Assembly (NCBI GenBank): GCA_935421135.1
Contig: OW285195.1
Location: forward strand, 4,812,701-4,876,700
DNA length: 64,000 nucleotides
Reading direction: 5' to 3'
Source: Bugulina stolonifera
Taxonomy: Eukaryota; Bryozoa; Gymnolaemata; Cheilostomatida; Bugulidae
In this document: in pieces, positions 1 through 64,000 of the stretch
Layout of the letters: each line of letters starts with the position of its first letter
How positions within the stretch are numbered: the stretch's first letter is position 1
Made by a program: the position numbers and the translations under genes
The notes under the pieces: generated by a model
The model's database searches: none
What the model was told of the DNA's origin: nothing
Seen by the model: only the letters and a program-made list of their open reading frames with translations

Positions 1-3000
1 AATCATCTGAGGGGTAGTTTTACAGAATGAAGCGACAATGTTAGCTTGAGGAAACTTTAAATGCTATTACAAAAATCACACGTCATTTCTGTTCTCATTG
101 TCATTTCTGTTCTCATTGTACCGAAGCAACCTCCCTTTTTATAAAGATTTCTATCACTTGAGGTGCGGCCAAGTATTTTTTTGCACGAAACTCTTGATCA
201 TACATAAATATTTTGATATGCAAATTTCTACACCTCACATAGTGCCAGTATAGTTGTTGTGGTCAATTTATTGATCATACAAGTAAAAATAACAAACATT
301 TATCAGATCGCCATTGATAAGCTGGAAAAGATTGGTTTAGTGTTAGTGCTCATGCGTAACTGTAAACACTGTCCAATTAGAAGTGGTTGTGCCTGCAGGT
401 TTCTATAGTAACCACAGTAACAACAGCTGCGCATGGCCAAATAGCAGTTTCTAGTATTACCAGACATAACTAGTAATACTAGATATAATATAATAGATAT
501 AATATTGTTGTTTAGGATTGCTATTGCTATGATGCCCTAATGCCTATATGAATTGAGTTGCGGGAGCTTTATAATATGTTAGACTGGGGCAATAGAACAG
601 CTACAACAATGGATAGCTGTTTGTTTTACTGCTGCAAAAAATATCAAAGACACACCAGTTATTCTCTTCGCCATATTAACCCCCTAAAGTGGGGAATATG
701 TGTGAATGTGTTCTGATGTCCTGCATATAGAAAGTTGGTCTCAACATTCACTCAGGGAGAACATGTGTCACTTTTCCTAACAAGTATTCTTCAAAATTGA
801 TCAACAAACCGGCTCTAGCAACTAAAAGTCACGTTGAAGATCCACCTCTGCCCTGATTCGCAAAGAGAAACCAGATTCTGGCGGGGTATGTGACCACATT
901 GGGGTGGTAGGTTGATGTAGTGGTCACTGACCATGCACTCCTGTTGTGGAAGGTGAGCTCTTCCACTCAGAGCCCAGTTCCTGTCGCTCATACAAGTTTC
1001 GAACTTCTGAGGTCCGTTAAATCGAATGGCCAAGTGGCTCGACAGTAACAAAAAAAATACTTCATTACTCTAGGTATTTTGGTACATGTAATACACCTAT
1101 ATCTATATACATGTACATACAGTAGATAATATACCCATACATACATCCTTCTACTATATAACATAGGCTACTTGCAGTATTAGAGAGCAATATTCAATGA
1201 ATCATGCTACATGCAATGTCAACAGGAAAGTGAACCAAAAAGTCGTTGGCTCTCAAATTTGCCATGTATGTTCATAAGTAGCGTAATTTATTTATTTGTT
1301 ACTTTTAGTACTGAACATAACTAATAGTGGTAGGTGAAATAAACTACATAATAATGTTACATTTTGGTGTTAAATCGCAAACTATTGATATTTTTGGCTG
1401 CATCCTAAGATACTTGATGCAACATCAGACAGTGACCCCTGCTATCAGAATAAGTGCTCAAAGTCCAAAAAGGTAAAGTGAAACTTACCATGCTGATTCT
1501 CAGCTTTCAATGTTATTATACTAATTGAAGCATGCTCTTTCACTTTCTACTAACCAATTAGCAATCAGTACAGCACAAATAGGTGTAAACTTCGTTCAAA
1601 GTCGTTGCTAATGGAGTCACATGATTTATCATGGAGGCACATGGTGGGACCAGGATTTTACCTGCTGATTATTTAAATGAATATTGTTTATTCTATGGAT
1701 CTTGGTGATGACCTTTCTGATCAAGAAAGTAGTGGAAAGGAAAGAGACTAACTTTATACCATTAATTTAGGTGTGGCTACACACACCTGAGGCCCAGAAT
1801 GGCCATGAACTACTGGGAGATATTGATAATAAGAGTGTAAAGATTGTGAAAATTCCTCAAAACTATAATTATCAATAATCCTGTTGCTAGGCTAAAGACT
1901 TTTGAGTGATTTCAGGATGCACAAGCTTATCACCAAGACAAGCATTACCAGTTTTACTGCTGAAATTATTCAGTCGGTGAGAGATGTGCTCACAGCTCTT
2001 GACCAGCCATTACTAGATCTCCTAAAATTTATTAAGCAAAATTTTTTCCACAATAGTCAATTCTGTCTGCCACTACTAATTCCCACAAGGTCAGGAAGAA
2101 AAAATACTTTGTAAAGATTTCCATTATGAAGGTGAGCAACTTTTTTATCAATCAGATAGTTAGTATGACATTAAGCTACCTGAATTATAGGCTGAGGCTA
2201 TTCCACTAGTAAAGATAAAGTTTGGCTCATACTTCAAAATTAGTTCTGCTGTAATCTCCATGTGTACTACACATACATGTGACTTACCACATATCCTACC
2301 ATCTTCATCCTACTTGAGTAACCAATGTACATCACATGTACATTACATTAGAATCAATAACATAGGTTGAAAACTCACATAAGTGAGTATTTACATGCTT
2401 ATGTATTTATCTTAAGTTATTAAGTAAAGCAACTCATGTCCGAGGTAGCCATGACTATTTGTAGGAACATCAATCTGTTGCCAGACTTTTATGTGTATGA
2501 ACAGCAGTGGGACGTCTCCTTTATTTCTAGCCTTGTCAAATAATTATAAGGAGTATGGTACAACCCCCTTCATCTTCAGCGACTTCAAGTTGCAACATCA
2601 AAACAGTCAGCTTTGGCCAAGCTTATGTGGATTTCCTGAATGCTGTCAGCTCTATCCATACACTAGCCCTTCTAGGATGGGTTCCAGGTAAGTTGACTTC
2701 CTTCAGGCATCAAACATTCTCTTACTGATATAATTTCCATTATCATTGATTCCAGAATGTGCCTCTGTTGCTAAAAAGCAAAGATGAAGGCAGATTACAT
2801 AAGTCCGTCAGCATTAAAGATCATACCCAAATTATGTAATACATAGGTACGCTGCATTATAGATGTATCACATTGCTCTAATACTGCAGTAGTAAACATA
2901 CAAATAGTTTGAATCTACTAGTATTATACACTTACATGTATTTTATCTGTCTCCCATAACCTCTGCCTTCCTCCTTCAAGTACCAAAGTGCAGTGATCAT

Positions 3001-5711
3001 TTCCAAAAAACTAGCAGTAAAAAGCTTTGTGGCAAAGCTATGCATACATCAGCTATCAGCTTTCAGTATCTTGTTGTATAAGGCACATGTTTTGTTATAG
3101 CTAGCAAGTCACAGTGAGGTAATGGTTAAACATGTGGGTTTGTAATCTGGAGGTCCAGAGTTCAAATCTAGTCTACGACATCTGCTACGCTTAGGTTTTT
3201 GTTTGTCTTATTTTTTCACTGTCAAAATTATTAATACACAACATACTCTCAACAGGATTCAAGAAAACAGATGTTAAGGTGCTACCATCTGATCTCACAG
3301 TGGAAGGACTATGGGAAGACTACAACTCAATGAAGTTCATAACTTGGTCTATTTCACCAGATTGGCGGAATCCGGATAGTTCGAACCTACCTACCTCAAA
3401 GACCCTTCTCAGGGCTACCCACATATGAGAGACCATTTTTGTTACCTTGTTACACAATGTGCAGTACTTTCTATTTCACTTGCATGACGATCTGTGTTAA
3501 AAATTATGTTAATGCAGCCTGTTCATCGCAATTGGTGCACAAGATCATTTTCACCTTTTGTCGAAAACCCGAAATTAGTATCTCTTGTTTAAGTGCCCAT
3601 GGGACACAAGATATTGTTTTTACATTGTTTTAAGTCATTCCATCAGATTCCTCACACATTCTTACCCCTAGTCAGTAAAAACTAGCAATGTAAGTTAATT
3701 AGATATGGCCGTTGCTAAGTTCTGAATAGTGTAAACAATAAATTATTGGGTCGAAAACTTTAAACCAGATTTTCTCAGTTCGCCGTTCTATGAAAATCGA
3801 CAGATATGGGTCCTGATAAAAATTGAACCGTTGGTGCTAAAATAAAAAGGAAAACATATTTGAAATCCTCATAAATTTCTGCATCTGAAAACATAAATAT
3901 CTCAAAATCTTTGAGTACCTCCCGATGCGTGATTCTGATAGCAGGGGTCACTGATATTCTGTAGCTGCATGCATATCTAGTAATACAACCAGAAGTAATG
4001 CATTTCTACCAAGTTCTGAAAGCAACTCTGATGGCAGCATTTGAGTGTTTTTATCAAATTCTAAAAGGCCTCTTAGTCTCCGAGGTCACTTGAATTTGTA
4101 TAATATTTTCATTAACTGGATTATTATTATTGCTGCTCACAACTCTTCATGCCTAGCCTATTGGTGTGGGATGTAGACAAGTAGGAAATGTTGATAAAGA
4201 GGTTTAGAAACCTATGACTTGTATGTTCATAGGAATCTCACAAGTTCAGTAGCGGATATTAACAAATATTTTTCAAACTATTCCAAACTTTATGCTATTT
4301 TAAAACGACTGTGTTCCTTTGTTGAATGTTACATTATGTAATTTAAACAGAGTTTCTCAAACACATTAGAAGTCTGTGATAGTGATGTCCTGGTTATACA
4401 TAACAATTTTCGAAATCGATAAAATCTGTACAATTGTACTAAAATGTACCATTACACCTAGAACTGGCACTTCAGGAGGTGTAGAAAAGTCATATTTGAA
4501 ATCTGATCTAGACACATGTTTTTTTTATGTGGCCCATCTTCGATTGCTAGAGCGGCTGCTTTTTTTTCACGATATTCAGAGGTTGCTTCTGTACTATCAT
4601 ATGAGTGATCTGTACAGTTTCTAAATAGATGTTCTCCAATCAGACAGTTTGGCGGAAAAACAGATATTTTCGCTGATCACTTTCATTTCCCCAAAGACTT
4701 TTACTGCTTGTTCCAATATTGGCAAGCTCACAACACATTCTAGGGTGAGCGATTAATCAGCACTATATGGTTGATCATGATAAAATATTATTTCCACTTT
4801 TGCTGCCAGAGGTATGATTGTAACATTACTGCCAGATTAATTCACCAGGAATGCAGAACAACGTATCATAGTTGTGTGCACCGTCTGTGCTACACAATGT
4901 ACATCATGTACACATAGATGTGTGTTTTGTAAAAGTAGAGTGACCTAGAGTAATATGCAAGAGTAGACAATTATATTTGTTCTATAAATACCTGGTTGGA
5001 GGCAGATACAGCGAGTTTTCCTTGAGATCCAGAGTGGTGTTCATGGCTTGTACATGTAGTTGTAGCAGAGGACTAGTTTAGCAATGAATACCAGTTATAG
5101 AGACAGTACTTCCATCATGACTGACTAGGTTGTGCCCATTGTTCATTATGCCCATCTTTCAAGCCACATAATATTCTATAACACAGTTGGTGTGCTTAGT
5201 TGTACAGCTGTGTACCCTACCATTAGGTGTTGTATTTCATGTACACCCTTTGTATCTAATATATAATTACAGGATTAGTAGTTGTTAGTGAAATACATTA
5301 TTAGAATTTATCTCTTATCAGTAAACAATCTGTATTTGTGAGACACCATGTTGTATGGCACTAAATTATCTCATCTGTTTACCTAATATTGGCTTTGCAG
5401 CACTGATTTCTGCTATCCTTCGTCCACATACATGTATTATGTCTTTAATAAGGCAGAGATTCAAACATTCAAATATTCAACTATGTATCATATAGCTAAA
5501 GAGCTGCGTGTACCAGTCTGTTTAAATCAGCAATTATACATAAGTCTTTTTGAAAGCATCTGCTTTTCAGGTACATGGTTAATATGTTATGCCATACACA
5601 TTTGTAATATCAATAAACCTTTCGTATTCACCTTGTTAAGTAGCCAAAACCAAGATGGAAAAGGAACTGGCTACAGAAAAAGACAAAGGTTACCAGATGG
5701 AAAAATAGCAT
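1..5711. other. Intergenic DNA, no gene recognised
   Basis: This is AT-rich sequence with stops in all frames. The longest open stretches (about 60-105 codons) have no domain-like composition and no convincing splice partners. The only structured item I see is a tRNA-like promoter head near 3105-3185. Exons of a gene lying mainly outside the window cannot be excluded. Confidence 0.6.
3105..3185 (+). repeat. tRNA-derived SINE head or tRNA pseudogene
   Basis: An A-box-like stretch (GAGGTAATGGTTAAA, about 3115-3129) is followed some 35 bp later by a B-box-like stretch (GAGTTCAAATC, about 3158-3168), the spacing of an internal RNA polymerase III promoter. The would-be anticodon loop reads TTTGTAA (UGU, Thr-like). 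The acceptor stem does not pair well, so this is more likely a SINE head or decayed tRNA than a working tRNA. No tail or target duplication was identified. Confidence 0.4.
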
Positions 5712-5925
5712 TCTATACTATACTATACTATATACCACCTAAATAAATTTCAATGGGGAAAGCTGGTTGACTACCAACTACCCATGACTATCGACTACCT
5801 TTCTGCATACAGACACTAATATTTACTATACTATACACTGCCTAAACAAATTTCAATGGAGAAAGCAGGTTGACTATCGGCTATCTTGACTACCGACTAC
5901 CTTTCAACATATAGACACTAATATA
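5712..5925. repeat. 102-bp satellite, left part
   Basis: About two diverged copies of the 102-bp unit that continues at 26068. Landmarks are TTTCAATGGAGAAA, a CTATCTTGACTACCGACTA block and CATATAGACACTAATATA. The array is split by element A. The last six bases (5920-5925, AATATA) are the left copy of A's target-site duplication. Confidence 0.9.
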
Positions 5926-6480
5926 AGTAGTATAGTCAGTGCACTTCTATACAGACACGCACTCATTGACCCCTGTTTTCAACCAATCACAAGCCGGTAT
6001 TTCCGATTTCAACCAATCACAGAAGAGCACAAAAATTTTGCACACGACCTCGCCAAGGTCACCCCAAAATCCCCCCTTCTGATTGGTCGAAAAAACATTT
6101 GCACACTTGACCCCGAACCCGGCCACGACCCCTTCCCTCCCTCCTTCCCACCCTCCTCCCCTCCCCCACCCCCCACTCCTCCCTCCTCCTCCGCCACCGC
6201 CCTCGTCCCGTCCGCACCGCCGTCGCCACCACCACCCTCACCACCGCCACCACCACCACCACCGCCGACACCACCGCCGCCGCCATCACCGTCATCACCG
6301 CCACCCCTCCTCCACCGCCGCCCACCCTCCCCCGCAACCCCCACTCACCCGAACGACCGATCGTTTGAGGCGGTCAAGCCGCGTCCGACCACGTTGCGTG
6401 CGGCGCCGATCGCACACCTGGAGGCGACGCCGGTGCCCCGTATCCACCGGGCCAAGCGACTAGGCCGCGGCCCGCCGCTT
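5926..6480 (+). repeat. Left terminal inverted repeat of element A
   Basis: About 555 bp, inverted at 25509-26067. Order from the tip: AGTAGTATAG terminus; two CAACCAATCAC boxes and one GATTGGTCG box; a GACCTCGCCAAGGTC near-palindrome; a roughly 200-bp C-rich CCN tract; then a conserved GC-rich block ending GGCCCGCCGC. The low-complexity open frames here are by-products of the CCN tract. Confidence 0.9.
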
Positions 6481-6725
6481 CTCCTGCGCCCTCACTCGAA
6501 AAGCTTGTGATCTAAACGAGCGAATTCCGCTGCACTTTGCCTATAGCTCTCATTAGCGATAAGAAGAAGTACTACGGAAGGCTTGGTTTATGATGTGCAT
6601 TGCATTATTAATGAAGAAAGATGTAAAGACTTGGCTATGAATATACTGATGGAGTGAAAACCTCCACCTATATAGTAGAGCTTAGTAGGAGGAGTCTGAC
6701 TAATTCTCCACCTATTATAATACAA
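6481..6725. repeat. C/D-type inner TIR sequence plus array-edge region
   Basis: From 6481 to about 6655 the sequence follows the inner TIR of C and D (GATAAGAAGAAGTACTACGG and onward), not that of B. The next 70 bp include CTATATAG at 6669-6676, a minus-strand TATA candidate pointing away from the array, and a CTCCACC block also seen beside B's array. No gene lies downstream of this TATA in A, consistent with loss of an ankyrin-type gene from a recombinant ancestor. Confidence 0.55.
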
Positions 6726-7170
6726 CCCGATGTGCCCCGATGTGTCCCGATGTGCCCCGATGTTGCCCCGATGTGCCCCGATGTGACCCGATGTGCCCCG
6801 ATGTGCCCCGATGTTGCCCCGATGTGCCCCGATGTTGCCCCGATGTGCCCCGATGTAACCCGATGTGACCCGATGTTGCCCCGATGTGCCCCGATGTTGC
6901 CCCGATGTGTCCCGATGTGCCCCGGTGTGTCCCGATGTGCCCCGATGTTGCCCCGATGTGCCCCGATGTGACCCGATGTGCCCCGATGTGACCCGATGTT
7001 GCCCCGATGTGCCCCGATGTAACCCGATGTTGCCCCGATGTGCCCCGATGTTGCCCCGATGTGTCCCGATGTGCCCCGATGTGACCCGATGTTGTCCCGA
7101 TGTGTCCCGATGTGCCCCGATGTTGCCCCGATGTGCTCCGATGCAAACCGATGTGATTCCGAAGCATACA
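6726..7170. repeat. Phased CGATGT array of element A
   Basis: About 40 tandem words read CCGATGTGCC, CCGATGTGAC, CCGATGTGTC (10 bp) or CCGATGTTGCC (11 bp). On the other strand these begin TCGGGGCACA and similar, so a CpG recurs every 10 or 11 bp. No stop codon occurs on the minus strand, which yields spurious reading frames. It lies between two outward TATA candidates. Confidence 0.9.
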
Positions 7171-7260
7171 AAGGGGTCTTTTCTTATTGGATGATACATT
7201 AGAAAGTTTAGTATATAAGGAAGGTTTCTACAGTGGTAGAGCAGCTTGAGTTGGATGGCT
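7171..7260 (+). promoter_or_regulatory. Array-proximal plus-strand promoter of A
   Basis: A TTATTGGATG box (about 7185) is followed by TATATAAGG (about 7212-7220), the same array-ATTGG-TATA order found in B, C and D. The gene it should drive is missing in A: sequence homologous to B resumes at ATTATTCCAAG just after a short ATGGCT, where B has an 86-codon frame. Confidence 0.5.
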
Positions 7261-7490
7261 ATTATTCCAAGATAGAAAAGATGCAGCTTTTTTCAGTAGT
7301 ATCGTTTTATTACGAAGATAAATAGAGAAAAAATAAAAGAATCAAGAAGAAATCTAAAAAGTAAAGAATCAAGCAGAAATCTAAAAAGCAAAGAAAAAAA
7401 AAGAATGCAGGTAAGATAAAAACTATTGGTCTCTTTTTTTCAGTTATAGTAGTATAAAAACGAATTATAAGTAAAGCGAAGTATTTCTCT
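7261..7490. other. 3' flank of the virion gene block in A
   Basis: This AT-rich stretch matches 16274-16513 in B. GTTTTATTACG supplies a minus-strand AATAAA for the protease end of the block, and GAAAAAATAAAAG supplies one on the plus strand. No gene is seen. Confidence 0.55.
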
Positions 7491-8018
7491 CTAGTCAAAG
7501 TGAAAAGGTGAAAAAAGCATAATATTGTTTACATGCGTTGTGGGTGGGAAAGTATTATTTCTTTTATTATAGTATAAACGTTGTAATAGAGCTCTTATAG
7601 AACGATCTCGAACACATCCTTCTACTCTGCTTAGTCGTGTAATTATTCCCTCCATAGTCCACCCTCGAGCTCGAAGGAGGCAGAACAAGATGCAGTAGTC
7701 TCCACACACGTTAGTACTCTCTTCTTGTAGACACTCACCATTCCATACTATTGGTATTCCCCATTGTTGTAACATCTTACCCACATCAGGATAAATAGAA
7801 GGGGGGAGTCCATAGGAGTCGAAATACTCTATTTCTTTTCCATTCGAAAAAACAGAGATCCAATGCTCGCCACTTTTCTCACTTGCTTGAGTGTTGAAAA
7901 CAAAAGATTCAGATGGGGAGAAGGAGTTTAAGAAATGATCCCTTCGCATAACCCCTCTAAAGGAGCTTGATGAGATTTTATCATCAGATAGAATATTCGA
8001 GATTGAGAATGTATCCAT
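7491..8018 (-). CDS. Adenain-type maturation cysteine protease, copy A
   Basis: 175 aa. This is the Polinton/adenovirus-type protease that processes virion proteins during maturation. Visible catalytic elements in adenain order: GEHW (His52), YFDSYG (Asp67), Gln98 and STNVCGDYC (Cys105), with the Gln-to-Cys spacing of seven expected for the family. It is the most 3' gene of the minus-strand block and lies five bases from the capsid gene. The frame is intact and close to the B copy. The catalytic assignment is family knowledge applied to visible motifs; activity is inferred. Confidence 0.88.
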   Translation of the reverse strand: MDTFSISNILSDDKISSSSFRGVMRRDHFLNSFSPSESFVFNTQASEKSGEHWISVFSNGKEIEYFDSYGLPPSIYPDVGKMLQQWGIPIVWNGECLQEESTNVCGDYCILFCLLRARGWTMEGIITRLSRVEGCVRDRSIRALLQRLYYNKRNNTFPPTTHVNNIMLFSPFHFD

Positions 8019-8023
8019 TCTTT

Positions 8024-9370
8024 TTACATCATCCCAGCTACCATAGATACTTCGTGATTTGCATTCAAGTAGATAATATCATCTTTTTCTTCGTATACAA
8101 ACAGTCCAAGTGTATTTTGAGTTTGATTAGCAAATGCTAGATTAATAGATAGACTCCCATTTGATAACAAGTGAAAGTTGTCATCACACAAATCTCCTGA
8201 AATGTCAAAGGCGTAGAGAGCAGCGCAGGACTTGTATTTGCTAGGGGAGATCTCATTCCCTGTATCAGCATCGGATGTATTTGTGACAGTGAACAAATTC
8301 ATGAATTCACGAGCAAACTTTCCACTTGCAAAGTTTGGTTCATATCTTCGGGTCACTGGTGTTCCATCAATTAGTAGTTCTAATGAACTTAGGTTGTTAT
8401 GTCCAAATTTGAAGGGATTTTGCTTATACGTTCCACTCTTTGCAGTATGGTTGACTAGTCCAACAAAGACTCTATTTGGCTTCTGTCCCGCTTGATCAAA
8501 GTTCACTCTCACTGACTGGTGTCCAGCAGGGATGACATGGAAATTAGTTTTTATTCGGTCAATTGGTAGTTTTATAGACTCTTGTTGCACAACCCAAACA
8601 TCCATTTGTGCTTTTTGTAAGGCCGGATTGGCTTGTACACGTCGAATCCACAATTCTGTCTTAGTTATAGAAATCTTCGCCCCTCCTGCAGGGTTGTCTG
8701 TTTCTGCTAAGAGGGCCATTTGTGGAATAGCACGTTGTAGAGTAAGGCGAGAGCGAACTCCTGGTGGAATAAGTCTTCCTTGAGAAAACATACTCAACCT
8801 AGGTCTCCCATAGAAGCTCATCTCTTTACTTGTGGCTATAAGTTTCTTTCTTTTTTCAACCACTTCGGGAGGTATACCATCATAGTCTTCTCCAGTTCCT
8901 TCATCCTCCATCCACCCACTCCCAACTTTCATATATGTGCTCTTAGCATCTTTACCATAGTTTAGGAGATTCTCGACATAAGCTCTATGTCCATAGTTTG
9001 GTTCATACTCAACATCTTGCCCAGCCAAGTGAACAGTGGCAGAAGAAAAGAGACTGTGCATAAAATTGTCCCCTGGAACAACCTTTAGTTGTTCTTCCGC
9101 AGGTAGTACGCTTCCATCAGCCTTGCTCACCTTTACTGTGGTGTGTAAGTAAGACTTTGATAGATCTGTGTAGAGTTCGTCTGCGGGCGGGATGTTAAAT
9201 TCAATAGTGCCATCAGGGGAGTCCGTAACAGGAGCCAAAGGTACCCACTCACCTCTGAGCACGCTAGTATGAGTCGGCGGAGTGGCAAATAAGTCAAAAC
9301 TGGAGTCAACCGTGTCTGGAGAGTCTTCAGAAACCTTGGAGAGAGAGATGGCTCGATGTGTGACGGACAT
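8024..9370 (-). CDS. Major capsid protein (double jelly-roll), copy A
   Basis: 448 aa. It matches the Polinton major capsid family, often auto-named F54H12.2-like in animal genomes. It would form pseudo-hexameric capsomers. The N-terminal part holds the family-like FNIPPADELYTDLSKSYLHT stretch (about 54-73), then a FMHSLFSSATVHLAGQDVE segment (about 102-121). The middle carries GRLIPPGVRSRL, and the C-terminal half holds the second beta-rich domain. The frame is intact and differs from B at only a few residues. The double jelly-roll fold is inferred from the family, not seen in the sequence. Confidence 0.88.
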   Translation of the reverse strand: MSVTHRAISLSKVSEDSPDTVDSSFDLFATPPTHTSVLRGEWVPLAPVTDSPDGTIEFNIPPADELYTDLSKSYLHTTVKVSKADGSVLPAEEQLKVVPGDNFMHSLFSSATVHLAGQDVEYEPNYGHRAYVENLLNYGKDAKSTYMKVGSGWMEDEGTGEDYDGIPPEVVEKRKKLIATSKEMSFYGRPRLSMFSQGRLIPPGVRSRLTLQRAIPQMALLAETDNPAGGAKISITKTELWIRRVQANPALQKAQMDVWVVQQESIKLPIDRIKTNFHVIPAGHQSVRVNFDQAGQKPNRVFVGLVNHTAKSGTYKQNPFKFGHNNLSSLELLIDGTPVTRRYEPNFASGKFAREFMNLFTVTNTSDADTGNEISPSKYKSCAALYAFDISGDLCDDNFHLLSNGSLSINLAFANQTQNTLGLFVYEEKDDIIYLNANHEVSMVAGMM

Positions 9371-9475
9371 GTTCGATAGTGTGAGAGTTGTTCCATCTAG
9401 TACTTGCTCCTACAGTCGCTTGTCTAAGAGTGGGGAGTGGTGAGTCTAGGTGCGGATTATATATTTATCTTTCAT

Positions 9476-9901
9476 TTAGTCAAAAACTGTTTTTCTTCCT
9501 TTACGCTTTTTCTTTGTAGACTTTTGACTAACTCGTGCACGTTTGGCAGGTGGTTCACGTAATTCGTCTTCTACATCACCTAGAAGATCCCCACCAGCTT
9601 CACGAAAACGTTTTGCTGCAGAAGATTTGAAGTTCTCTCCCTTGATTACATCTCCCAGAACCGAAGCTCCAGTAGTCAATAGCTTTTTCCCAATAGTTTT
9701 GGCACCATTCTTTAGCATGGGAAGAACCCCTCGGGCCAGTCCAGAAAAGAGTGAGCCGATCCCATTACCCGTCATAATAGGTTTTCCCCTGTACACACTC
9801 ATTCCCTCTCCCACCTGGTTTGCATAATAGTCTTCATACATCTCACCTGACTCATCAGGAAAATATGGAACTATGCGAGGGGCCATGTTATTTCTCTCCA
9901 C
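9476..9901 (-). CDS. Small basic virion protein upstream of MCP, copy A
   Basis: 141 aa. A Gly-rich, amphipathic middle (GIGSLFSGLARGVLPMLKNG, about 47-66) is followed by a helix-forming stretch and a very basic tail (PPAKRARV...KKKRKGRK). Small proteins of this kind sit next to the capsid gene in many Polintons and have been compared with adenovirus pX/pVI-type core or membrane-active proteins. The start codon overlaps the penton stop region by 14 bases, typical of a compact viral block. The virion role is inferred. The protein is identical in B. Confidence 0.7.
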   Translation of the reverse strand: MERNNMAPRIVPYFPDESGEMYEDYYANQVGEGMSVYRGKPIMTGNGIGSLFSGLARGVLPMLKNGAKTIGKKLLTTGASVLGDVIKGENFKSSAAKRFREAGGDLLGDVEDELREPPAKRARVSQKSTKKKRKGRKTVFD

Positions 9902-10313
9902 GCGGTCTGAAACGAACCGTCAGCACAACCTTTCCACTGCGAAATGAGACCCTTTCTCCATCATCACGTCTTATATCTACCTCGATGAGGTCTGTGCTTG
10001 TATTAGACACTGGAGAGTATTGAACATTCGAAAACCCAAAGAAAACGGTGCTATTTCTTTCACTCTCTGTTATAGGAACTGTGCGAAGTAGGGGGACTAG
10101 ACTATCTCCAACATGTCTTGGTGAGACTACGGAGGAGTAGACATAGAGGGATGTGAAACCAGCATTGATGTCTGGAGGGTTTTGACTCCTGTTGATTTCC
10201 GCAGCATATTCTACATCAGGTTCGAATCCCAACACCCACGCAACATCACGTGACATCATGACAGAGTGTTCCTGTTCTCTCAACATGAGGAAGGTTTCAT
10301 TCCGTAGACTATC
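9888..10313 (-). pseudogene. Penton (minor capsid) protein, N-terminally deleted, copy A
   Basis: Only the C-terminal part of the penton remains (132 codons from an internal Met, versus 248 aa in B). It keeps the LYVYSSVVSPRHVGDS segment and the EVDIRRDDGERV...VRFRPR ending characteristic of Polinton minor capsid proteins. A 436-bp deletion (equivalent to B 19344-19779) with a TCA microhomology at the join removed the N-terminal part and the end of the neighbouring integrase gene. The product could not build a normal vertex. Confidence 0.85.
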
Positions 10314-11323
10314 ACGAAACTCTCTTCTTTTCCTCTCCTCCTCCGTTTACGTATGACTTTCTCAACTCTAAAGATTTCAGGTAGGTTAACATGTTGCAAT
10401 TCTTGTGCATAGAATGTTCCATCTACTCCTTCTTTGTTTAGGTCTTCCAGTGTATAGACAGGAGGTGAGGTATGTGCCTTGACTGCTTTTATGGTGAATA
10501 TCTCGGTTGACCAGTTTGGTGTGAACCCTCGCTCAAAGCTACTACGAGCCATCGAAATCCGAACATGATCACCTGGTGAGTATTTTACTCTTGTTTTCTT
10601 TAACCATCGTTTAAGTGAGAACTCATTTAACCGAACCCAAACCTCTTCTTGATTATCGTAATCAACCTCAATAGGTTTCATTCCAATTGACCTATTAAAA
10701 CTGTTGTTATATCCTTGGACTAGGTCTTCTACATCTTCTAAGTAGCGTCCATCTCCTCTATAAGTGAGTAGACGATGAATTTTCCCTCTCAATGTTCTAT
10801 TAAAGCGTTCAACAAGAGCAGCCTTGATGATCTCATTCTCAGAGGTGAAATGGCTAACTCCGTACTTCTTTAGCACTTCACTCACCCTTCTGTTTAGGAA
10901 CTCCTTACCTTTATCAGTTTGTATTTGTCTAAAGCTTTCATTTTCGAATAGAGAGATGAGTGCATTGGACACTTCCAGACCATACTTGGAATGAAGAGGA
11001 AAGACCCATGCTTTCCGTGAGAAGGCATCTATGCAGGTGAGCAAAAATGTTACTCCATCGTTTGAGTCCTTGTGCGCACGCACATCCACGAGATCTGCCT
11101 GAAGTTGTTCACCAATCCCACTCACAAACGTTTTTCTCCTTGTAAACTTCATTCTAATCGGGCGATGAAGAGTGTATGCGTCTTGACTTCTCAACCACTT
11201 CTCAACATCATTCTCATTAATACCAGGAGGAGAAGCTAAAACTAACTTTCTCTTTCCTCCAAAAGATGGTGGTTGAGGAGGGGAGAAGTAAATATCGCGT
11301 AGACCTTCATCTATATCATCCAT
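10280..11323 (-). pseudogene. DD35E integrase lacking its chromodomain, copy A
   Basis: 347 aa. The catalytic core is intact: QADLVD (Asp77), QTDKGKEF (Asp137) and LVERFNRTL (Glu172), exactly 35 residues after Asp137. The YTLHRPIRMKF segment before the core is typical of Polinton integrases. The C-terminal chromodomain present in B is lost, because the frame runs through the deletion junction at about 10313 into penton sequence read in another frame. The core might still be catalytic but would lack the chromatin-reading tail. It overlaps the next gene upstream by 13 bases. Confidence 0.85.
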
Positions 11324-11898
11324 CTTTCTGTTTTACTATCGCTTGCAAGAGGGGTTTTAGGAAGCTTTCGCCTAAACCTAGTTTTGATAGGACTTCTATT
11401 ATCACCCTTCCTACTCCAACGTGCGCCAGCTTCTGACCTCTCTGGTTTTGTTTCTCTCCTATATGGGTGTGGTAGTGGTGACCTTGAGCCACTCCGCCTC
11501 TTTTCATCATCTCTTTTTTTCTCTCGCCCTCGCTCTTGTGCTTCTTCTTCTCTTTGTCTCCATGTATGCATTTCATTAAACCTAGTGTTAATTCCCTCTA
11601 ATGTATTATACAACTCCTGCTGGGGATGGCGTGATCTCTCCAACTCTTTTAGGAACTTATTCATTTTATGAGCATGTTGCTCTAGCTGAGAGTAGATGTC
11701 TGTATCAGAGTTTTTGAGGTTAGATATTACATCTTTTCTGCTTTTTTCTGCCCGGAGTAGATCCCCATTTGTAGAGAGTGAGGGTAGATGCTCTCCTTCT
11801 TTTTTGTTGTTTCTACTATTCATTGATTCATATGTATGTTTATCCATAAGAAGATACTTTTTAGAAAACTTGAGACTCATTTCACCTTCTTCCACCAC
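11311..11898 (-). CDS. Helical charged Polinton protein, copy A
   Basis: 195 aa. The N-terminus (KFSKKYLLMDKHTYESMNSR) and the following helical segment (about 50-95) resemble a small conserved protein encoded next to the integrase in many Polintons, whose job is unknown. From about residue 110 it is Arg/Lys/Glu-rich with RS-like stretches (EEEAQERGREKKRDDEKRR). The gene overlaps the integrase start by 13 bases and the next gene by 17 bases. Function unknown. A structural or DNA-packing role is a guess from charge and position. Confidence 0.6.
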   Translation of the reverse strand: MVEEGEMSLKFSKKYLLMDKHTYESMNSRNNKKEGEHLPSLSTNGDLLRAEKSRKDVISNLKNSDTDIYSQLEQHAHKMNKFLKELERSRHPQQELYNTLEGINTRFNEMHTWRQREEEAQERGREKKRDDEKRRSGSRSPLPHPYRRETKPERSEAGARWSRKGDNRSPIKTRFRRKLPKTPLASDSKTERWMI

Positions 11899-12280
11899 CT
11901 AATCCGCCAAGCACACCTCCGAGTAAACTTGCCAATGGCTTCAAAAGAAGACCTAAAAATCCGCCACGTTGTAGGATTAACTTTTTCTGCCTCACACTAG
12001 TACGAGAGTTGGTGAGATCTTCAATGGCCCTTCTATGTCGACGTAGAGAATTCAACTGAGCGGTAGTTAGATGAACATTACCTAATAATACATTTCTAGC
12101 ACACTCAACAAGAGCGAGTATAAGGTCTTTGTTAGCCTCAGCAATGGTTGAATCTCTGATGGTTGCAGATGCTTTCGTCAGTGCATATATACTCAAGGCA
12201 TTCCTCCTCAACCTTGGAGAATACTCGGGTGAATTAATGTATCTCATGCTTGATGATGGATGCGCTCTCTTCGAGTCCAA
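11882..12280 (-). CDS. pVI/pX-like hydrophobic core protein, copy A
   Basis: 132 aa. A central helical segment (ANKDLILALVECARNVLLGN, about 49-68) is followed by a basic stretch with RRHRRAIEDLTNSR and then by RGGFLGLLLKPLASLLGGVL near the C-terminus. This helix, basic patch and GGFL-hydrophobic tail order recurs in a ubiquitous small Polinton protein. The hydrophobic Gly/Leu tail would suit membrane disruption or capsid-core contact. That role is inferred. The frame is intact and identical in B. Confidence 0.7.
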   Translation of the reverse strand: MDSKRAHPSSSMRYINSPEYSPRLRRNALSIYALTKASATIRDSTIAEANKDLILALVECARNVLLGNVHLTTAQLNSLRRHRRAIEDLTNSRTSVRQKKLILQRGGFLGLLLKPLASLLGGVLGGLGGGRR

Positions 12281-12312
12281 GAGAGTTTATGGAGAGAGTA
12301 GAGATGTGAATG

Positions 12313-12972
12313 CTACTTATATTCCAGAGTATTCGGGATATATACAGTCATGGGAGAGTGCTCAGAAGCAAAATTACCGATCAGTCTAGCCCACTCCGGG
12401 GTTTCCTGGCGAAGATTCAAGAATAGAAAAGAGTGTGGCTTACGTGTAGCATCACTAAAAGCTTCTTGAACAGCTCTTGTACTCTGAGGAAAAGCCTGCT
12501 TTGCAAGATTGGTAACAGACATTCCGTCTCTGGGGTTCTTGAACAAGAAAAAGTACTGTGAGTTGATTGACACTGTTCTATTATCTTTCGGGAAAAGGTT
12601 CTGTAGTAAGAAAAAGACGCTTATGTTCAGGTGGTGACTGAACTTTGTAAAGATTGCATTAGTAGTCTCTTTCCCCCCGACTTCACCCATCAAGTCATCA
12701 ATGATGAGCCAGCGATTCTTCCCATCACGCTCTATATCCATTTCTACATCAATGAGTCCTGAATGAAACCTTACTTTATCCTTGTAATCCTCAAAGCGGC
12801 GTTGCCAAACTCCATAGCAGTAAATGATTTCAACAGGAGTGGGTGAAGCAATTTCATCAACTCTCTTAATAAGACTAAATAGTAGTTTCGTTTTTCCACT
12901 CCCTGTTGGACCACAGACTAGAGCTGTGAAGGGACTCTGCAAGCGAAGATCGATTTCTTGGTGTGGACGCAT
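12313..12972 (-). CDS. A32-type DNA-packaging ATPase (FtsK/HerA), copy A
   Basis: 219 aa. Walker A is GPTGSGKT at 21-28 and Walker B is LIIDD at 89-93, followed by the family-like FLLQNLFPKD and FLFKNPRDGMS segments. In Polintons and nucleocytoplasmic viruses this enzyme drives genome packaging into the capsid. Its start overlaps the C-terminal coding region of the one-TM protein by 98 bases in another frame. The reading frame is intact. Confidence 0.9.
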   Translation of the reverse strand: MRPHQEIDLRLQSPFTALVCGPTGSGKTKLLFSLIKRVDEIASPTPVEIIYCYGVWQRRFEDYKDKVRFHSGLIDVEMDIERDGKNRWLIIDDLMGEVGGKETTNAIFTKFSHHLNISVFFLLQNLFPKDNRTVSINSQYFFLFKNPRDGMSVTNLAKQAFPQSTRAVQEAFSDATRKPHSFLFLNLRQETPEWARLIGNFASEHSPMTVYIPNTLEYK

Positions 12973-13282
12973 GCTGATCCAGTTGAGTAGCTAATAGAGT
13001 TGTGTTTGTTTTTAAATAGTGTCCTTGCTTAAGTAGTCCTTTGTCTTTGCCATTGGGTGGTTCCCTATCACTTAGATATGAGTAAACTGATGGGGATAAA
13101 GATGAGCAAGAAAGTATAAATAGTATTATGATTATGTAGAGTGTGAACTTCTTTCTTTTGTTGCCTCTCTCTCCTATTTGCTCTCTTCCCTCTTCAACAG
13201 AGATAGCTACTACTTCATCTAAGAGACCATCAGCCACATCTTCATAATTCTCATTTCTACATACCACCTCTTGCTTTGACAT
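12875..13282 (-). CDS. Single-TM small protein, copy A
   Basis: 135 aa, no family recognised. An acidic N-terminal region (1-40) is followed by a basic NKRKKF patch and one membrane span (about 46-63, rich in Ile/Leu), then a Ser/Thr/Asn-rich tail with NTT and NRS sites. It is predicted as a one-pass membrane protein. Its last third overlaps the ATPase gene by 98 bases, so the tail is constrained by two frames. The same arrangement is kept in B. A virion membrane or egress role is only a guess. Confidence 0.6.
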   Translation of the reverse strand: MSKQEVVCRNENYEDVADGLLDEVVAISVEEGREQIGERGNKRKKFTLYIIIILFILSCSSLSPSVYSYLSDREPPNGKDKGLLKQGHYLKTNTTLLATQLDQHASTPRNRSSLAESLHSSSLWSNREWKNETTI

Positions 13283-13322
13283 CTTGCTCTTGTTTGAGAG
13301 AACAATTGAAATCTATACACTT

Positions 13323-14385
13323 TTATTCATCATTACTTTCCCCTGTTGGAATCCACTGCGAGAGTTTAGTATCTTCCCCTTCTGCTTTTGCATCATCATC
13401 ATCTAGCTTGTTAGCCAGGTGGAGAAGTATGTGATCAATAATTGATACACTATCCTTTTCTTCTTCTTCTTCTTTTTGCAAACGTTCGATTTCCATCATT
13501 AGCCTCTCTTTTTCCTTTCTTTCCTCTGTTAACTTTTTCTCTAAGATAGCAATGCGATTCGCTCTTCTCTCTCTCCTTTCATCAATGCTCTCTTGCATCT
13601 CTAGTGCTTCTTTCCACCCCTGTGCTCCGATTATATCCACTTTTCGTAGTGCCACTTCTAGTTCTATCCTTCTAATCTCTTGTTCCCTTTTGTTACACAT
13701 TACAGCCTCTTCTTTATTTTCTACATGAGTTTGCTCTTCTATCATAACCTGGTCATTCTCTCCTGTAGAAGTCTCTCTCACTTCCACCCTAGCTTCTCCT
13801 GGTGAAGGGTTTCTTATCTCCTCTAACCCGTTTTTGGATGGATCTAGTTCTCCAATGCCACACATTTCAGCCTCTTCTATCATAACCTGGTTAGTCTCTC
13901 CTGTAGAAGTCTCTCTCACCTCTAATCTAGCTTCTCCTGGTGAAGGGCTTCTTATCACCTCTAACCCGTTCTTGGATGGATCTAGTTCTCCAAACAATCG
14001 CCCTGCATATAGCTTATTACCTCTACTAAGAATTAAACCAGGGATGCTTTCTTCATTGAAACTCCTTTTCGCTCGCGATTTCTCCTTCCCATCCTCAAAG
14101 CGACATCTTCTTGCTCCATCCTTTAATATGTTCAATACTCTATGATAGAGCTCATTCTTTGAGCCTTCCCCACCAGGTTCATTATCCAGATATAGTAAGA
14201 AGTGAGTGTTAAATACTGCCTCCGCTCCCACACCAGTTTCACCCCAATTTCCATCTTCAATAATCTTCTCAACCTCCACTCTACACCAGGTTGACAACTC
14301 CGCATTTCTAAGAAGGAGTAAGGGAGAAGAAAGGGATGCGTTTTTTGTTTCTACCATAGATGAAAATCTTGTCCTAGCTCCTGTT
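13323..14385 (-). pseudogene. Coiled-coil protein, C-terminal part, copy A
   Basis: This matches B's 442-aa protein from its GAR-RFSSMVETK region to the stop, but upstream it runs into CCN-rich TIR sequence at 14385/14386. It keeps the duplicated GELDPSKNGLE motif and the Glu/Arg/Lys coiled coil. The missing N-terminal half is at 24906-25420, beyond nested element B. B's duplicated target AATACT lies at 14134-14139, so 252 bp after it are present twice in the window. Confidence 0.85.
14134..14385. repeat. 252-bp exact duplicate flanking nested element B
   Basis: The sequence appears identical to 24906-25157. A clean insertion at AATACT would have duplicated only six bases. Instead gene sequence continues 252 bp past the site while about 246 bp of B's left TIR tip is missing. 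This is either a chimeric assembly of an inserted and an empty haplotype, or a real recombination. Confidence 0.85.
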
Positions 14386-14868
14386 CCACCTCCCACTCCT
14401 CCCCCCTCCCCGCCACCGCCCTCGTCCCGTCCGCGCCACCGCCGTCGCCGCCGCCGCCACCGCCGCCCTCACCACCGCCGTCGCCGCCGCCACCACCACC
14501 GCCCTCACCACCGCCGCCGCCACCCGCCGCCGCCGCCACCACCGCCACCACCACCACCGCCGCCACCACCACCACCGCCACCGCCGCCGCCGCCGCCACC
14601 ACCACCACCACCACCGCCGCCGCCGCCGCCGCCGCCGCCATCACCGTCATCACCGCCACCCCTCCTCCACCGCCGCCCACCCTCCCCACCCCGCAACCCC
14701 CACTCACCCGAACGACCAATCGTTTGAGGCGGTCAAGCCGCGTCCGCCCACGTTGCGTGCGGCGCCGACCGTACACGTGGAGGCGACGCCGGTGCCCCGT
14801 ATCCACCGGGCCAAGCGACTAGGCAGCGGCCCGCCGCCCATTCCGAGTTCCACTGGGGTGGGACTATA
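14386..14868 (+). repeat. Left TIR of B, truncated at its tip
   Basis: It starts inside the CCN tract (CCACCTCCCACTCC). It then runs through the conserved GC-rich block to GGGTGGGACTATA, matching the inverse of 24174-24905. The terminus, CCAAT boxes and palindrome are missing from the sequence shown. Confidence 0.88.
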
Positions 14869-15166
14869 ATGTAATATATTAAATTGTTTAGCCTCCCTAT
14901 AAAAATATATAGTAGTAGGGTGTGAGTTATTTTTTAGCTTGATAGCATTTTATACAATAAACACTTCACAATTGCTGCCAATTACTCCATTTAACACTAA
15001 CCTTATGTTCTACTTGTTGACATCTCTGATCAGGCACTGACTAGTAGGTAGCTGTCTCTGTTTACTCTCACTCTGTTGACTAGAGGCTGATTGTTCATAC
15101 TGCTAGAGTGAGAAACTTATACCTTAAATAGTAGTATTCAGTGGGCGGAGTCTAACCATTTCCCCA

Positions 15167-15889
15167 CCCCGATGTGAATCCGAAGCCTCCCGATGTGAAT
15201 CCGAAGCCTCCCGATGCACCCCGATGTGAATCCGAAGCCTCCCGATGCACCCCGATGTGAATCCGAAGCCTCCCGATGCACCCCGATGTGAATCCGAAGC
15301 CTCCCGATGCACCCCGATGTGAATCCGAAGCCTCCCGATGCATCCCGATGTGATTCCGAAGCTTCCCGATGTGATTCCGAAGCTTCCCGATGCATCCCGA
15401 TGTGAATCCGACGCTTCCCGATGCATCCCGATGTGATTCCGAAGCTTCCCGATGCATCCCGATGTGATTCCGAAGCTTCCCGATGCATCCCGATGCATCC
15501 CGATGTGATTCCGAAGCTTCCCGATGCATCCCGATGTGTCAATTCACATCGGGATGCATCGGGATGCATCGGGAAGCTTCGGAATCACATCGGGATGCAT
15601 CGGGAAGCTTCGGAATCACATCGGGATGCATCGGGAAGCTTCGGATTCACATCGGGATGCATCGGGAAGCTTCGGAATCACATCGGGATGCATCGGGAAG
15701 CTTCGGAATCACATCGGGATGCATCGGGAAGCTTCGGATTCACATCGGGATGCATCGGGATGCATCGGGAAGCTTCGGAATCACATCGGGATGCATCGGA
15801 AGGCTTCGGATTCACATCGGGATGCATCGGGAGGCTTCGGATTCACATCGGAAGGCTTCGGATTCACATCGGGTCACATTGGGATTGGA
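15167..15889. repeat. Phased TCGGGA array of B, a giant inverted repeat
   Basis: Words of 10 or 11 bp (TCGGGATGCA, TCGGGAAGCT, TCGGAATCACA and relatives) run on the minus strand from 15167 to about 15538, then flip at CGATGTGTCAATTCACATCG and run on the plus strand to about 15889. The two arms of roughly 340-370 bp are complementary and could fold into a long hairpin or cruciform. Spacing of CpG remains 10-11 bp throughout. Open frames on both strands are by-products. Confidence 0.9.
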
Positions 15890-16012
15890 TAAAAAAAGGG
15901 AGGAGTCAAGAAATGAGCAGTTGTATAAAGGGAGAGTGGGATCACAGTCTCAGCATTCAAAGTTCACCACATCACTACTGTACAGCTACACTACTACAAT
16001 AGTACATTATCA
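15890..16012 (+). promoter_or_regulatory. Array-proximal promoter of the 86-codon frame
   Basis: A GGGATTGGAT box at the array edge (about 15881-15890) is followed by TTGTATAAAGGG (TATA at about 15914) and an ATG at 16013 about 100 bp on. A and C/D have the same order beside their arrays. Confidence 0.6.
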
Positions 16013-16273
16013 ATGGATACTGACAACATAGTACAAAACCAAGAAGAGTTATTTGCGGGCTTAACGGACTCACAAATGGATGGAATTATTGAGGAAGAAG
16101 AGTGCAGTCAGAAGAGGAAAGAAGAGGTGGATGCGTTAAAAGAGGCACGGAAGAAGGGGAAAATAATAGGAGTGGGGAGTCCTGCCCGAAAGGATCTTTC
16201 TAACATGGTGGACTCTCCGTCCTCCCCGGAGCGGGCCTCGGATAGGGGCGAGACCACAACAACCCATGGATGA
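16013..16273 (+). CDS. Small charged protein divergent to the virion block
   Basis: 86 aa, not recognised. The first half is acidic (DSQMDGIIEEEE), followed by a Lys/Arg/Glu helix (KRKEEVDALKEARKKGK) and a Ser/Pro/Arg-rich end. It is the only plus-strand frame in B outside repeats and is preceded by a well-placed TATA box. A plus-strand AATAAA follows at about 16348. Element A has lost it. It could be an early or regulatory protein, or the first exon of a longer gene. Neither can be shown here. Confidence 0.45.
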   Translation: MDTDNIVQNQEELFAGLTDSQMDGIIEEEECSQKRKEEVDALKEARKKGKIIGVGSPARKDLSNMVDSPSSPERASDRGETTTTHG

Positions 16274-16434
16274 GTATTATTCCAAGATAGAAAAGATGCA
16301 GCTTTCTTCAGTAGTATTGTTTTATTACGAAGATAAATAGAGAAAAAATAAAAGAATCAAGAATCAAGCAGAAATCTAAAAAGCAAAGAAAAAAAAAAAA
16401 AAAAAAAGAATGCAGGTAAGATAAAAACTATTGG

Positions 16435-16465
<31 letters not shown>

Positions 16466-16513
16466 GTTATAGTAGTATAAAAACGAATTATAAGTAAGGT
16501 GAAGTATTTCTCT
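16274..16513. other. 3' flank of the virion block in B
   Basis: Contains minus-strand AATAAA (GTTTTATTACG near 16320), plus-strand AATAAA, a poly-A run (about 16387-16406) and a poly-T run of about 25 (about 16439-16464). The two homopolymers face each other and are much shorter in A, so they have expanded in B. Confidence 0.6.
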
Positions 16514-17041
16514 CTAGTCAAAGTGAAAAGGTGAAAAAAGCATAATATTGTTTACATGCGTTGTGAGTGGGAAAGTATTATTTCTTTTATTATAGTATAA
16601 ACGTTGAAATAGAGCTCTTATAGAATGATCTCGAACTCTTCCTTCTACTCTGCTTAGCCGTGTAATTATTCCCTCCATACTCCACCCTCGAGCTCGAAGG
16701 AGACAGAACAAGATGCAGTAGTCTCCACACACGTTAGTACTCTCTTCTTGTAGACACTCTCCATTCCATACTATTGGTATTCCCCATTGTTGTAACATCT
16801 TACCCACATCAGGATAAATAGAAGGGGGGAGACCATAGGAGTCGAAATACTCTATTTCTTTTCCATTCGAAAAAACAGAGATCCAATGCTCGCCACTTTT
16901 CTCACTTGTTTGAGTGTTGAAAACAAAAGATCCAGATGGGGAGAAGGAGTCTAAGAAGTGATCCCTTGGCATAACTCCTCTAAAGGAGGTTGATGAGAGT
17001 TTATCATCAGATAGAATATTCGAGATTGAGAATGTATCCAT
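16514..17041 (-). CDS. Adenain-type maturation cysteine protease, copy B
   Basis: 175 aa, intact. It has the same catalytic set as copy A: His in GEHW, Asp in YFDSYG, Gln in CLQEES and Cys in NVCGDYC. Differences from A are scattered substitutions that leave the motifs untouched, as expected for a functional enzyme. It lies 11 bases from the capsid gene, with a T-rich expansion in the gap. As the last gene of the block it has its own AATAAA about 190 bases downstream. Confidence 0.9.
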   Translation of the reverse strand: MDTFSISNILSDDKLSSTSFRGVMPRDHFLDSFSPSGSFVFNTQTSEKSGEHWISVFSNGKEIEYFDSYGLPPSIYPDVGKMLQQWGIPIVWNGECLQEESTNVCGDYCILFCLLRARGWSMEGIITRLSRVEGRVRDHSIRALFQRLYYNKRNNTFPLTTHVNNIMLFSPFHFD

Positions 17042-17052
17042 TTTTTTTTTTT

Positions 17053-18399
17053 TTACATCATCCCGGCTACCATAGATACTTCGTGATTTGCATTCAAGTA
17101 GATAATGTCATCTTTTTCTTCGTATACAAACAGTCCAAGTGTATTTTGAGTTTGATTAGCAAATGCTAGATTAATAGATAGACTCCCATTTGATAACAAG
17201 TGAAAGTTGTCATCACACAAATCTCCTGAAATGTCAAAGGCGTAGAGAGCAGCGCAGGACTTGTATTTGCTAGGGGAGATCTCATTCCCTGTGTCAGCAT
17301 CGGATGTATTTGTGACAGTGAACAAATTCATGAATTCACGAGCAAACTTTCCACTTGCAAAATTTGGTTCATATCTTCGGGTCACCGGTGTTCCATCAAT
17401 TAGTAATTCTAATGAACTTAGATTGTTATGTCCAAATTTGAAGGGATTTTGCTTATACGTTCCACTCTTTGCAGTATGGTTGACTAGTCCGACAAAGACT
17501 CTGTTTGGCTTCTGTCCCGCTTGATCAAAGTTTACTCTCACTGACTGGTGTCCAGCAGGGATGACATGGAAATGAGTTTTTATTCGGTCAATTGGTAGTT
17601 TTATAGACTCTTGTTGCACAACCCAAACATCCATTTGTGCTTTTTGTAAGGCCGGATTGGCTTGTACACGTCGAATCCACAATTCTGTCTTAGTTATAGA
17701 AATCTTCGCCCCTCCTGCAGGGTTGTCTGTTTCTGCTAAGAGGGCCATTTGTGGAATAGCACGTTGTAGAGTAAGGCGAGAGCGAACTCCTGGTGGAATA
17801 AGTCTTCCTTGAGAAAACATACTCAACCTAGGTCTCCCATAGAAGCTCATCTCTTTACTTGTGGCTATAAGTTTCTTTCTTTTTTCAACCACTTCGGGAG
17901 GTATACCATCATAGTCTTCTCCAGTTCCTTCATCCTCCATCCACCCACTCCCAACTTTCATATATGTGCTCTTAGCATCTTTACCATAGTTTAGGAGATT
18001 CTCGACATAAGCTCTATGTCCATAGTTTGGTTCATACTCAACATCTTGCCCGGCCAGTTGAACAGTGGCAGAAGAAAAGAGACTGTGCATAAAATTGTCC
18101 CCTGGAACAACCTTTAGTTGTTCTTCCGCAGGTAGTACGCTTCCATCAGCCTTGCTCACCTTTACTGTGGTGTGTAAGTAAGACCTTGATAGATCTGTGT
18201 AGAGTTCGTCTGCGGGCGGGATGTTAAATTCAATAGTGCCATCAGGGGAGTCCGTAACAGGAGCCAAAGGTACCCACTCACCTCTGAGCACGCTAGTATG
18301 AGTTGGCGGAGTGGCAAATAAGTCAAAACTGGAGTCAACCGTGTCTGGAGAGTCTTCAGAAACCTTGGAGAGAGAGATGGCTCGATGTGTGACGGACAT
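17053..18399 (-). CDS. Major capsid protein (double jelly-roll), copy B
   Basis: 448 aa, intact, the same length as copy A with only a few substitutions (for example SRSYLHT for SKSYLHT, and a Gln for His in the ATV-LAGQDVE segment). It belongs to the Polinton major capsid family. The 105-bp gap upstream (18400-18504) contains TATATATTTATC-like AT-rich sequence that could hold an individual promoter or a poly-A site for the upstream gene. Preservation in both copies suggests recent activity or selection. Confidence 0.9.
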   Translation of the reverse strand: MSVTHRAISLSKVSEDSPDTVDSSFDLFATPPTHTSVLRGEWVPLAPVTDSPDGTIEFNIPPADELYTDLSRSYLHTTVKVSKADGSVLPAEEQLKVVPGDNFMHSLFSSATVQLAGQDVEYEPNYGHRAYVENLLNYGKDAKSTYMKVGSGWMEDEGTGEDYDGIPPEVVEKRKKLIATSKEMSFYGRPRLSMFSQGRLIPPGVRSRLTLQRAIPQMALLAETDNPAGGAKISITKTELWIRRVQANPALQKAQMDVWVVQQESIKLPIDRIKTHFHVIPAGHQSVRVNFDQAGQKPNRVFVGLVNHTAKSGTYKQNPFKFGHNNLSSLELLIDGTPVTRRYEPNFASGKFAREFMNLFTVTNTSDADTGNEISPSKYKSCAALYAFDISGDLCDDNFHLLSNGSLSINLAFANQTQNTLGLFVYEEKDDIIYLNANHEVSMVAGMM

Positions 18400-18504
18400 G
18401 TTCGATAGTGTGAGAGTTGTTCCATCTAGTACTTGCTCCTACAGTCGCTTGTCTAAGAGTGGGGAGTGGTGAGTCTAGGTGTGGATTATATATTTATCTT
18501 TCAT

Positions 18505-18930
18505 TTAGTCAAAAACTGTTTTTCTTCCTTTACGCTTTTTCTTTGTAGACTTTTGACTAACTCGTGCACGTTTGGCAGGTGGTTCACGTAATTCATCTTC
18601 TACATCACCTAGAAGATCCCCACCAGCTTCACGAAAACGTTTTGCTGCAGAGGATTTGAAGTTCTCTCCCTTGATTACATCTCCCAGAACCGAAGCTCCA
18701 GTAGTCAATAGCTTTTTCCCAATAGTTTTGGCACCATTCTTTAGCATGGGAAGGACCCCTCGGGCCAGTCCAGAAAAGAGTGAGCCGATCCCATTACCCG
18801 TCATAATAGGTTTTCCCCTGTACACACTCATTCCCTCTCCCACCTGGTTTGCATAATAGTCTTCATACATCTCACCTGACTCATCAGGAAAATATGGAAC
18901 TATGCGAGGGGCCATGTTATTTCTCTCCAC
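18505..18930 (-). CDS. Small basic virion protein, copy B
   Basis: 141 aa, identical to the A copy at protein level. It has a Gly/Leu-rich amphipathic segment near residues 47-66 and a Lys/Arg-rich tail. It overlaps the penton end by 14 bases. Complete amino-acid identity despite silent differences between A and B argues for constraint. pX/pVI-like virion core protein is the best guess. Confidence 0.7.
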   Translation of the reverse strand: MERNNMAPRIVPYFPDESGEMYEDYYANQVGEGMSVYRGKPIMTGNGIGSLFSGLARGVLPMLKNGAKTIGKKLLTTGASVLGDVIKGENFKSSAAKRFREAGGDLLGDVEDELREPPAKRARVSQKSTKKKRKGRKTVFD

Positions 18931-19663
18931 GCGGTCTGAAACGAACCGTCAGCACAACCTTTCCACTGCGAAATGAGACCCTTTCTCCATCATCACGTCT
19001 TATATCTACCTCGATGAGGTCTGTGCTTGTATTAGACACTGGAGAGTATTGAACATTCGAAAACTCAAAGAAAACGGTGCTATTTCTTTCACTCTCTGTT
19101 ATAGGAACTGTGCGAAGTAGGGGGACTAGACTATCTCCAACATGTCTTGGTGAGACTACGGAGGAGTAGACATAGAGGGATGTGAAACCAGCATTGATGT
19201 CTGGAGGGTTTTGACTCCTGTTGATTTCCGCAGCATATTCTACATCAGGTTCGAATCCCAACACCCACGCAACATCACGTGACATCATGACAGAGTGTTC
19301 CTGTTCTCTCAACATGAGGAAGGTTTCATTCCGTAGACTATCATAGTAAAAGCTCACTACTTTTTCTAAGTCGTAGTTTATTAGTATTCTATTGATCTCA
19401 CTCAAAAGTTCACCCATGGAAGCATACCTTCCACTCCTGATTTCACATTTTCGTTTGACTCCATCTTTTGTATTCGTAACCACTACATAGCCATCTTCCA
19501 CATTTCTCCAGGATGCAGGGTACTGAATGTCAAGTAACCCAACCTCCCACTGTGATGAGTGAAGCTTCAATGTCTTGGCTAGCTTCGTAATGAAGTGAGC
19601 ATTGGTGTTTGTGTCACTCCCACCGATGCGTACATTTGAGGTAAGTGTGACATTGAAGGCCAT
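18917..19663 (-). CDS. Penton / minor capsid protein, copy B
   Basis: 248 aa, full length. The N-terminal part has SSQWEVGLLDIQYPASW (about 37-53), typical of the family. The C-terminal part has the SLYVYSSVVSPRHVGDSLVP segment, a VFFEFSNVQYSPV segment and the EVDIRRDDGERVSFRSGKV ending of Polinton single jelly-roll penton proteins, which occupy capsid vertices. Start: the ATG at 19663 gives the only full-length frame, 54 bases after the integrase stop. This copy shows what A lost. Confidence 0.87.
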   Translation of the reverse strand: MAFNVTLTSNVRIGGSDTNTNAHFITKLAKTLKLHSSQWEVGLLDIQYPASWRNVEDGYVVVTNTKDGVKRKCEIRSGRYASMGELLSEINRILINYDLEKVVSFYYDSLRNETFLMLREQEHSVMMSRDVAWVLGFEPDVEYAAEINRSQNPPDINAGFTSLYVYSSVVSPRHVGDSLVPLLRTVPITESERNSTVFFEFSNVQYSPVSNTSTDLIEVDIRRDDGERVSFRSGKVVLTVRFRPRGEK

Positions 19664-19717
19664 CTTTGAGAGTGAGCAAAACTGAACTTACATATCGAAT
19701 TTATACTACCTTTGATC

Positions 19718-20788
19718 TTACACAAACTGACTAGAATCTATCCAACTATTAAATGAAGAGGGATAACCACTCCATTTCACGAAACTCTCTTCTTTTCCTC
19801 TCCTTCTCCGTTTACGTATGACTTTCTCAACTCTAAAGATTTCAGGTAGGTTAACATGTTGCAATTCTTGTGCATAGAATGTTCCATCTACTCCTTCTTT
19901 GTTTAGGTCTTCCAGTGTATAGACAGGAGGTGAGGTATGTGCCTTGACTGCTTTTATGGTGAATATCTCGGTTGACCAGTTTGGTGTGAACCCTCGCTCA
20001 AAGCTACTACGAGCCATCGAAATCCGAACATGATCACCTGGTGAGTATTTTACTCTTGTTTTCTTTAACCATCGTTTAGGTGAGAACTCATTTAACCGAA
20101 CCCAAACCTCTTCTTGATTATCGTAATCAACCTCAATAGGTTTCATTCCAATTGACCTATTAAAACTGTTGTTATATCCTTGGACTAGGTCTTCTACATC
20201 TTCTAAGTAGCGTCCATCCCCTCTATAAGTGAGTAGACGATGAATTTTCCCTCTCAATGTTCTATTAAAGCGTTCAACAAGAGCAGCCTTGATGATCTCA
20301 TTCTCAGAGGTGAAATGGCTAACTCCATACTTCTTTAGCACTTCACTCACCCTTCTGTTTAGGAACTCCTTACCTTTATCAGTTTGTATTTGTCTAAAGC
20401 TTTCATTTTCGAATAGAGAGATGAGTGCATTGGACACTTCCAGACCAGACTTGGAATGAAGAGGAAAGACCCATGCTTTCCGTGAGAAGGCATCTATGCA
20501 GGTGAGCAAAAATGTTACTCCATCATTTGAGTCCTTGTGCGCACGCACATCCACGAGATCTGCCTGGAGTTGTTCACCAATCCCACTCACAAACGTTTTT
20601 CTCCTTGTAAACTTCATTCTAATCGGGCGATGAAGAGTGTATGCGTCTTGACTTCTCAACCACTTCTCAACATCATTCTCATTAATACCAGGAGGAGAAG
20701 CTAAAACTAACTTTCTCTTTCCTCCAAAAGATGGTGGTTGAGGAGGGGAGAAGTAAATATCACGTAGACCTTCATCTATATCATCCAT
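19718..20788 (-). CDS. DD35E integrase with C-terminal chromodomain, copy B
   Basis: 356 aa, intact. The core has Asp77 (QADLVD), Asp137 (QTDKGKEF) and Glu172 (LVERFNRTL), spaced as DD35E. The C-terminus is a chromodomain: FRVEKVIRKRRRRGKEESF, then KWSGYP and SWIDSSQFV. Retrovirus-like integrases of Polintons produce 6-bp target duplications, which is what all four element ends here show. It is the only recombinase in the window and the candidate to move A, B, C, D and E alike. Confidence 0.92.
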   Translation of the reverse strand: MDDIDEGLRDIYFSPPQPPSFGGKRKLVLASPPGINENDVEKWLRSQDAYTLHRPIRMKFTRRKTFVSGIGEQLQADLVDVRAHKDSNDGVTFLLTCIDAFSRKAWVFPLHSKSGLEVSNALISLFENESFRQIQTDKGKEFLNRRVSEVLKKYGVSHFTSENEIIKAALVERFNRTLRGKIHRLLTYRGDGRYLEDVEDLVQGYNNSFNRSIGMKPIEVDYDNQEEVWVRLNEFSPKRWLKKTRVKYSPGDHVRISMARSSFERGFTPNWSTEIFTIKAVKAHTSPPVYTLEDLNKEGVDGTFYAQELQHVNLPEIFRVEKVIRKRRRRGKEESFVKWSGYPSSFNSWIDSSQFV

Positions 20789-21360
20789 CTTTCTGTTTTA
20801 CTATTGCTTGCAAGAGGGGTTTTAGGAAGCTTTCGCCTAGACCTAGTTTTGATAGGACTTCTATTTTCACCCTTCCCACTCCAACGTGCGCCAGCTTCTG
20901 ACCTCTCTGGTTTTGTTTCTCTCCTATATGGGTGTGGTAGTGGTGACCTTGAGCCACTTCGCCTCTTTTCATCATCTCTTTTTTTCTCTCGCCCTCGCTC
21001 TTGTGCTTCTTCTTCTCTTTGTCTCCATGTATGCATTTCATTAAACCTAGTGTTAATTCCCTCTAATGTATTATACAACTCCTGCTGCGGATGGCGTGAT
21101 CTCTCCAACTCTTTTAGGAACTTATTCATTTTATGAGCATGTTGCTCTAGCTGAGAGTAGATGTCTGTATCAGAGTTTTTGAGGTTAGATATTACATCTT
21201 TTCTGCTTTTTTCTGCCAGGAGTAGATCCCCATTTGTAGAGAGTGAGGGTAGATGCTCTCCTTCTTTTTTGTTGTTTCTACTATTCATTGATTCATATGT
21301 ATGTTTATCCATAAGAAGATACTTTTTAGAAAACTTGAGACTCATTTCACCTTCGTCCAC
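20776..21360 (-). CDS. Helical charged Polinton protein, copy B
   Basis: 194 aa, one residue shorter than A at the N-terminus. A conserved N-terminal KFSKKYLLMDKHTYESM segment is followed by a long helix (QLEQHAHKMNKFLKELERSR) and an Arg/Ser/Lys-rich C-terminal half. It overlaps both neighbours by 13-14 bases. Function unknown; small and basic enough to bind DNA or pack in the virion. Confidence 0.6.
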   Translation of the reverse strand: MDEGEMSLKFSKKYLLMDKHTYESMNSRNNKKEGEHLPSLSTNGDLLLAEKSRKDVISNLKNSDTDIYSQLEQHAHKMNKFLKELERSRHPQQELYNTLEGINTRFNEMHTWRQREEEAQERGREKKRDDEKRRSGSRSPLPHPYRRETKPERSEAGARWSGKGENRSPIKTRSRRKLPKTPLASNSKTERWMI

Positions 21361-21745
21361 CGCCTAATCCACCAAGCACACCTCCAAGTAAACTTGCCAA
21401 TGGCTTCAAAAGAAGACCTAAAAATCCGCCACGTTGTAGGATTAACTTTTTCTGCCTCACACTAGTACGAGAGTTGGTGAGATCCTCAATGGCCCTTCTA
21501 TGTCGACGTAGAGAGTTCAACTGAGCGGTAGTTAGATGAACATTACCTAATAATACATTTCTAGCACACTCAACAAGAGCGAGTATAAGGTCTTTGTTAG
21601 CCTCAGCAATGGTTGAATCTCTGATGGTTGCAGATGCTTTCGTCAGTGCATATATACTCAAGGCATTCCTCCTCAACCTTGGAGAATACTCGGGTGAATT
21701 AATGTATCTCATGCTTGATGATGGATGCGCTCTCTTCGAGTCCAA
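21347..21745 (-). CDS. pVI/pX-like hydrophobic core protein, copy B
   Basis: 132 aa, identical to copy A. It has the helical ECARNVLLGNVHLTTAQ region, a basic stretch and a C-terminal GGFLGLLLKPLASLLGG tail. The order (helical protein, this protein, ATPase) is the same in both elements. A membrane-active or core role is inferred from family resemblance only. Confidence 0.7.
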   Translation of the reverse strand: MDSKRAHPSSSMRYINSPEYSPRLRRNALSIYALTKASATIRDSTIAEANKDLILALVECARNVLLGNVHLTTAQLNSLRRHRRAIEDLTNSRTSVRQKKLILQRGGFLGLLLKPLASLLGGVLGGLGGGRR

Positions 21746-21777
21746 GACAGTTTATGGAGAGAGTAGAGATGTGAATG

Positions 21778-22437
21778 CTACTTATATTCCAGGGTATTCG
21801 GGATATATACAGTCATGGGAGAGTGCTCAGAAGCAAAATTACCGATCAGTCTAGCCCACTCCGGGGTTTCCTGGCGAAGATTCAAGAATAGAAAAGAGTG
21901 TGGCTTACGTGTAGCATCACTAAAAGCTTCTTGAACAGCTCTTGTACTCTGAGGAAAAGCCTGCTTTGCAAGATTGGTAACAGACATTCCGTCTCTGGGA
22001 TTCTTGAACAAGAAAAAGTACTGCGAGTTTATTGACACTGTTCTATTATCTTTCGGGAAAAGGTTCTGTAGTAAGAAAAAGACGCTTATGTTCAGGTGGT
22101 GACTGAACTTTGTAAAGATTGCATTAGTAGTCTCTTTCCCCCCGACTTCACCCATCAAGTCATCAATGATGAGCCAGCGATTCTTCCCATCACGCTCTAT
22201 ATCCATTTCTACATCAATGAGTCCTGAATGAAACCTTACTTTATCCTTGTAATCCTCAAAGCGGCGTTGCCAAACTCCATAGCAGTAAATGATTTCAACA
22301 GGAGTGGGTGAAGCAATTTCATCAACTCTCCTAATAAGACTAAATAGTAGTTCCGTTTTTCCACTCCCTGTTGGACCACAGACTAGAGCTGTGAAGGGAC
22401 TCTGCAAGCGAAGATCGATTTCTTGGTGTGGACGCAT
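21778..22437 (-). CDS. A32-type DNA-packaging ATPase, copy B
   Basis: 219 aa, intact. GPTGSGKT (21-28) and LIIDD (89-93) are the Walker motifs, and QNLFPKDNRTVS is the family-specific follow-up. It differs from A by Lys-to-Glu and Lys-to-Arg changes just after Walker A. Its start lies inside the one-TM gene (98-base overlap). Confidence 0.9.
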   Translation of the reverse strand: MRPHQEIDLRLQSPFTALVCGPTGSGKTELLFSLIRRVDEIASPTPVEIIYCYGVWQRRFEDYKDKVRFHSGLIDVEMDIERDGKNRWLIIDDLMGEVGGKETTNAIFTKFSHHLNISVFFLLQNLFPKDNRTVSINSQYFFLFKNPRDGMSVTNLAKQAFPQSTRAVQEAFSDATRKPHSFLFLNLRQETPEWARLIGNFASEHSPMTVYIPNTLEYK

Positions 22438-22747
22438 GCTGATCCAGTTGAGTAGCTAATAGAGTTGTGTTTGTTTTTAAAAAGTGTCCTTGCTTAAGTA
22501 CTCCTTTGTCTTTGCCATTGGGTGGTTCCCTATCACTTAGATATGTGTAAACTGATGGTGATAAAGATGAGCAAGAAAGTATAAATAGTATTATGATTAT
22601 GTAGAATGTGAACTTCTTTCTTTTGTTGCTTCTCTCTCCTATTTGCTCCCTTCCCTCTTCAGCAGAGATAGCTACTACTTCATCTAAGAGACCATCAGCC
22701 ACATCTTCATAATTCTCATTTCTACATACTACCTCTTGCTTTGACAT
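22340..22747 (-). CDS. Single-TM small protein, copy B
   Basis: 135 aa with an acidic head, a basic SNKRKKF patch, one membrane span at about 46-63 and an Asn/Ser/Thr-rich tail. It is slightly more diverged from A than its neighbours except in the region overlapping the ATPase. The family is not recognised. Confidence 0.6.
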   Translation of the reverse strand: MSKQEVVCRNENYEDVADGLLDEVVAISAEEGREQIGERSNKRKKFTFYIIIILFILSCSSLSPSVYTYLSDREPPNGKDKGVLKQGHFLKTNTTLLATQLDQHASTPRNRSSLAESLHSSSLWSNREWKNGTTI

Positions 22748-22787
22748 CTTGCCCTTGTTTGAGAGAACGATTGGAATCTATACACTT

Positions 22788-24116
22788 TTATTCATCATTA
22801 CTTTCTCCTGTTGGAACCCACTGTGGCAGTTTACTATCTTCCCCTTCTGCTTTTGCATCATTATCATCTAGTTTGTTAGCCAGGTGGGGAATTATGTGAT
22901 CAATAATTGATACACTATCCATTTTTTCTTCTTCTTCTTCTTTTTGCAAACGCTCGATTTCCATCATTAACCTCTCTTTTTCCATTCTTTCCTCTGTTAA
23001 CTTTTTTTCTAAGAAGGCAATGCGATTTGTTCTTCTCTCTTTTCTTGCATCAATTCTCTGTTGCATCTCTAGTGCTTCTTTCCACCCCAGTGCTCCTGCC
23101 AATTCCACTTTCTTTAGTGCCAATTCTTGTTCTATCTTTCTAATCTCTTGTTCCCTTTTGTCACACATTTCAACCTCTTCTTTAGTTTCTACATGAGTTT
23201 GCTCTTCTATCATAATCTGCTTATTCTCTCCTGTAGAAGTCTCTCTCACTTCCACCCTAGCTTCTCCTGGTGAAGGGCTTCTTATCTCCTCTAACCCGTT
23301 TTTGGATGAATCTAGTTCTCCAATGTCACACATTTCAACCTCTTCTATCATAACCTGGTTAGTCTCTCCTGTAGAAGTCTCTCTCACCTCTAATCTAGCA
23401 TCTCCTGGTGAAGGACTTCTTATCACCTCTAACCCATTTTTGGATGGATCTAGTTCTCCAAACAATCGCCCTGCATATAGCGTATTACCTCTACTAAGAA
23501 TTAAACCAGGGATGCTTTCTTCATTGTAACTCCTCTTCGCTCGCGATTTCTCCTTCCCATCCTCAAAGCGACATCTTCTTGCCCCATCCTTTAATATGTT
23601 CAATACTCTATGATAGAGTTCATTCTTTGAACCTTCCCCACCAGGTTCATTATCCAGATATAGTAAGAAGTGAGTGTTAAAAGTGGCCTCCGCTCCCACA
23701 CCAGTTTCATCCCAGTTTCTATCTTCAATAATCTTCTCAACCTCCACTCTACACCAGGTTGACAACTCTGCATTCCTAAGAAGGAGTAAGGGAGAAGAAA
23801 CGGATGCGTTTTTTGTTTCTACCATAGATGAAAATCTTGACCTAGCTCCTGTTAAGTCTTCATAACAAAGTGCCATTTTCCTCAACTTTTCCTCTCCTAT
23901 CTTAAAAGGGATATTCATAGAGAGTGAAAGTGTTCTAAAATAGATGGCAAGCTCTACCACTAAGGAATTATGAGCGAGTCTGTCAACCCAATACCACATC
24001 CATGGACTATTCGCTTCTTCGATATTACTTTTGATCATATAATCCCATACAGACTTCGGGAGGACTTCCTTTAAAAGTACATATCTCCCCGCTGCTCCTT
24101 TGGTGAGAAAAGACAT
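22788..24116 (-). CDS. Coiled-coil protein with internal duplication, copy B
   Basis: 442 aa, not recognised. Residues 1-190 look globular (SVWDYMIKSNIEEANSPWMW, RTLSLSMNIPFKIGEEKLRK). Residues about 218-305 contain two copies of a roughly 48-residue unit starting GELD-SKNGLE and including ETSTGE. Residues about 315-400 are a Glu/Lys/Arg coiled coil, followed by an acidic tail. It is the first gene of the block, next to the right TIR, with TATAAAAG about 60 bp upstream. A scaffold or terminal-protein-like role cannot be judged. The same gene in A is the one B landed in. Confidence 0.65.
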   Translation of the reverse strand: MSFLTKGAAGRYVLLKEVLPKSVWDYMIKSNIEEANSPWMWYWVDRLAHNSLVVELAIYFRTLSLSMNIPFKIGEEKLRKMALCYEDLTGARSRFSSMVETKNASVSSPLLLLRNAELSTWCRVEVEKIIEDRNWDETGVGAEATFNTHFLLYLDNEPGGEGSKNELYHRVLNILKDGARRCRFEDGKEKSRAKRSYNEESIPGLILSRGNTLYAGRLFGELDPSKNGLEVIRSPSPGDARLEVRETSTGETNQVMIEEVEMCDIGELDSSKNGLEEIRSPSPGEARVEVRETSTGENKQIMIEEQTHVETKEEVEMCDKREQEIRKIEQELALKKVELAGALGWKEALEMQQRIDARKERRTNRIAFLEKKLTEERMEKERLMMEIERLQKEEEEEKMDSVSIIDHIIPHLANKLDDNDAKAEGEDSKLPQWVPTGESNDE

Positions 24117-24164
24117 GTTTGCTATGACTAAGTCTTCTTTGTATTAATACTATCATCAGTCAAA

Positions 24165-24185
24165 CTTATCTTTTATAGTCCCACC
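24165..24185 (-). promoter_or_regulatory. TATA box at the TIR edge driving the virion block
   Basis: On the minus strand the sequence reads GGGACTATAAAAGATAAG, about 60 bp before the ATG at 24116. The same TATA lies at about 25470-25485 before the split copy of the gene in A. The promoter straddles the inner boundary of the TIR, so the left TIR of B carries only the GGGACTATA half. Confidence 0.7.
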
Positions 24186-24403
24186 CCAGTGGAACTCGGA
24201 ATGGGCGGCGGGCCGCTGCCTAGTCGCTTGGCCCGGTGGATACGGGGCACCGGCGTCGCCTCCACGTGTACGGTCGGCGCCGCACGCAACGTGGGCGGAC
24301 GCGGCTTGACCGCCTCAAACGATTGGTCGTTCGGGTGAGTGGGGGTTGCGGGGTGGGGAGGGTGGGCGGCGGTGGAGGAGGGGGTGGCGGTGATGACGGT
24401 GAT

Positions 24404-24434
<31 letters not shown>

Positions 24435-24503
24435 GTGGTGGTGGTGGTGGCGGCGGCGGCGGCGGTGGCGGTGGTGGTGGTGGCGGCGGTGGTGGTGGTG
24501 GCG

Positions 24504-24534
<31 letters not shown>

Positions 24535-24905
24535 TGGTGAGGGCGGTGGTGGTGGCGGCGGCGACGGCGGTGGTGAGGGCGGCGGTGGCGGCGGCGGCGA
24601 CGGCGGTGGCGCGGACGGGACGAGGGCGGTGGCGGGGAGGGGGGAGGAGTGGGAGGTGGGGGAGGGGGAGGGGAGGAGGGTGGGAAGGAGGAAGGGAAGG
24701 GGTCGTGGCCGGGTTCGGGGTCAAGTGTGCAAATGTTTTTTCGACCAATCAGAAGGGGGGATTTTGGGGTGACCTTGGCAAGGTCGTGTGCAAAATTTTT
24801 GTGCTCTTCTGTGATTGGTTGAAATCGGAAATACCGGCTTGTGATTGGTTGAAAACAGGGGTCAATGAGTGCGTGTCTGTCTAGAAGTGCACTGACTATA
24901 CTACT
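24174..24905 (-). repeat. Right TIR of element B
   Basis: 732 bp, the complete inverse of the structure described for A: terminus at 24905, CCAAT boxes, GACCTTGCCAAGGTC palindrome, CCN tract (here read as GGN), conserved GC block, and TATAGTCCCACCCC at the inner edge. Confidence 0.9.
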
Positions 24906-25420
24906 AATACTCTATGATAGAGCTCATTCTTTGAGCCTTCCCCACCAGGTTCATTATCCAGATATAGTAAGAAGTGAGTGTTAAATACTGCCTCCGCTCC
25001 CACACCAGTTTCACCCCAATTTCCATCTTCAATAATCTTCTCAACCTCCACTCTACACCAGGTTGACAACTCCGCATTTCTAAGAAGGAGTAAGGGAGAA
25101 GAAAGGGATGCGTTTTTTGTTTCTACCATAGATGAAAATCTTGTCCTAGCTCCTGTTAAGTCTTCATAACAAAGTGCCATTTTCCTCAACTTTTCCTCTC
25201 CTATCTTAAAAGGGATATTCATAGAGAGTGAAAGTGTTCTAAAATAGATGGCAAGCTCTACCACTAAGGAATTATGAGCGAGTCTGTCAACCCAATACCA
25301 CATCCATGGACTATTCGTCTCTTCGATATTACTTTTGATCATATAATCCCATACAGACTTCGGGAGGACTTCCTTTAAAAGTACATATCTCCCCGCTGCT
25401 CCTTCGGTGAGAAAAGACAT
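24906..25420 (-). pseudogene. Coiled-coil protein, N-terminal part of the A copy
   Basis: The start and the first roughly 172 codons of A's coiled-coil gene end at the insertion site of B (AATACT, 24906-24911), where the frame runs two codons into B's TIR. Variants here (TRFSS, ASLSS, DGNWGETG) match the A fragment at 13323-14385 and not B, which identifies the two fragments as one split gene. Confidence 0.88.
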
Positions 25421-25477
25421 GTTTGCTATGACTAAGTCTTCTTTGTATTAATACTATCATCAGACAGACTTATCTTT

Positions 25478-26067
25478 TATAGTCCCACCCCAGTGGAACT
25501 CGGGATGGGCGGCGGGCCGCGGCCTAGTCGCTTGGCCCGGTGGATACGGGGCACGGGCGTCGCCTCCACGTGTGCGATCGGCGCCGCACGCAACGTGGTC
25601 GGACGCGGCTTGACTGCCTCAAACCATCGGTCGTTCGGGTGAGTGGGGGTTGCGGGGGAGGGTGGGCGGCGGTGGAGGAGGGGTTGTGGTGATGACGGTG
25701 ATGGCGGCGGCGGTGGTGTCGGCGGTGGTGGTGGTGGTGGTGGTGGCGGTGGTGAGGGTGGTGGTGGCGGCGGCGGTGCGGACGGGGCGAGGGCGGTGGC
25801 GGGGGAGGAGGGAGGAGTGGGGGGAGGGGGAGGGGAGGAGGGTGGGAAGGAGGGAGGGAAGGGGTCGTGGCCGGGTTCGGGGTCAAGTGTGCAAATGTTC
25901 TTTCGACCAATCAGAAGGGGGGATTTTGGGGTGACCTTGGCAAGGTCGTGTGCAAAATTTTTGTGCTCTTCTGTGATTGGTTGAAATCGGAAATACCGGC
26001 TTGTGATTGGTTGAAAACAGGGGTCAATGAGTGCGTGTCTGTATAGAAGTGCACTGACTATACTACT
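25478..26067 (-). repeat. Right TIR of element A
   Basis: About 590 bp with a shorter GGN tract than B. The outer 559 bp are the inverse of 5926-6480. The inner edge (TATAGTCCCACCCC) is B-type and not matched in A's left TIR. It is followed by the AATATA duplication. Confidence 0.9.
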
Positions 26068-26889
26068 AATATATACTATACTATAGACTACCTAAATAAA
26101 TTTCAATGGAGAAAACAGGTTGACTATCGGCTATCTTGACTACCGACTATCTTTCAGCATATAGACACTAATATATACTATACTATATACTACCTAAATA
26201 AATTTCAATGGAGAAAACAGGTTGACTATCGGCTATCTTGACTACCGACTATCATTCAGCATATAGACACTAATATATACTATACTATATACTACCTCAA
26301 TAAATTTCAATGGAGAAAACAGGCTGACTATCGGCTATCTTGACTACCGACTATCTTTCAGCATATAGACACTAATATATACTATACTATATACTACCTA
26401 AATCAATTTCAATGGAGAAAACAGGTTGACTATCGGCTATCTTGACTACCGACTATCATTCAGCATATAGACACTAATATATACTATACTATATACTACC
26501 TCAATAAATTTCAATGGAGAAAACAGGTTGGCTATCGGCTATCTTGACTACCGACTATCTTTCAGCATATAGACACTAATATATACTATACTATATACTA
26601 CCTAAATAAATTTCAATGGAGAAAACAGGTTGACTATCGGCTATCTTGACTACCGACTATCTTTCAGCATATAGACACTGATATATACTATACTATATAC
26701 TACCTAAATAAATTTCAATGGAGAAAACAGGTTGACTATCGGCTATCTTGACTACCGCCTATCTTTCAGCATATAGACACTAATATATACTATACTATAT
26801 ACTACCTAAATAAATTTCAATGGAGAAAAACAGGTTGACTATCGGCTATCTTGAATACCGACTATCTTTCAGCATATAGACAATAATAT
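26068..26889. repeat. 102-bp satellite, middle part
   Basis: About eight tandem units of 102 bp, with TTTCAATGGAGAAAAC recurring at 26101, 26203, 26305 and onward. Units are more than 95% alike by eye. The array resumes at 27553 after a solo LTR. Confidence 0.92.
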
Positions 26890-27552
26890 TGTAATGGTTT
26901 CTGTGATTTGGTGCGGTCGTCCTTGGACGACTATCGACCCAGAAATGAAGTGCCTATGAGTGGTAATAGGACTTCGCATTACATGAAAGATCGAGCGGTC
27001 TCAGTAGCCCAAGAACTACCAAAGACGACCCATCTGGTCCCAAGTCTGACCTTCAGACTATACAATGAAAGAGAGTAGTTCGACCTAGTAGGCGGTTCGC
27101 TAAGCGAATGACCTAGTAAAAGGAAGAGAAAGTCTCTGTATCAAGTATAGATGTGTCTCTATTGAAAGCCAAGTGTAGACTGAGACAATGAACAGTAAAA
27201 CAGTGCCATTTATATAGTATAAGGACTTCCGGCCGACGTGACGTCGGGAAAAGACGACGTGTGGTCGTCCGGAAGTTGCGCAACAAGATGGCCGCCGGAA
27301 GCCCGACGGCCGACCCAAAATAGGTCGGGTTCTACAAAAGTTGCTTATAATGGTCCAATTCATGTACAAAATGAATATCAATGGATTCTGAGAGGTCGGG
27401 CCTCTTTACATGGGTATAAAAGGCATTAAAAGACTTAGATAAAATCATATAATCATATACAACAATATAAGAGTAAAGTACAAGCAGATATATACATGTA
27501 TGCCCACAATAATGAGTGTCAGATGTAAGATACGACTCAGCGTACCATCACA
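26890..27552. mobile_element. Probable solo LTR inside the satellite
   Basis: 663 bp start TGTAATGGT and end ACCATCACA, an imperfect terminal inverse with TG...CA ends, between matching ATAT bases of the satellite (a 4-bp duplication). Inside is GGGTATAAAAGGC (about 27412), a good U3 TATA box. There are no open frames of note. An LTR of this form without internal region is most simply a solo LTR of a retrotransposon. The superfamily is not determined. Confidence 0.65.
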
Positions 27553-28005
27553 ATATATACTATACTATATACTACCTTAATGAATTTCAATGGAGAAAAC
27601 AGGTTGACTATCGGCTATCTTGACTACCGACTATCTTTCAGCATATAGACACTAATATATACTATACTATATACTACCTAAATAAATTTCAATGGAGAAA
27701 ACAGGTTGACTATTGGCTATCTTGACTACCGACTATCTTTCGGCATATAGACACTAATATATACTATACTATATACTACCTAAATAAATTTCAATGGAGA
27801 AAACAGGTTGACTATCGGCTATCTTGACTACCGACTATCTTTCAGCATATAGACACTAATATATACTATACTATATACTACCTAAATAAATTTCAATGGA
27901 GAAAACAGGTTGACTATCGGCTATCTTGACTACCGACTATTTTTCAGCATATAGACACTAATATATACTATACTATATACTACCTAAATAAATTTCAATG
28001 GTATA
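27553..28005. repeat. 102-bp satellite, right part
   Basis: A little over four more units of the same array, ending in a partial unit at TTTCAATGG, after which unique sequence begins. Confidence 0.92.
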
Positions 28006-29696
28006 ACTGTATATTCTTATGAATATTTACTACCTCATACTACATGATTAATAATGCCTTTAGAAATTGGGTGCATTATTGACTTTTGCTTGATTGTTTG
28101 ACTTTTAATCATTAATTTACAGCGGCAAGGAAGCAGTAACTGGTGATTCATTTGTCTTGTGTCTAGTCAACAGCAATGTGATGCCAAAGAAATAAAAGTG
28201 ATTTTATTGCAGCTTCAGTTCATGTTATATTTCCCACGGAAACTTACTGAGAGTCACTGCTAGCTCCGAATCTGACTGAGAGTCACGCAAGCTCCGAATC
28301 TGACTGAGAGTCACTGCTAGCTCCGCTGAACTACCAATGAAACCCATGGTAGAACAGTTATTAATTAATTACGTGCATAAGTAAATAAAAACAAACATAA
28401 TTGATGATAAATAATTATTTTAAACAAATTGAAACTAGCGTTTTTTATAGTTCAGTAAAACTGCAGTGACTGTCAGTCAGAGTGAGAGTCGGTGGGAAAT
28501 AATCTAGTAGGATTAGAAAAGAATGAACAAATACCTATTATAATATAACTTGATTTGATTTCTTACCGACGAATGAATATGCATTGTAGAATATGCCGTG
28601 AGCTATTAGTCGGTATAAAAGGCAAGTAAGTGGAAGTAGCAGAAAACTTTGGAAATTACAAAAAAAACACAAGTGGCCGTAGCAAACCACTAAACTGTGA
28701 ATGTGCAAACTCACCGGAAACAGCACGGCTATAGCAATATAGTGGTTTTAACGGGGCATATATTAGTCACCTCGCATATCGGTGTAAGTCTGCAGATCTT
28801 AGACTACCAATAAGGATGCGCCCATGACCAATCAGATAATCCAATTTTTTGGATAAAAACGCGGATTTTGATATTTGTGGAAATGACGTCTGGAACCGCC
28901 AAATTTCGAACTATCACTTTAGAATCACTTCAAAATTTGTGATTTTCAGTCAGTAGAAATGCAAGTAAAGTGGGAGACAACTCCAAAACAAAATGTAGAT
29001 TGCAGTTTTGGTAATTATCACCTCTTTTTAGTAGACACTCCAAAACAATTTAAAACCATCCCAAGGTGCAGCTGGGCATGCACATGACTTTTATATCATG
29101 CACTTATAGTAAAGAACTACAATAATCGATACAAGTTAGGGATTTGGCCGTTTTATTTTTATATACAGAAACAAATATTATACTTTTTATGGTAGAATAA
29201 AATATATATTAGGTGATGAGTATGCAGAAGGGTACACATTCAAAGTGTTTCCCAGATGTGTTGAATCAACCGATTTTTATCAACTGATCATGTACAATGT
29301 AGACAGCATCTATTTGGATATAATACAGACTTGATTGATACAATGTACCTTGACAGTATCTGTTCTAGCTTACAATGGTCTCAAGTTCTGAAAAATCATT
29401 TTACACGATTTCTGTCAAATAGCTCAAAGATCATATATTTATTGCTGCTAAAAATTCTCAGAAGATCATATAATCATGTGTACCTATATTTGTGAGAGCA
29501 TAGCAGAGATATGGATGACAAAAACAGGGTATCCATGAAGCCAACTCCTGGATTGCTACTAGTTTTTATCAGTCATCAGTGGCATCCTTTCAGTTTGACA
29601 TAGCATACATGTACATGTATTATTAACACAACATAAGTTTAGAGTCTAGCCAACTGTATATCCTGTTGAAACTGGTCCAATATGTGAAGAGCTGCA

Positions 29697-30568
29697 TTCC
29701 AAAACGAGACATGTCAATTTTTTCCAATTTCAGATATTTGAGAAAGAATTTTCCCAGCAAAGCTTTGTACAACAGACCAAAAAACTTTTCGCATCTCAAC
29801 ATGTTAGACTTAGTCCCAATCATTGGGACGTTTCATGAAAATCATATGAGCAATGTGGCCGTGCTACTCAGTCCTTTGAATTTCACATCCCGTTCCAAAG
29901 GGAGACATATCCTCGGATATGTCTCACTTTGACACTGATTCATATATTATACAACTGAATCAAACAGTTGAATGTTATTATTTTCATATAACAGCTTGTA
30001 CTAAATTAGTCAATAATTCAAAGTAAACAATGAAGCCCTTATCACAATCTCTGACAGCAATCTAAACATTATTCTGTGCATGCATGTCTCTCCAAAAATT
30101 AAGAAATGAATCAAAATGGCTATATTATGTTATTCTGACATTGTCACTTCTCCACTATAAAGAGATTTTTTCTAATTAGTTTGTTGGTGAGCCTCTTTGT
30201 TTGGTCGTTTTTGCTGCTACTATTAGGAGAGGTTTGTTGAACATTTTCATCGAAGAAATCAAAACCAGCAAGGTTGTACATTGAAGCCGTTATTGAGTTC
30301 TGCATGAGATACTAGGTTGATACTGATTGGCTGATTAGCTGAAGAGCACACATTCTCATTGGGCAAAAGGATTTGTCTCATTTTGGAATTCGACAATCAT
30401 GGATGTATCTCATTTTGGAACAGTATACTGGCATTTCCAATGTTATTACTGTAAATATGCAGCATTTTGAACAAAATATTTTGGTCCATATGAAACTCTG
30501 TACAGTGAAGAACACCGTGGGATGTCAACCTCAATTCTTTTGAAAATGGTCTATGTCTCATTTTGGAA
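29697..30568. repeat. Possible MITE with TCTCATTTTGGAAT ends
   Basis: ATTCCAAAACGAGACATG at 29697 and its inverse ATGTCTCATTTTGGAAT near 30552 bracket about 870 bp. More copies of the motif lie inside (near 30380 and 30408), and a perfect GAGACATATCC/GGATATGTCTC hairpin near 29901. It carries no coding capacity. The boundaries are tentative. Confidence 0.35.
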
Positions 30569-31849
30569 TTCAACTCTTCATGTTATCTTGTCATCTGTTG
30601 GACTGTTGATTTATCACGGTACAGTAGATACAATCATCCAATGCTCTGTAATAGGTGTGTTCAATTCTCTCTTTCAATGTAATAGCTTGTGTGGTAAGAA
30701 AGTAAGGGTTGAATTTTAACCATTCACGTATAATGTACATTGTACATTATAAATTAAGGCTATTTTGTGTACACGTTGTATAATATAATAATATTTATTC
30801 ATTACACAACCGCTCTGAATGATTTGAATTAAACTTCATACTTGGTCTGATCTTGTATCCTTGCACTATGATTTTAATAAAAAATATGATTGTAATACTA
30901 CAATAATACATGTAGTTGTGGAAGAGCTATGAGCTGGTCAAATATAAATGTTATAATTGTATGCAACATAATAATTATCACATCAGTAAATTAGTGCAAG
31001 ATAAAACAGGAATGCTTTCTCGACGGATGTATGAAATTCTTTGTCCAATTTTTCCTGTGAAGGCATGTAAGTATAACCAGAGATGTGTTTGAGTCAACTA
31101 TTCATCTGTATTATGTTGTTATGAGTTTGCTATGGTTAGTGAGCATCTTGAGCGACATGGGTTCATATTGCGTTAGTGAGTGAGACTTCAACCTGTGGTC
31201 ACCTTCACAACTTCCCATCCTCTCGTCTTCATTTCGTTGTGACTGCAATATGTTGTGTTTGTAAAGGCTATCCCTTTCTAGGGCCAGATTCTAGTCCCTC
31301 CAGAGCTTGTCACACATGTAAGTGTGTCAATGATCAACTGCTCCCCAGTTACCGCTGTATCCCCACCCACCCATGATTTGTGTTCCAGTTTCAAGACAAA
31401 TAAAGAATGTGAATGATATGCCAATAACAACCAGTAAGCTAATGTGTGTAAGCTAGGTATTTCAACCAATCATGGGAGGACATCTGATCATGTGATCAAT
31501 TCACATCCTGACAGGTCATAAGTTACTATCATAGTAGCTAGAGGTCTAACAGGAAGTTTCACATGTAAACATACTGAATGTGTAACCAGACAGATTATAT
31601 TCAGAGTTATAGATATTCAATATAATAATAATCTCAAGATCCATTACACTGACTCATCAACGAGAGAAGGAAATACTGGTGGAGCCACAGAAGAACAGAG
31701 GACAAAGGTAAACTTTCACATATAGCGAGATTACATCTTTAGGAATCCTGGAATTATTTTTTACTTTAATAACTTACAGCAGTTTTTTGTCTGTTCACAC
31801 AGTAGATTGTTATGCGTTGGATTGAACAGATCAGGTACACTTGTATTCT

Positions 31850-32580
31850 ACTACTTATGTACATGTAGATACAATCTGTACTCTCCAACTATAATGGAGT
31901 GAGATTGATTTCATATCAATAATTCTACATGTTGTACTTGTAGCAGTCTGAACAGTTGAGGCAATGTACTGTATTCTACATTAAACTGTGCTGCCAGCTA
32001 GAGTTGTCCTCTCTTATTGACCTGAGTTCCACCTGCTTACCTGGTGAGTAGATCCATATAATGGGGCTGAGATAGTCTGAGATTTAGACCGACATACACA
32101 CACAAATATTAAATGTTAGCAGTCATACTATTGTGATGTTACCATTTCCAGAGTGTAAAGAGTAACAGTGAGTGTAGACAGCTATTTCACAGTAATACAG
32201 TGGTTTTTCATTGCATGTTCTGCGATCGAGTCCTACTTTACCTTTTCATCTATTTTGTAGTTTAATAGGAGTATTTCATGAGCCTCACCTTCCACAGATT
32301 TGAGAGTTGTCTCCTCCGTCTACTTAATCTGTAAATTTTAACTTTCAAACTGGTCACTATCTGCATATCGCAGGTGGTTGATGAATAATATAAAATACTA
32401 GTATGAGTTGCTGGTGGTAACTCGGTAGGAAGTGGAGTAACAGGGGACTTATAAAGATTCTTATCAGTGAGTAACTTTGCTTCTAATATATAATTAAATT
32501 TAAATATGTGTCATCAATTTCACCAGCCAAAGTAATAACTGTCCAAAAATAACAAAGTTTAGACAATATGGTAGATATAT
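31850..32580. repeat. Diverged duplicate, left copy
   Basis: Aligns by eye, with gaps, to 43530-44220. Shared blocks include TTGTACTTGTAG-AGTCTGAACAG, CTAGAGTTGTC, GTGAGTA, GAGA-TTGTCTCC-style stretches and ATCAATTT-CA. These may be old duplicated untranslated exons or an old repeat. Confidence 0.45.
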
Positions 32581-33301
32581 GTTAATGTACTTCCTAGTCA
32601 GACTTAGACTGGTTGTTTAAATCCTGATACTCCGGAACATTCTGTGTAAAGCGTCCAAGTAAATTACCTCAAGTATCTCAACCAATGTTATTTCTATTCT
32701 CCTATGCAGCATTTAAAACAACAAATTATATGCTCAGATGTTGCTAGAGAAAACTACAAATCACGAATATACATTTGGCAGCCTTTGCCCTCTCTTCATA
32801 TCGTCATGGCAGTGGTCTGGGATGTCTGTGCTTATTGTTGCAAAATCTTAGTACCAACATTATTCATTAAGGAGTGACTGTCCCAAAATTACAAATCTAA
32901 CGGATTGCTATAATTTATTGAAACTTTGATTAATCGCTGTTAGTTGAATGTTTGTATTTGTAACACAATATATCAAGTTATTCGCTTTATATGAGACTAA
33001 TGAATAGATAGCACTGTCTCCTTGATGTTCCTCATTAAACTTCATGTGCTTTGGATTTCGGAAAAGTTAGAGCAGTTTCACTTCACTCAAATATTTCATC
33101 CAGAGTTATGTATAGAGTTGGCAGTGGATACTACAGCTATTAATACTTAGCATAGCCTTTGAGCTTACTGTACCCTGCCCCCTATGCACCACCCCCCATT
33201 GTTAGTTGGACAAGTGGAAACTGTGAGATAGCCTTTGATCTTCATCGAAAGGAAAGCAGAGAGGACTTTTCTTCTCTATGCTATATTGGTTGATTCCTGT
33301 T

Positions 33302-34498
33302 AGTAGTATAGTCAGTGCACTTCTAGACAGACACGCACTCATTGACCCCTGTTTTCAACCAATCACAAGCCGGTATTTCCGATTTCAACCAATCACAGAA
33401 GAGCACAAAAATTTTGCACACGACCTTGCCAAGGTCACCCCAAAATCCCCCCTCCTGATTGGTCGAAAAAACATTTGCACACTTGACCCCAAACCCGGCC
33501 ACGACCCCTTCCCTCCCTCCTTCCCACCCTCCTCCCCTCCCCCTCCCCCACCTCCCACTCCTCCCTCCTCCCCGCCACCGCCCTCGTCCCGTCCTCACCA
33601 CCGCCACCGCCGCCGCCGCCACCACCGCCCTCGCCACCGCCGCCGCCACCACCACCGCCCTCACCACCGCCGCCGCCACCGCCGCCACCACCACCACCGC
33701 CGCCACCACCACCGCCACCACCGCCGCCGCCACCACCACCACCACCGCCGCCGCCATCACCGTCATCACCGCCACCCCTCCTCCACCGCCGCCCACCCTC
33801 CCCCCGCAACCCCCACTCACCCGAACGACCGATCGTTTGAGGCGGTCAAGCCGCGTCCGCCCACGTTGCGTGCGGCGCCGACCGTACACGTGGAGGCGAC
33901 GCCGGTGCCCCGTATCCACCGGGCCAAGCGACTAGGCAGCGGCCCGCCGCTTCACCCGAGCCCTCCACTCGAAAAGCTTGTGATCTAAACGAGCGAATTC
34001 GGCTGCGCTTCGCCTATAGCTCTCATTAGCGATAAGAAGAAGTACTACGGAAGGCTTGGTTTATGATGTGCATTGCATTGTTAATAAAGAAATGTGTAAA
34101 GTCTTGGCTATAAATACACTGATGGGAAGAAGGGTTGGTTCTATGATATACATTGTATTGACAATAAAGAAACGTGTGCATGTGTTAAGTCAGCATATAT
34201 AATACATTAAATAAACTTTCCACAATGGTGACAATAGAATGAATAAAAGATTGTGTACACGTGTTAAAACACAATTGGAAGAATAAAAGACACATACTTA
34301 AAAGAGTATGTCATATCTATTATTAGCAAGAAAGTCTGTGTGCATGTGTTAAGACAGTGTATATTATACATTAGATAAACTTTTCACAATAGTAGCAATA
34401 GAATAAATAAAAGGTTGTGTGCATGTGTTAAGTCAGCATTATGTAATATATTAAATAAACTTTTCACAATAGTAGCAATAGAATAAATAAAAGAGGAG
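33302..34498 (+). repeat. Left TIR of element C (about 1.2 kb)
   Basis: The outer 650 bp are as in A and B. The inner part is AT-rich, built of roughly 75-bp repeats with TGTGTGCATGTGTTAAG, AATAAACTTT-CACAAT and GAATAAATAAAAG. Eight plus-strand AATAAA signals lie between about 34085 and 34500, all pointing into the element. The CCN-tract open frames are not considered genes. Confidence 0.88.
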
Positions 34499-34510
34499 TT
34501 TAGGTACTTA

Positions 34511-35962
34511 TTACTCATCTTCATCAGAAGTCGTAGGAGCTATAATGTTTACGACTTCGGTCTCAGCATACTCTAATTGATATGCTCCAGCTCCAAACTC
34601 TTGACACAGTCTTACCTACAAGATGATTTTAGTTTTTTACTCAGACGAATATCACTCAAGGTGGACAAAGCAAGAAATCTATACTTCTTTATGTTGTTGG
34701 TCCCTTACCATATCTGCTGATTTGTAGAGGTGAGCTAGTTGTTGAGGAGTTTCACTTTTGTAGTTACGAACTTCAGAATCAGCTCCCAATCTTAGACATG
34801 TATGTAGACATTCGTAGTCTTCATTCTCTATGGCAATGTGAGATGGGGCGTATCCATCTCCCATTCGCTATAATATCAAACAAGAGAATAGAATTAAACT
34901 CCCCATCTAACTTATCAATTCGATCTACTCTACTTTTATTCCACTGTAATGTATTCACTTACCCTCATATCTAAGTCAGCCCGAGTATTTTTTTTTAGTA
35001 CCTTTAGTGCCTCTCTATGCTTGCTGCTATGCGCTGTTTCAACAATGAGGTGGACTACACTCCTTCCATCATGATTGTAGCTCTGTACATTGTCTTGGGG
35101 AAGTGATTTGTAAGGAACTCTGAAGTATGGATGCTTTACTTCTGCTCTGGTCAAACTTGTGGTTAGAGCATGAATAACCTTAGCTCTACCCAGACGTGCA
35201 GCAATGTGAAGGGGGGTGTCACCTTCCAAATAAACATTAGCAATATAGATAAGTACCGAATTGTTACAAGTTTTGCAACACTATATTTTTTAACAAGCAA
35301 TGCATGCAAACATTGGTGCTATAAAACACTAACCCCAAGCATCGGCTATTGCTCCATCCGCTCCCCTTGTGATGATGAGGCGAATTAGTGAATCCGAACA
35401 ATAAGACTGTACAGTTAGGTGAAGTAACGTCTGCCGATTCGCATTCTTTGTATTCAGTTGTTTGTGACTCCTCGCAACAAATACCGCGAGTGCAACGGCT
35501 CTCTCATCTCTATCTCGGGCTGCTTCTAGTACCTCACTACATCATTTAGCATGATATTTGTTTTTCACATAGTTGAGAGGTAGTTATATGGGAAATTTGT
35601 CTATCATATTTTATTTTGATCATAAAAGACAATACGAAACAAAAAAAAAAAAAAGAAAAATAGTTGGAAGTATGTATAACTTACAACTCTTCATCCTTTC
35701 CTTCTTGCTCCCAAAAGATAGAACGAATTTCTTCTAGTAACTGTGTGCTAAGCTTATTACGAATATCGGTTAAAGGATCCCATTTCTGCCAGTCTAGAGG
35801 TAAGCTTTTTTGGAGAAAGAGCTCAGACACCCCCTCAAATAAGTCTTTATTCTCATACTTGCTTTGTTCTGTACATCTTTCCACTGTTATCTTCATCAGC
35901 TCTTGGTTTATAGGAGTCATTAGCTTGTTGCTATACTCGCTTGATCCATATCCACTTTCCAT
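34511..35962 (-). CDS. IkB-like ankyrin-repeat protein, element C
   Basis: Five-exon gene; all junctions are GT-AG and in phase: 35685-35962, 35334-35536, 34963-35222, 34709-34867, 34511-34615 (1005 coding bases, 334 aa). The N-terminus reads ESGYGS at residues 2-7, resembling the DSG-x-x-S phosphodegron of IkB proteins. About five ankyrin units follow (RQTLLHLTVQ, GDTPLHIAARLG, GRSVVHLIVETA, GYAPSHIAIENEDYECLHTC), with an IkB-like long insert between the second and third. The C-terminus is acidic (TTSDEDE). IkB proteins hold Rel/NF-kB factors inactive, so a role in modulating host innate signalling is inferred. A captured host gene or a general ankyrin adaptor are alternatives. Confidence 0.82.
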
Positions 35963-36104
35963 GCTATTTGTGTGCTAACCTTCTTTAATTTCTATTAAGA
36001 ACAGACTGGAGCTAGAAAGAGTTAACTAAACTACTGTTTCCAGCTCTCTTTATATAGTGAATAAAAAGATACAAATAAAGCTGATTGGCTAACAGCATAT
36101 ACAT
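35963..36104 (-). promoter_or_regulatory. Promoter of the ankyrin gene, element C
   Basis: On the minus strand TATATAAAG (about 36049-36057) lies about 90 bp before the ATG at 35962. Between TATA and array are ATTGG sequences (CTGATTGGC at about 36081 and two ATTGGA near 36104). The array follows directly. Confidence 0.65.
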
Positions 36105-37690
36105 TGGAGCGCATTGGAAACACATCAGAGTGCATCGAATCACATCGGGAAAGATCAAAAACACATAGGGAAACATCGAAACACATCGGGAAAGGTCGAA
36201 AACACATCGGGGGAGGTCGAAAACACATCGGGACACATCGAATCACATCGGGGGAGGTCGAAAACACATCGGGACACATCGAATCACATCGGGGGAGGTC
36301 GAAAACACATCGGGTCACATCGAATCACATCGGGGGAGGTCGAAAACACATCGGGACACATCGGGGGAGGCCGAAAACACATCGAATCACATCGGGGGAG
36401 GTCGAAAACACATCGAATCACATCGGGGGAGGTCGAAAACACATCGAATCACATCGGGGGAGGTCGAAAACACATCGGGGGAGGTCGGAAACACATCGGG
36501 ACACATCGAATCACATCGGGGGAGGTCGAAAACACATCGGGACACATCGAATCACATCGGGGGAGGTCGAAAACACATCGAATCACATCGGGGGAGGTCG
36601 AAATCACATTGAATCACATCGGGGGAGGTCGAAAACACATCGGGGGTGGTCGAAAACACATCGAATCACATCGGGGGAGGTCGAAAACACATCGAATCAT
36701 ATCGGGGGAGGTCGAAAACACATCGAATCACATCGGGGGAGGTCGAAATCACATTGAATCACATCGGGGGAGGTCGAAAACACATCGGGGGTGGTCGAAA
36801 ACACATCGAATCACATCGGGGGAGGTCGAAAACACATCGAATCATATCGGGGGAGGTCGAAAACACATCGAATCACATCGGGGGAGGTCGAAAACACATC
36901 GAATCACATCGGGCGAGGTCGAAAACACATCGGGACACATCGAATCACATCGGGGGAGGTCGAAAACACATCGAATCACATCGGGGGAGGTCGAAAACAC
37001 ATCGAATCACATCGGGGGAGGTCGAAAACACATCGAATCACATCGGGGGAGGTCGAAAACACATCGGGGGAGGTCGAAAACACATCGGGACACATCGAAT
37101 CACATCGGGGGAGGTCGAAATCACATTGAATCACATCGGGGGAGGTCGAAAACACATCGAATCACATCGGGGGAGGTCGAAAACACATCGGGGGAGGTCG
37201 AAAACACATCGGGACACATCGAATCACATCGGGGGAGGTCGAAAACACATCGAATCACATCGGGGGAGGTCGAAAACACATCGGGACACATCGAATCACA
37301 TCGGGGGAGGTCAAAAACACATCGGGTTACATCGGGTTACATCGGGGAAGGTCGAAAACACATCGAGACACATCGAATCACATCGGGGGAGGTCGAAAAC
37401 ACATCGGGGGAGGTAAAAAACACATCGGGTTACATCGGGTTACATCGGGTTACATCGGGTCACATCGGGTCACATCGGGGAAGGTCGAAAACACATCGGG
37501 ACACATCGAATCACATCGGGGGAGGTCGAAAACACATCGAGACACATCGAATCACATCGGGGGAGGTCGAAAACACATCGGGGGAGGTCGAAAACACATC
37601 GGGTTACATCGGGTTACATCGGGTTACATCGGGTTACATCGGGTTACATCGGGTTACATCGGGTTACATCGAATCACATCGGGATGCAAT
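36105..37690. repeat. Phased TCG array of element C (1.6 kb)
   Basis: Well over a hundred words of 10 or 11 bp: TCGGGGGAGG, TCGAAAACACA, TCGAATCACA, TCGGGACACA, and a TCGGGTTACA cluster at the right end (37601-37670). TCG recurs every 10-11 bp. There are almost no stops on the plus strand, hence frames of up to 558 codons that I do not regard as genes. It separates two divergent promoters. Confidence 0.93.
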
Positions 37691-37854
37691 AAATCAGACT
37701 AAAAAAAGGCACATCACTTCTGATTGGACAGAGATTTCCATAAAAGCAAGCGTGAGAGAGGATTTTTATCATTACCACTCAACCACCTAGTAAAGACTTG
37801 CAACTCTGTGGATATTTACTAATTTCTCTGAATAAACATCACTCAACAATTAAT
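37691..37854 (+). promoter_or_regulatory. Promoter and 5' UTR of the Cys/His gene, element C
   Basis: A CTGATTGGACAG box is followed by CCATAAAAGC (TATA-like, about 37737-37746) and an ATG at 37855. The array-ATTGG-TATA order matches A and B. Confidence 0.6.
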
Positions 37855-40781
37855 ATGGTGAGTAAACTTATTTTAATATGTATTTTAGTATGAATTTACT
37901 CATTTGAGTTAACATTGGGACTAATTCCATTTTAGTAGTGATATAATACTCCCTTGGTATGACCAGAGCTTAGAAACTTTGTAAGCTTATGTATTAAACT
38001 GTTTTGATTCTCAACATGAGAGCAAGTATGTAGAGATCTGATCTGTCTATACTACAATTTGTGTGACCAGAGCTTAGAAGCTTTATATGTGGTGAGATTT
38101 ATTTTCAATATGAGTAGTTATACCACTAGTAGTGTAATAAGTATCAAAACAGTTTATTACCACTTGTACTGGCTATACTAGTACATCCTAGCTATTTTAA
38201 TATGTATTTTAATATGAACTTACTCATTTGAGTTAACATTGGGGCTAATTATATTTTAGTAGTGGTATAATTCTCCTTTGGTATGTCCGGGGCTTAAAAA
38301 CGTTGTAAGCTTATATATTAAACTGTTTTGATTCTCAACATGAGAGCATGTGTGTAGAGATCTGCTCTGTCTATACTGCAATCAGTGTGATCAGAGCTTA
38401 GAAACTTTATTATAAGTGGTTATACCACTGTAGTGTTTCTTTCTTTAGTAACTATGTTGCATTAGTAGTTCCATCTACTTGACTCATGCTTTGGTATATG
38501 TTTATTACTCTACATATACTTACAGGCTTCTACATCTAAATGTCAAAGAAAGAAATATATAAGAAAAATTAAAACATCAAAAAAAGGTACGAAGTATATG
38601 ATTACGTACGATTCGGAAGACAGAAGACGAATCTCGAGGAAAAGAATCCCATCTCCAGAAATGGTTAGTCTATTATCTTATTTGTTCACACATGCATTAC
38701 ACCTTCAATCCACTATGGTGTTGGGTTTCTAAGATGTCAAAGGAGATTACTGACATTTCTTCAGAAGTACATGTTAGTTACACATAATGATGATGTACTT
38801 TTTTATACTATAAACCTCTTACCATGTCTAGAATGTCAAAAGAGACTACTTCCTTTTTAAAACCAGATGTTAATTAGCCATAGTATGATTTTCTCTAATT
38901 CTATAAGTCTCTTACCATGTCTAAGATGTTAAAGATTAGTGATATTTTTATTATAAGTATTGCACTTTCTTTCTTATGTATTATTTTTATCAATAAGACA
39001 CTTTTTTTCTTTTCTTATGTGAAAAAATATAACATAAATTACAACTGGTTTTCTTATGTTAATGATGTATTTCTCTTTATGTGAGTAAATAGACAGGCTT
39101 TAGTAGACTTGCTTAGTACTTAGAGTGCTAGTTTTTTCATCAAATTCTTCAAAAACCATATATTACAAATAACTATGTTAATGTAGTTTGTTAATTAGTC
39201 TCTGCACATTTTATTTACATTATAGAATGAAAAAGAAACAGAACTAGGGGAAGAAGAAGTTGCTTTATTTGAACAATGTGGGGGAGTAGATGGGTTCGAG
39301 ATAGGTAAGAATGATCTAGTATCTATTTGTATATTTAGAATCTTTTTTTTTTTTTTTCTGATTTACAAGTAAGTCATATGTTCTCTCTCACTTATTCTTG
39401 TTATTTTCTTTCTTTTTTAGGACTCAGAGCAAAGCCGATATGTAAGGGGGGTCTAAGATTCTATGTCTTTGTTAGTGATGAGACAAAAAGAAGACTGGAG
39501 ATGTCACTAACAAAGCCATTTGAATCGGATGACCCCTGCTTTTTATGCAATAAGAATGTTGGGCACCGACGAGGTGTCCACATTCAACAGCATTTTTTGC
39601 TCCGAATCTGTTTTTGCTATCACATAACAGTAGATGATGAGGGGATGAATAGACACTACAACTTTCCATCTAATCATCATATTGATGGAAAGCCCTGTCA
39701 CCGACACATCTCATTCAACACACGCTTTCTAACAGATATCTATTCACTAAAAAAGACCATATCCTTTTTGCAAAGGGTCACTGGTCACTCTCCACCTTCC
39801 AAAATACTCATCCCCGCATACACTCCAACAACTGTTGGTGGGGTAGTATACCCTCCCTTCTTTAAGGGGATGTCTACTACTCCATTCTCTTTAAAGTCTG
39901 GGGTGTGCTCTTCACAATTTCCTCTCCCTTCTCACCATCATTTTGATTCAGATGCTTCTTCCATCAGTAACTCTCTTACTAATGGAGACATTACCATCTC
40001 TACTTCTTCTCTTACAACTACTACTATTACTACTACTCCTTCTACTACTTCTTTTCCTCCACTCTTTTCCTCACATTCACCCTCTCATTCTCCTGAAAGA
40101 TCTGTAAAGTCTGGGGTGTGCTCTTCACAATTTCCTCTCCCTTCTCACCATCATTTTGATTCAGATGCTTCTTCCATCAGTAACTCTCTTACTAATGGAG
40201 ACATTACCACCTCTACTTCTTCTCTTACAACTACTACTATTACTACTACCATTACTACCACTCCTTCTACTGCTTCTTTTCCCCCACTCTTTTCTTCACA
40301 TTCACCCTCTCATTCTCCTGAAAGATCTGATGATACAGTTACCACTGTTTCGATACCTACTTCTACTCCCACCTCTTCACCTGCTCCACTCTTTTTCTTA
40401 GATTCACCCTCTTTTTCTCTTGGAAGATCTAATAATACAATTACTAGTCTTTCAATACCTACTTTTATTACTACTTCTACTACTACCACTTCTTCCTTTT
40501 CTTTAGCTTCACCCTCTCTTTCTTTTGGAAGAGAGCTACTTAGCTCGCAATCTCCTTCTTGTTCGTCTGAACTCAATCTTAATACCCCCACCACTATTAC
40601 CCCCATAGAAGAGGAGACTGTCAGTGAACTAGTTGATCGAAGCAGACTCCCCCCATCTTTTTTCTCTGGAGCAGTTGAGTATTACCGCTCTGCCATTTTT
40701 CATCTCAAGAAGAATGGGTATCACAGAGAGGTAATAGCACAAGCTGAAGCTTACCTTCGAGTCAGTGAAGAAAAGCTCTAA
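37855..40781 (+). CDS. Unrecognised Cys/His-rich protein, element C
   Basis: Four-exon model, phases consistent: ATG-only exon ending 37857, then 38526-38663, 39226-39304 and 39421-40781 (1581 coding bases, 526 aa). Residues 2-47 are strongly basic (CQRKKYIRKIKTSKKG). A Cys/His-rich region follows (DDPCFLCNKNVGHRRGVHIQ, ICFCYH, KPCHRHI), a candidate zinc-binding domain. The middle is Ser/Thr/Pro-rich and includes a duplicated unit (KSGVCSSQFPLPSHHHFDSD, twice). The C-terminus is a short helix (EVIAQAEAYLRVSEEKL). Basic plus Cys/His plus low-complexity Ser/Thr suggests a DNA-binding regulator, possibly of the array it faces, but no family is recognised. Confidence 0.7.
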
Positions 40782-41295
40782 TCATCTTTTCTTTAGTTTT
40801 TTTCTTTTTTCTCCCACTCTCTTTCTCCCACTCTCTCTCTCTCTGTAGTGTCTCATTCCCTCTGCATTTACTTTTATGTGATAGCAAATCAGTGAGGATT
40901 TTTTTTAAATTATTTTTTTAAATTATTATATAATGGTATTCTAACACTTATACACATCCTTTTATACATTCTATTGCTACTTTTGTAAAAAGTTTATTTA
41001 ATGTATTATATGTGCTGACTTAACACATGCACACAGCTGTCTCTTGCTATAATAGCTATGACATACTCCTTTACATATGTGTACACAATCTTTATTTATT
41101 CTATTGCTACTATTGTGAAAAGTTTATTTAATGTATTATATATGCTGCCCTTAACACATGTACACAGACTTTTCTTGCTAACAATAGCTATGACATACTC
41201 CTTTACATATGTAGCTTTTTTATTCATTCTATTGCTAGTGTTGTAAAAAGTGTATTTAATGTATTACATAATGCTGACTTAACACATACACTCAA
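40782..41295. repeat. AT-rich 3' flank with roughly 75-bp repeats
   Basis: Begins with T/CT-rich sequence and continues as repeats of ATTCTATTGCTACT-TTGT-AAAA-TTTATTTAATG-ATTA and CTGACTTAACACATGCACACA, extending the TIR repeat inward on the right side only. No gene is seen. Confidence 0.7.
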
Positions 41296-42545
41296 TCTTT
41301 TATTTATTCTATTGCTACTATTGTGAAAAGTTTATTTAATATATTACATAAAGCTGACTTAACACATGCACACAACCTTTTATTCATTCTATTGCTACTA
41401 TTGTGAAAAGTTTATCTAATGTATAATATACACTGTCTTAACACATGCACACAGACTTCCTTGCTAATAACAGATATGACATACTCTTTTAAATATGTGT
41501 CTTTTATTCTTTCAATTGTGTTTTAACATGTGTACACAATCTTTTATTCATTCTATTGTCACCATTGTGAAAAGTTTATTTAATGCATTATATATGCTGA
41601 CTTAACACATGCACACGGTTCTTTGTTGTCAATACAATGTATATTATAGAAACAACCCTTCTTCCCATCAGTATATTTATAGCCGAGACTTTACACATTT
41701 CTTTATTAACAATGCAATGCACATCATAAACAAAACCTTCCGTAGTACTTCTTCTTATCGCTGAAACCAAGCCTTCCGTAGTACTTCTTCTTATCGCTAA
41801 TGAGAGCTATAGGCGAAGCGCAGCCGAATTCGCTCGTTTAGATCACAAGCTTTTCGAGTGGAGGGCTCGGGAGAAGCGGCGGGCCGCTGCCTAGTCGCTT
41901 GGCCCGGTGGATACGGGGCACCGGCGTCGCCTCCACGTGTACGGTCGGCGCCGCACGCAACGTGGGCGGACGCGGCTTGACCGCCTCAAACGATCGGTCG
42001 TTCGGGTGAGTGGGGGTTGCGGGGGGAGGGTGGGCGGCGGTGGAGGAGGGGTGGCGGTGATGACGGTGATGGCGGCGGCGGTGGTGGTGGTGGTGGCGGC
42101 GGCGGTGGTGGCGGTGGTGGTGGCGGCGGTGGTGGTGGTGGCGGCGGTGGCGGTGGCGGCGGTGGCGGCGGCGGTGGTGAGGGCGGTGGTGGTGGCGGCG
42201 GCGGTGGCGGTGGCGAGGGCGGTGGTGGCGGCGGCGGCGGTGGCAGTGGTGAGGACGGGACGAGGGCGGTGGCGGGGAGGAGAGAGGAGTGGGAGGTGGG
42301 GGAGGGGGAGGGGAGGAGGGTGGGAAGGAGGGAGGGAAGGGGTCGTGGCCGGGTTTGGGGTCAAGTGTGCAAATGTTTTTTCGACCAATCAGGAGGGGGG
42401 ATTTTGGGGTGACCTTGGCAAGGCCGTGTGCAAAATTTTTGTGCTCTTCTGTGATTGGTTGAAATCGGAAATACCGGCTTGTGATTGGTTGAAAACAGGG
42501 GTCAATGAGTGCGTGTCTGTCTAGAAGTGCACTGACTATACTACT
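41296..42545 (-). repeat. Right TIR of element C
   Basis: About 1.25 kb, the inverse of 33302-34498. The terminus is at 42545, followed by the CCTGTT duplication. GATAAGAAGAAGTACTACGG is present twice near 41740-41790. One base of the palindrome differs (CCTTGGCAAGGCC). Confidence 0.88.
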
Positions 42546-42551
42546 CCTGTT

Positions 42552-44929
42552 TCCCCAAGCACAACCAAGGAGCTAGGGCTATCTTTATTTCTCCAGTAAT
42601 GCACTTAGCAGAGGTTGACACTCAGATCTATCATTAGTATGGTGGTTGACTACAGTGACAGCACTAGTAGTTTATTATGTAACTATAACAGAACAGTGTT
42701 TCATAATATAAGGATCATGAATAGTGTACATGATAATATTCTATTCAACATTCCTTGGAAGTTTGCCAACATAATGTCAACTAACTACTGCAGTTCTATC
42801 AACTACCCACATCTGTATCACTGGGTAGATATACATGTATTATTGTTATTTGATTGTGTTAGAATAAGGAAATGTATGATTCATGGCTGACAGTTTTGGT
42901 ACTAAATATCTATACAACTGGTACTGTCAGTGTTACATGTATATAGTTTAGGCTTAGCTGCTTGTGTATGACTGTAATAAAGGGAACAAGGAACTAGTTT
43001 TCTGCCCAACTGTTACAACTAACTATATTTGTTATTGTTCATACTCTACTAGGTGCCCTCACCCCCCCCCCCCCCCCCCATGTTGCTGTACAGTGACCAT
43101 CAGATGAAAACAAAGCTGTTCTCATCATAATAATAGTACTTTAGAGCAATGCAATGTGTTTGTCATATTGTGGTGAAACAGCATCTGTGGCAATGGCCTC
43201 TCTGGGCTAACCACACTGACATTAACATTGTACTGTTCACTCTTTATGTAATGAGCAGAAGGTTACTTGGTCGACCTCTACCACCTTCCAAGCTCTTCCC
43301 ATACCAGTGGCCTATCGGCACTCTATGTAGCTATACTCAAAAACATTACAACATTATATCCGTAAACAGGAAAAAAGTCTGCCCTCAAAAATCAGAAATA
43401 CTTGTAGATTTTCCTTTATGGGCATAGTGCATCTTTGGTCAATACCAAATTATTTACAGCAAATATTTCATTTGCACATGCAAAAGACTTCCTGTGTTTA
43501 AAATATTTGAAATAAAGATAAAATTCAATATCATTGTACTATATACAACATGTAACCTCTGATTCTGATGGAGTAAGCTTGATTCTTGCTTGTACTTGTA
43601 GTAGTCTGAACAGACAAGGCACTAAGTTCCTATACTTAACACTACTACCGACTAGAGTTGTCTTCTATTATCAAGGAGAGCTCCACAATCTTTACTAGTG
43701 AGTAACTCAAGACTACTTGGATATGAGTACCTAGTCAGTGTCCTATATAATACATGTACATAAAACATTCAATGTCAATTCAATCGTGCTACTGTAAAAT
43801 CATTGAAAGAGTGTATGCAGTAGCAGTGAGAGGGCAGTTTCAATAAAAAGTTATTTTTATACACATAAGGTTTGTGACCTCAGTCTTTTTCAACTTTGAA
43901 CTGTTGTTTCCTATTTTAGGATAAAAAGGAATATTTCAAACAAATCTGGGAGACAACTCCTCAATCTACGTATTCTATGGGTTTTCACAGTTCACCTGAT
44001 CACTGAATGGACATCACTGATGACTGACAAGTGTTAGATTCTGTTATTGATGGTAGTTCTGTAACAATTCAAGAAAGGAGGAGACACGATACAGAGATCT
44101 AACAGTGAGTAGTTTTGGCTATAACATGTATTTAATTTACATAACATAAGTTTAATCAATTTGTCAGGCCCAATGGTTGTCAAATAAAAACAAAATTTTT
44201 AGATTGCTAAACTTAAGTGGGTAACTTCTCACTCAGACATGTCATGCTATGCATTGTAATAAAAAGATGAAAGGGTAAGTCCATGATGTCATGGTCAGTT
44301 AGCCGGTTTTTGACCGCCAGCTGGCTGGCATAATAAGGCCTGCGGTGTGGAAACCAAAACCACTAGAACTAGAACTGACAGTTTTAGTACTAAATATCTA
44401 TACAACTGATACTGTCAGTGTTATTTTGTGTATAATACCAGAGTGGTGATACCACATGACTAACCTCGCTAGGTTAGTGTGAAGTAAATTATCAGAGGTG
44501 ATAGGTGAGTCTAATTTTATGTACAGGGAGCACTAACTTTCCATTAATCTGACTTTCATCATTCTTCAAAATAAGGTATTTTATATCCTACTGGAGATAT
44601 TGCAATGAAAAGTACATGAATGGTAGTTGTAATATTTAAACTTGTATGATTTAGTAAATATGAGTCTTGGTTGATAGTGTTCATCCTAATGGGGTATTAA
44701 CTTTCAATTAAACTGACTTTTAATATTTCTAAAATGAAGTTTCCATTTGATGTTAGTTTATGCAAAGGTTTTTAGTTTGTCAATTGAGCAGGGATTGAAC
44801 TTCGCATCCATATTGTGGGAAATTCCGCATCCCGGTCTGGGGCTTGAATTGGTAGCCCTTAAGGCCTTCATGGCCTCTTTGCATCTTACGGCCCACAATA
44901 TTGCTTAGTCCAGTGGACAGAGGACATTA
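42552..44929. other. Spacer between elements C and D
   Basis: Unique AT-rich DNA without a recognisable gene. It contains a poly-C run (about 43063-43079) and the right copy of a diverged duplicate (43530-44220). Frames of 91-92 codons near 42615 and 43149 have no support. Confidence 0.55.
43530..44220. repeat. Diverged duplicate, right copy
   Basis: Counterpart of 31850-32580, in the same orientation. Its presence on both sides of C shows the host locus was duplicated or expanded before the elements arrived. Confidence 0.45.
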
Positions 44930-44935
44930 CCAGCC

Positions 44936-46170
44936 AGTAGTATAGTCAGTGCACGTCTAGACAGACACGCACTCATTGACCCCTGTTTTCAACCAATCAC
45001 AAGCCGGTATTTCCGATTTCAACCAATCACAGAAGAGCACAAAAATTTTGCACACGACCTTGCCAAGGTCACCCCAAAATCCCCCCTCCTGATTGGTCGA
45101 AAAAACATTTGCACACTTGACCCCGAACCCGGCCACGACCCCTTCCCTCCCTCCTTCCCGCCCACCTCCCCTCCCCCTCCCCCGCCTCCCACTCCTCCCT
45201 CCTCCCCGCCACCGCCCTCGTCCCGTCCTCACCACCGCCGTCGCCGCCGCCGCCACCACCGCCCTCACCACCGCCGTCGCCGCCGCCACCACCACCGCCC
45301 TCACCACCGCCGCCGCCACCGCCGCCACCGCCGCCACCGCCGCCACCGCCGTCGCCGCCACCACCACCACCGCCGCCACCGCCACCGCCACCACCGCCGC
45401 CGCCACCACCACCACCGCCGCCGCCGCCGCCATCACCGTCATCACCGCCACCCCTCCTCCACCGCCGCCCACCCTCCCCCCGCAACCCCCACTCACCCGA
45501 ACGACCGATCGTTTGAGGCGGTCAAGCCGCGTCCGCCCACGTTGCGTGCGGCGCCGACCGTACACGTGGAGGCGACGCCGATGCCCCGTATCCACCGGGC
45601 CAAGCGACTAGGCAGCGGCCCGCCGCTTCTCCCGAGCCCTCCACTCGAAAAGCTTGTGATCTAAACGAGCGAATTCGGCTGCGCTTCGCCTATAACTCTC
45701 GTTAGCGATAAGAAGAAGTACTACGGAAGGCTTGGTTTATGATGTGCATCGCATTGTTAATAAAGAAATGTGTAAAGTCTTGGCTATAAATACACTGATG
45801 GGAAGAAGGGTTGGTTCTATGATATACATTGTATTGACAATAAAGAAACGTGTGCATGTGTTAAGTCAGCATATATAATACATTAAATAAACTTTCCGCA
45901 ATGGTGACAATAGAATGAATAAAAGATTGTGTACACGTGTTGAAACACAATTGAAAGAATAAAAGACACATATTTAAAAGAGTATGTCATATCTGTTATT
46001 AGCAAGAAAGTCTGTGTGCATGTGTTAAGACAGTGTATATCATACATTAGATAAACTTTTCACAATAGTAGCAATAGAATAAATAAAAGGTTGTGTGCAT
46101 GTGTTAAGTCAGCATTATGTAATATATTAAATAAACTTCACAATAGTAGCAATAGAATAAATAAAAGAGG
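44936..46170 (+). repeat. Left TIR of element D
   Basis: About 1.24 kb, organised as in C, with the palindrome GACCTTGCCAAGGTC intact near 45056 and a longer CCN tract. The inner AT-rich part carries the inward AATAAA series. Confidence 0.88.
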
Positions 46171-46184
46171 GGTTTAGGTACTTA

Positions 46185-47629
46185 TTACTCATCTTCATCA
46201 GAAGTTGTAGGAGCTATAATGTTTACGACTTCGGTCTCAGCATACTCTAATTGATATGCTCCAGCTCCAAACTCTTGACACAGTCTTACCTACAAGATGA
46301 TTTTAGTTTTTTACTCAGACGAATATCACTCAAGGTGGACAAAGCAAGAAATCTATACTTCTTTATGTTGTTGGTCCCTTACCATATCTGCTGATTTGTA
46401 GAGGTGAGCTAGTTGTTGAGGAGTTTCACTTTTGTAGTTACGAACTTCAGAATCAGCTCCCAATCTTAGACATGTATGTAGACATTCGTAGTCTTCATTC
46501 TCTATGGCAATGTGAGATGGGGCGTATCCATCTCCCATTCGCTATAATATCAAACAAGAGAATAGAATTAAACTCCCCATCTAACTTATCAATTCGATCT
46601 ACTCTACTTTTATTCCACTGTAATGTATTCACTTACCCTCATATCTAAGTCAGCCCGAGTATTTTTTTTTAGTACTTTTAGTGCCTCTCTATGCTTGCTG
46701 CTATGCGCTGTTTCAACAATGAGGTGGACTACACTCCTTCCATCATGATTGTAGCTCTGTACATTGTCTTGGGGAAGTGATTTGTAAGGAACTCTGAAGT
46801 ATGGATGCTTTACTTCTGCTCTGGTCAAACTTGTGGTTAGAGCATGAATAACCTTAGCTCTACCCAGACGTGCAGCAATGTGAAGGGGGGTGTCACCTTC
46901 CAAATAAACATTAGCAATATAGATAAGTATCGAATTGTTACAAGTTTTGCAATACTATATTTTTTAACAAGCAATGCATGCAAACATTGGTGCTATAAAA
47001 CACTAACCCCAAGCATCGGCTATTGCTCCATCCGCTCCCCTTGTGATGATGAGGCGAATTAGTGAATCCGAACAATAAGACTGTACAGTTAGGTGAAGTA
47101 ACGTCTGCCGATTCGCATTCTTTGTATTCAGTTGTTTGTGACTCCTCGCAACAAATACCGCGAGTGCAATGGCTCTCTCATCTCTATCTCGGGCTGCTTC
47201 TAATACCTCACTACATCATTTAGCATGATATTTGTTTTTCACATAGTTGAGAGGTAGTTATATGGGAAATTTGTCTATCATATTTTATTTTGATCATAAA
47301 ATACAATACGAAACAAAAAAAAAAAAATAGTTTGAAGTATGTATAACTTACAACTCTTCATCCTTTCCATCTTGCTCCCAAAAGATAGAACGAATTTCTT
47401 CTAGTAACTGTGTGCTAAGCTTATTACGAATATCGGTTAAAGGATCCCATTTCTGCCAGTCTAGAGGTAAGTTTTTTTGGAGAAAGAGCTCAGACACCCC
47501 CTCAAATAAGTCTTTATTCTCATACTTGCTTTGTTCTGTACATCTTTCCACTGTTACCTTCATCAGCTCTTGGTTTATAGGAGTCATTAGCTTGTTGCTA
47601 TACTCGCTTGATCCATACCCACTTTCCAT
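46185..47629 (-). CDS. IkB-like ankyrin-repeat protein, element D
   Basis: Same five-exon structure as in C: 47352-47629, 47008-47210, 46637-46896, 46383-46541, 46185-46289, with all frames and splice sites kept (334 aa). The exon 3 and exon 4 reading frames are identical to C, and exon 1 shows a few substitutions (KVTVERC for KITVERC). The N-terminal ESGYGS is preserved. An intact second copy, inserted independently, argues that the gene is functional cargo rather than a chance passenger. Confidence 0.82.
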
Positions 47630-47774
47630 GTTATTTGTGTGCTAACCCTCTTTAATTTCTATTAAGAACAGACTGGAGCTAGAAAGAGTTAACTAAAATA
47701 CTGTTTCCACCTCTCTTTATATAGTGAATAAAAAGATACAAATAAAGCTGATTGGCTAACAGCATATACATTGG

Positions 47775-49569
47775 AGCGCATTGTAAACACATCAGAGTGC
47801 ATCGAATCACATCGGGAAAGATCAAAAACACATAGGGAAACATCGAAACACATCGGGAAAGGTCGAAAACACATCGGGGGAGGTCGAAAACACATCGGGA
47901 CACATCGAATCACATCGGGGGAGGTCGAAAACACATCGGGACACATCGAATCACATCGGGGGAGGTCGAAAACACATCGGGACACATCGAATCACATCGG
48001 GGGAGGTCGAAAACGCATCGAATCCCATCGGGGGAGGTCGAAATCACATCGGGGGAGGTCGAAAACACATCGGGGGTGGTCGAAAACACATCGGGACACA
48101 TCGAATCACATCGGGGGAGGTCGAAAACACATCGAATCACATCGGGGGAGGTCGGAAACACATCGAATCACATCGGGGGAGGTCGAAAACACATCGAATC
48201 ACATCGGGGGAGGTCGAAAACACATCGAATCACATCGGGGGAGGTCGAAAACACATCGAATCACATCGGGGGAGGTCGGAAACACATCGAATCACATCGG
48301 GGGAGGTCGAAAACACATCGAATCACATCGGGGGAGGTCGAAAACACATCGAGACACATCGAATCACATCGAGGGAGGTCGAAAACACATCGAATCACAT
48401 CGGGGGAGGTCGAAAACACATCGAATTACATCGGGGGAGGTCGAAAACACATCGGGGGAGGTCGAAAACACATCGAATCACATCGGGGGAGGTCGAAAAC
48501 ACATCGAGACACATCGAATCACATCGGGGGAGGTCGAAAACACATCGAATCACATCGGGGGAGGTCGAAAACACATCGAGACACATTGAATCACATCGGG
48601 GGAGGTCGAAAACACATCGAATCCCATCGGGAGAGGTCGAAATCACATCGGGGGAGGTCGAAAACACATCGGGGGTGGTCGAAAACACATCGGGGGAGGT
48701 CGGAAACACATCGAATCACATCGGGGGAGGTCGAAAACACATCGAATCACATCGGGGGAGGTCGAAAACACATCGAATCACATCGGGGGAGGTCGAAAAC
48801 ACATCGAATCACATCGGGCGAGGTCGAAAACACATCGGGACACATCGAATCACATCGAGGGAGGTCGAAAACACATCGAATCACATCGGGGGAGGTCGAA
48901 AACACATCGAATTACATCGGAGGAGGTCGAAAACACATCGGGGGAGGTCGAAAACACATCGAATCACATCGGGGGAGGTCGAAAACACATCGAGACACAT
49001 CGAATCACATCGGGGGAGGTCGAAAACACATCGAATCACATCGGGGGAGGTCGAAAACACATCGAGACACATCGAATCACATCGGGGGAGGTCGAAAACA
49101 CATTGAATCACATCGGGGAAGGTCGAAAACACATCGGGACACATCGAAACACATCGGGGGAGGTCAAAAACACATCGGGTTACATCGGGGAAGGTCGAAA
49201 ACACATCGAGACACATCGAATCACATCGGGGGAGGTCAAAAACACATCGGGGGAGGTAAAAAACACATCGGGTTACATCGGGTTACATCGGGTTACATCG
49301 GGTTACATCGGGTTACATCGGGTTACATCGGGTTACATCGGGGAAGGTCGAAAACACATCGGGACACATCGAATCACATCGGGGGAGGTCGAAAACACAT
49401 CGAGACACATCGAATCACATCGGGGGAGGTCGAAAACACATCGGGGAGGTCGAAAACACATCGGGTTACATCGGGTTACATCGGGTTACATCGGGTTACA
49501 TCGGGTTACATCGGGTTACATCGGGTTACATCGGGTTACATCGGGTTACATCGAATCACATCGGGATGC
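47775..49569. repeat. Phased TCG array of element D (1.8 kb)
   Basis: The same vocabulary of 10- and 11-bp TCG words as C but in a different order and number, with larger TCGGGTTACA blocks (49268-49335 and 49462-49553). It lies between the ankyrin promoter (TATATAAAG on the minus strand near 47716-47724) and the Cys/His promoter. Plus-strand frames of up to 502 codons are treated as by-products. Confidence 0.93.
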
Positions 49570-49736
49570 AATAAATCAGACTAAAAAAAGGCACATCACT
49601 TCTGATTGGACAGAGATTTCCATAAAAGCAAGTGTGAGAGAGGATTTTTATCATTACCACTCAACCACCTAGTAAAGACTTGCAACTCTGTGGATATTTA
49701 CTGATTTCTCTGAATAAACATCACTCAACAATTAAT
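49570..49736 (+). promoter_or_regulatory. Promoter and 5' UTR of the Cys/His gene, element D
   Basis: The ATTGGACAG box and CCATAAAAGC are conserved with C, and the ATG is at 49737. Confidence 0.6.
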
Positions 49737-52700
49737 ATGGTGAGTAAACTTATTTTAATACGTATTTTAGTATGAATTTACTCATTTGAGTTAACATTGG
49801 GAGTAATTCTATTTTAGTAGTGATATAATACTCCCTTGGTATGACTAGAGCTTAGAAACTTTGTAAGCTTATGTATTAAACTGTTTTGATTCTCAACATG
49901 AGAGCAAGTATGTAGAGATCTGATCTGTCTATACTACAATTTGTGTGACCGGAGCTTAGAAGCTTTATATGTGGTGAGATTTTTTTCAATATGAGTAGTT
50001 ATACCACTAGTAGTGTAATAAGTATCAAAACAGTTTATTACCACTTGTACTGGCTATACTAGTACATCCTAGCTATTTTAATATGTATTTTAATATGAAC
50101 TTACTCATTTGAGTTAACATTGGGGCTAATTATATTTTAGTAGTGGTATAATTCTCCTTTGGTATGTCCAGGGCTTAGAAACTTTGTAAGCTTATATATT
50201 AAACTGTTTTGATTCTCAACATGAAAGCATGTGTGTAGAGATCTGCTCTGTCTATACTACAATTAGTGTGACCATAGCTTAGAAGCTTTATAAGTGGTGA
50301 GATTTATTTTCAATATGAGTAGTTATACCACTAGTAGGGTAATAAGTATCAAAACAGTTTATTACCACTTGTACTGACTATACTTGTACATCCTAGCAAA
50401 GAAGTATATTATCAAGTGTAGCCTATACTCTACATCCAAGACTATACTGTACTAAAGTGGTCTATCACAATACTTGGGGTGGACTTGCTGCTAAAAAGAT
50501 TAACTGGATAATTCTAATGAATAGGTCTGCACTAAAGTGATTTATTACACTACTTGGGATGAGCTTGTTGCTAAAAAGATTAACTGGATAATTCTAATAA
50601 ATAGGTCTGCACTAAAGTGATTTATTACACTACTTGGGATGAACTTGTTGCTAAAAAGATTAACTGATTAATTCTAATAAATAGATCTGCACTAACACAA
50701 GAGTAATTTATCTCTCTGTTTGGGAGGAGCTTACCATCAGAAAGACTCAATTGGTTGAAAAACACATAAAAAGTAAGGGGTGGTATTTTTGGTTTTTTTT
50801 CTGTCTTATACTGATTATTCACTTCAAAATTAATTCTTGCTAACACATGTTCTGTTTATCTGTTCTTGTTTCTATTCCCCAGTGACTATGGTGAGTTGGT
50901 GGTTTTATCCACACAGTTAAGGCTTTAGTATATATTATTACTTGTTATTTTACTTGCCTATGTTATTCATTCTAAAAGTAGTTGTTATCAGTATTCTTAT
51001 TCTCTTGCTCAATAACTATAGGGATTAGTATTTTTGTATGCTTGACTTGTACACTACCACTATGCTCATGTTTCCTATATATTTTTATTCATTCTTATTT
51101 TCTTTGTTTAGTAACTATGTTGCATTAGTAGTTCCGTTTACTTGACTTATGCTTTGGTATATGTTTATTACTCTACATATACTTACAGGCTTCTACATCT
51201 AAATATCAAAGAAAGAAATATATAAGAAAAATTAAAACATCAAAAAAAGGTACGAAGTATATGATTACGTATGACTCGGAAGACAGAAGACGAATCTCGA
51301 GGAAAAGAATCCCATCTCCAGAAATGGTTAGTCTATTATCTTATTTGTTCACACATGCATTACACCTTCAATCCACTATGGTGTTGGGTTTCTAAGATGT
51401 CAAAGGAGATTACTGACATTTCTGCAGAAGTACATGTTAGTTACACATAATGATGATGTACTTTTTTATACTATAAGCCTCTTACCATGTCTAGAATGTC
51501 AAAAGAGACTACTTCCTTTTTAAAACCAGATGTTAATTAGTCATAGTATGATTTTCTCTAATTCTATAAGTCTCTTACCATGTCTAAGATGTTAAAGATT
51601 AGTGATATTTTTATTATAAGTATTGCACTTTCTTTCTTATGTATTATTTTTATCAATAAGACACTTTTTTTTTCTTTTCTTATGTGAAAAAATATAACAT
51701 AAATTACAACTGATTTTCTTATGTTGATGATGTATTTCTCTTTATGTGAGTAAATAGACAGGCTTTAGTAGACTTGCTTAGTACTTAGAGTGCTAGTTTT
51801 TTCATCAAATTCTTCAAAAACCATATATTGCAAATAACTATGTTAATGTAGTTTGTTAATTAGTCACTGCACATTTTATTTACATTATAGAATGAAAAAG
51901 AAACAGATCTAGGGGAAGAAGAGATTGCTTTATTTGAACAATGTGGGGGAGTAGATGGCTTCGAGATAGGTAAGAATGATTTAGTATCTATTTGTATATT
52001 TAGAATCTTTTTTTTTTTTTTTCTGATTTACAAGTAAGTCATATGTTCTCTCTCACTTATTCTTGTTATTTTCTTTCTTTTTTAGGACTCAGAGCAAAGT
52101 CGTTATGTAAGGGGGGTCTAAGATTCTATGTCTTTGTTAGTGATGAGACGAAAAGAAGACTGGAGATGTCACTAACAAAGCCATTTGAATCGGATGACCC
52201 CTGTTTTTTATGCAATAAGAATGTTGGGCACCGACGAGGTGTCCACATTCAACAACATTTTTTGTTCCGAATCTGTTTTTGCTATCACATAACAGTGGAT
52301 GATGAGGGGATGAATAGACACTACAACTTTCCATCTAATCATCATATTGATGGAAAGCCCTGTCACCGACACATCTCCTTCAACACACGCTTTCTAACAG
52401 ATATCTATTCATTAAAAAAGACCATATCCTTTTTGCAAAGGGTCACTGGTCACTCTCCACCTTCCAAAATACTCATCCCCGCATACACTCCAACAACTGT
52501 TGGTGGGGTAGTATACCCTCCCTTCTTTAAGGGGGTGTCTACTACTCCATTCTCTTTAAAGTCTGGGGTGTGCTCTTCACAATTTCCTCTCCCTTCTCAC
52601 CATCATTTTGATTCAGATGCTTCTTCCATCAGTAACTCTCTTACTAATGGAGACATTACCATCTCTACTTCTTCTCTTACAACTACTACTATTACTACTA

Positions 52701-53380
52701 CTCCTTCTACTACTTCTTTTCCTCCACTCTTTTCTTCACATACACCCTCTCATTCTCCTGAAAGATCTGTAAAGTCTGGGGTGTGCTCTTCACAATTTCC
52801 TCTCCCTTCTCACCATCATTTTGATTCAGATGCTTCTTCCATCAGTAACTCTCTTACTAATGGAGACATTACCACCTCTACTTCTTCTCTTACAACTACT
52901 ACTATTACTACTACCATTACTACCACTCCTTCTACTGCTTCTTTTCCCCCACTCTTTTCTTCACATTCACCCTCTCATTCTCCTGAAAGATTTGATGATA
53001 CAGTTACCACTGTTTCGATACCTACTTCTACTCCCACCTCTTCACCTGCTCCACTCTTTTTCTTAGATTCACCCTCTTTTTCTCTTGGAAGGTCTAATAA
53101 TACAATTACTAGTCTTTCAATACCTACTTTTATTACTACTTCTACTACTACCACTTCTTCCTTTTCTTTAGCTTCACCCTCTCTTTCTTTTGGAAGAGAG
53201 CTACTTAGCTTGCAATCTCCTTCTTGTTCGTCTGAACTCAATCTTAATACCCCCACCACTATTACCCCCATAGAAGAGGAGACTGTCAGTGACATTTTTC
53301 ATCTCAAGAAGAATGGGTATCACAGAGAGGTAATAGCACAAGCTGAAGCTTACCTTCGAGTCAGTGAAGAAAAGCTCTAA
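49737..53380 (+). CDS. Unrecognised Cys/His-rich protein, element D
   Basis: Exons: ATG 49737-49739, 51189-51326, 51891-51969, 52086-53380 (1515 coding bases, 504 aa). The splice sites are the same as in C. The basic N-terminus, Cys/His region and duplicated KSGVCSSQF unit are all kept. Compared with C, 22 residues (an ELVDRSRLPP...-type segment) are missing near the C-terminus by an in-frame deletion, which leaves the terminal helix. Intron 1 is about 780 bp longer and contains three copies of a roughly 90-bp TTAACTGGATAATTCTAAT repeat (about 50440-50690). Confidence 0.7.
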
Positions 53381-53929
53381 TCATCTTTTCTTTTTTCTCC
53401 CACTCTCTCTCTCTCTGTAGTGTCTCATTCCCTCTGCATTTACTTTTATGTGATATCAAATCAGTGAGGATTTTTTTTTTTTTAAATTATTTTTTAAATT
53501 ATTATATAATGGTATTCTAACACTTATACACATCCTTTTATACATTCTATTGCTACTTTTGTAAAAAAGTTTATTTAATGTATTATATGTGCTGACTTAA
53601 CACATGCACACAGCTGTCTCTTGCTATAATAGCTATGACATACTCCTTTACATATGTGTCTTTTATTCTTTCAATTGTGTTTAAATCATATTATAATGAT
53701 ATTTCAACATGTGTACACAATCTTTATTTATTCTATTGCTACTATTGTGAAAAGTTTATTTAATGTATTATATATGCTGCCCTTAACACATGTACACAGA
53801 CTTTTCTTGCTAACAATAGCTATGACATACTCCTTTACATATGTAGCTTTTTTATTCATTCTATTGCTAGTGTTGTAAAAAGTGTATTTAATGTATTACA
53901 TAATGCTGACTTAACACATATACTCAATC
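53381..53929. repeat. AT-rich 3' flank with roughly 75-bp repeats, element D
   Basis: The same organisation as 40782-41295 in C, with small insertions and deletions. Confidence 0.65.
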
Positions 53930-55175
53930 TTTTATTCATTCTATTGCTACTATTGTAAAAAGCTTATTTAATATATTACACAATGCTGACTTAACACATG
54001 TACACAACCTTTTATTTATTCTATTGCTACTATTGTGAAAAGTTTATCTAATGTATAATATACACTGTCTTAACACATGCACACAGACTTCCTTGCTAAT
54101 AACAGATATGACATACTCTTTTAAATATGTGTCTTTTATTCTTTCAATTGTGTTTTAACACATGTACACAATCTTTCATTCATTCTATTGTCACCATTGT
54201 GAAAAGTTTATTTAATGCATTATATATGCTGACTTAACACATGCACACGGTGGTTCTTTGTTGTCAATACAATGTATATTATAGAAACAACCCTTCTTCC
54301 CATCAGTATATTTATAGCCGAGACTTTACACATTTCTTTATTAACAATGCAATGCACATCATAAACCAAGCCTTCCGTAGTACTTCTTCTTATCGCTGAA
54401 ACCGAGCCTTCCGTAGTACTTCTTCTTATCGCTAACGAGAGTTATAGGCGAAGCGCAGCCGAATTCGCTCGTTTAGATCACAAGCTTTTCGAGTGGAGGG
54501 CTCGGGAGAAGCGGCGGGCCGCTGCCTAGTCGCTTGGCCCGGTGGATACGGGGCATCGGCGTCGCCTCCACGTGTACGGTCGGCGCCGCACGCAACGTGG
54601 GCGGACGCGGCTTGACCGCCTCAAACGATCGGTCGTTCGGGTGAGTGGGGGTTGCGGGGGGGAGGGTGGGCGGCGGTGGAGGAGGGGTGGCGGTGATGAC
54701 GGCGGCGGCGGCGGTGGTGGTGGTGGCGGCGGCGGCGGTGGTGGCGGCGGTGGTGGTGGTGGCGGCGACGGCGGTGGCGGCGGTGGCGGCGGTGGCGGCG
54801 GCGGTGGTGAGGGCGGTGGTGGTGGCGGCGGCGACGGCGGTGGTGAGGGCGGTGGTGGCGGCGGCGGCGACGGCGGTGGTGAGGACGGGACGAGGGCGGT
54901 GGCGGGGAGGAGGGAGGAGTGGGAGGCGGGGGAGGGGGAGGGGAGGTGGGCGGGAAGGAGGGAGGGAAGGGGTCGTGGCCGGGTTCGGGGTCAAGTGTGC
55001 AAATGTTTTTTCGACCAATCAGGAGGGGGGATTTTGGGGTGACCTTGGCAAGGTCGTGTGCAAAATTTTTGTGCTCTTCTGTGATTGGTTGAAATCGGAA
55101 ATACCGGCTTGTGATTGGTTGAAAACAGGGGTCAATGAGTGCGTGTCTGTCTAGAAGTGCACTGACTATACTACT
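53930..55175 (-). repeat. Right TIR of element D
   Basis: About 1.25 kb, inverse of the left TIR, ending at 55175 and followed by CCAGCC. Confidence 0.88.
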
Positions 55176-55181
55176 CCAGCC

Positions 55182-56259
55182 CAGCAATATTAAACTAGAA
55201 GCTTTGTCAGTAATAATATATAGAATAGTCGGACATGGTGAAATGGTAAGAGGGTACAACAATAACTGCTATATGTACATGTACATAAATTCACCACTTT
55301 TCCATACTTTGTATTTTGCTTCGTATTTAGCTTTGTATTTAAAATACGAAGGATGGAAATGGTGAAAAGTACGTATTTCCTGACCTCCGTAGGAGCAAGC
55401 TCTTTCGATCGCGAGACTTCGTATTTCCAAAAATACGTAGGGATTTTTATTGCTTCGTAGGATGGAAGTGACATTCTTTGAATATGAGCTCGCTAATGTA
55501 CAAGTACTAGTTAGTAGTGCTAAATAATCAGGTTCGTATATATACTTAGTGTTCTCAGATGCGTCTTCACTCACCGAATTTCATGAAGATAAGGCTGTAG
55601 CTCCTTGATCCAAGCTTTCTTAGCTTTCAACCGGAACTCCTCTTCTATTTCTAGCCAATCGGTAATATCGTATAGTCTCTCCTAAGATGCGTAGAATAGC
55701 CGTAATGACTATATAACAAGTAGCACACTATCGTTGGCTGGCGCAATAGTCTTCACGCTTGAATAACTGCTTGTTAATAACTACATTGTGCTACATTATG
55801 ACGTCAGTTTAGCTGTGCGCTCCTTGTTGCGGTTGAATTCACATCAGACAACGCGTAGCTATTTTTAACTCCTTAAGTTATTGCAATATGACGTCATAGG
55901 CAGGAAAACTTAAATGCGTTTGCCACAAAACAGTTGAACAAAATACGACGCATAGAATTAGACCGGAATGGAGCTTCGAAGGGTGTTTTTATTCATATTA
56001 CGGTCACCTTGCTATAGATGGGGTGTTTGACCAGTTCTTTTCCACAACTAGGTTATTATGTCTATTATTGAATAGTCTAAAATCACAAAGACAAATCAGC
56101 CAGTGGGAGCTCAACTTTAGAAATTGCCTTCACTCCATACTAGTTAGGATGGCACAACTCTTCTCTTAGATACTTAACCAGCACTAGCCATATGTAACTT
56201 GAGTAATTTTTAGTACTAATTATATTATCAGGATCTGTAGGAAGCCACTGAGTTAAGAG
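55182..56259. other. Spacer between element D and the TPR gene
   Basis: No gene recognised. A local block (55300-55470) has several CGTATTT/AAATACG words in both orientations that could fold on themselves. The promoter of the downstream gene should lie near its right end, but no clear TATA box is seen. Confidence 0.5.
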
Positions 56260-59200
56260 ATGGAAGACTACACAGATCTTAATAAACTGGATCAGCTGAC
56301 AGAGAAATACCAGAAGATAGCCGAGTCTAGTGATAACTGGGTTGACCACCTCAAGGTATATTGTTTTGGTTGAGCATTTTTCATCCCAACTTACATTTAT
56401 CTAGTATAAATTTGCTGCAATCTAGTCTAAAATTATCTCATCCAGATAGGGTCGCATGCATTAAGGCATACTTGTTGTGTTCAGATCATTATGTGTGTAT
56501 TTGTTAAAATTGTGTTTGAAGCAGCTCAGCTGGGACTATATACATAAGAGACATCTCCATGGCAGCACAGCTCTTTTAAAATAGGGCAGGGTTGTTCGTT
56601 TGGTTTATGCATGACAAAATGTAGAACCTCATCTGTATTATTTATTACTACTCAGTTGTATTCATTACACAAGCACAACGACCAACAACCAAGTCATTGT
56701 ATTTCTTGTTGTGTTTTCTCTCTCTCAGCCTCAACATCACCATCTTCATCGGCCATCACTTGTAATATCAATGATTAAACAACAAAAACACCTGTAACAT
56801 AATAACTACATGTAACATAATAACTACATGTAACATAATAACTACATGTAACATAATAACTACATGTAACATAATAAATACATGCAACGTGAAAGATTTG
56901 TGAACAGCACTGAATAGTCAAATCAAAGTAGCTGACCTGAGTTGGTTAAATGCATTTCAGGCTCATGGACTGGCTAATAGATGTCTAACAAGAGAGTTTA
57001 CAGAGGAGAGACAGAGAAGAATCTACCAGATAGAGAACTGCTGGTACAAAGGTAGGCACCCACTTTCATATGAGGATCACCAGAAACTGACACAGAAACA
57101 TCTAAGTTTTCTCAGGGATTACAGAATTGAAACTGAGAGAGATTTTGATAGCGTTCAAACCGAACATTTAGATATAGCCAGTCTTTCCTCTGGAAGCAAT
57201 ATCAGTGATACAGAAAACTTTCCAGCAGAGATTTCCAAACTTAGTCAAAAATGTAGTGAGGGATTAGTGTCCCTATTTTCCTCTTTAGTTGAGACTTGTA
57301 TTGAAAATCTTAGCCAGGTTAAGTTGAAACCACCTTGTTCATTTGCTGTTGTTGGTCTGGGATCAGTTGCTAGAGGTATTGCTACACCATATTCTGATCT
57401 AGAGTATGCTTTTATTGTTGAGTCTGATGAGTATGTTGATTACTTCACTAAGTTAGCAGTTGAGAGTTATTTCAGAATTGGAAACATGGGAGAGTCTCCT
57501 CTGAAATGTTTTGACATTGCTGAAATAAGTAAATCCCATCCAGATCTAGGTTGTGTCGGATTTCGGATTGATGGGATATCAAAAAAGGCAGGACACATTC
57601 CCACAGGAAAGGGGAATGGGGAAGAAAGCCTGATTTTCACTGTGGATGAGTTGACTCAGTTTTACAGAGCAGCTCTCACCTTACCAGCCGGTGAAGTGGC
57701 CGATATTGATGACCTACTTTCCTCTACCATCATGGTATACGCACATGGAAATGGTAGAGAACTTTATGATCATGCACAAGGGTGTATGTTGAAAATCTTA
57801 GCAGAGAATGCAAACACTCAGTTCCTAGTTGACAAAAGGCTAAAATTATTGAAAAGCGACATCAAGACTTACAATTTCCTGCCCAAGTTTGAATCATTTG
57901 GTCCTCCTGATAATACGAGCATAAAAGTTAAAGATGATATCTTTCGGTACCCAACTCTTCTGGCTGACCACCTCAGGCTGTTGCTTGCAATAAGTGAATC
58001 GCATCCATGGGATGTTCACTCTAGGCTTTTAGAATTAGGTATAATTGATGCTGCTAGGCGTTCTGTACTCAACCTTGTGCTAGCTTTATCAGTGTACATA
58101 AGAACTAGTGCATATTTGTTGCTGGGGACCCAACAAAATGACCTGTCGCTGTATCCACCAATGAAGACAGGGAACAAAAAAATTTACCACATCTCCAGAA
58201 ACGTCTTTTTGATGTTGGCTTGTCTGTTTGCTCCCATGAAGTTAGTTATTGCTCACAATATTAGCAACATTCAAGCTACAGAAGATCTGACAAAAATTAA
58301 ATGCACAATGCTCTTACTGGGTCAACTACCTCTGCCCGAACCATCATTTCCACTGAAGCTAGAAATTCAATTTTACTCTGGAGATTATGTTGAGGCATTG
58401 AACACACTATACAAACATTGTGGGAAATACGTTTTTTGCCACAACCCAGAGGATTTTCCAAAGGTAATGAGGTATGAAGCCGAGAAGGAGTTTAAAGCAA
58501 AAGGTGCAGTTATTCCACATGTAGAGACTGATATCTCCAAATCTCACCGTCAGTGCATTGAGATTGGTGCATACCTTCTCTATGCTGCAAAGCATCATCA
58601 TCTTGCTAGAAGATTTTTCACTTGGCTGGCAGAGAACTCAACTGATCCCGTAAGTGACAAGTTGAAATGGAGAGTGTTAGCAGCAGATGCTGCAAATAAT
58701 CTCCACGACTATGCAGGAGCAATTTCTCTTATCATTGATGTGCATGAAGCAATCAAGCTGGTAAGCAACTTAAAGTCGGATCAAACACTTTCTGCCATGA
58801 TTAATGATTTAACAACGACAATTGGAAGGAGCAACAACAAAATATTTTTGGAAGTTTTAGCTCAAGCTTTCCGAGTCATAAGTGAAACATATCTTTGCTT
58901 GAAACACGACATTCAAGCAGAACAAATGGCCAACTTAAGCTTGAAACTGTTTGAAAAAGTTCAAATCACAACTTTTGTTCAAACGAACACCGTACCAGAT
59001 GTGAATGTTATAATGTCCTTGGCCATGATTTACCTAGAAAAAGGGGAATATAGAAAGTGCAGTCTACAGTTAGAACAACATTTGGTGCGAATGAAAGAAC
59101 TTCATTCTGATGAAACAAATCATCCAGACATAGCAATAATACTGAGTGGGTTAGGAAAGTTGGACGAAGCGACAGGGGACTACGAAAACGCTCTTTGCTA

Positions 59201-61535
59201 CTTTGAGCGTGCTTTGACCATGACCCAAGACCTCTATGGTGCAAATGCCGAGCACGCGGATATTACTAACTGTTACAGAGGCCTTGCGGGTGTTCTGCTG
59301 AAACTAGGCGAATATAACAGGTCATTATCATGTTATAGAAATGCTCTTGAAATGTCAGAGAGGCTACAAATTGATAACCTCTACAAGGCTAGAATATTAG
59401 TTGAAATCGGGCTCCTCCATTCTTCTATGGGTGACTCTGATGCTGCTAGATCGCACATAGAATCAGCTCTCAGTATCGCAGACTCAGAAGTAGGTGACTC
59501 CCATATAGCTGTTGCAGATATACACACTGCCTTCGGTAAGGTGTATGCTGAGGCGGGTAACACAGAGCAGGCATTAAAGCATCACACTTTGGCATTAGAG
59601 AAAACCAAAGATGTATTCAGTAGCATGGAAGGTATTCTAATATTTCAACAGTTACATGGTGAGATGGGAGAGTTTTCTATGAAATTAGCAGCAGAAGCTA
59701 AACTATTGAACATAGAAAAGGCTAGTCGTGATGTAAACAGTGTTCATCCAGATATAGCATCTTGTTACCGTCGTATTGGTAGTGTGTACCATGAGATGTG
59801 CCTGTATGATCAGTCGTTACTCTATATCAGCAGATCACTAGACATGTATAGAGAGGTGTATGGGGAGATAAATCATGAGGATGTAGCAGGGGTGTATAAT
59901 GAGGGAGGGCTGGTGTATGATGATATAGGTGACTATGATAAGGCTCTAGAGTACCATATGAAATCTTTAGATATGAAGGTAGCTGTTTATGGTGCTGAAG
60001 CTAAACATGCCTCCATAGCCACTAGCTATAACAATATTGGTCAAGTGTATAACAGCATGGGTGAATACAGCAAGGCATTGAATTACTACATGAAGTCATT
60101 AGATATGAAGCTAGCTGTATATGGTGCTGAAGCTAAACATGCCTCCATAGCCACTACCTATAACAATATTGGGAGCGTGTATAAGAGAATGGGTCAATAC
60201 AGCAAGGCATTGAGTTACTACATGAAGTCATTAGATATGGACCTAGCTGTATATGGTGCTGAAGCTAAACATGCCTCCATAGCCACTAGCTATAACAACA
60301 TTGGTCAGGTGTATTACAGCATGGGTGAATATAGCAAGGCATTGAGTTACCACATGAAGTCATTAGATATGAACCTAGCTGTGTATGGTGCTGAAGGTAA
60401 ACATGCCTCCATAGCCACTAGCTATAACAACATTGGTCAGGTGTATTACAGCATGGGTGAATACAGCAACACATTGAGTTACTACATGAAGTCATTAGAT
60501 ATGAGATTAGAGGTATATGGTGCTGAAGCTAAACATGCCTCCATAGCCTCTAGCTATAGCAATGTTGGTCTAGTGTATAAAAGCATGGGTGAATACAGCA
60601 AGGCATTGAGTTACTATGTGAAGTCATTAGATATGGACCTAGCTGTATATGGTGTTGAAGCTAAACATGACTTCATAGCCACTAGCTATAACAATATTGG
60701 TCTAGTGTATTACAGCATGGGTGAATACAGCAAGGCATTGAGTTACTGCATGAAGTCATCAGATATGTTCCTAGCTGTATATGGTGAAGGTACAAATCAT
60801 GCCTCCATAGCCATCAGCTACATGAACATTGGTGATGTGTATGCTAATATAGGTGAATATAGGAAGTCACTTCGTTACCACACCTTGTCACTAGACATGA
60901 CTAGAGCTGTACATGGTGACACCCACATATATATAGCATACAACTACCACCAGCTAGGTAGACTCTACTATAAAGTAGGTCAATATAAAGACTCTATACA
61001 CTACTATACCAATGCACTAGTACAGATTGGTAGTAGTACCACACCAGATCCCAAGGTGTATAGAAGGGTGGTGGTAGGTCTCTCTGAGACTTTGATTCAG
61101 TCATCTGACTACAAACATGCTGTGGGATTTCTTCAGGCCTCCCTCAAACAGCTCCCTACCAACGGCTGTAATGATTCTAAGGCTAACATCTGCTACCTGC
61201 TAGGACAGTGTTATCTCCACTTGCATCAGTACAGGAAGTGTTGGAAATGTTTATATTCAGCTCTCTGTTACTATGACTCACTCCCTCTCTCTAACTGGAC
61301 GTTTGTGTCTTTAACTCAGGTCCACTTGTACATCTCCTATTTGTTGCTACATCTAGGTTTTGTTACACAGTCTATAGAACACTCAGAGATAGCTTTAGAT
61401 CTTACTGACAAACTCTTAGCTGATCAGGAGAATATAACTCCTGAGTCTAGTAGACTACACAGAGAGATTCAATCACTGACTGATGGTGTATATGCAGCTC
61501 TTACCCTGTATACAGACATACAGATATCCGGCTAA
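56260..61535 (+). CDS. Nucleotidyltransferase-fold plus TPR-repeat protein
   Basis: Two-exon model: 56260-56355 (32 codons, donor AAG/GTATAT) and 56961-61535 (acceptor TTTCAG), phase 0, 1556 aa. The frame is open well upstream of the first in-frame GTG at 57267, which supports the spliced start. Residues about 158-184 hold GLGSVARG then PYSDLEYAF, a GS...DxE signature of the nucleotidyltransferase fold (PII-uridylyltransferase N-terminal type). From about residue 700 there are many TPR units. Residues about 1030-1310 include seven or eight nearly identical 44-aa units (HASIATSYNNIGQVYYSMGE). Such proteins are expanded in sponges and other invertebrates. A scaffold or innate-sensor role is inferred and enzymatic activity is unproven. 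Confidence 0.85.
56791..56885. repeat. 18-bp minisatellite in the TPR gene intron
   Basis: About five tandem copies of ACATGTAACATAATAACT, with one variant at the end. It lies inside the intron 56356-56960. Confidence 0.85.
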
Positions 61536-62230
61536 ATATGGGTCTATGTGGTTGTCACATGGTTTTGGTTGGATATTCCATATTATTGTGTTTGTTTCCA
61601 TGTTGTTGGGTTGAAGAGGTTTCCTTCAGTTTTCATATAGTTTGGTTTCTGCTTATACTGTGCTGGTAGTATCTTCCATGTGCAGCACTCACATACATAC
61701 ATTATCGTATGTCTGATTCCATTTTTCTTTTATCATACCTTTTGTATATATTACATAATATTGTGGTATTCATTATGCCTGTAATGTGACTTTGCTATAT
61801 TGTTCTATGACTTGTGTATGAATACTTTTTTACCTACGGTACATAACTTATATTTGTACTTGCTGCTAGATAGCATAGTGTATATATTTTTTGTAACATT
61901 GTATAGATAATATTCCACTTCATCTGTTTATATTTGACATTTATACTCCAATTAGATGACTGTAAATCTATCTTTTGGATTTGTCCTCACACGTACATGT
62001 AAGCTGATATAAAATACTTTCTTCACCTAGAAATTGTTTAGGTTGTCTGTCACGCCTTTTTCTCTCATTAGTACGAAATGGTATAATTTTGATCTTCATT
62101 ATGTGTGTCTAACATTTGCTATTATGTCTTTTCAACACCATATTACAAAATTTTATAATAAAAATGTAAAATATTACAAAAATTTTGATCTGATATACCG
62201 TGATATATATTTTTAGAAATAGCTCACGAG
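61536..62230. other. 3' flank of the TPR gene
   Basis: AT-rich sequence without a gene. It presumably includes the 3' UTR of the TPR gene. The 60-codon frame at 62034 is not supported. Confidence 0.5.
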
Positions 62231-62590
62231 TGTAATTCAATTTTGTTCAACAGAATTTTGGCCGTGTTTACGTATTGTAACCAGACTAACGTACATACTA
62301 TGCATCCGATGGTAAACAATAATTGTAGTAAATTGTGGGGATTGTTGCTTAGTTAAACCACTACTGTCGCACCATTCAATATTTGCAAATAATATTGTTC
62401 ATATTATTTCATTAAGATTGATGTGCTGTTTGTCTTTGTAAACATAATGGCAGCCAGGATTGTAGTGTTTGTAATAGCTTTGTAGCTAGTAGCTTTATAG
62501 CACTAAAGCTAGAGTAAGGAAATATATATAAGGATGCATGTATGTCTTAGGAGTCAGTTATAATGAGAATAAAATACGTCAGTACAACAC
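62231..62590 (+). mobile_element. Possible 5' LTR of a Gypsy-type retrotransposon
   Basis: A stretch starting TGTAATTC contains TATATATAAGG (about 62522) and GAATAAAATACG (about 62567), a compact U3-R promoter and poly-A arrangement, just before the primer-binding-type sequence. The 3' LTR is not in the window, so the left border is a guess. Confidence 0.4.
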
Positions 62591-62594
62591 TAAA

Positions 62595-62608
62595 TTGGCG
62601 ACGAGGAT
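62595..62608 (+). other. Primer-binding-site-like motif
   Basis: TTGGCGACGAGGAT lies between the putative LTR and gag. TGGCGACGAGGAT-type sequences are common at this position in invertebrate Gypsy elements. The matching tRNA was not identified. Confidence 0.5.
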
Positions 62609-62629
62609 TGTTTCAACAGATATATTATA

Positions 62630-63962
62630 ATGGCAACTGGTGGAATGCTGATTCCTAGACTGGAGGAAGATGGAGATGTGGAGGCATTTTTGGAACGCCT
62701 TGAATGTTATTTCACAGTTGCAGGGACAGCAGATAATAGTAAGGTATCTGTCTTATTAATGGGACTCACATCCGAGCAATATGAAACACTAAGAAGCTTA
62801 GTATCACCTACATTACCCAGTTCCATGGACTTAGCCGACCTAAAGACTCAACTTACGACTCACTTTGGAGCACCAAGGAATAGGAAGCTGGAAAGAATTC
62901 AATTTCGATCAGTGAGTAGATTTAGAGAGGAATCGTTAGCTGAATGCCAAGTGAGGGTGAGGAGAGCTGCCATGAAATGTGAGTTTGGTGATAAACTGGA
63001 AGAAAATTTACTAGAACAGTTTATTGCAGGGATCAATAATCCAGGTCTATCTAGGGAACTCATTGAAAGTCAAACAGTTACCACTTTGACCGCAGCAGTT
63101 AATTTAGTTAATACTGCTCGGCTGTTTGAAGAAAGCACACCAGTGATTAAAGATGAGATAGCTAAGGTAGACGACAGGAAAGAAAGGTCATCATGGAAGG
63201 GTGTTATCTGCTACAGATGTACCAGGACAGGACACATAGCTTCTGATGACAATTGTCCAGCAAAAGGAAGAAAATGCAAAGTTTGTGGAAATAATGGACA
63301 TTTTGCGGGATCCAAGTACTGTAGGAGTCATGGAAAGGATACACTTACAGCTGCTACTAATACAGTTATGGAAAAGACAAACAGTCATGAGCAAAGAACA
63401 GCACTGGATTGCTTTGGGTATGATAACACTATAAACAACATTAGAGGTGGTACACCTAAATGTATAGTTAATGTCGCAGGTGTATCAACCGAGTTTATTG
63501 TTGACTCCGGTGCTGTGAATAACGTTATTGGCAGACATACCTATCATAGAATCAAAATAGAGTGAATTTAGAGCCTGCTTCAAAACAATTGTATGCTTTT
63601 GGTCAGTCTAGCCCATTACCTTTACTAGGTCAGATTACAGCTAACATTTTTGTTAATGGTAATAATGTGAAGGCTATAATTTTTGTATTTGATGGAAATT
63701 CTTGCAACCTTCTGTGTGCTGAAACAGCTAATGAACTAGGTATAATTAAGTTGAATACAGTAGGTAGTGTAGACAACATTATTGATATAGGGCCAAATAC
63801 CCAGAGCGTTTTATAGGGGTAGGGAAGCTAAAAGGAGTTCAGATCAAGTTGCATGTTGATAGTGCTTGTGAGCCAGTTGCCCAGCCTGTAAGGCGTTTGC
63901 CTTTTGCATATAGAGCTAAGGTTGAGAAGGTGTTGCATAGGTTGATTGAGGAAGACATTGTA
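62630..63962 (+). pseudogene. Ty3/Gypsy gag-protease-pol remnant
   Basis: The 311-codon frame 62630-63565 encodes a capsid-like gag region, two zinc knuckles (CYRCTRTGHIASDDNC and CKVCGNNGHFAGSKYC) and a retropepsin start with FIVDSGA (about residues 289-295). A frameshift inside the protease moves the rest to another frame (63562-63816). After a stop, the sequence reads as the first residues of a Gypsy reverse-transcriptase region (VGKLKGVQ...PVAQPVRRLPF...IEEDIV). The intervening pol leader is missing and the remainder is cut by element E at 63962/63963, so the element is dead. Confidence 0.85.
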
Positions 63963-64000
63963 AGTAGTATAGTCAGTGCACTTCTAGACAGACACGCACT
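63963..64000 (+). mobile_element. Start of a fifth Polinton-type element (E)
   Basis: AGTAGTATAGTCAGTGCAC followed by the usual TIR sequence, inserted into Gypsy pol. The preceding ATTGTA (63957-63962) would be its target duplication. The content lies outside the window. Confidence 0.88.

What the first reader, a model, noticed from the sequence alone, without database searches (positions are those of the whole stretch)
5926..55175. Two gene-exclusive segment types share one Polinton terminus: a candidate multipartite Polinton
A and B carry virion and integrase genes. C and D carry only an IkB-like and a Cys/His gene. All have the same AGTAGTATAG tip, CCAAT boxes, palindrome, CCN tract and GC block, 6-bp target duplications (AATATA, AATACT, CCTGTT, CCAGCC), and an internal phased TCG array. 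Each is about 9-11 kb, roughly half a classical Polinton, and the gene sets do not overlap. Established: Polinton integrases give 6-bp duplications and classical Polintons encode polymerase B. Inference: either a segmented genome, or a helper/satellite pair in which C and D are mobilised and packaged by A/B-type products.
Basis: partly seen in the sequence, partly recalled or inferred. Interest (0 to 1): 0.93.

Follow-up and report, generated by a model that had tools for sequence, protein, structure and literature searches.

The report
A Polinton genome split into segments
In one eukaryotic genome, the genes of a virus-like mobile element that usually sit together on one DNA are found on at least three separate, many-copy DNA pieces with matching tips, which looks like a virus-transposon with a divided genome.

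Summary
The decisive evidence lies outside the window. The host genome (235 Mb) holds 1411 copies (up to one mismatch) of the terminal 19-mer. They bound recurrent elements, mostly 8.4-11 kb. Two classes are in the window: AB (integrase, packaging ATPase, probable capsid genes; 198 marker copies) and CD (ankyrin exons plus a Cys/His ORF; 143-144). A third class, F, absent from the window, has a one-base tip variant (661 tips), 274 polymerase-marker copies and 6-bp duplications in 8 of 8 tested. It carries the missing type-B DNA polymerase. Of 92 tip-bounded pairs on two contigs, 23 hold only the AB marker, 22 only CD markers, 35 only the polymerase marker, 12 none; none is mixed. Polymerase and six of ten AB genes show excess synonymous change; CD evidence is weaker. 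AB and F share an array and a 395-bp promoter/ORF start at 98%. Best reading: a tripartite Polinton whose segments complement each other in trans. Packaging, co-transmission and mutual dependence are untested. F shares only 18 terminal bases of the repeat, was read in one 7-kb interior, and resident classical Polintons could act as helpers.

The parts
5926..14385 (.). Element A, left part (tip at 5926, left repeat to about 6478, phased array about 6726-7166, minus-strand genes); AATATA just before it
24906..26067 (.). Element A, right part (right repeat 25509-26067); AATATA just after it
14397..24905 (.). Element B nested in A; right repeat 24173-24905 followed by AATACT; left outer 257 bp missing
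15165..15884 (.). Phased CCGATG / CATCGG array of B, two opposed halves
15871..16264 (+). Promoter region and ORF start shared with class F at 98% (387 of 395)
16514..17107 (-). Probable adenain/Ulp1-like protease (by eye; Peptidase_C5 E=0.14, below cut-off)
17053..18438 (-). Probable major capsid protein, 461 aa (identity not proven); 39 other database relatives listed
18505..18948 (-). Small basic, core-like protein (label by eye)
18917..19687 (-). Probable minor capsid protein (recalled motif only)
19718..20797 (-). Integrase, rve core plus chromodomain
21778..22455 (-). Packaging ATPase (the A copy 12313-12990 matches Pox_A32 at E=1.4e-6)
22788..24143 (-). 451-aa ORF of unknown function
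33302..42545 (.). Element C, class CD; inverted repeats 33302-34494 and 41296-42545; CCTGTT duplication
34682..35974 (-). Four open frames of a probably spliced ankyrin gene in C (Bcl-3/IkB-like in part); read apart, not joined
36107..37683 (+). Phased array of C
39339..40781 (+). Cys/His ORF of C, 480 aa with a low-complexity middle
44936..55175 (.). Element D, class CD; inverted repeats 44936-46168 and 53928-55175; CCAGCC duplication
47774..49565 (+). Phased array of D
52004..53380 (+). Cys/His ORF of D, 458 aa
63963..64000 (+). Tip of a fifth element that leaves the window

Best explanation
A-D are two of at least three segment types of a multipartite Polinton. Segment AB carries the integrase, packaging ATPase and probable capsid genes. 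Segment F (not in the window) carries the type-B DNA polymerase and a 256-aa protein. Segment CD carries an ankyrin gene and a Cys/His gene, probably acting on the host cell. Inferred working: F's polymerase copies the linear segments from their shared tips, AB's integrase inserts them with 6-bp duplications, AB's proteins package them, CD modulates the host, and the phased arrays act as common control or origin elements. Shown: discrete many-copy classes, shared tips, duplications, exclusive gene content in the sample, selection on genes of the classes, and an array/promoter module common to AB and F. Inferred: action in trans, packaging and mutual dependence.
For: Tip 703+708 copies, reversed control 0+0. 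Markers: AB 198, CD 143 and 144, F polymerase 274 and F 256-aa gene 260; F tips 329+332. Of 92 tip-bounded pairs: 23 AB only, 22 CD only, 35 F only, 12 no marker, 0 mixed; polymerase markers only in G-tip pairs, capsid and CD markers only in C-tip pairs. Perfect 6-bp duplications in 9 of 9 fetched C-tip elements with both ends and 8 of 8 F elements. F polymerase identity. Excess synonymous change in both polymerase frames, six of ten AB genes, the ankyrin exons and the Cys/His N-domain; two noncoding controls without it. AB and F share 395 bp at 98% beside the array. Median lengths of the three classes are similar: 10.7, 9.5 and 9.7 kb.
Against: F shares only 18 terminal bases with the AB/CD repeat; beyond that it does not follow it. 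F was read in one 7.0-kb interior of 9.7 kb and two partial copies, so about 2.7 kb is unread and an integrase there is not strictly excluded. Copy numbers are unequal (198/143/274). Four of ten AB genes and the whole Cys/His ORF (p=0.10) show no significant excess of synonymous change. Some AB copies have stops or frameshifts, and one F copy has two stops. Classical Polintons in the same genome could supply polymerase or integrase. About 87% of the elements were not examined for mixed content pair by pair. No evidence on particles or transmission.
Confidence: 0.7

Rival explanations
1. Helper and satellites: one class, or a resident classical Polinton, is the helper, and the other classes are satellites that kept the ends and gained or lost cargo. 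CD in particular may be a hitch-hiking satellite.
For: A classical Polinton family (6 loci, 97.8-100% alike) with polymerase and an integrase-like ORF on one DNA, and a further polymerase lineage (2 loci), live in the same genome. Gene-free class E elements show that non-coding passengers exist. CD carries neither replication nor virion genes among its recognised ORFs.
Against: AB and F lack each other's recognised functions, so neither is a complete helper. The classical integrase is only 25% identical to AB's, and no tip with up to 5 mismatches stood out in the 16 kb read beside the classical polymerase (2 weak hits, about what chance gives). CD genes show some selection.
Confidence: 0.17
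2. Deletion derivatives: the classes are internal-deletion products of a monopartite parent that is rare, lost from this assembly, or circulating outside the genome.
For: Shared tips and arrays; AB holds a truncated start of an ORF that is longer in F; a CD variant (L026) has an AB/F-type array.
Against: 0 mixed of 92 pairs. On C3-C4 one AB-CD marker pair lies 7.2 kb apart, with spacing that fits two neighbouring elements; 0 other cross-class pairs within 8 kb. Two over-length elements read across are single-class elements with an unrelated insert of 5.5-6 kb. The tip base differs by class, and genes of the classes are under selection.
Confidence: 0.07
3. Transposon consortium without virions: the same three-part division of labour, but elements move only inside the nucleus and never form particles.
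For: Hundreds of integrated copies; no exogenous relatives in viral contigs with capsid, polymerase or integrase queries.
Against: Probable capsid and ATPase genes kept under selection; class median lengths lie within about 9.5-10.7 kb, as a packaging limit would give.
Confidence: 0.06

Closest known systems
Polinton/Maverick elements (polintoviruses)
   Same: rve+chromodomain integrase, A32-type ATPase, type-B polymerase, inverted repeats and 6-bp duplications
   Different: Genes divided over at least three elements of about 10 kb; classical elements are recalled as 15-20 kb with all genes on one DNA
Adintoviruses and other 'meldviruses' (PMC11071296: passages and section 16 read)
   Same: Adenovirus-class virion genes, integrase with C-terminal chromodomain; that paper also reports genomes with adenovirus-class virion genes that lack recognizable polymerase B and integrase
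   Different: That section describes no partner segment with shared ends
Bidnaviridae (PMC4061559 and PMC11071296: passages read)
   Same: Segmented genome with a Polinton-derived polymerase B and terminal repeats; two segments packed in separate capsids, up to twelve segments in some relatives according to PMC11071296
   Different: ssDNA segments of 6-6.5 kb in the silkworm virus, parvovirus-derived capsid and SF3 helicase; here dsDNA insertions with an integrase and Polinton-type virion genes
Polydnaviruses (recalled; PMC2646287 and PMC2567993 seen in listings)
   Same: Several DNA segments resident in a host genome, ankyrin genes on some segments
   Different: Here segments carry their own replication and integration genes and are dispersed in hundreds of copies

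Membership tests
Polinton/Maverick | rve integrase with chromodomain | tested here: met
   B copy: rve E=2e-11 and Chromo E=1.2e-6, both above cut-off
Polinton/Maverick | A32-type packaging ATPase | tested here: met
   Pox_A32 28.5 bits, cut-off 22.8
Polinton/Maverick | Type-B DNA polymerase on the same element | tested here: not met
   0 of 23 AB and 0 of 22 CD marker-bearing pairs hold the F polymerase marker; it lies on separate G-tip elements
Polinton/Maverick | Inverted repeats with 6-bp target duplication | tested here: met
   9 of 9 fetched C-tip elements with both ends, 8 of 8 F elements, and A, C, D in the window; B-left not intact
Polinton/Maverick | Double-jelly-roll major capsid protein | tested here: inconclusive
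   28-sequence profile finds no PDB or Pfam capsid match; structure prediction unavailable
Polinton/Maverick | Adenain/Ulp1-like protease | tested here: inconclusive
   Peptidase_C5 E=0.14, below cut-off
Polinton/Maverick | Single element of 15-20 kb (recalled) | tested here: not met
   Medians 10.7 (AB), 9.5 (CD) and 9.7 kb (F); longest pair 17.2 kb is an AB element with an unrelated insert
Multipartite virus | Complementary, non-overlapping gene sets on separate molecules | tested here: met
   0 mixed of 92 pairs; exception in kind: AB holds a truncated start of an F ORF
Multipartite virus | Common terminal sequence | tested here: inconclusive
   AB, CD and E share the outer repeat; F shares only the first 18 bases
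Multipartite virus | All segments needed, packaged and transmitted | not testable with these tools
   Needs particle DNA and transmission data
Non-autonomous deletion derivative | Remnants of the parent's other genes inside | tested here: inconclusive
   CD has no DNA match to AB genes; AB and F share array, promoter and one ORF start
Bidnaviridae | Parvovirus-type capsid and SF3 helicase | tested here: not met
   No Pfam match to such families among the AB, CD and F ORFs scanned; not every small ORF was scanned

The most novel reading that the evidence does not exclude
An obligately tripartite integrating dsDNA virus: three or more Polinton segments, each with its own ends, are packaged and inserted separately by products of the AB segment, copied by the polymerase of the F segment, and accompanied by a host-manipulating CD segment, with gene-free class E as defective or satellite segments.
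Probability: 0.5. Interest if true: 0.96.

Novelty: new variant of a known kind. Interest (0 to 1): 0.92.

Why it matters
No multipartite Polinton appeared in the searches made here. If true, it shows that a lineage thought to lie near the root of many eukaryotic dsDNA viruses (recalled) can divide its genome. It gives a case for studying how segmentation arises in DNA viruses, next to bidnaviruses and polydnaviruses, and makes other 'incomplete' or 'non-autonomous' Polintons worth re-examining as possible segments. Hundreds of near-identical copies, a class-specific tip base and shared arrays make mechanism and history directly testable.

Tried and rejected
The PF03175 search alone gave 11 matches and suggested no polymerase partner. 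That misled for a while: the F polymerase is split and scores weakly, and two of the weak matches (L038, L039) proved to be F copies. The 480-aa Cys/His ORF gave no homologue among the 8000 scored candidates. Viral-contig scans with capsid, polymerase and integrase queries confirmed no relatives. Capsid fold: no PDB profile match, no Pfam family, structure prediction switched off. PHROGs gave no match for the five AB proteins given. 'IkB' as a firm label was not adopted: one exon's best chains are MIB1 and Bcl-3, another's are generic and designed ankyrins. Rows dropped before counts: 2 of 100 listed tips and 14 of 100 formed no ordinary pair. Marker counts miss copies with more than 2 (3) differences, and the pair table uses only the listed exact marker places. 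Selection tests are not corrected for multiple testing, and copies are not independent.
Full report
What is in the window. Two complete elements, C (33302-42545) and D (44936-55175), and a nested pair, A (5926-26067) with B (about 14397-24905) inside it, carry the same terminal inverted repeat. C and D have perfect 6-bp duplications. A has AATATA on both sides and sits in a 102-bp satellite. B has AATACT on the right only; its outer left 257 bp are replaced by A sequence, which is 100% identical over 252 bp to A's continuation after B. A and B carry a minus-strand gene row: rve+chromodomain integrase and A32-type ATPase by Pfam, and probable capsid, minor capsid, protease and core-like genes by size, order or recalled motif only. 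C and D carry a probably spliced ankyrin gene and a Cys/His ORF. The polymerase region of class F (below) has no DNA match in the window.

The family in the genome. The 19-base tip occurs 703+708 times with up to one mismatch and 0+0 times in the reversed control. The 100 listed tips (all exact; contig C1 and part of C2) form 49 inward-facing pairs. I read 18 of these 49 elements over most or all of their length and sampled the other 31 with probes of 601 or 161 bp. By sequence they are 23 AB, 23 CD, 2 gene-free (class E) and 1 unclassified. Four further pairs, probed, are 2 AB and 2 CD. Nine elements were held with both ends, and 9 of 9 have identical 6-bp duplications. Two over-length elements that were read across (L018/L019, 15.0 kb; L027/L028, 17.2 kb) are single-class elements with an unrelated insert of 5.5-6 kb.

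The third class. Marker counts of 198 (capsid), 143 (Cys/His) and 144 (ankyrin) left about half of the tips unexplained. A prefixed tip search showed a variant ending in G instead of C; it occurs 329+332 times. A 7.0-kb interior (L082) of one 9.7-kb element has two long frames with C2H2 fingers (above cut-off), a DNA_pol_B_2 match (E=4.7e-4, 19.6 bits against a cut-off of 25.8), a Vsr-like block and, in a following frame, a DTDS motif noted by eye. In the whole-genome scan the F copies L038 and L039 passed the PF03175 cut-off only together with neighbouring matches. The first frame has 39 database relatives; the best five are 42-49% identical over 82-97% of it and 1066-1266 aa long, and 8 of the 39 carry a precomputed PF03175 domain. 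The polymerase marker occurs 274 times and a marker of the neighbouring 256-aa gene 260 times. 8 of 8 F elements tested have identical 6-bp duplications.

Exclusive content. Over 92 tip-bounded pairs (49 C-tip, 43 G-tip), using the listed exact marker places, 23 hold only the capsid marker, 22 only CD markers, 35 only the polymerase marker, 12 none, 0 mixed; capsid and CD markers lie only in C-tip pairs and polymerase markers only in G-tip pairs. Three markers on these stretches lie outside any listed pair. Of the 43 G-tip pairs, 33 hold both F markers, 2 only the polymerase, 2 only the 256-aa gene and 6 neither. On C3-C4 one capsid-Cys/His marker pair lies 7.2 kb apart, which by the usual marker-to-end distances fits two neighbouring elements; 0 other cross-class pairs lie within 8 kb. 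The 92 pairs are about 13% of all elements.

Selection. In counts of changes among copies (AB 11-12 copies, CD 9-10, F 3), synonymous changes exceed the neutral expectation for six of ten AB genes (integrase p=9.5e-5, capsid 0.0002, core-like 0.0006, 134-aa 0.001, ATPase 0.002, minor capsid 0.024) and both F polymerase frames (4e-14, 2e-8). For CD it is weaker: ankyrin exons p=0.012, Cys/His N-domain 0.041, whole Cys/His ORF 0.10. The AB protease, 195-aa, 145-aa and 451-aa genes give 0.54, 0.98, 0.51 and 0.08, and two noncoding controls 0.53 and 0.14. Tests are uncorrected and copies are related. Some AB copies have stops or frameshifts, one F copy has two stops, and no in-frame stop was seen in the CD frames, where one ankyrin exon has a one-base gap in one copy.

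Links between classes. AB, CD and E share the outer repeat almost letter for letter in the ends printed. F shares the first 18 bases, but a 44-base AB/CD repeat written with the F letter has no exact match, and its total with up to 3 mismatches (708) leaves no room for the 661 F tips; so F does not follow the AB/CD repeat beyond the tip. AB and F share the phased array and beside it 395 bp of promoter and ORF start at 98%; in AB that ORF is truncated. L026 is a CD variant with an AB/F-type array and promoter remnant. This suggests recombination between classes, hence meeting in one cell. Target duplications are similar in composition (A most common at position 2, T at position 5), as one integrase would give, but samples are small: 11, 10 and 8.

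Other Polintons in the genome. A classical Polinton family with polymerase (PF03175 E=3.8e-27 in L032) and an integrase-like ORF on one DNA is present at 6 loci, and another polymerase lineage at 2 loci. Its integrase is 25% identical to AB's. Only weak tip-like hits were found in the 16 kb read beside it. Such elements could act in trans, which keeps the helper/satellite rival alive.

Literature. Searches in an open-licence library listed no multipartite Polinton; titles and abstract starts were seen. I read passages and section 16 of PMC11071296 and passages of PMC4061559. Subscription papers and preprint servers were not searched, so absence from print is not shown.

Verdict. The bold interpretation survived its own refutation test as far as it could be run, and a polymerase-bearing third class was found. 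That the classes need one another and travel in particles remains inferred. After re-checking the calls I set the main confidence at 0.70 and the boldest reading at 0.50, mainly because F was read in a single 7-kb interior and shares only the repeat tip.

Noticed in passing
14134-14396 and 24906-25157: The outer 257 bp of B's left repeat are replaced by A sequence of equal length, 100% identical to A's continuation after B; may be an assembly or haplotype artefact, or gene conversion.
   Followed up: partly
5719-5925 and 26065-28001: A 102-bp satellite flanks element A; A's target duplication AATATA lies in its unit.
   Followed up: no
L025 (G000 C1:17537418-17546083) and probe L058: Class E: elements with the same ends, arrays near both ends and 80-bp repeats. 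L025 (8.6 kb) has no ORF of 100 aa or more outside repeats and arrays; the 6.9-kb element was seen through one probe only.
   Followed up: partly
L026: CD variant without the ankyrin region, with an AB/F-type array and a promoter remnant; 3839-5430 matches no class.
   Followed up: partly
G000 C1:14505550-14505589: Two F-type tips face each other with two bases between them: a 40-bp palindrome, like an element deleted down to its tips.
   Followed up: no
6 of 43 G-tip pairs: Tip-bounded elements of 7.3-9.7 kb with neither F marker; may be degraded F copies or a further class.
   Followed up: no
L029-L035, L060, L061; L036, L037: A classical Polinton family (6 loci, 97.8-100% alike where compared) and another polymerase-B lineage (2 loci, 99.8%) live in the same genome.
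   Followed up: partly
L021 and L022: Two AB copies 98 kb apart share the same left 6-bp flank GCCATG; one may be a segmental duplication rather than a new insertion.
   Followed up: no
56904-61535 and 62594-63565: A TPR-rich ORF of 1543 aa with 132-bp repeats, and a gag-like ORF with CCHC knuckles (by eye) beside the fifth tip at 63963; a probe 4.5 kb inside that tip (L081) matched no class.
   Followed up: no
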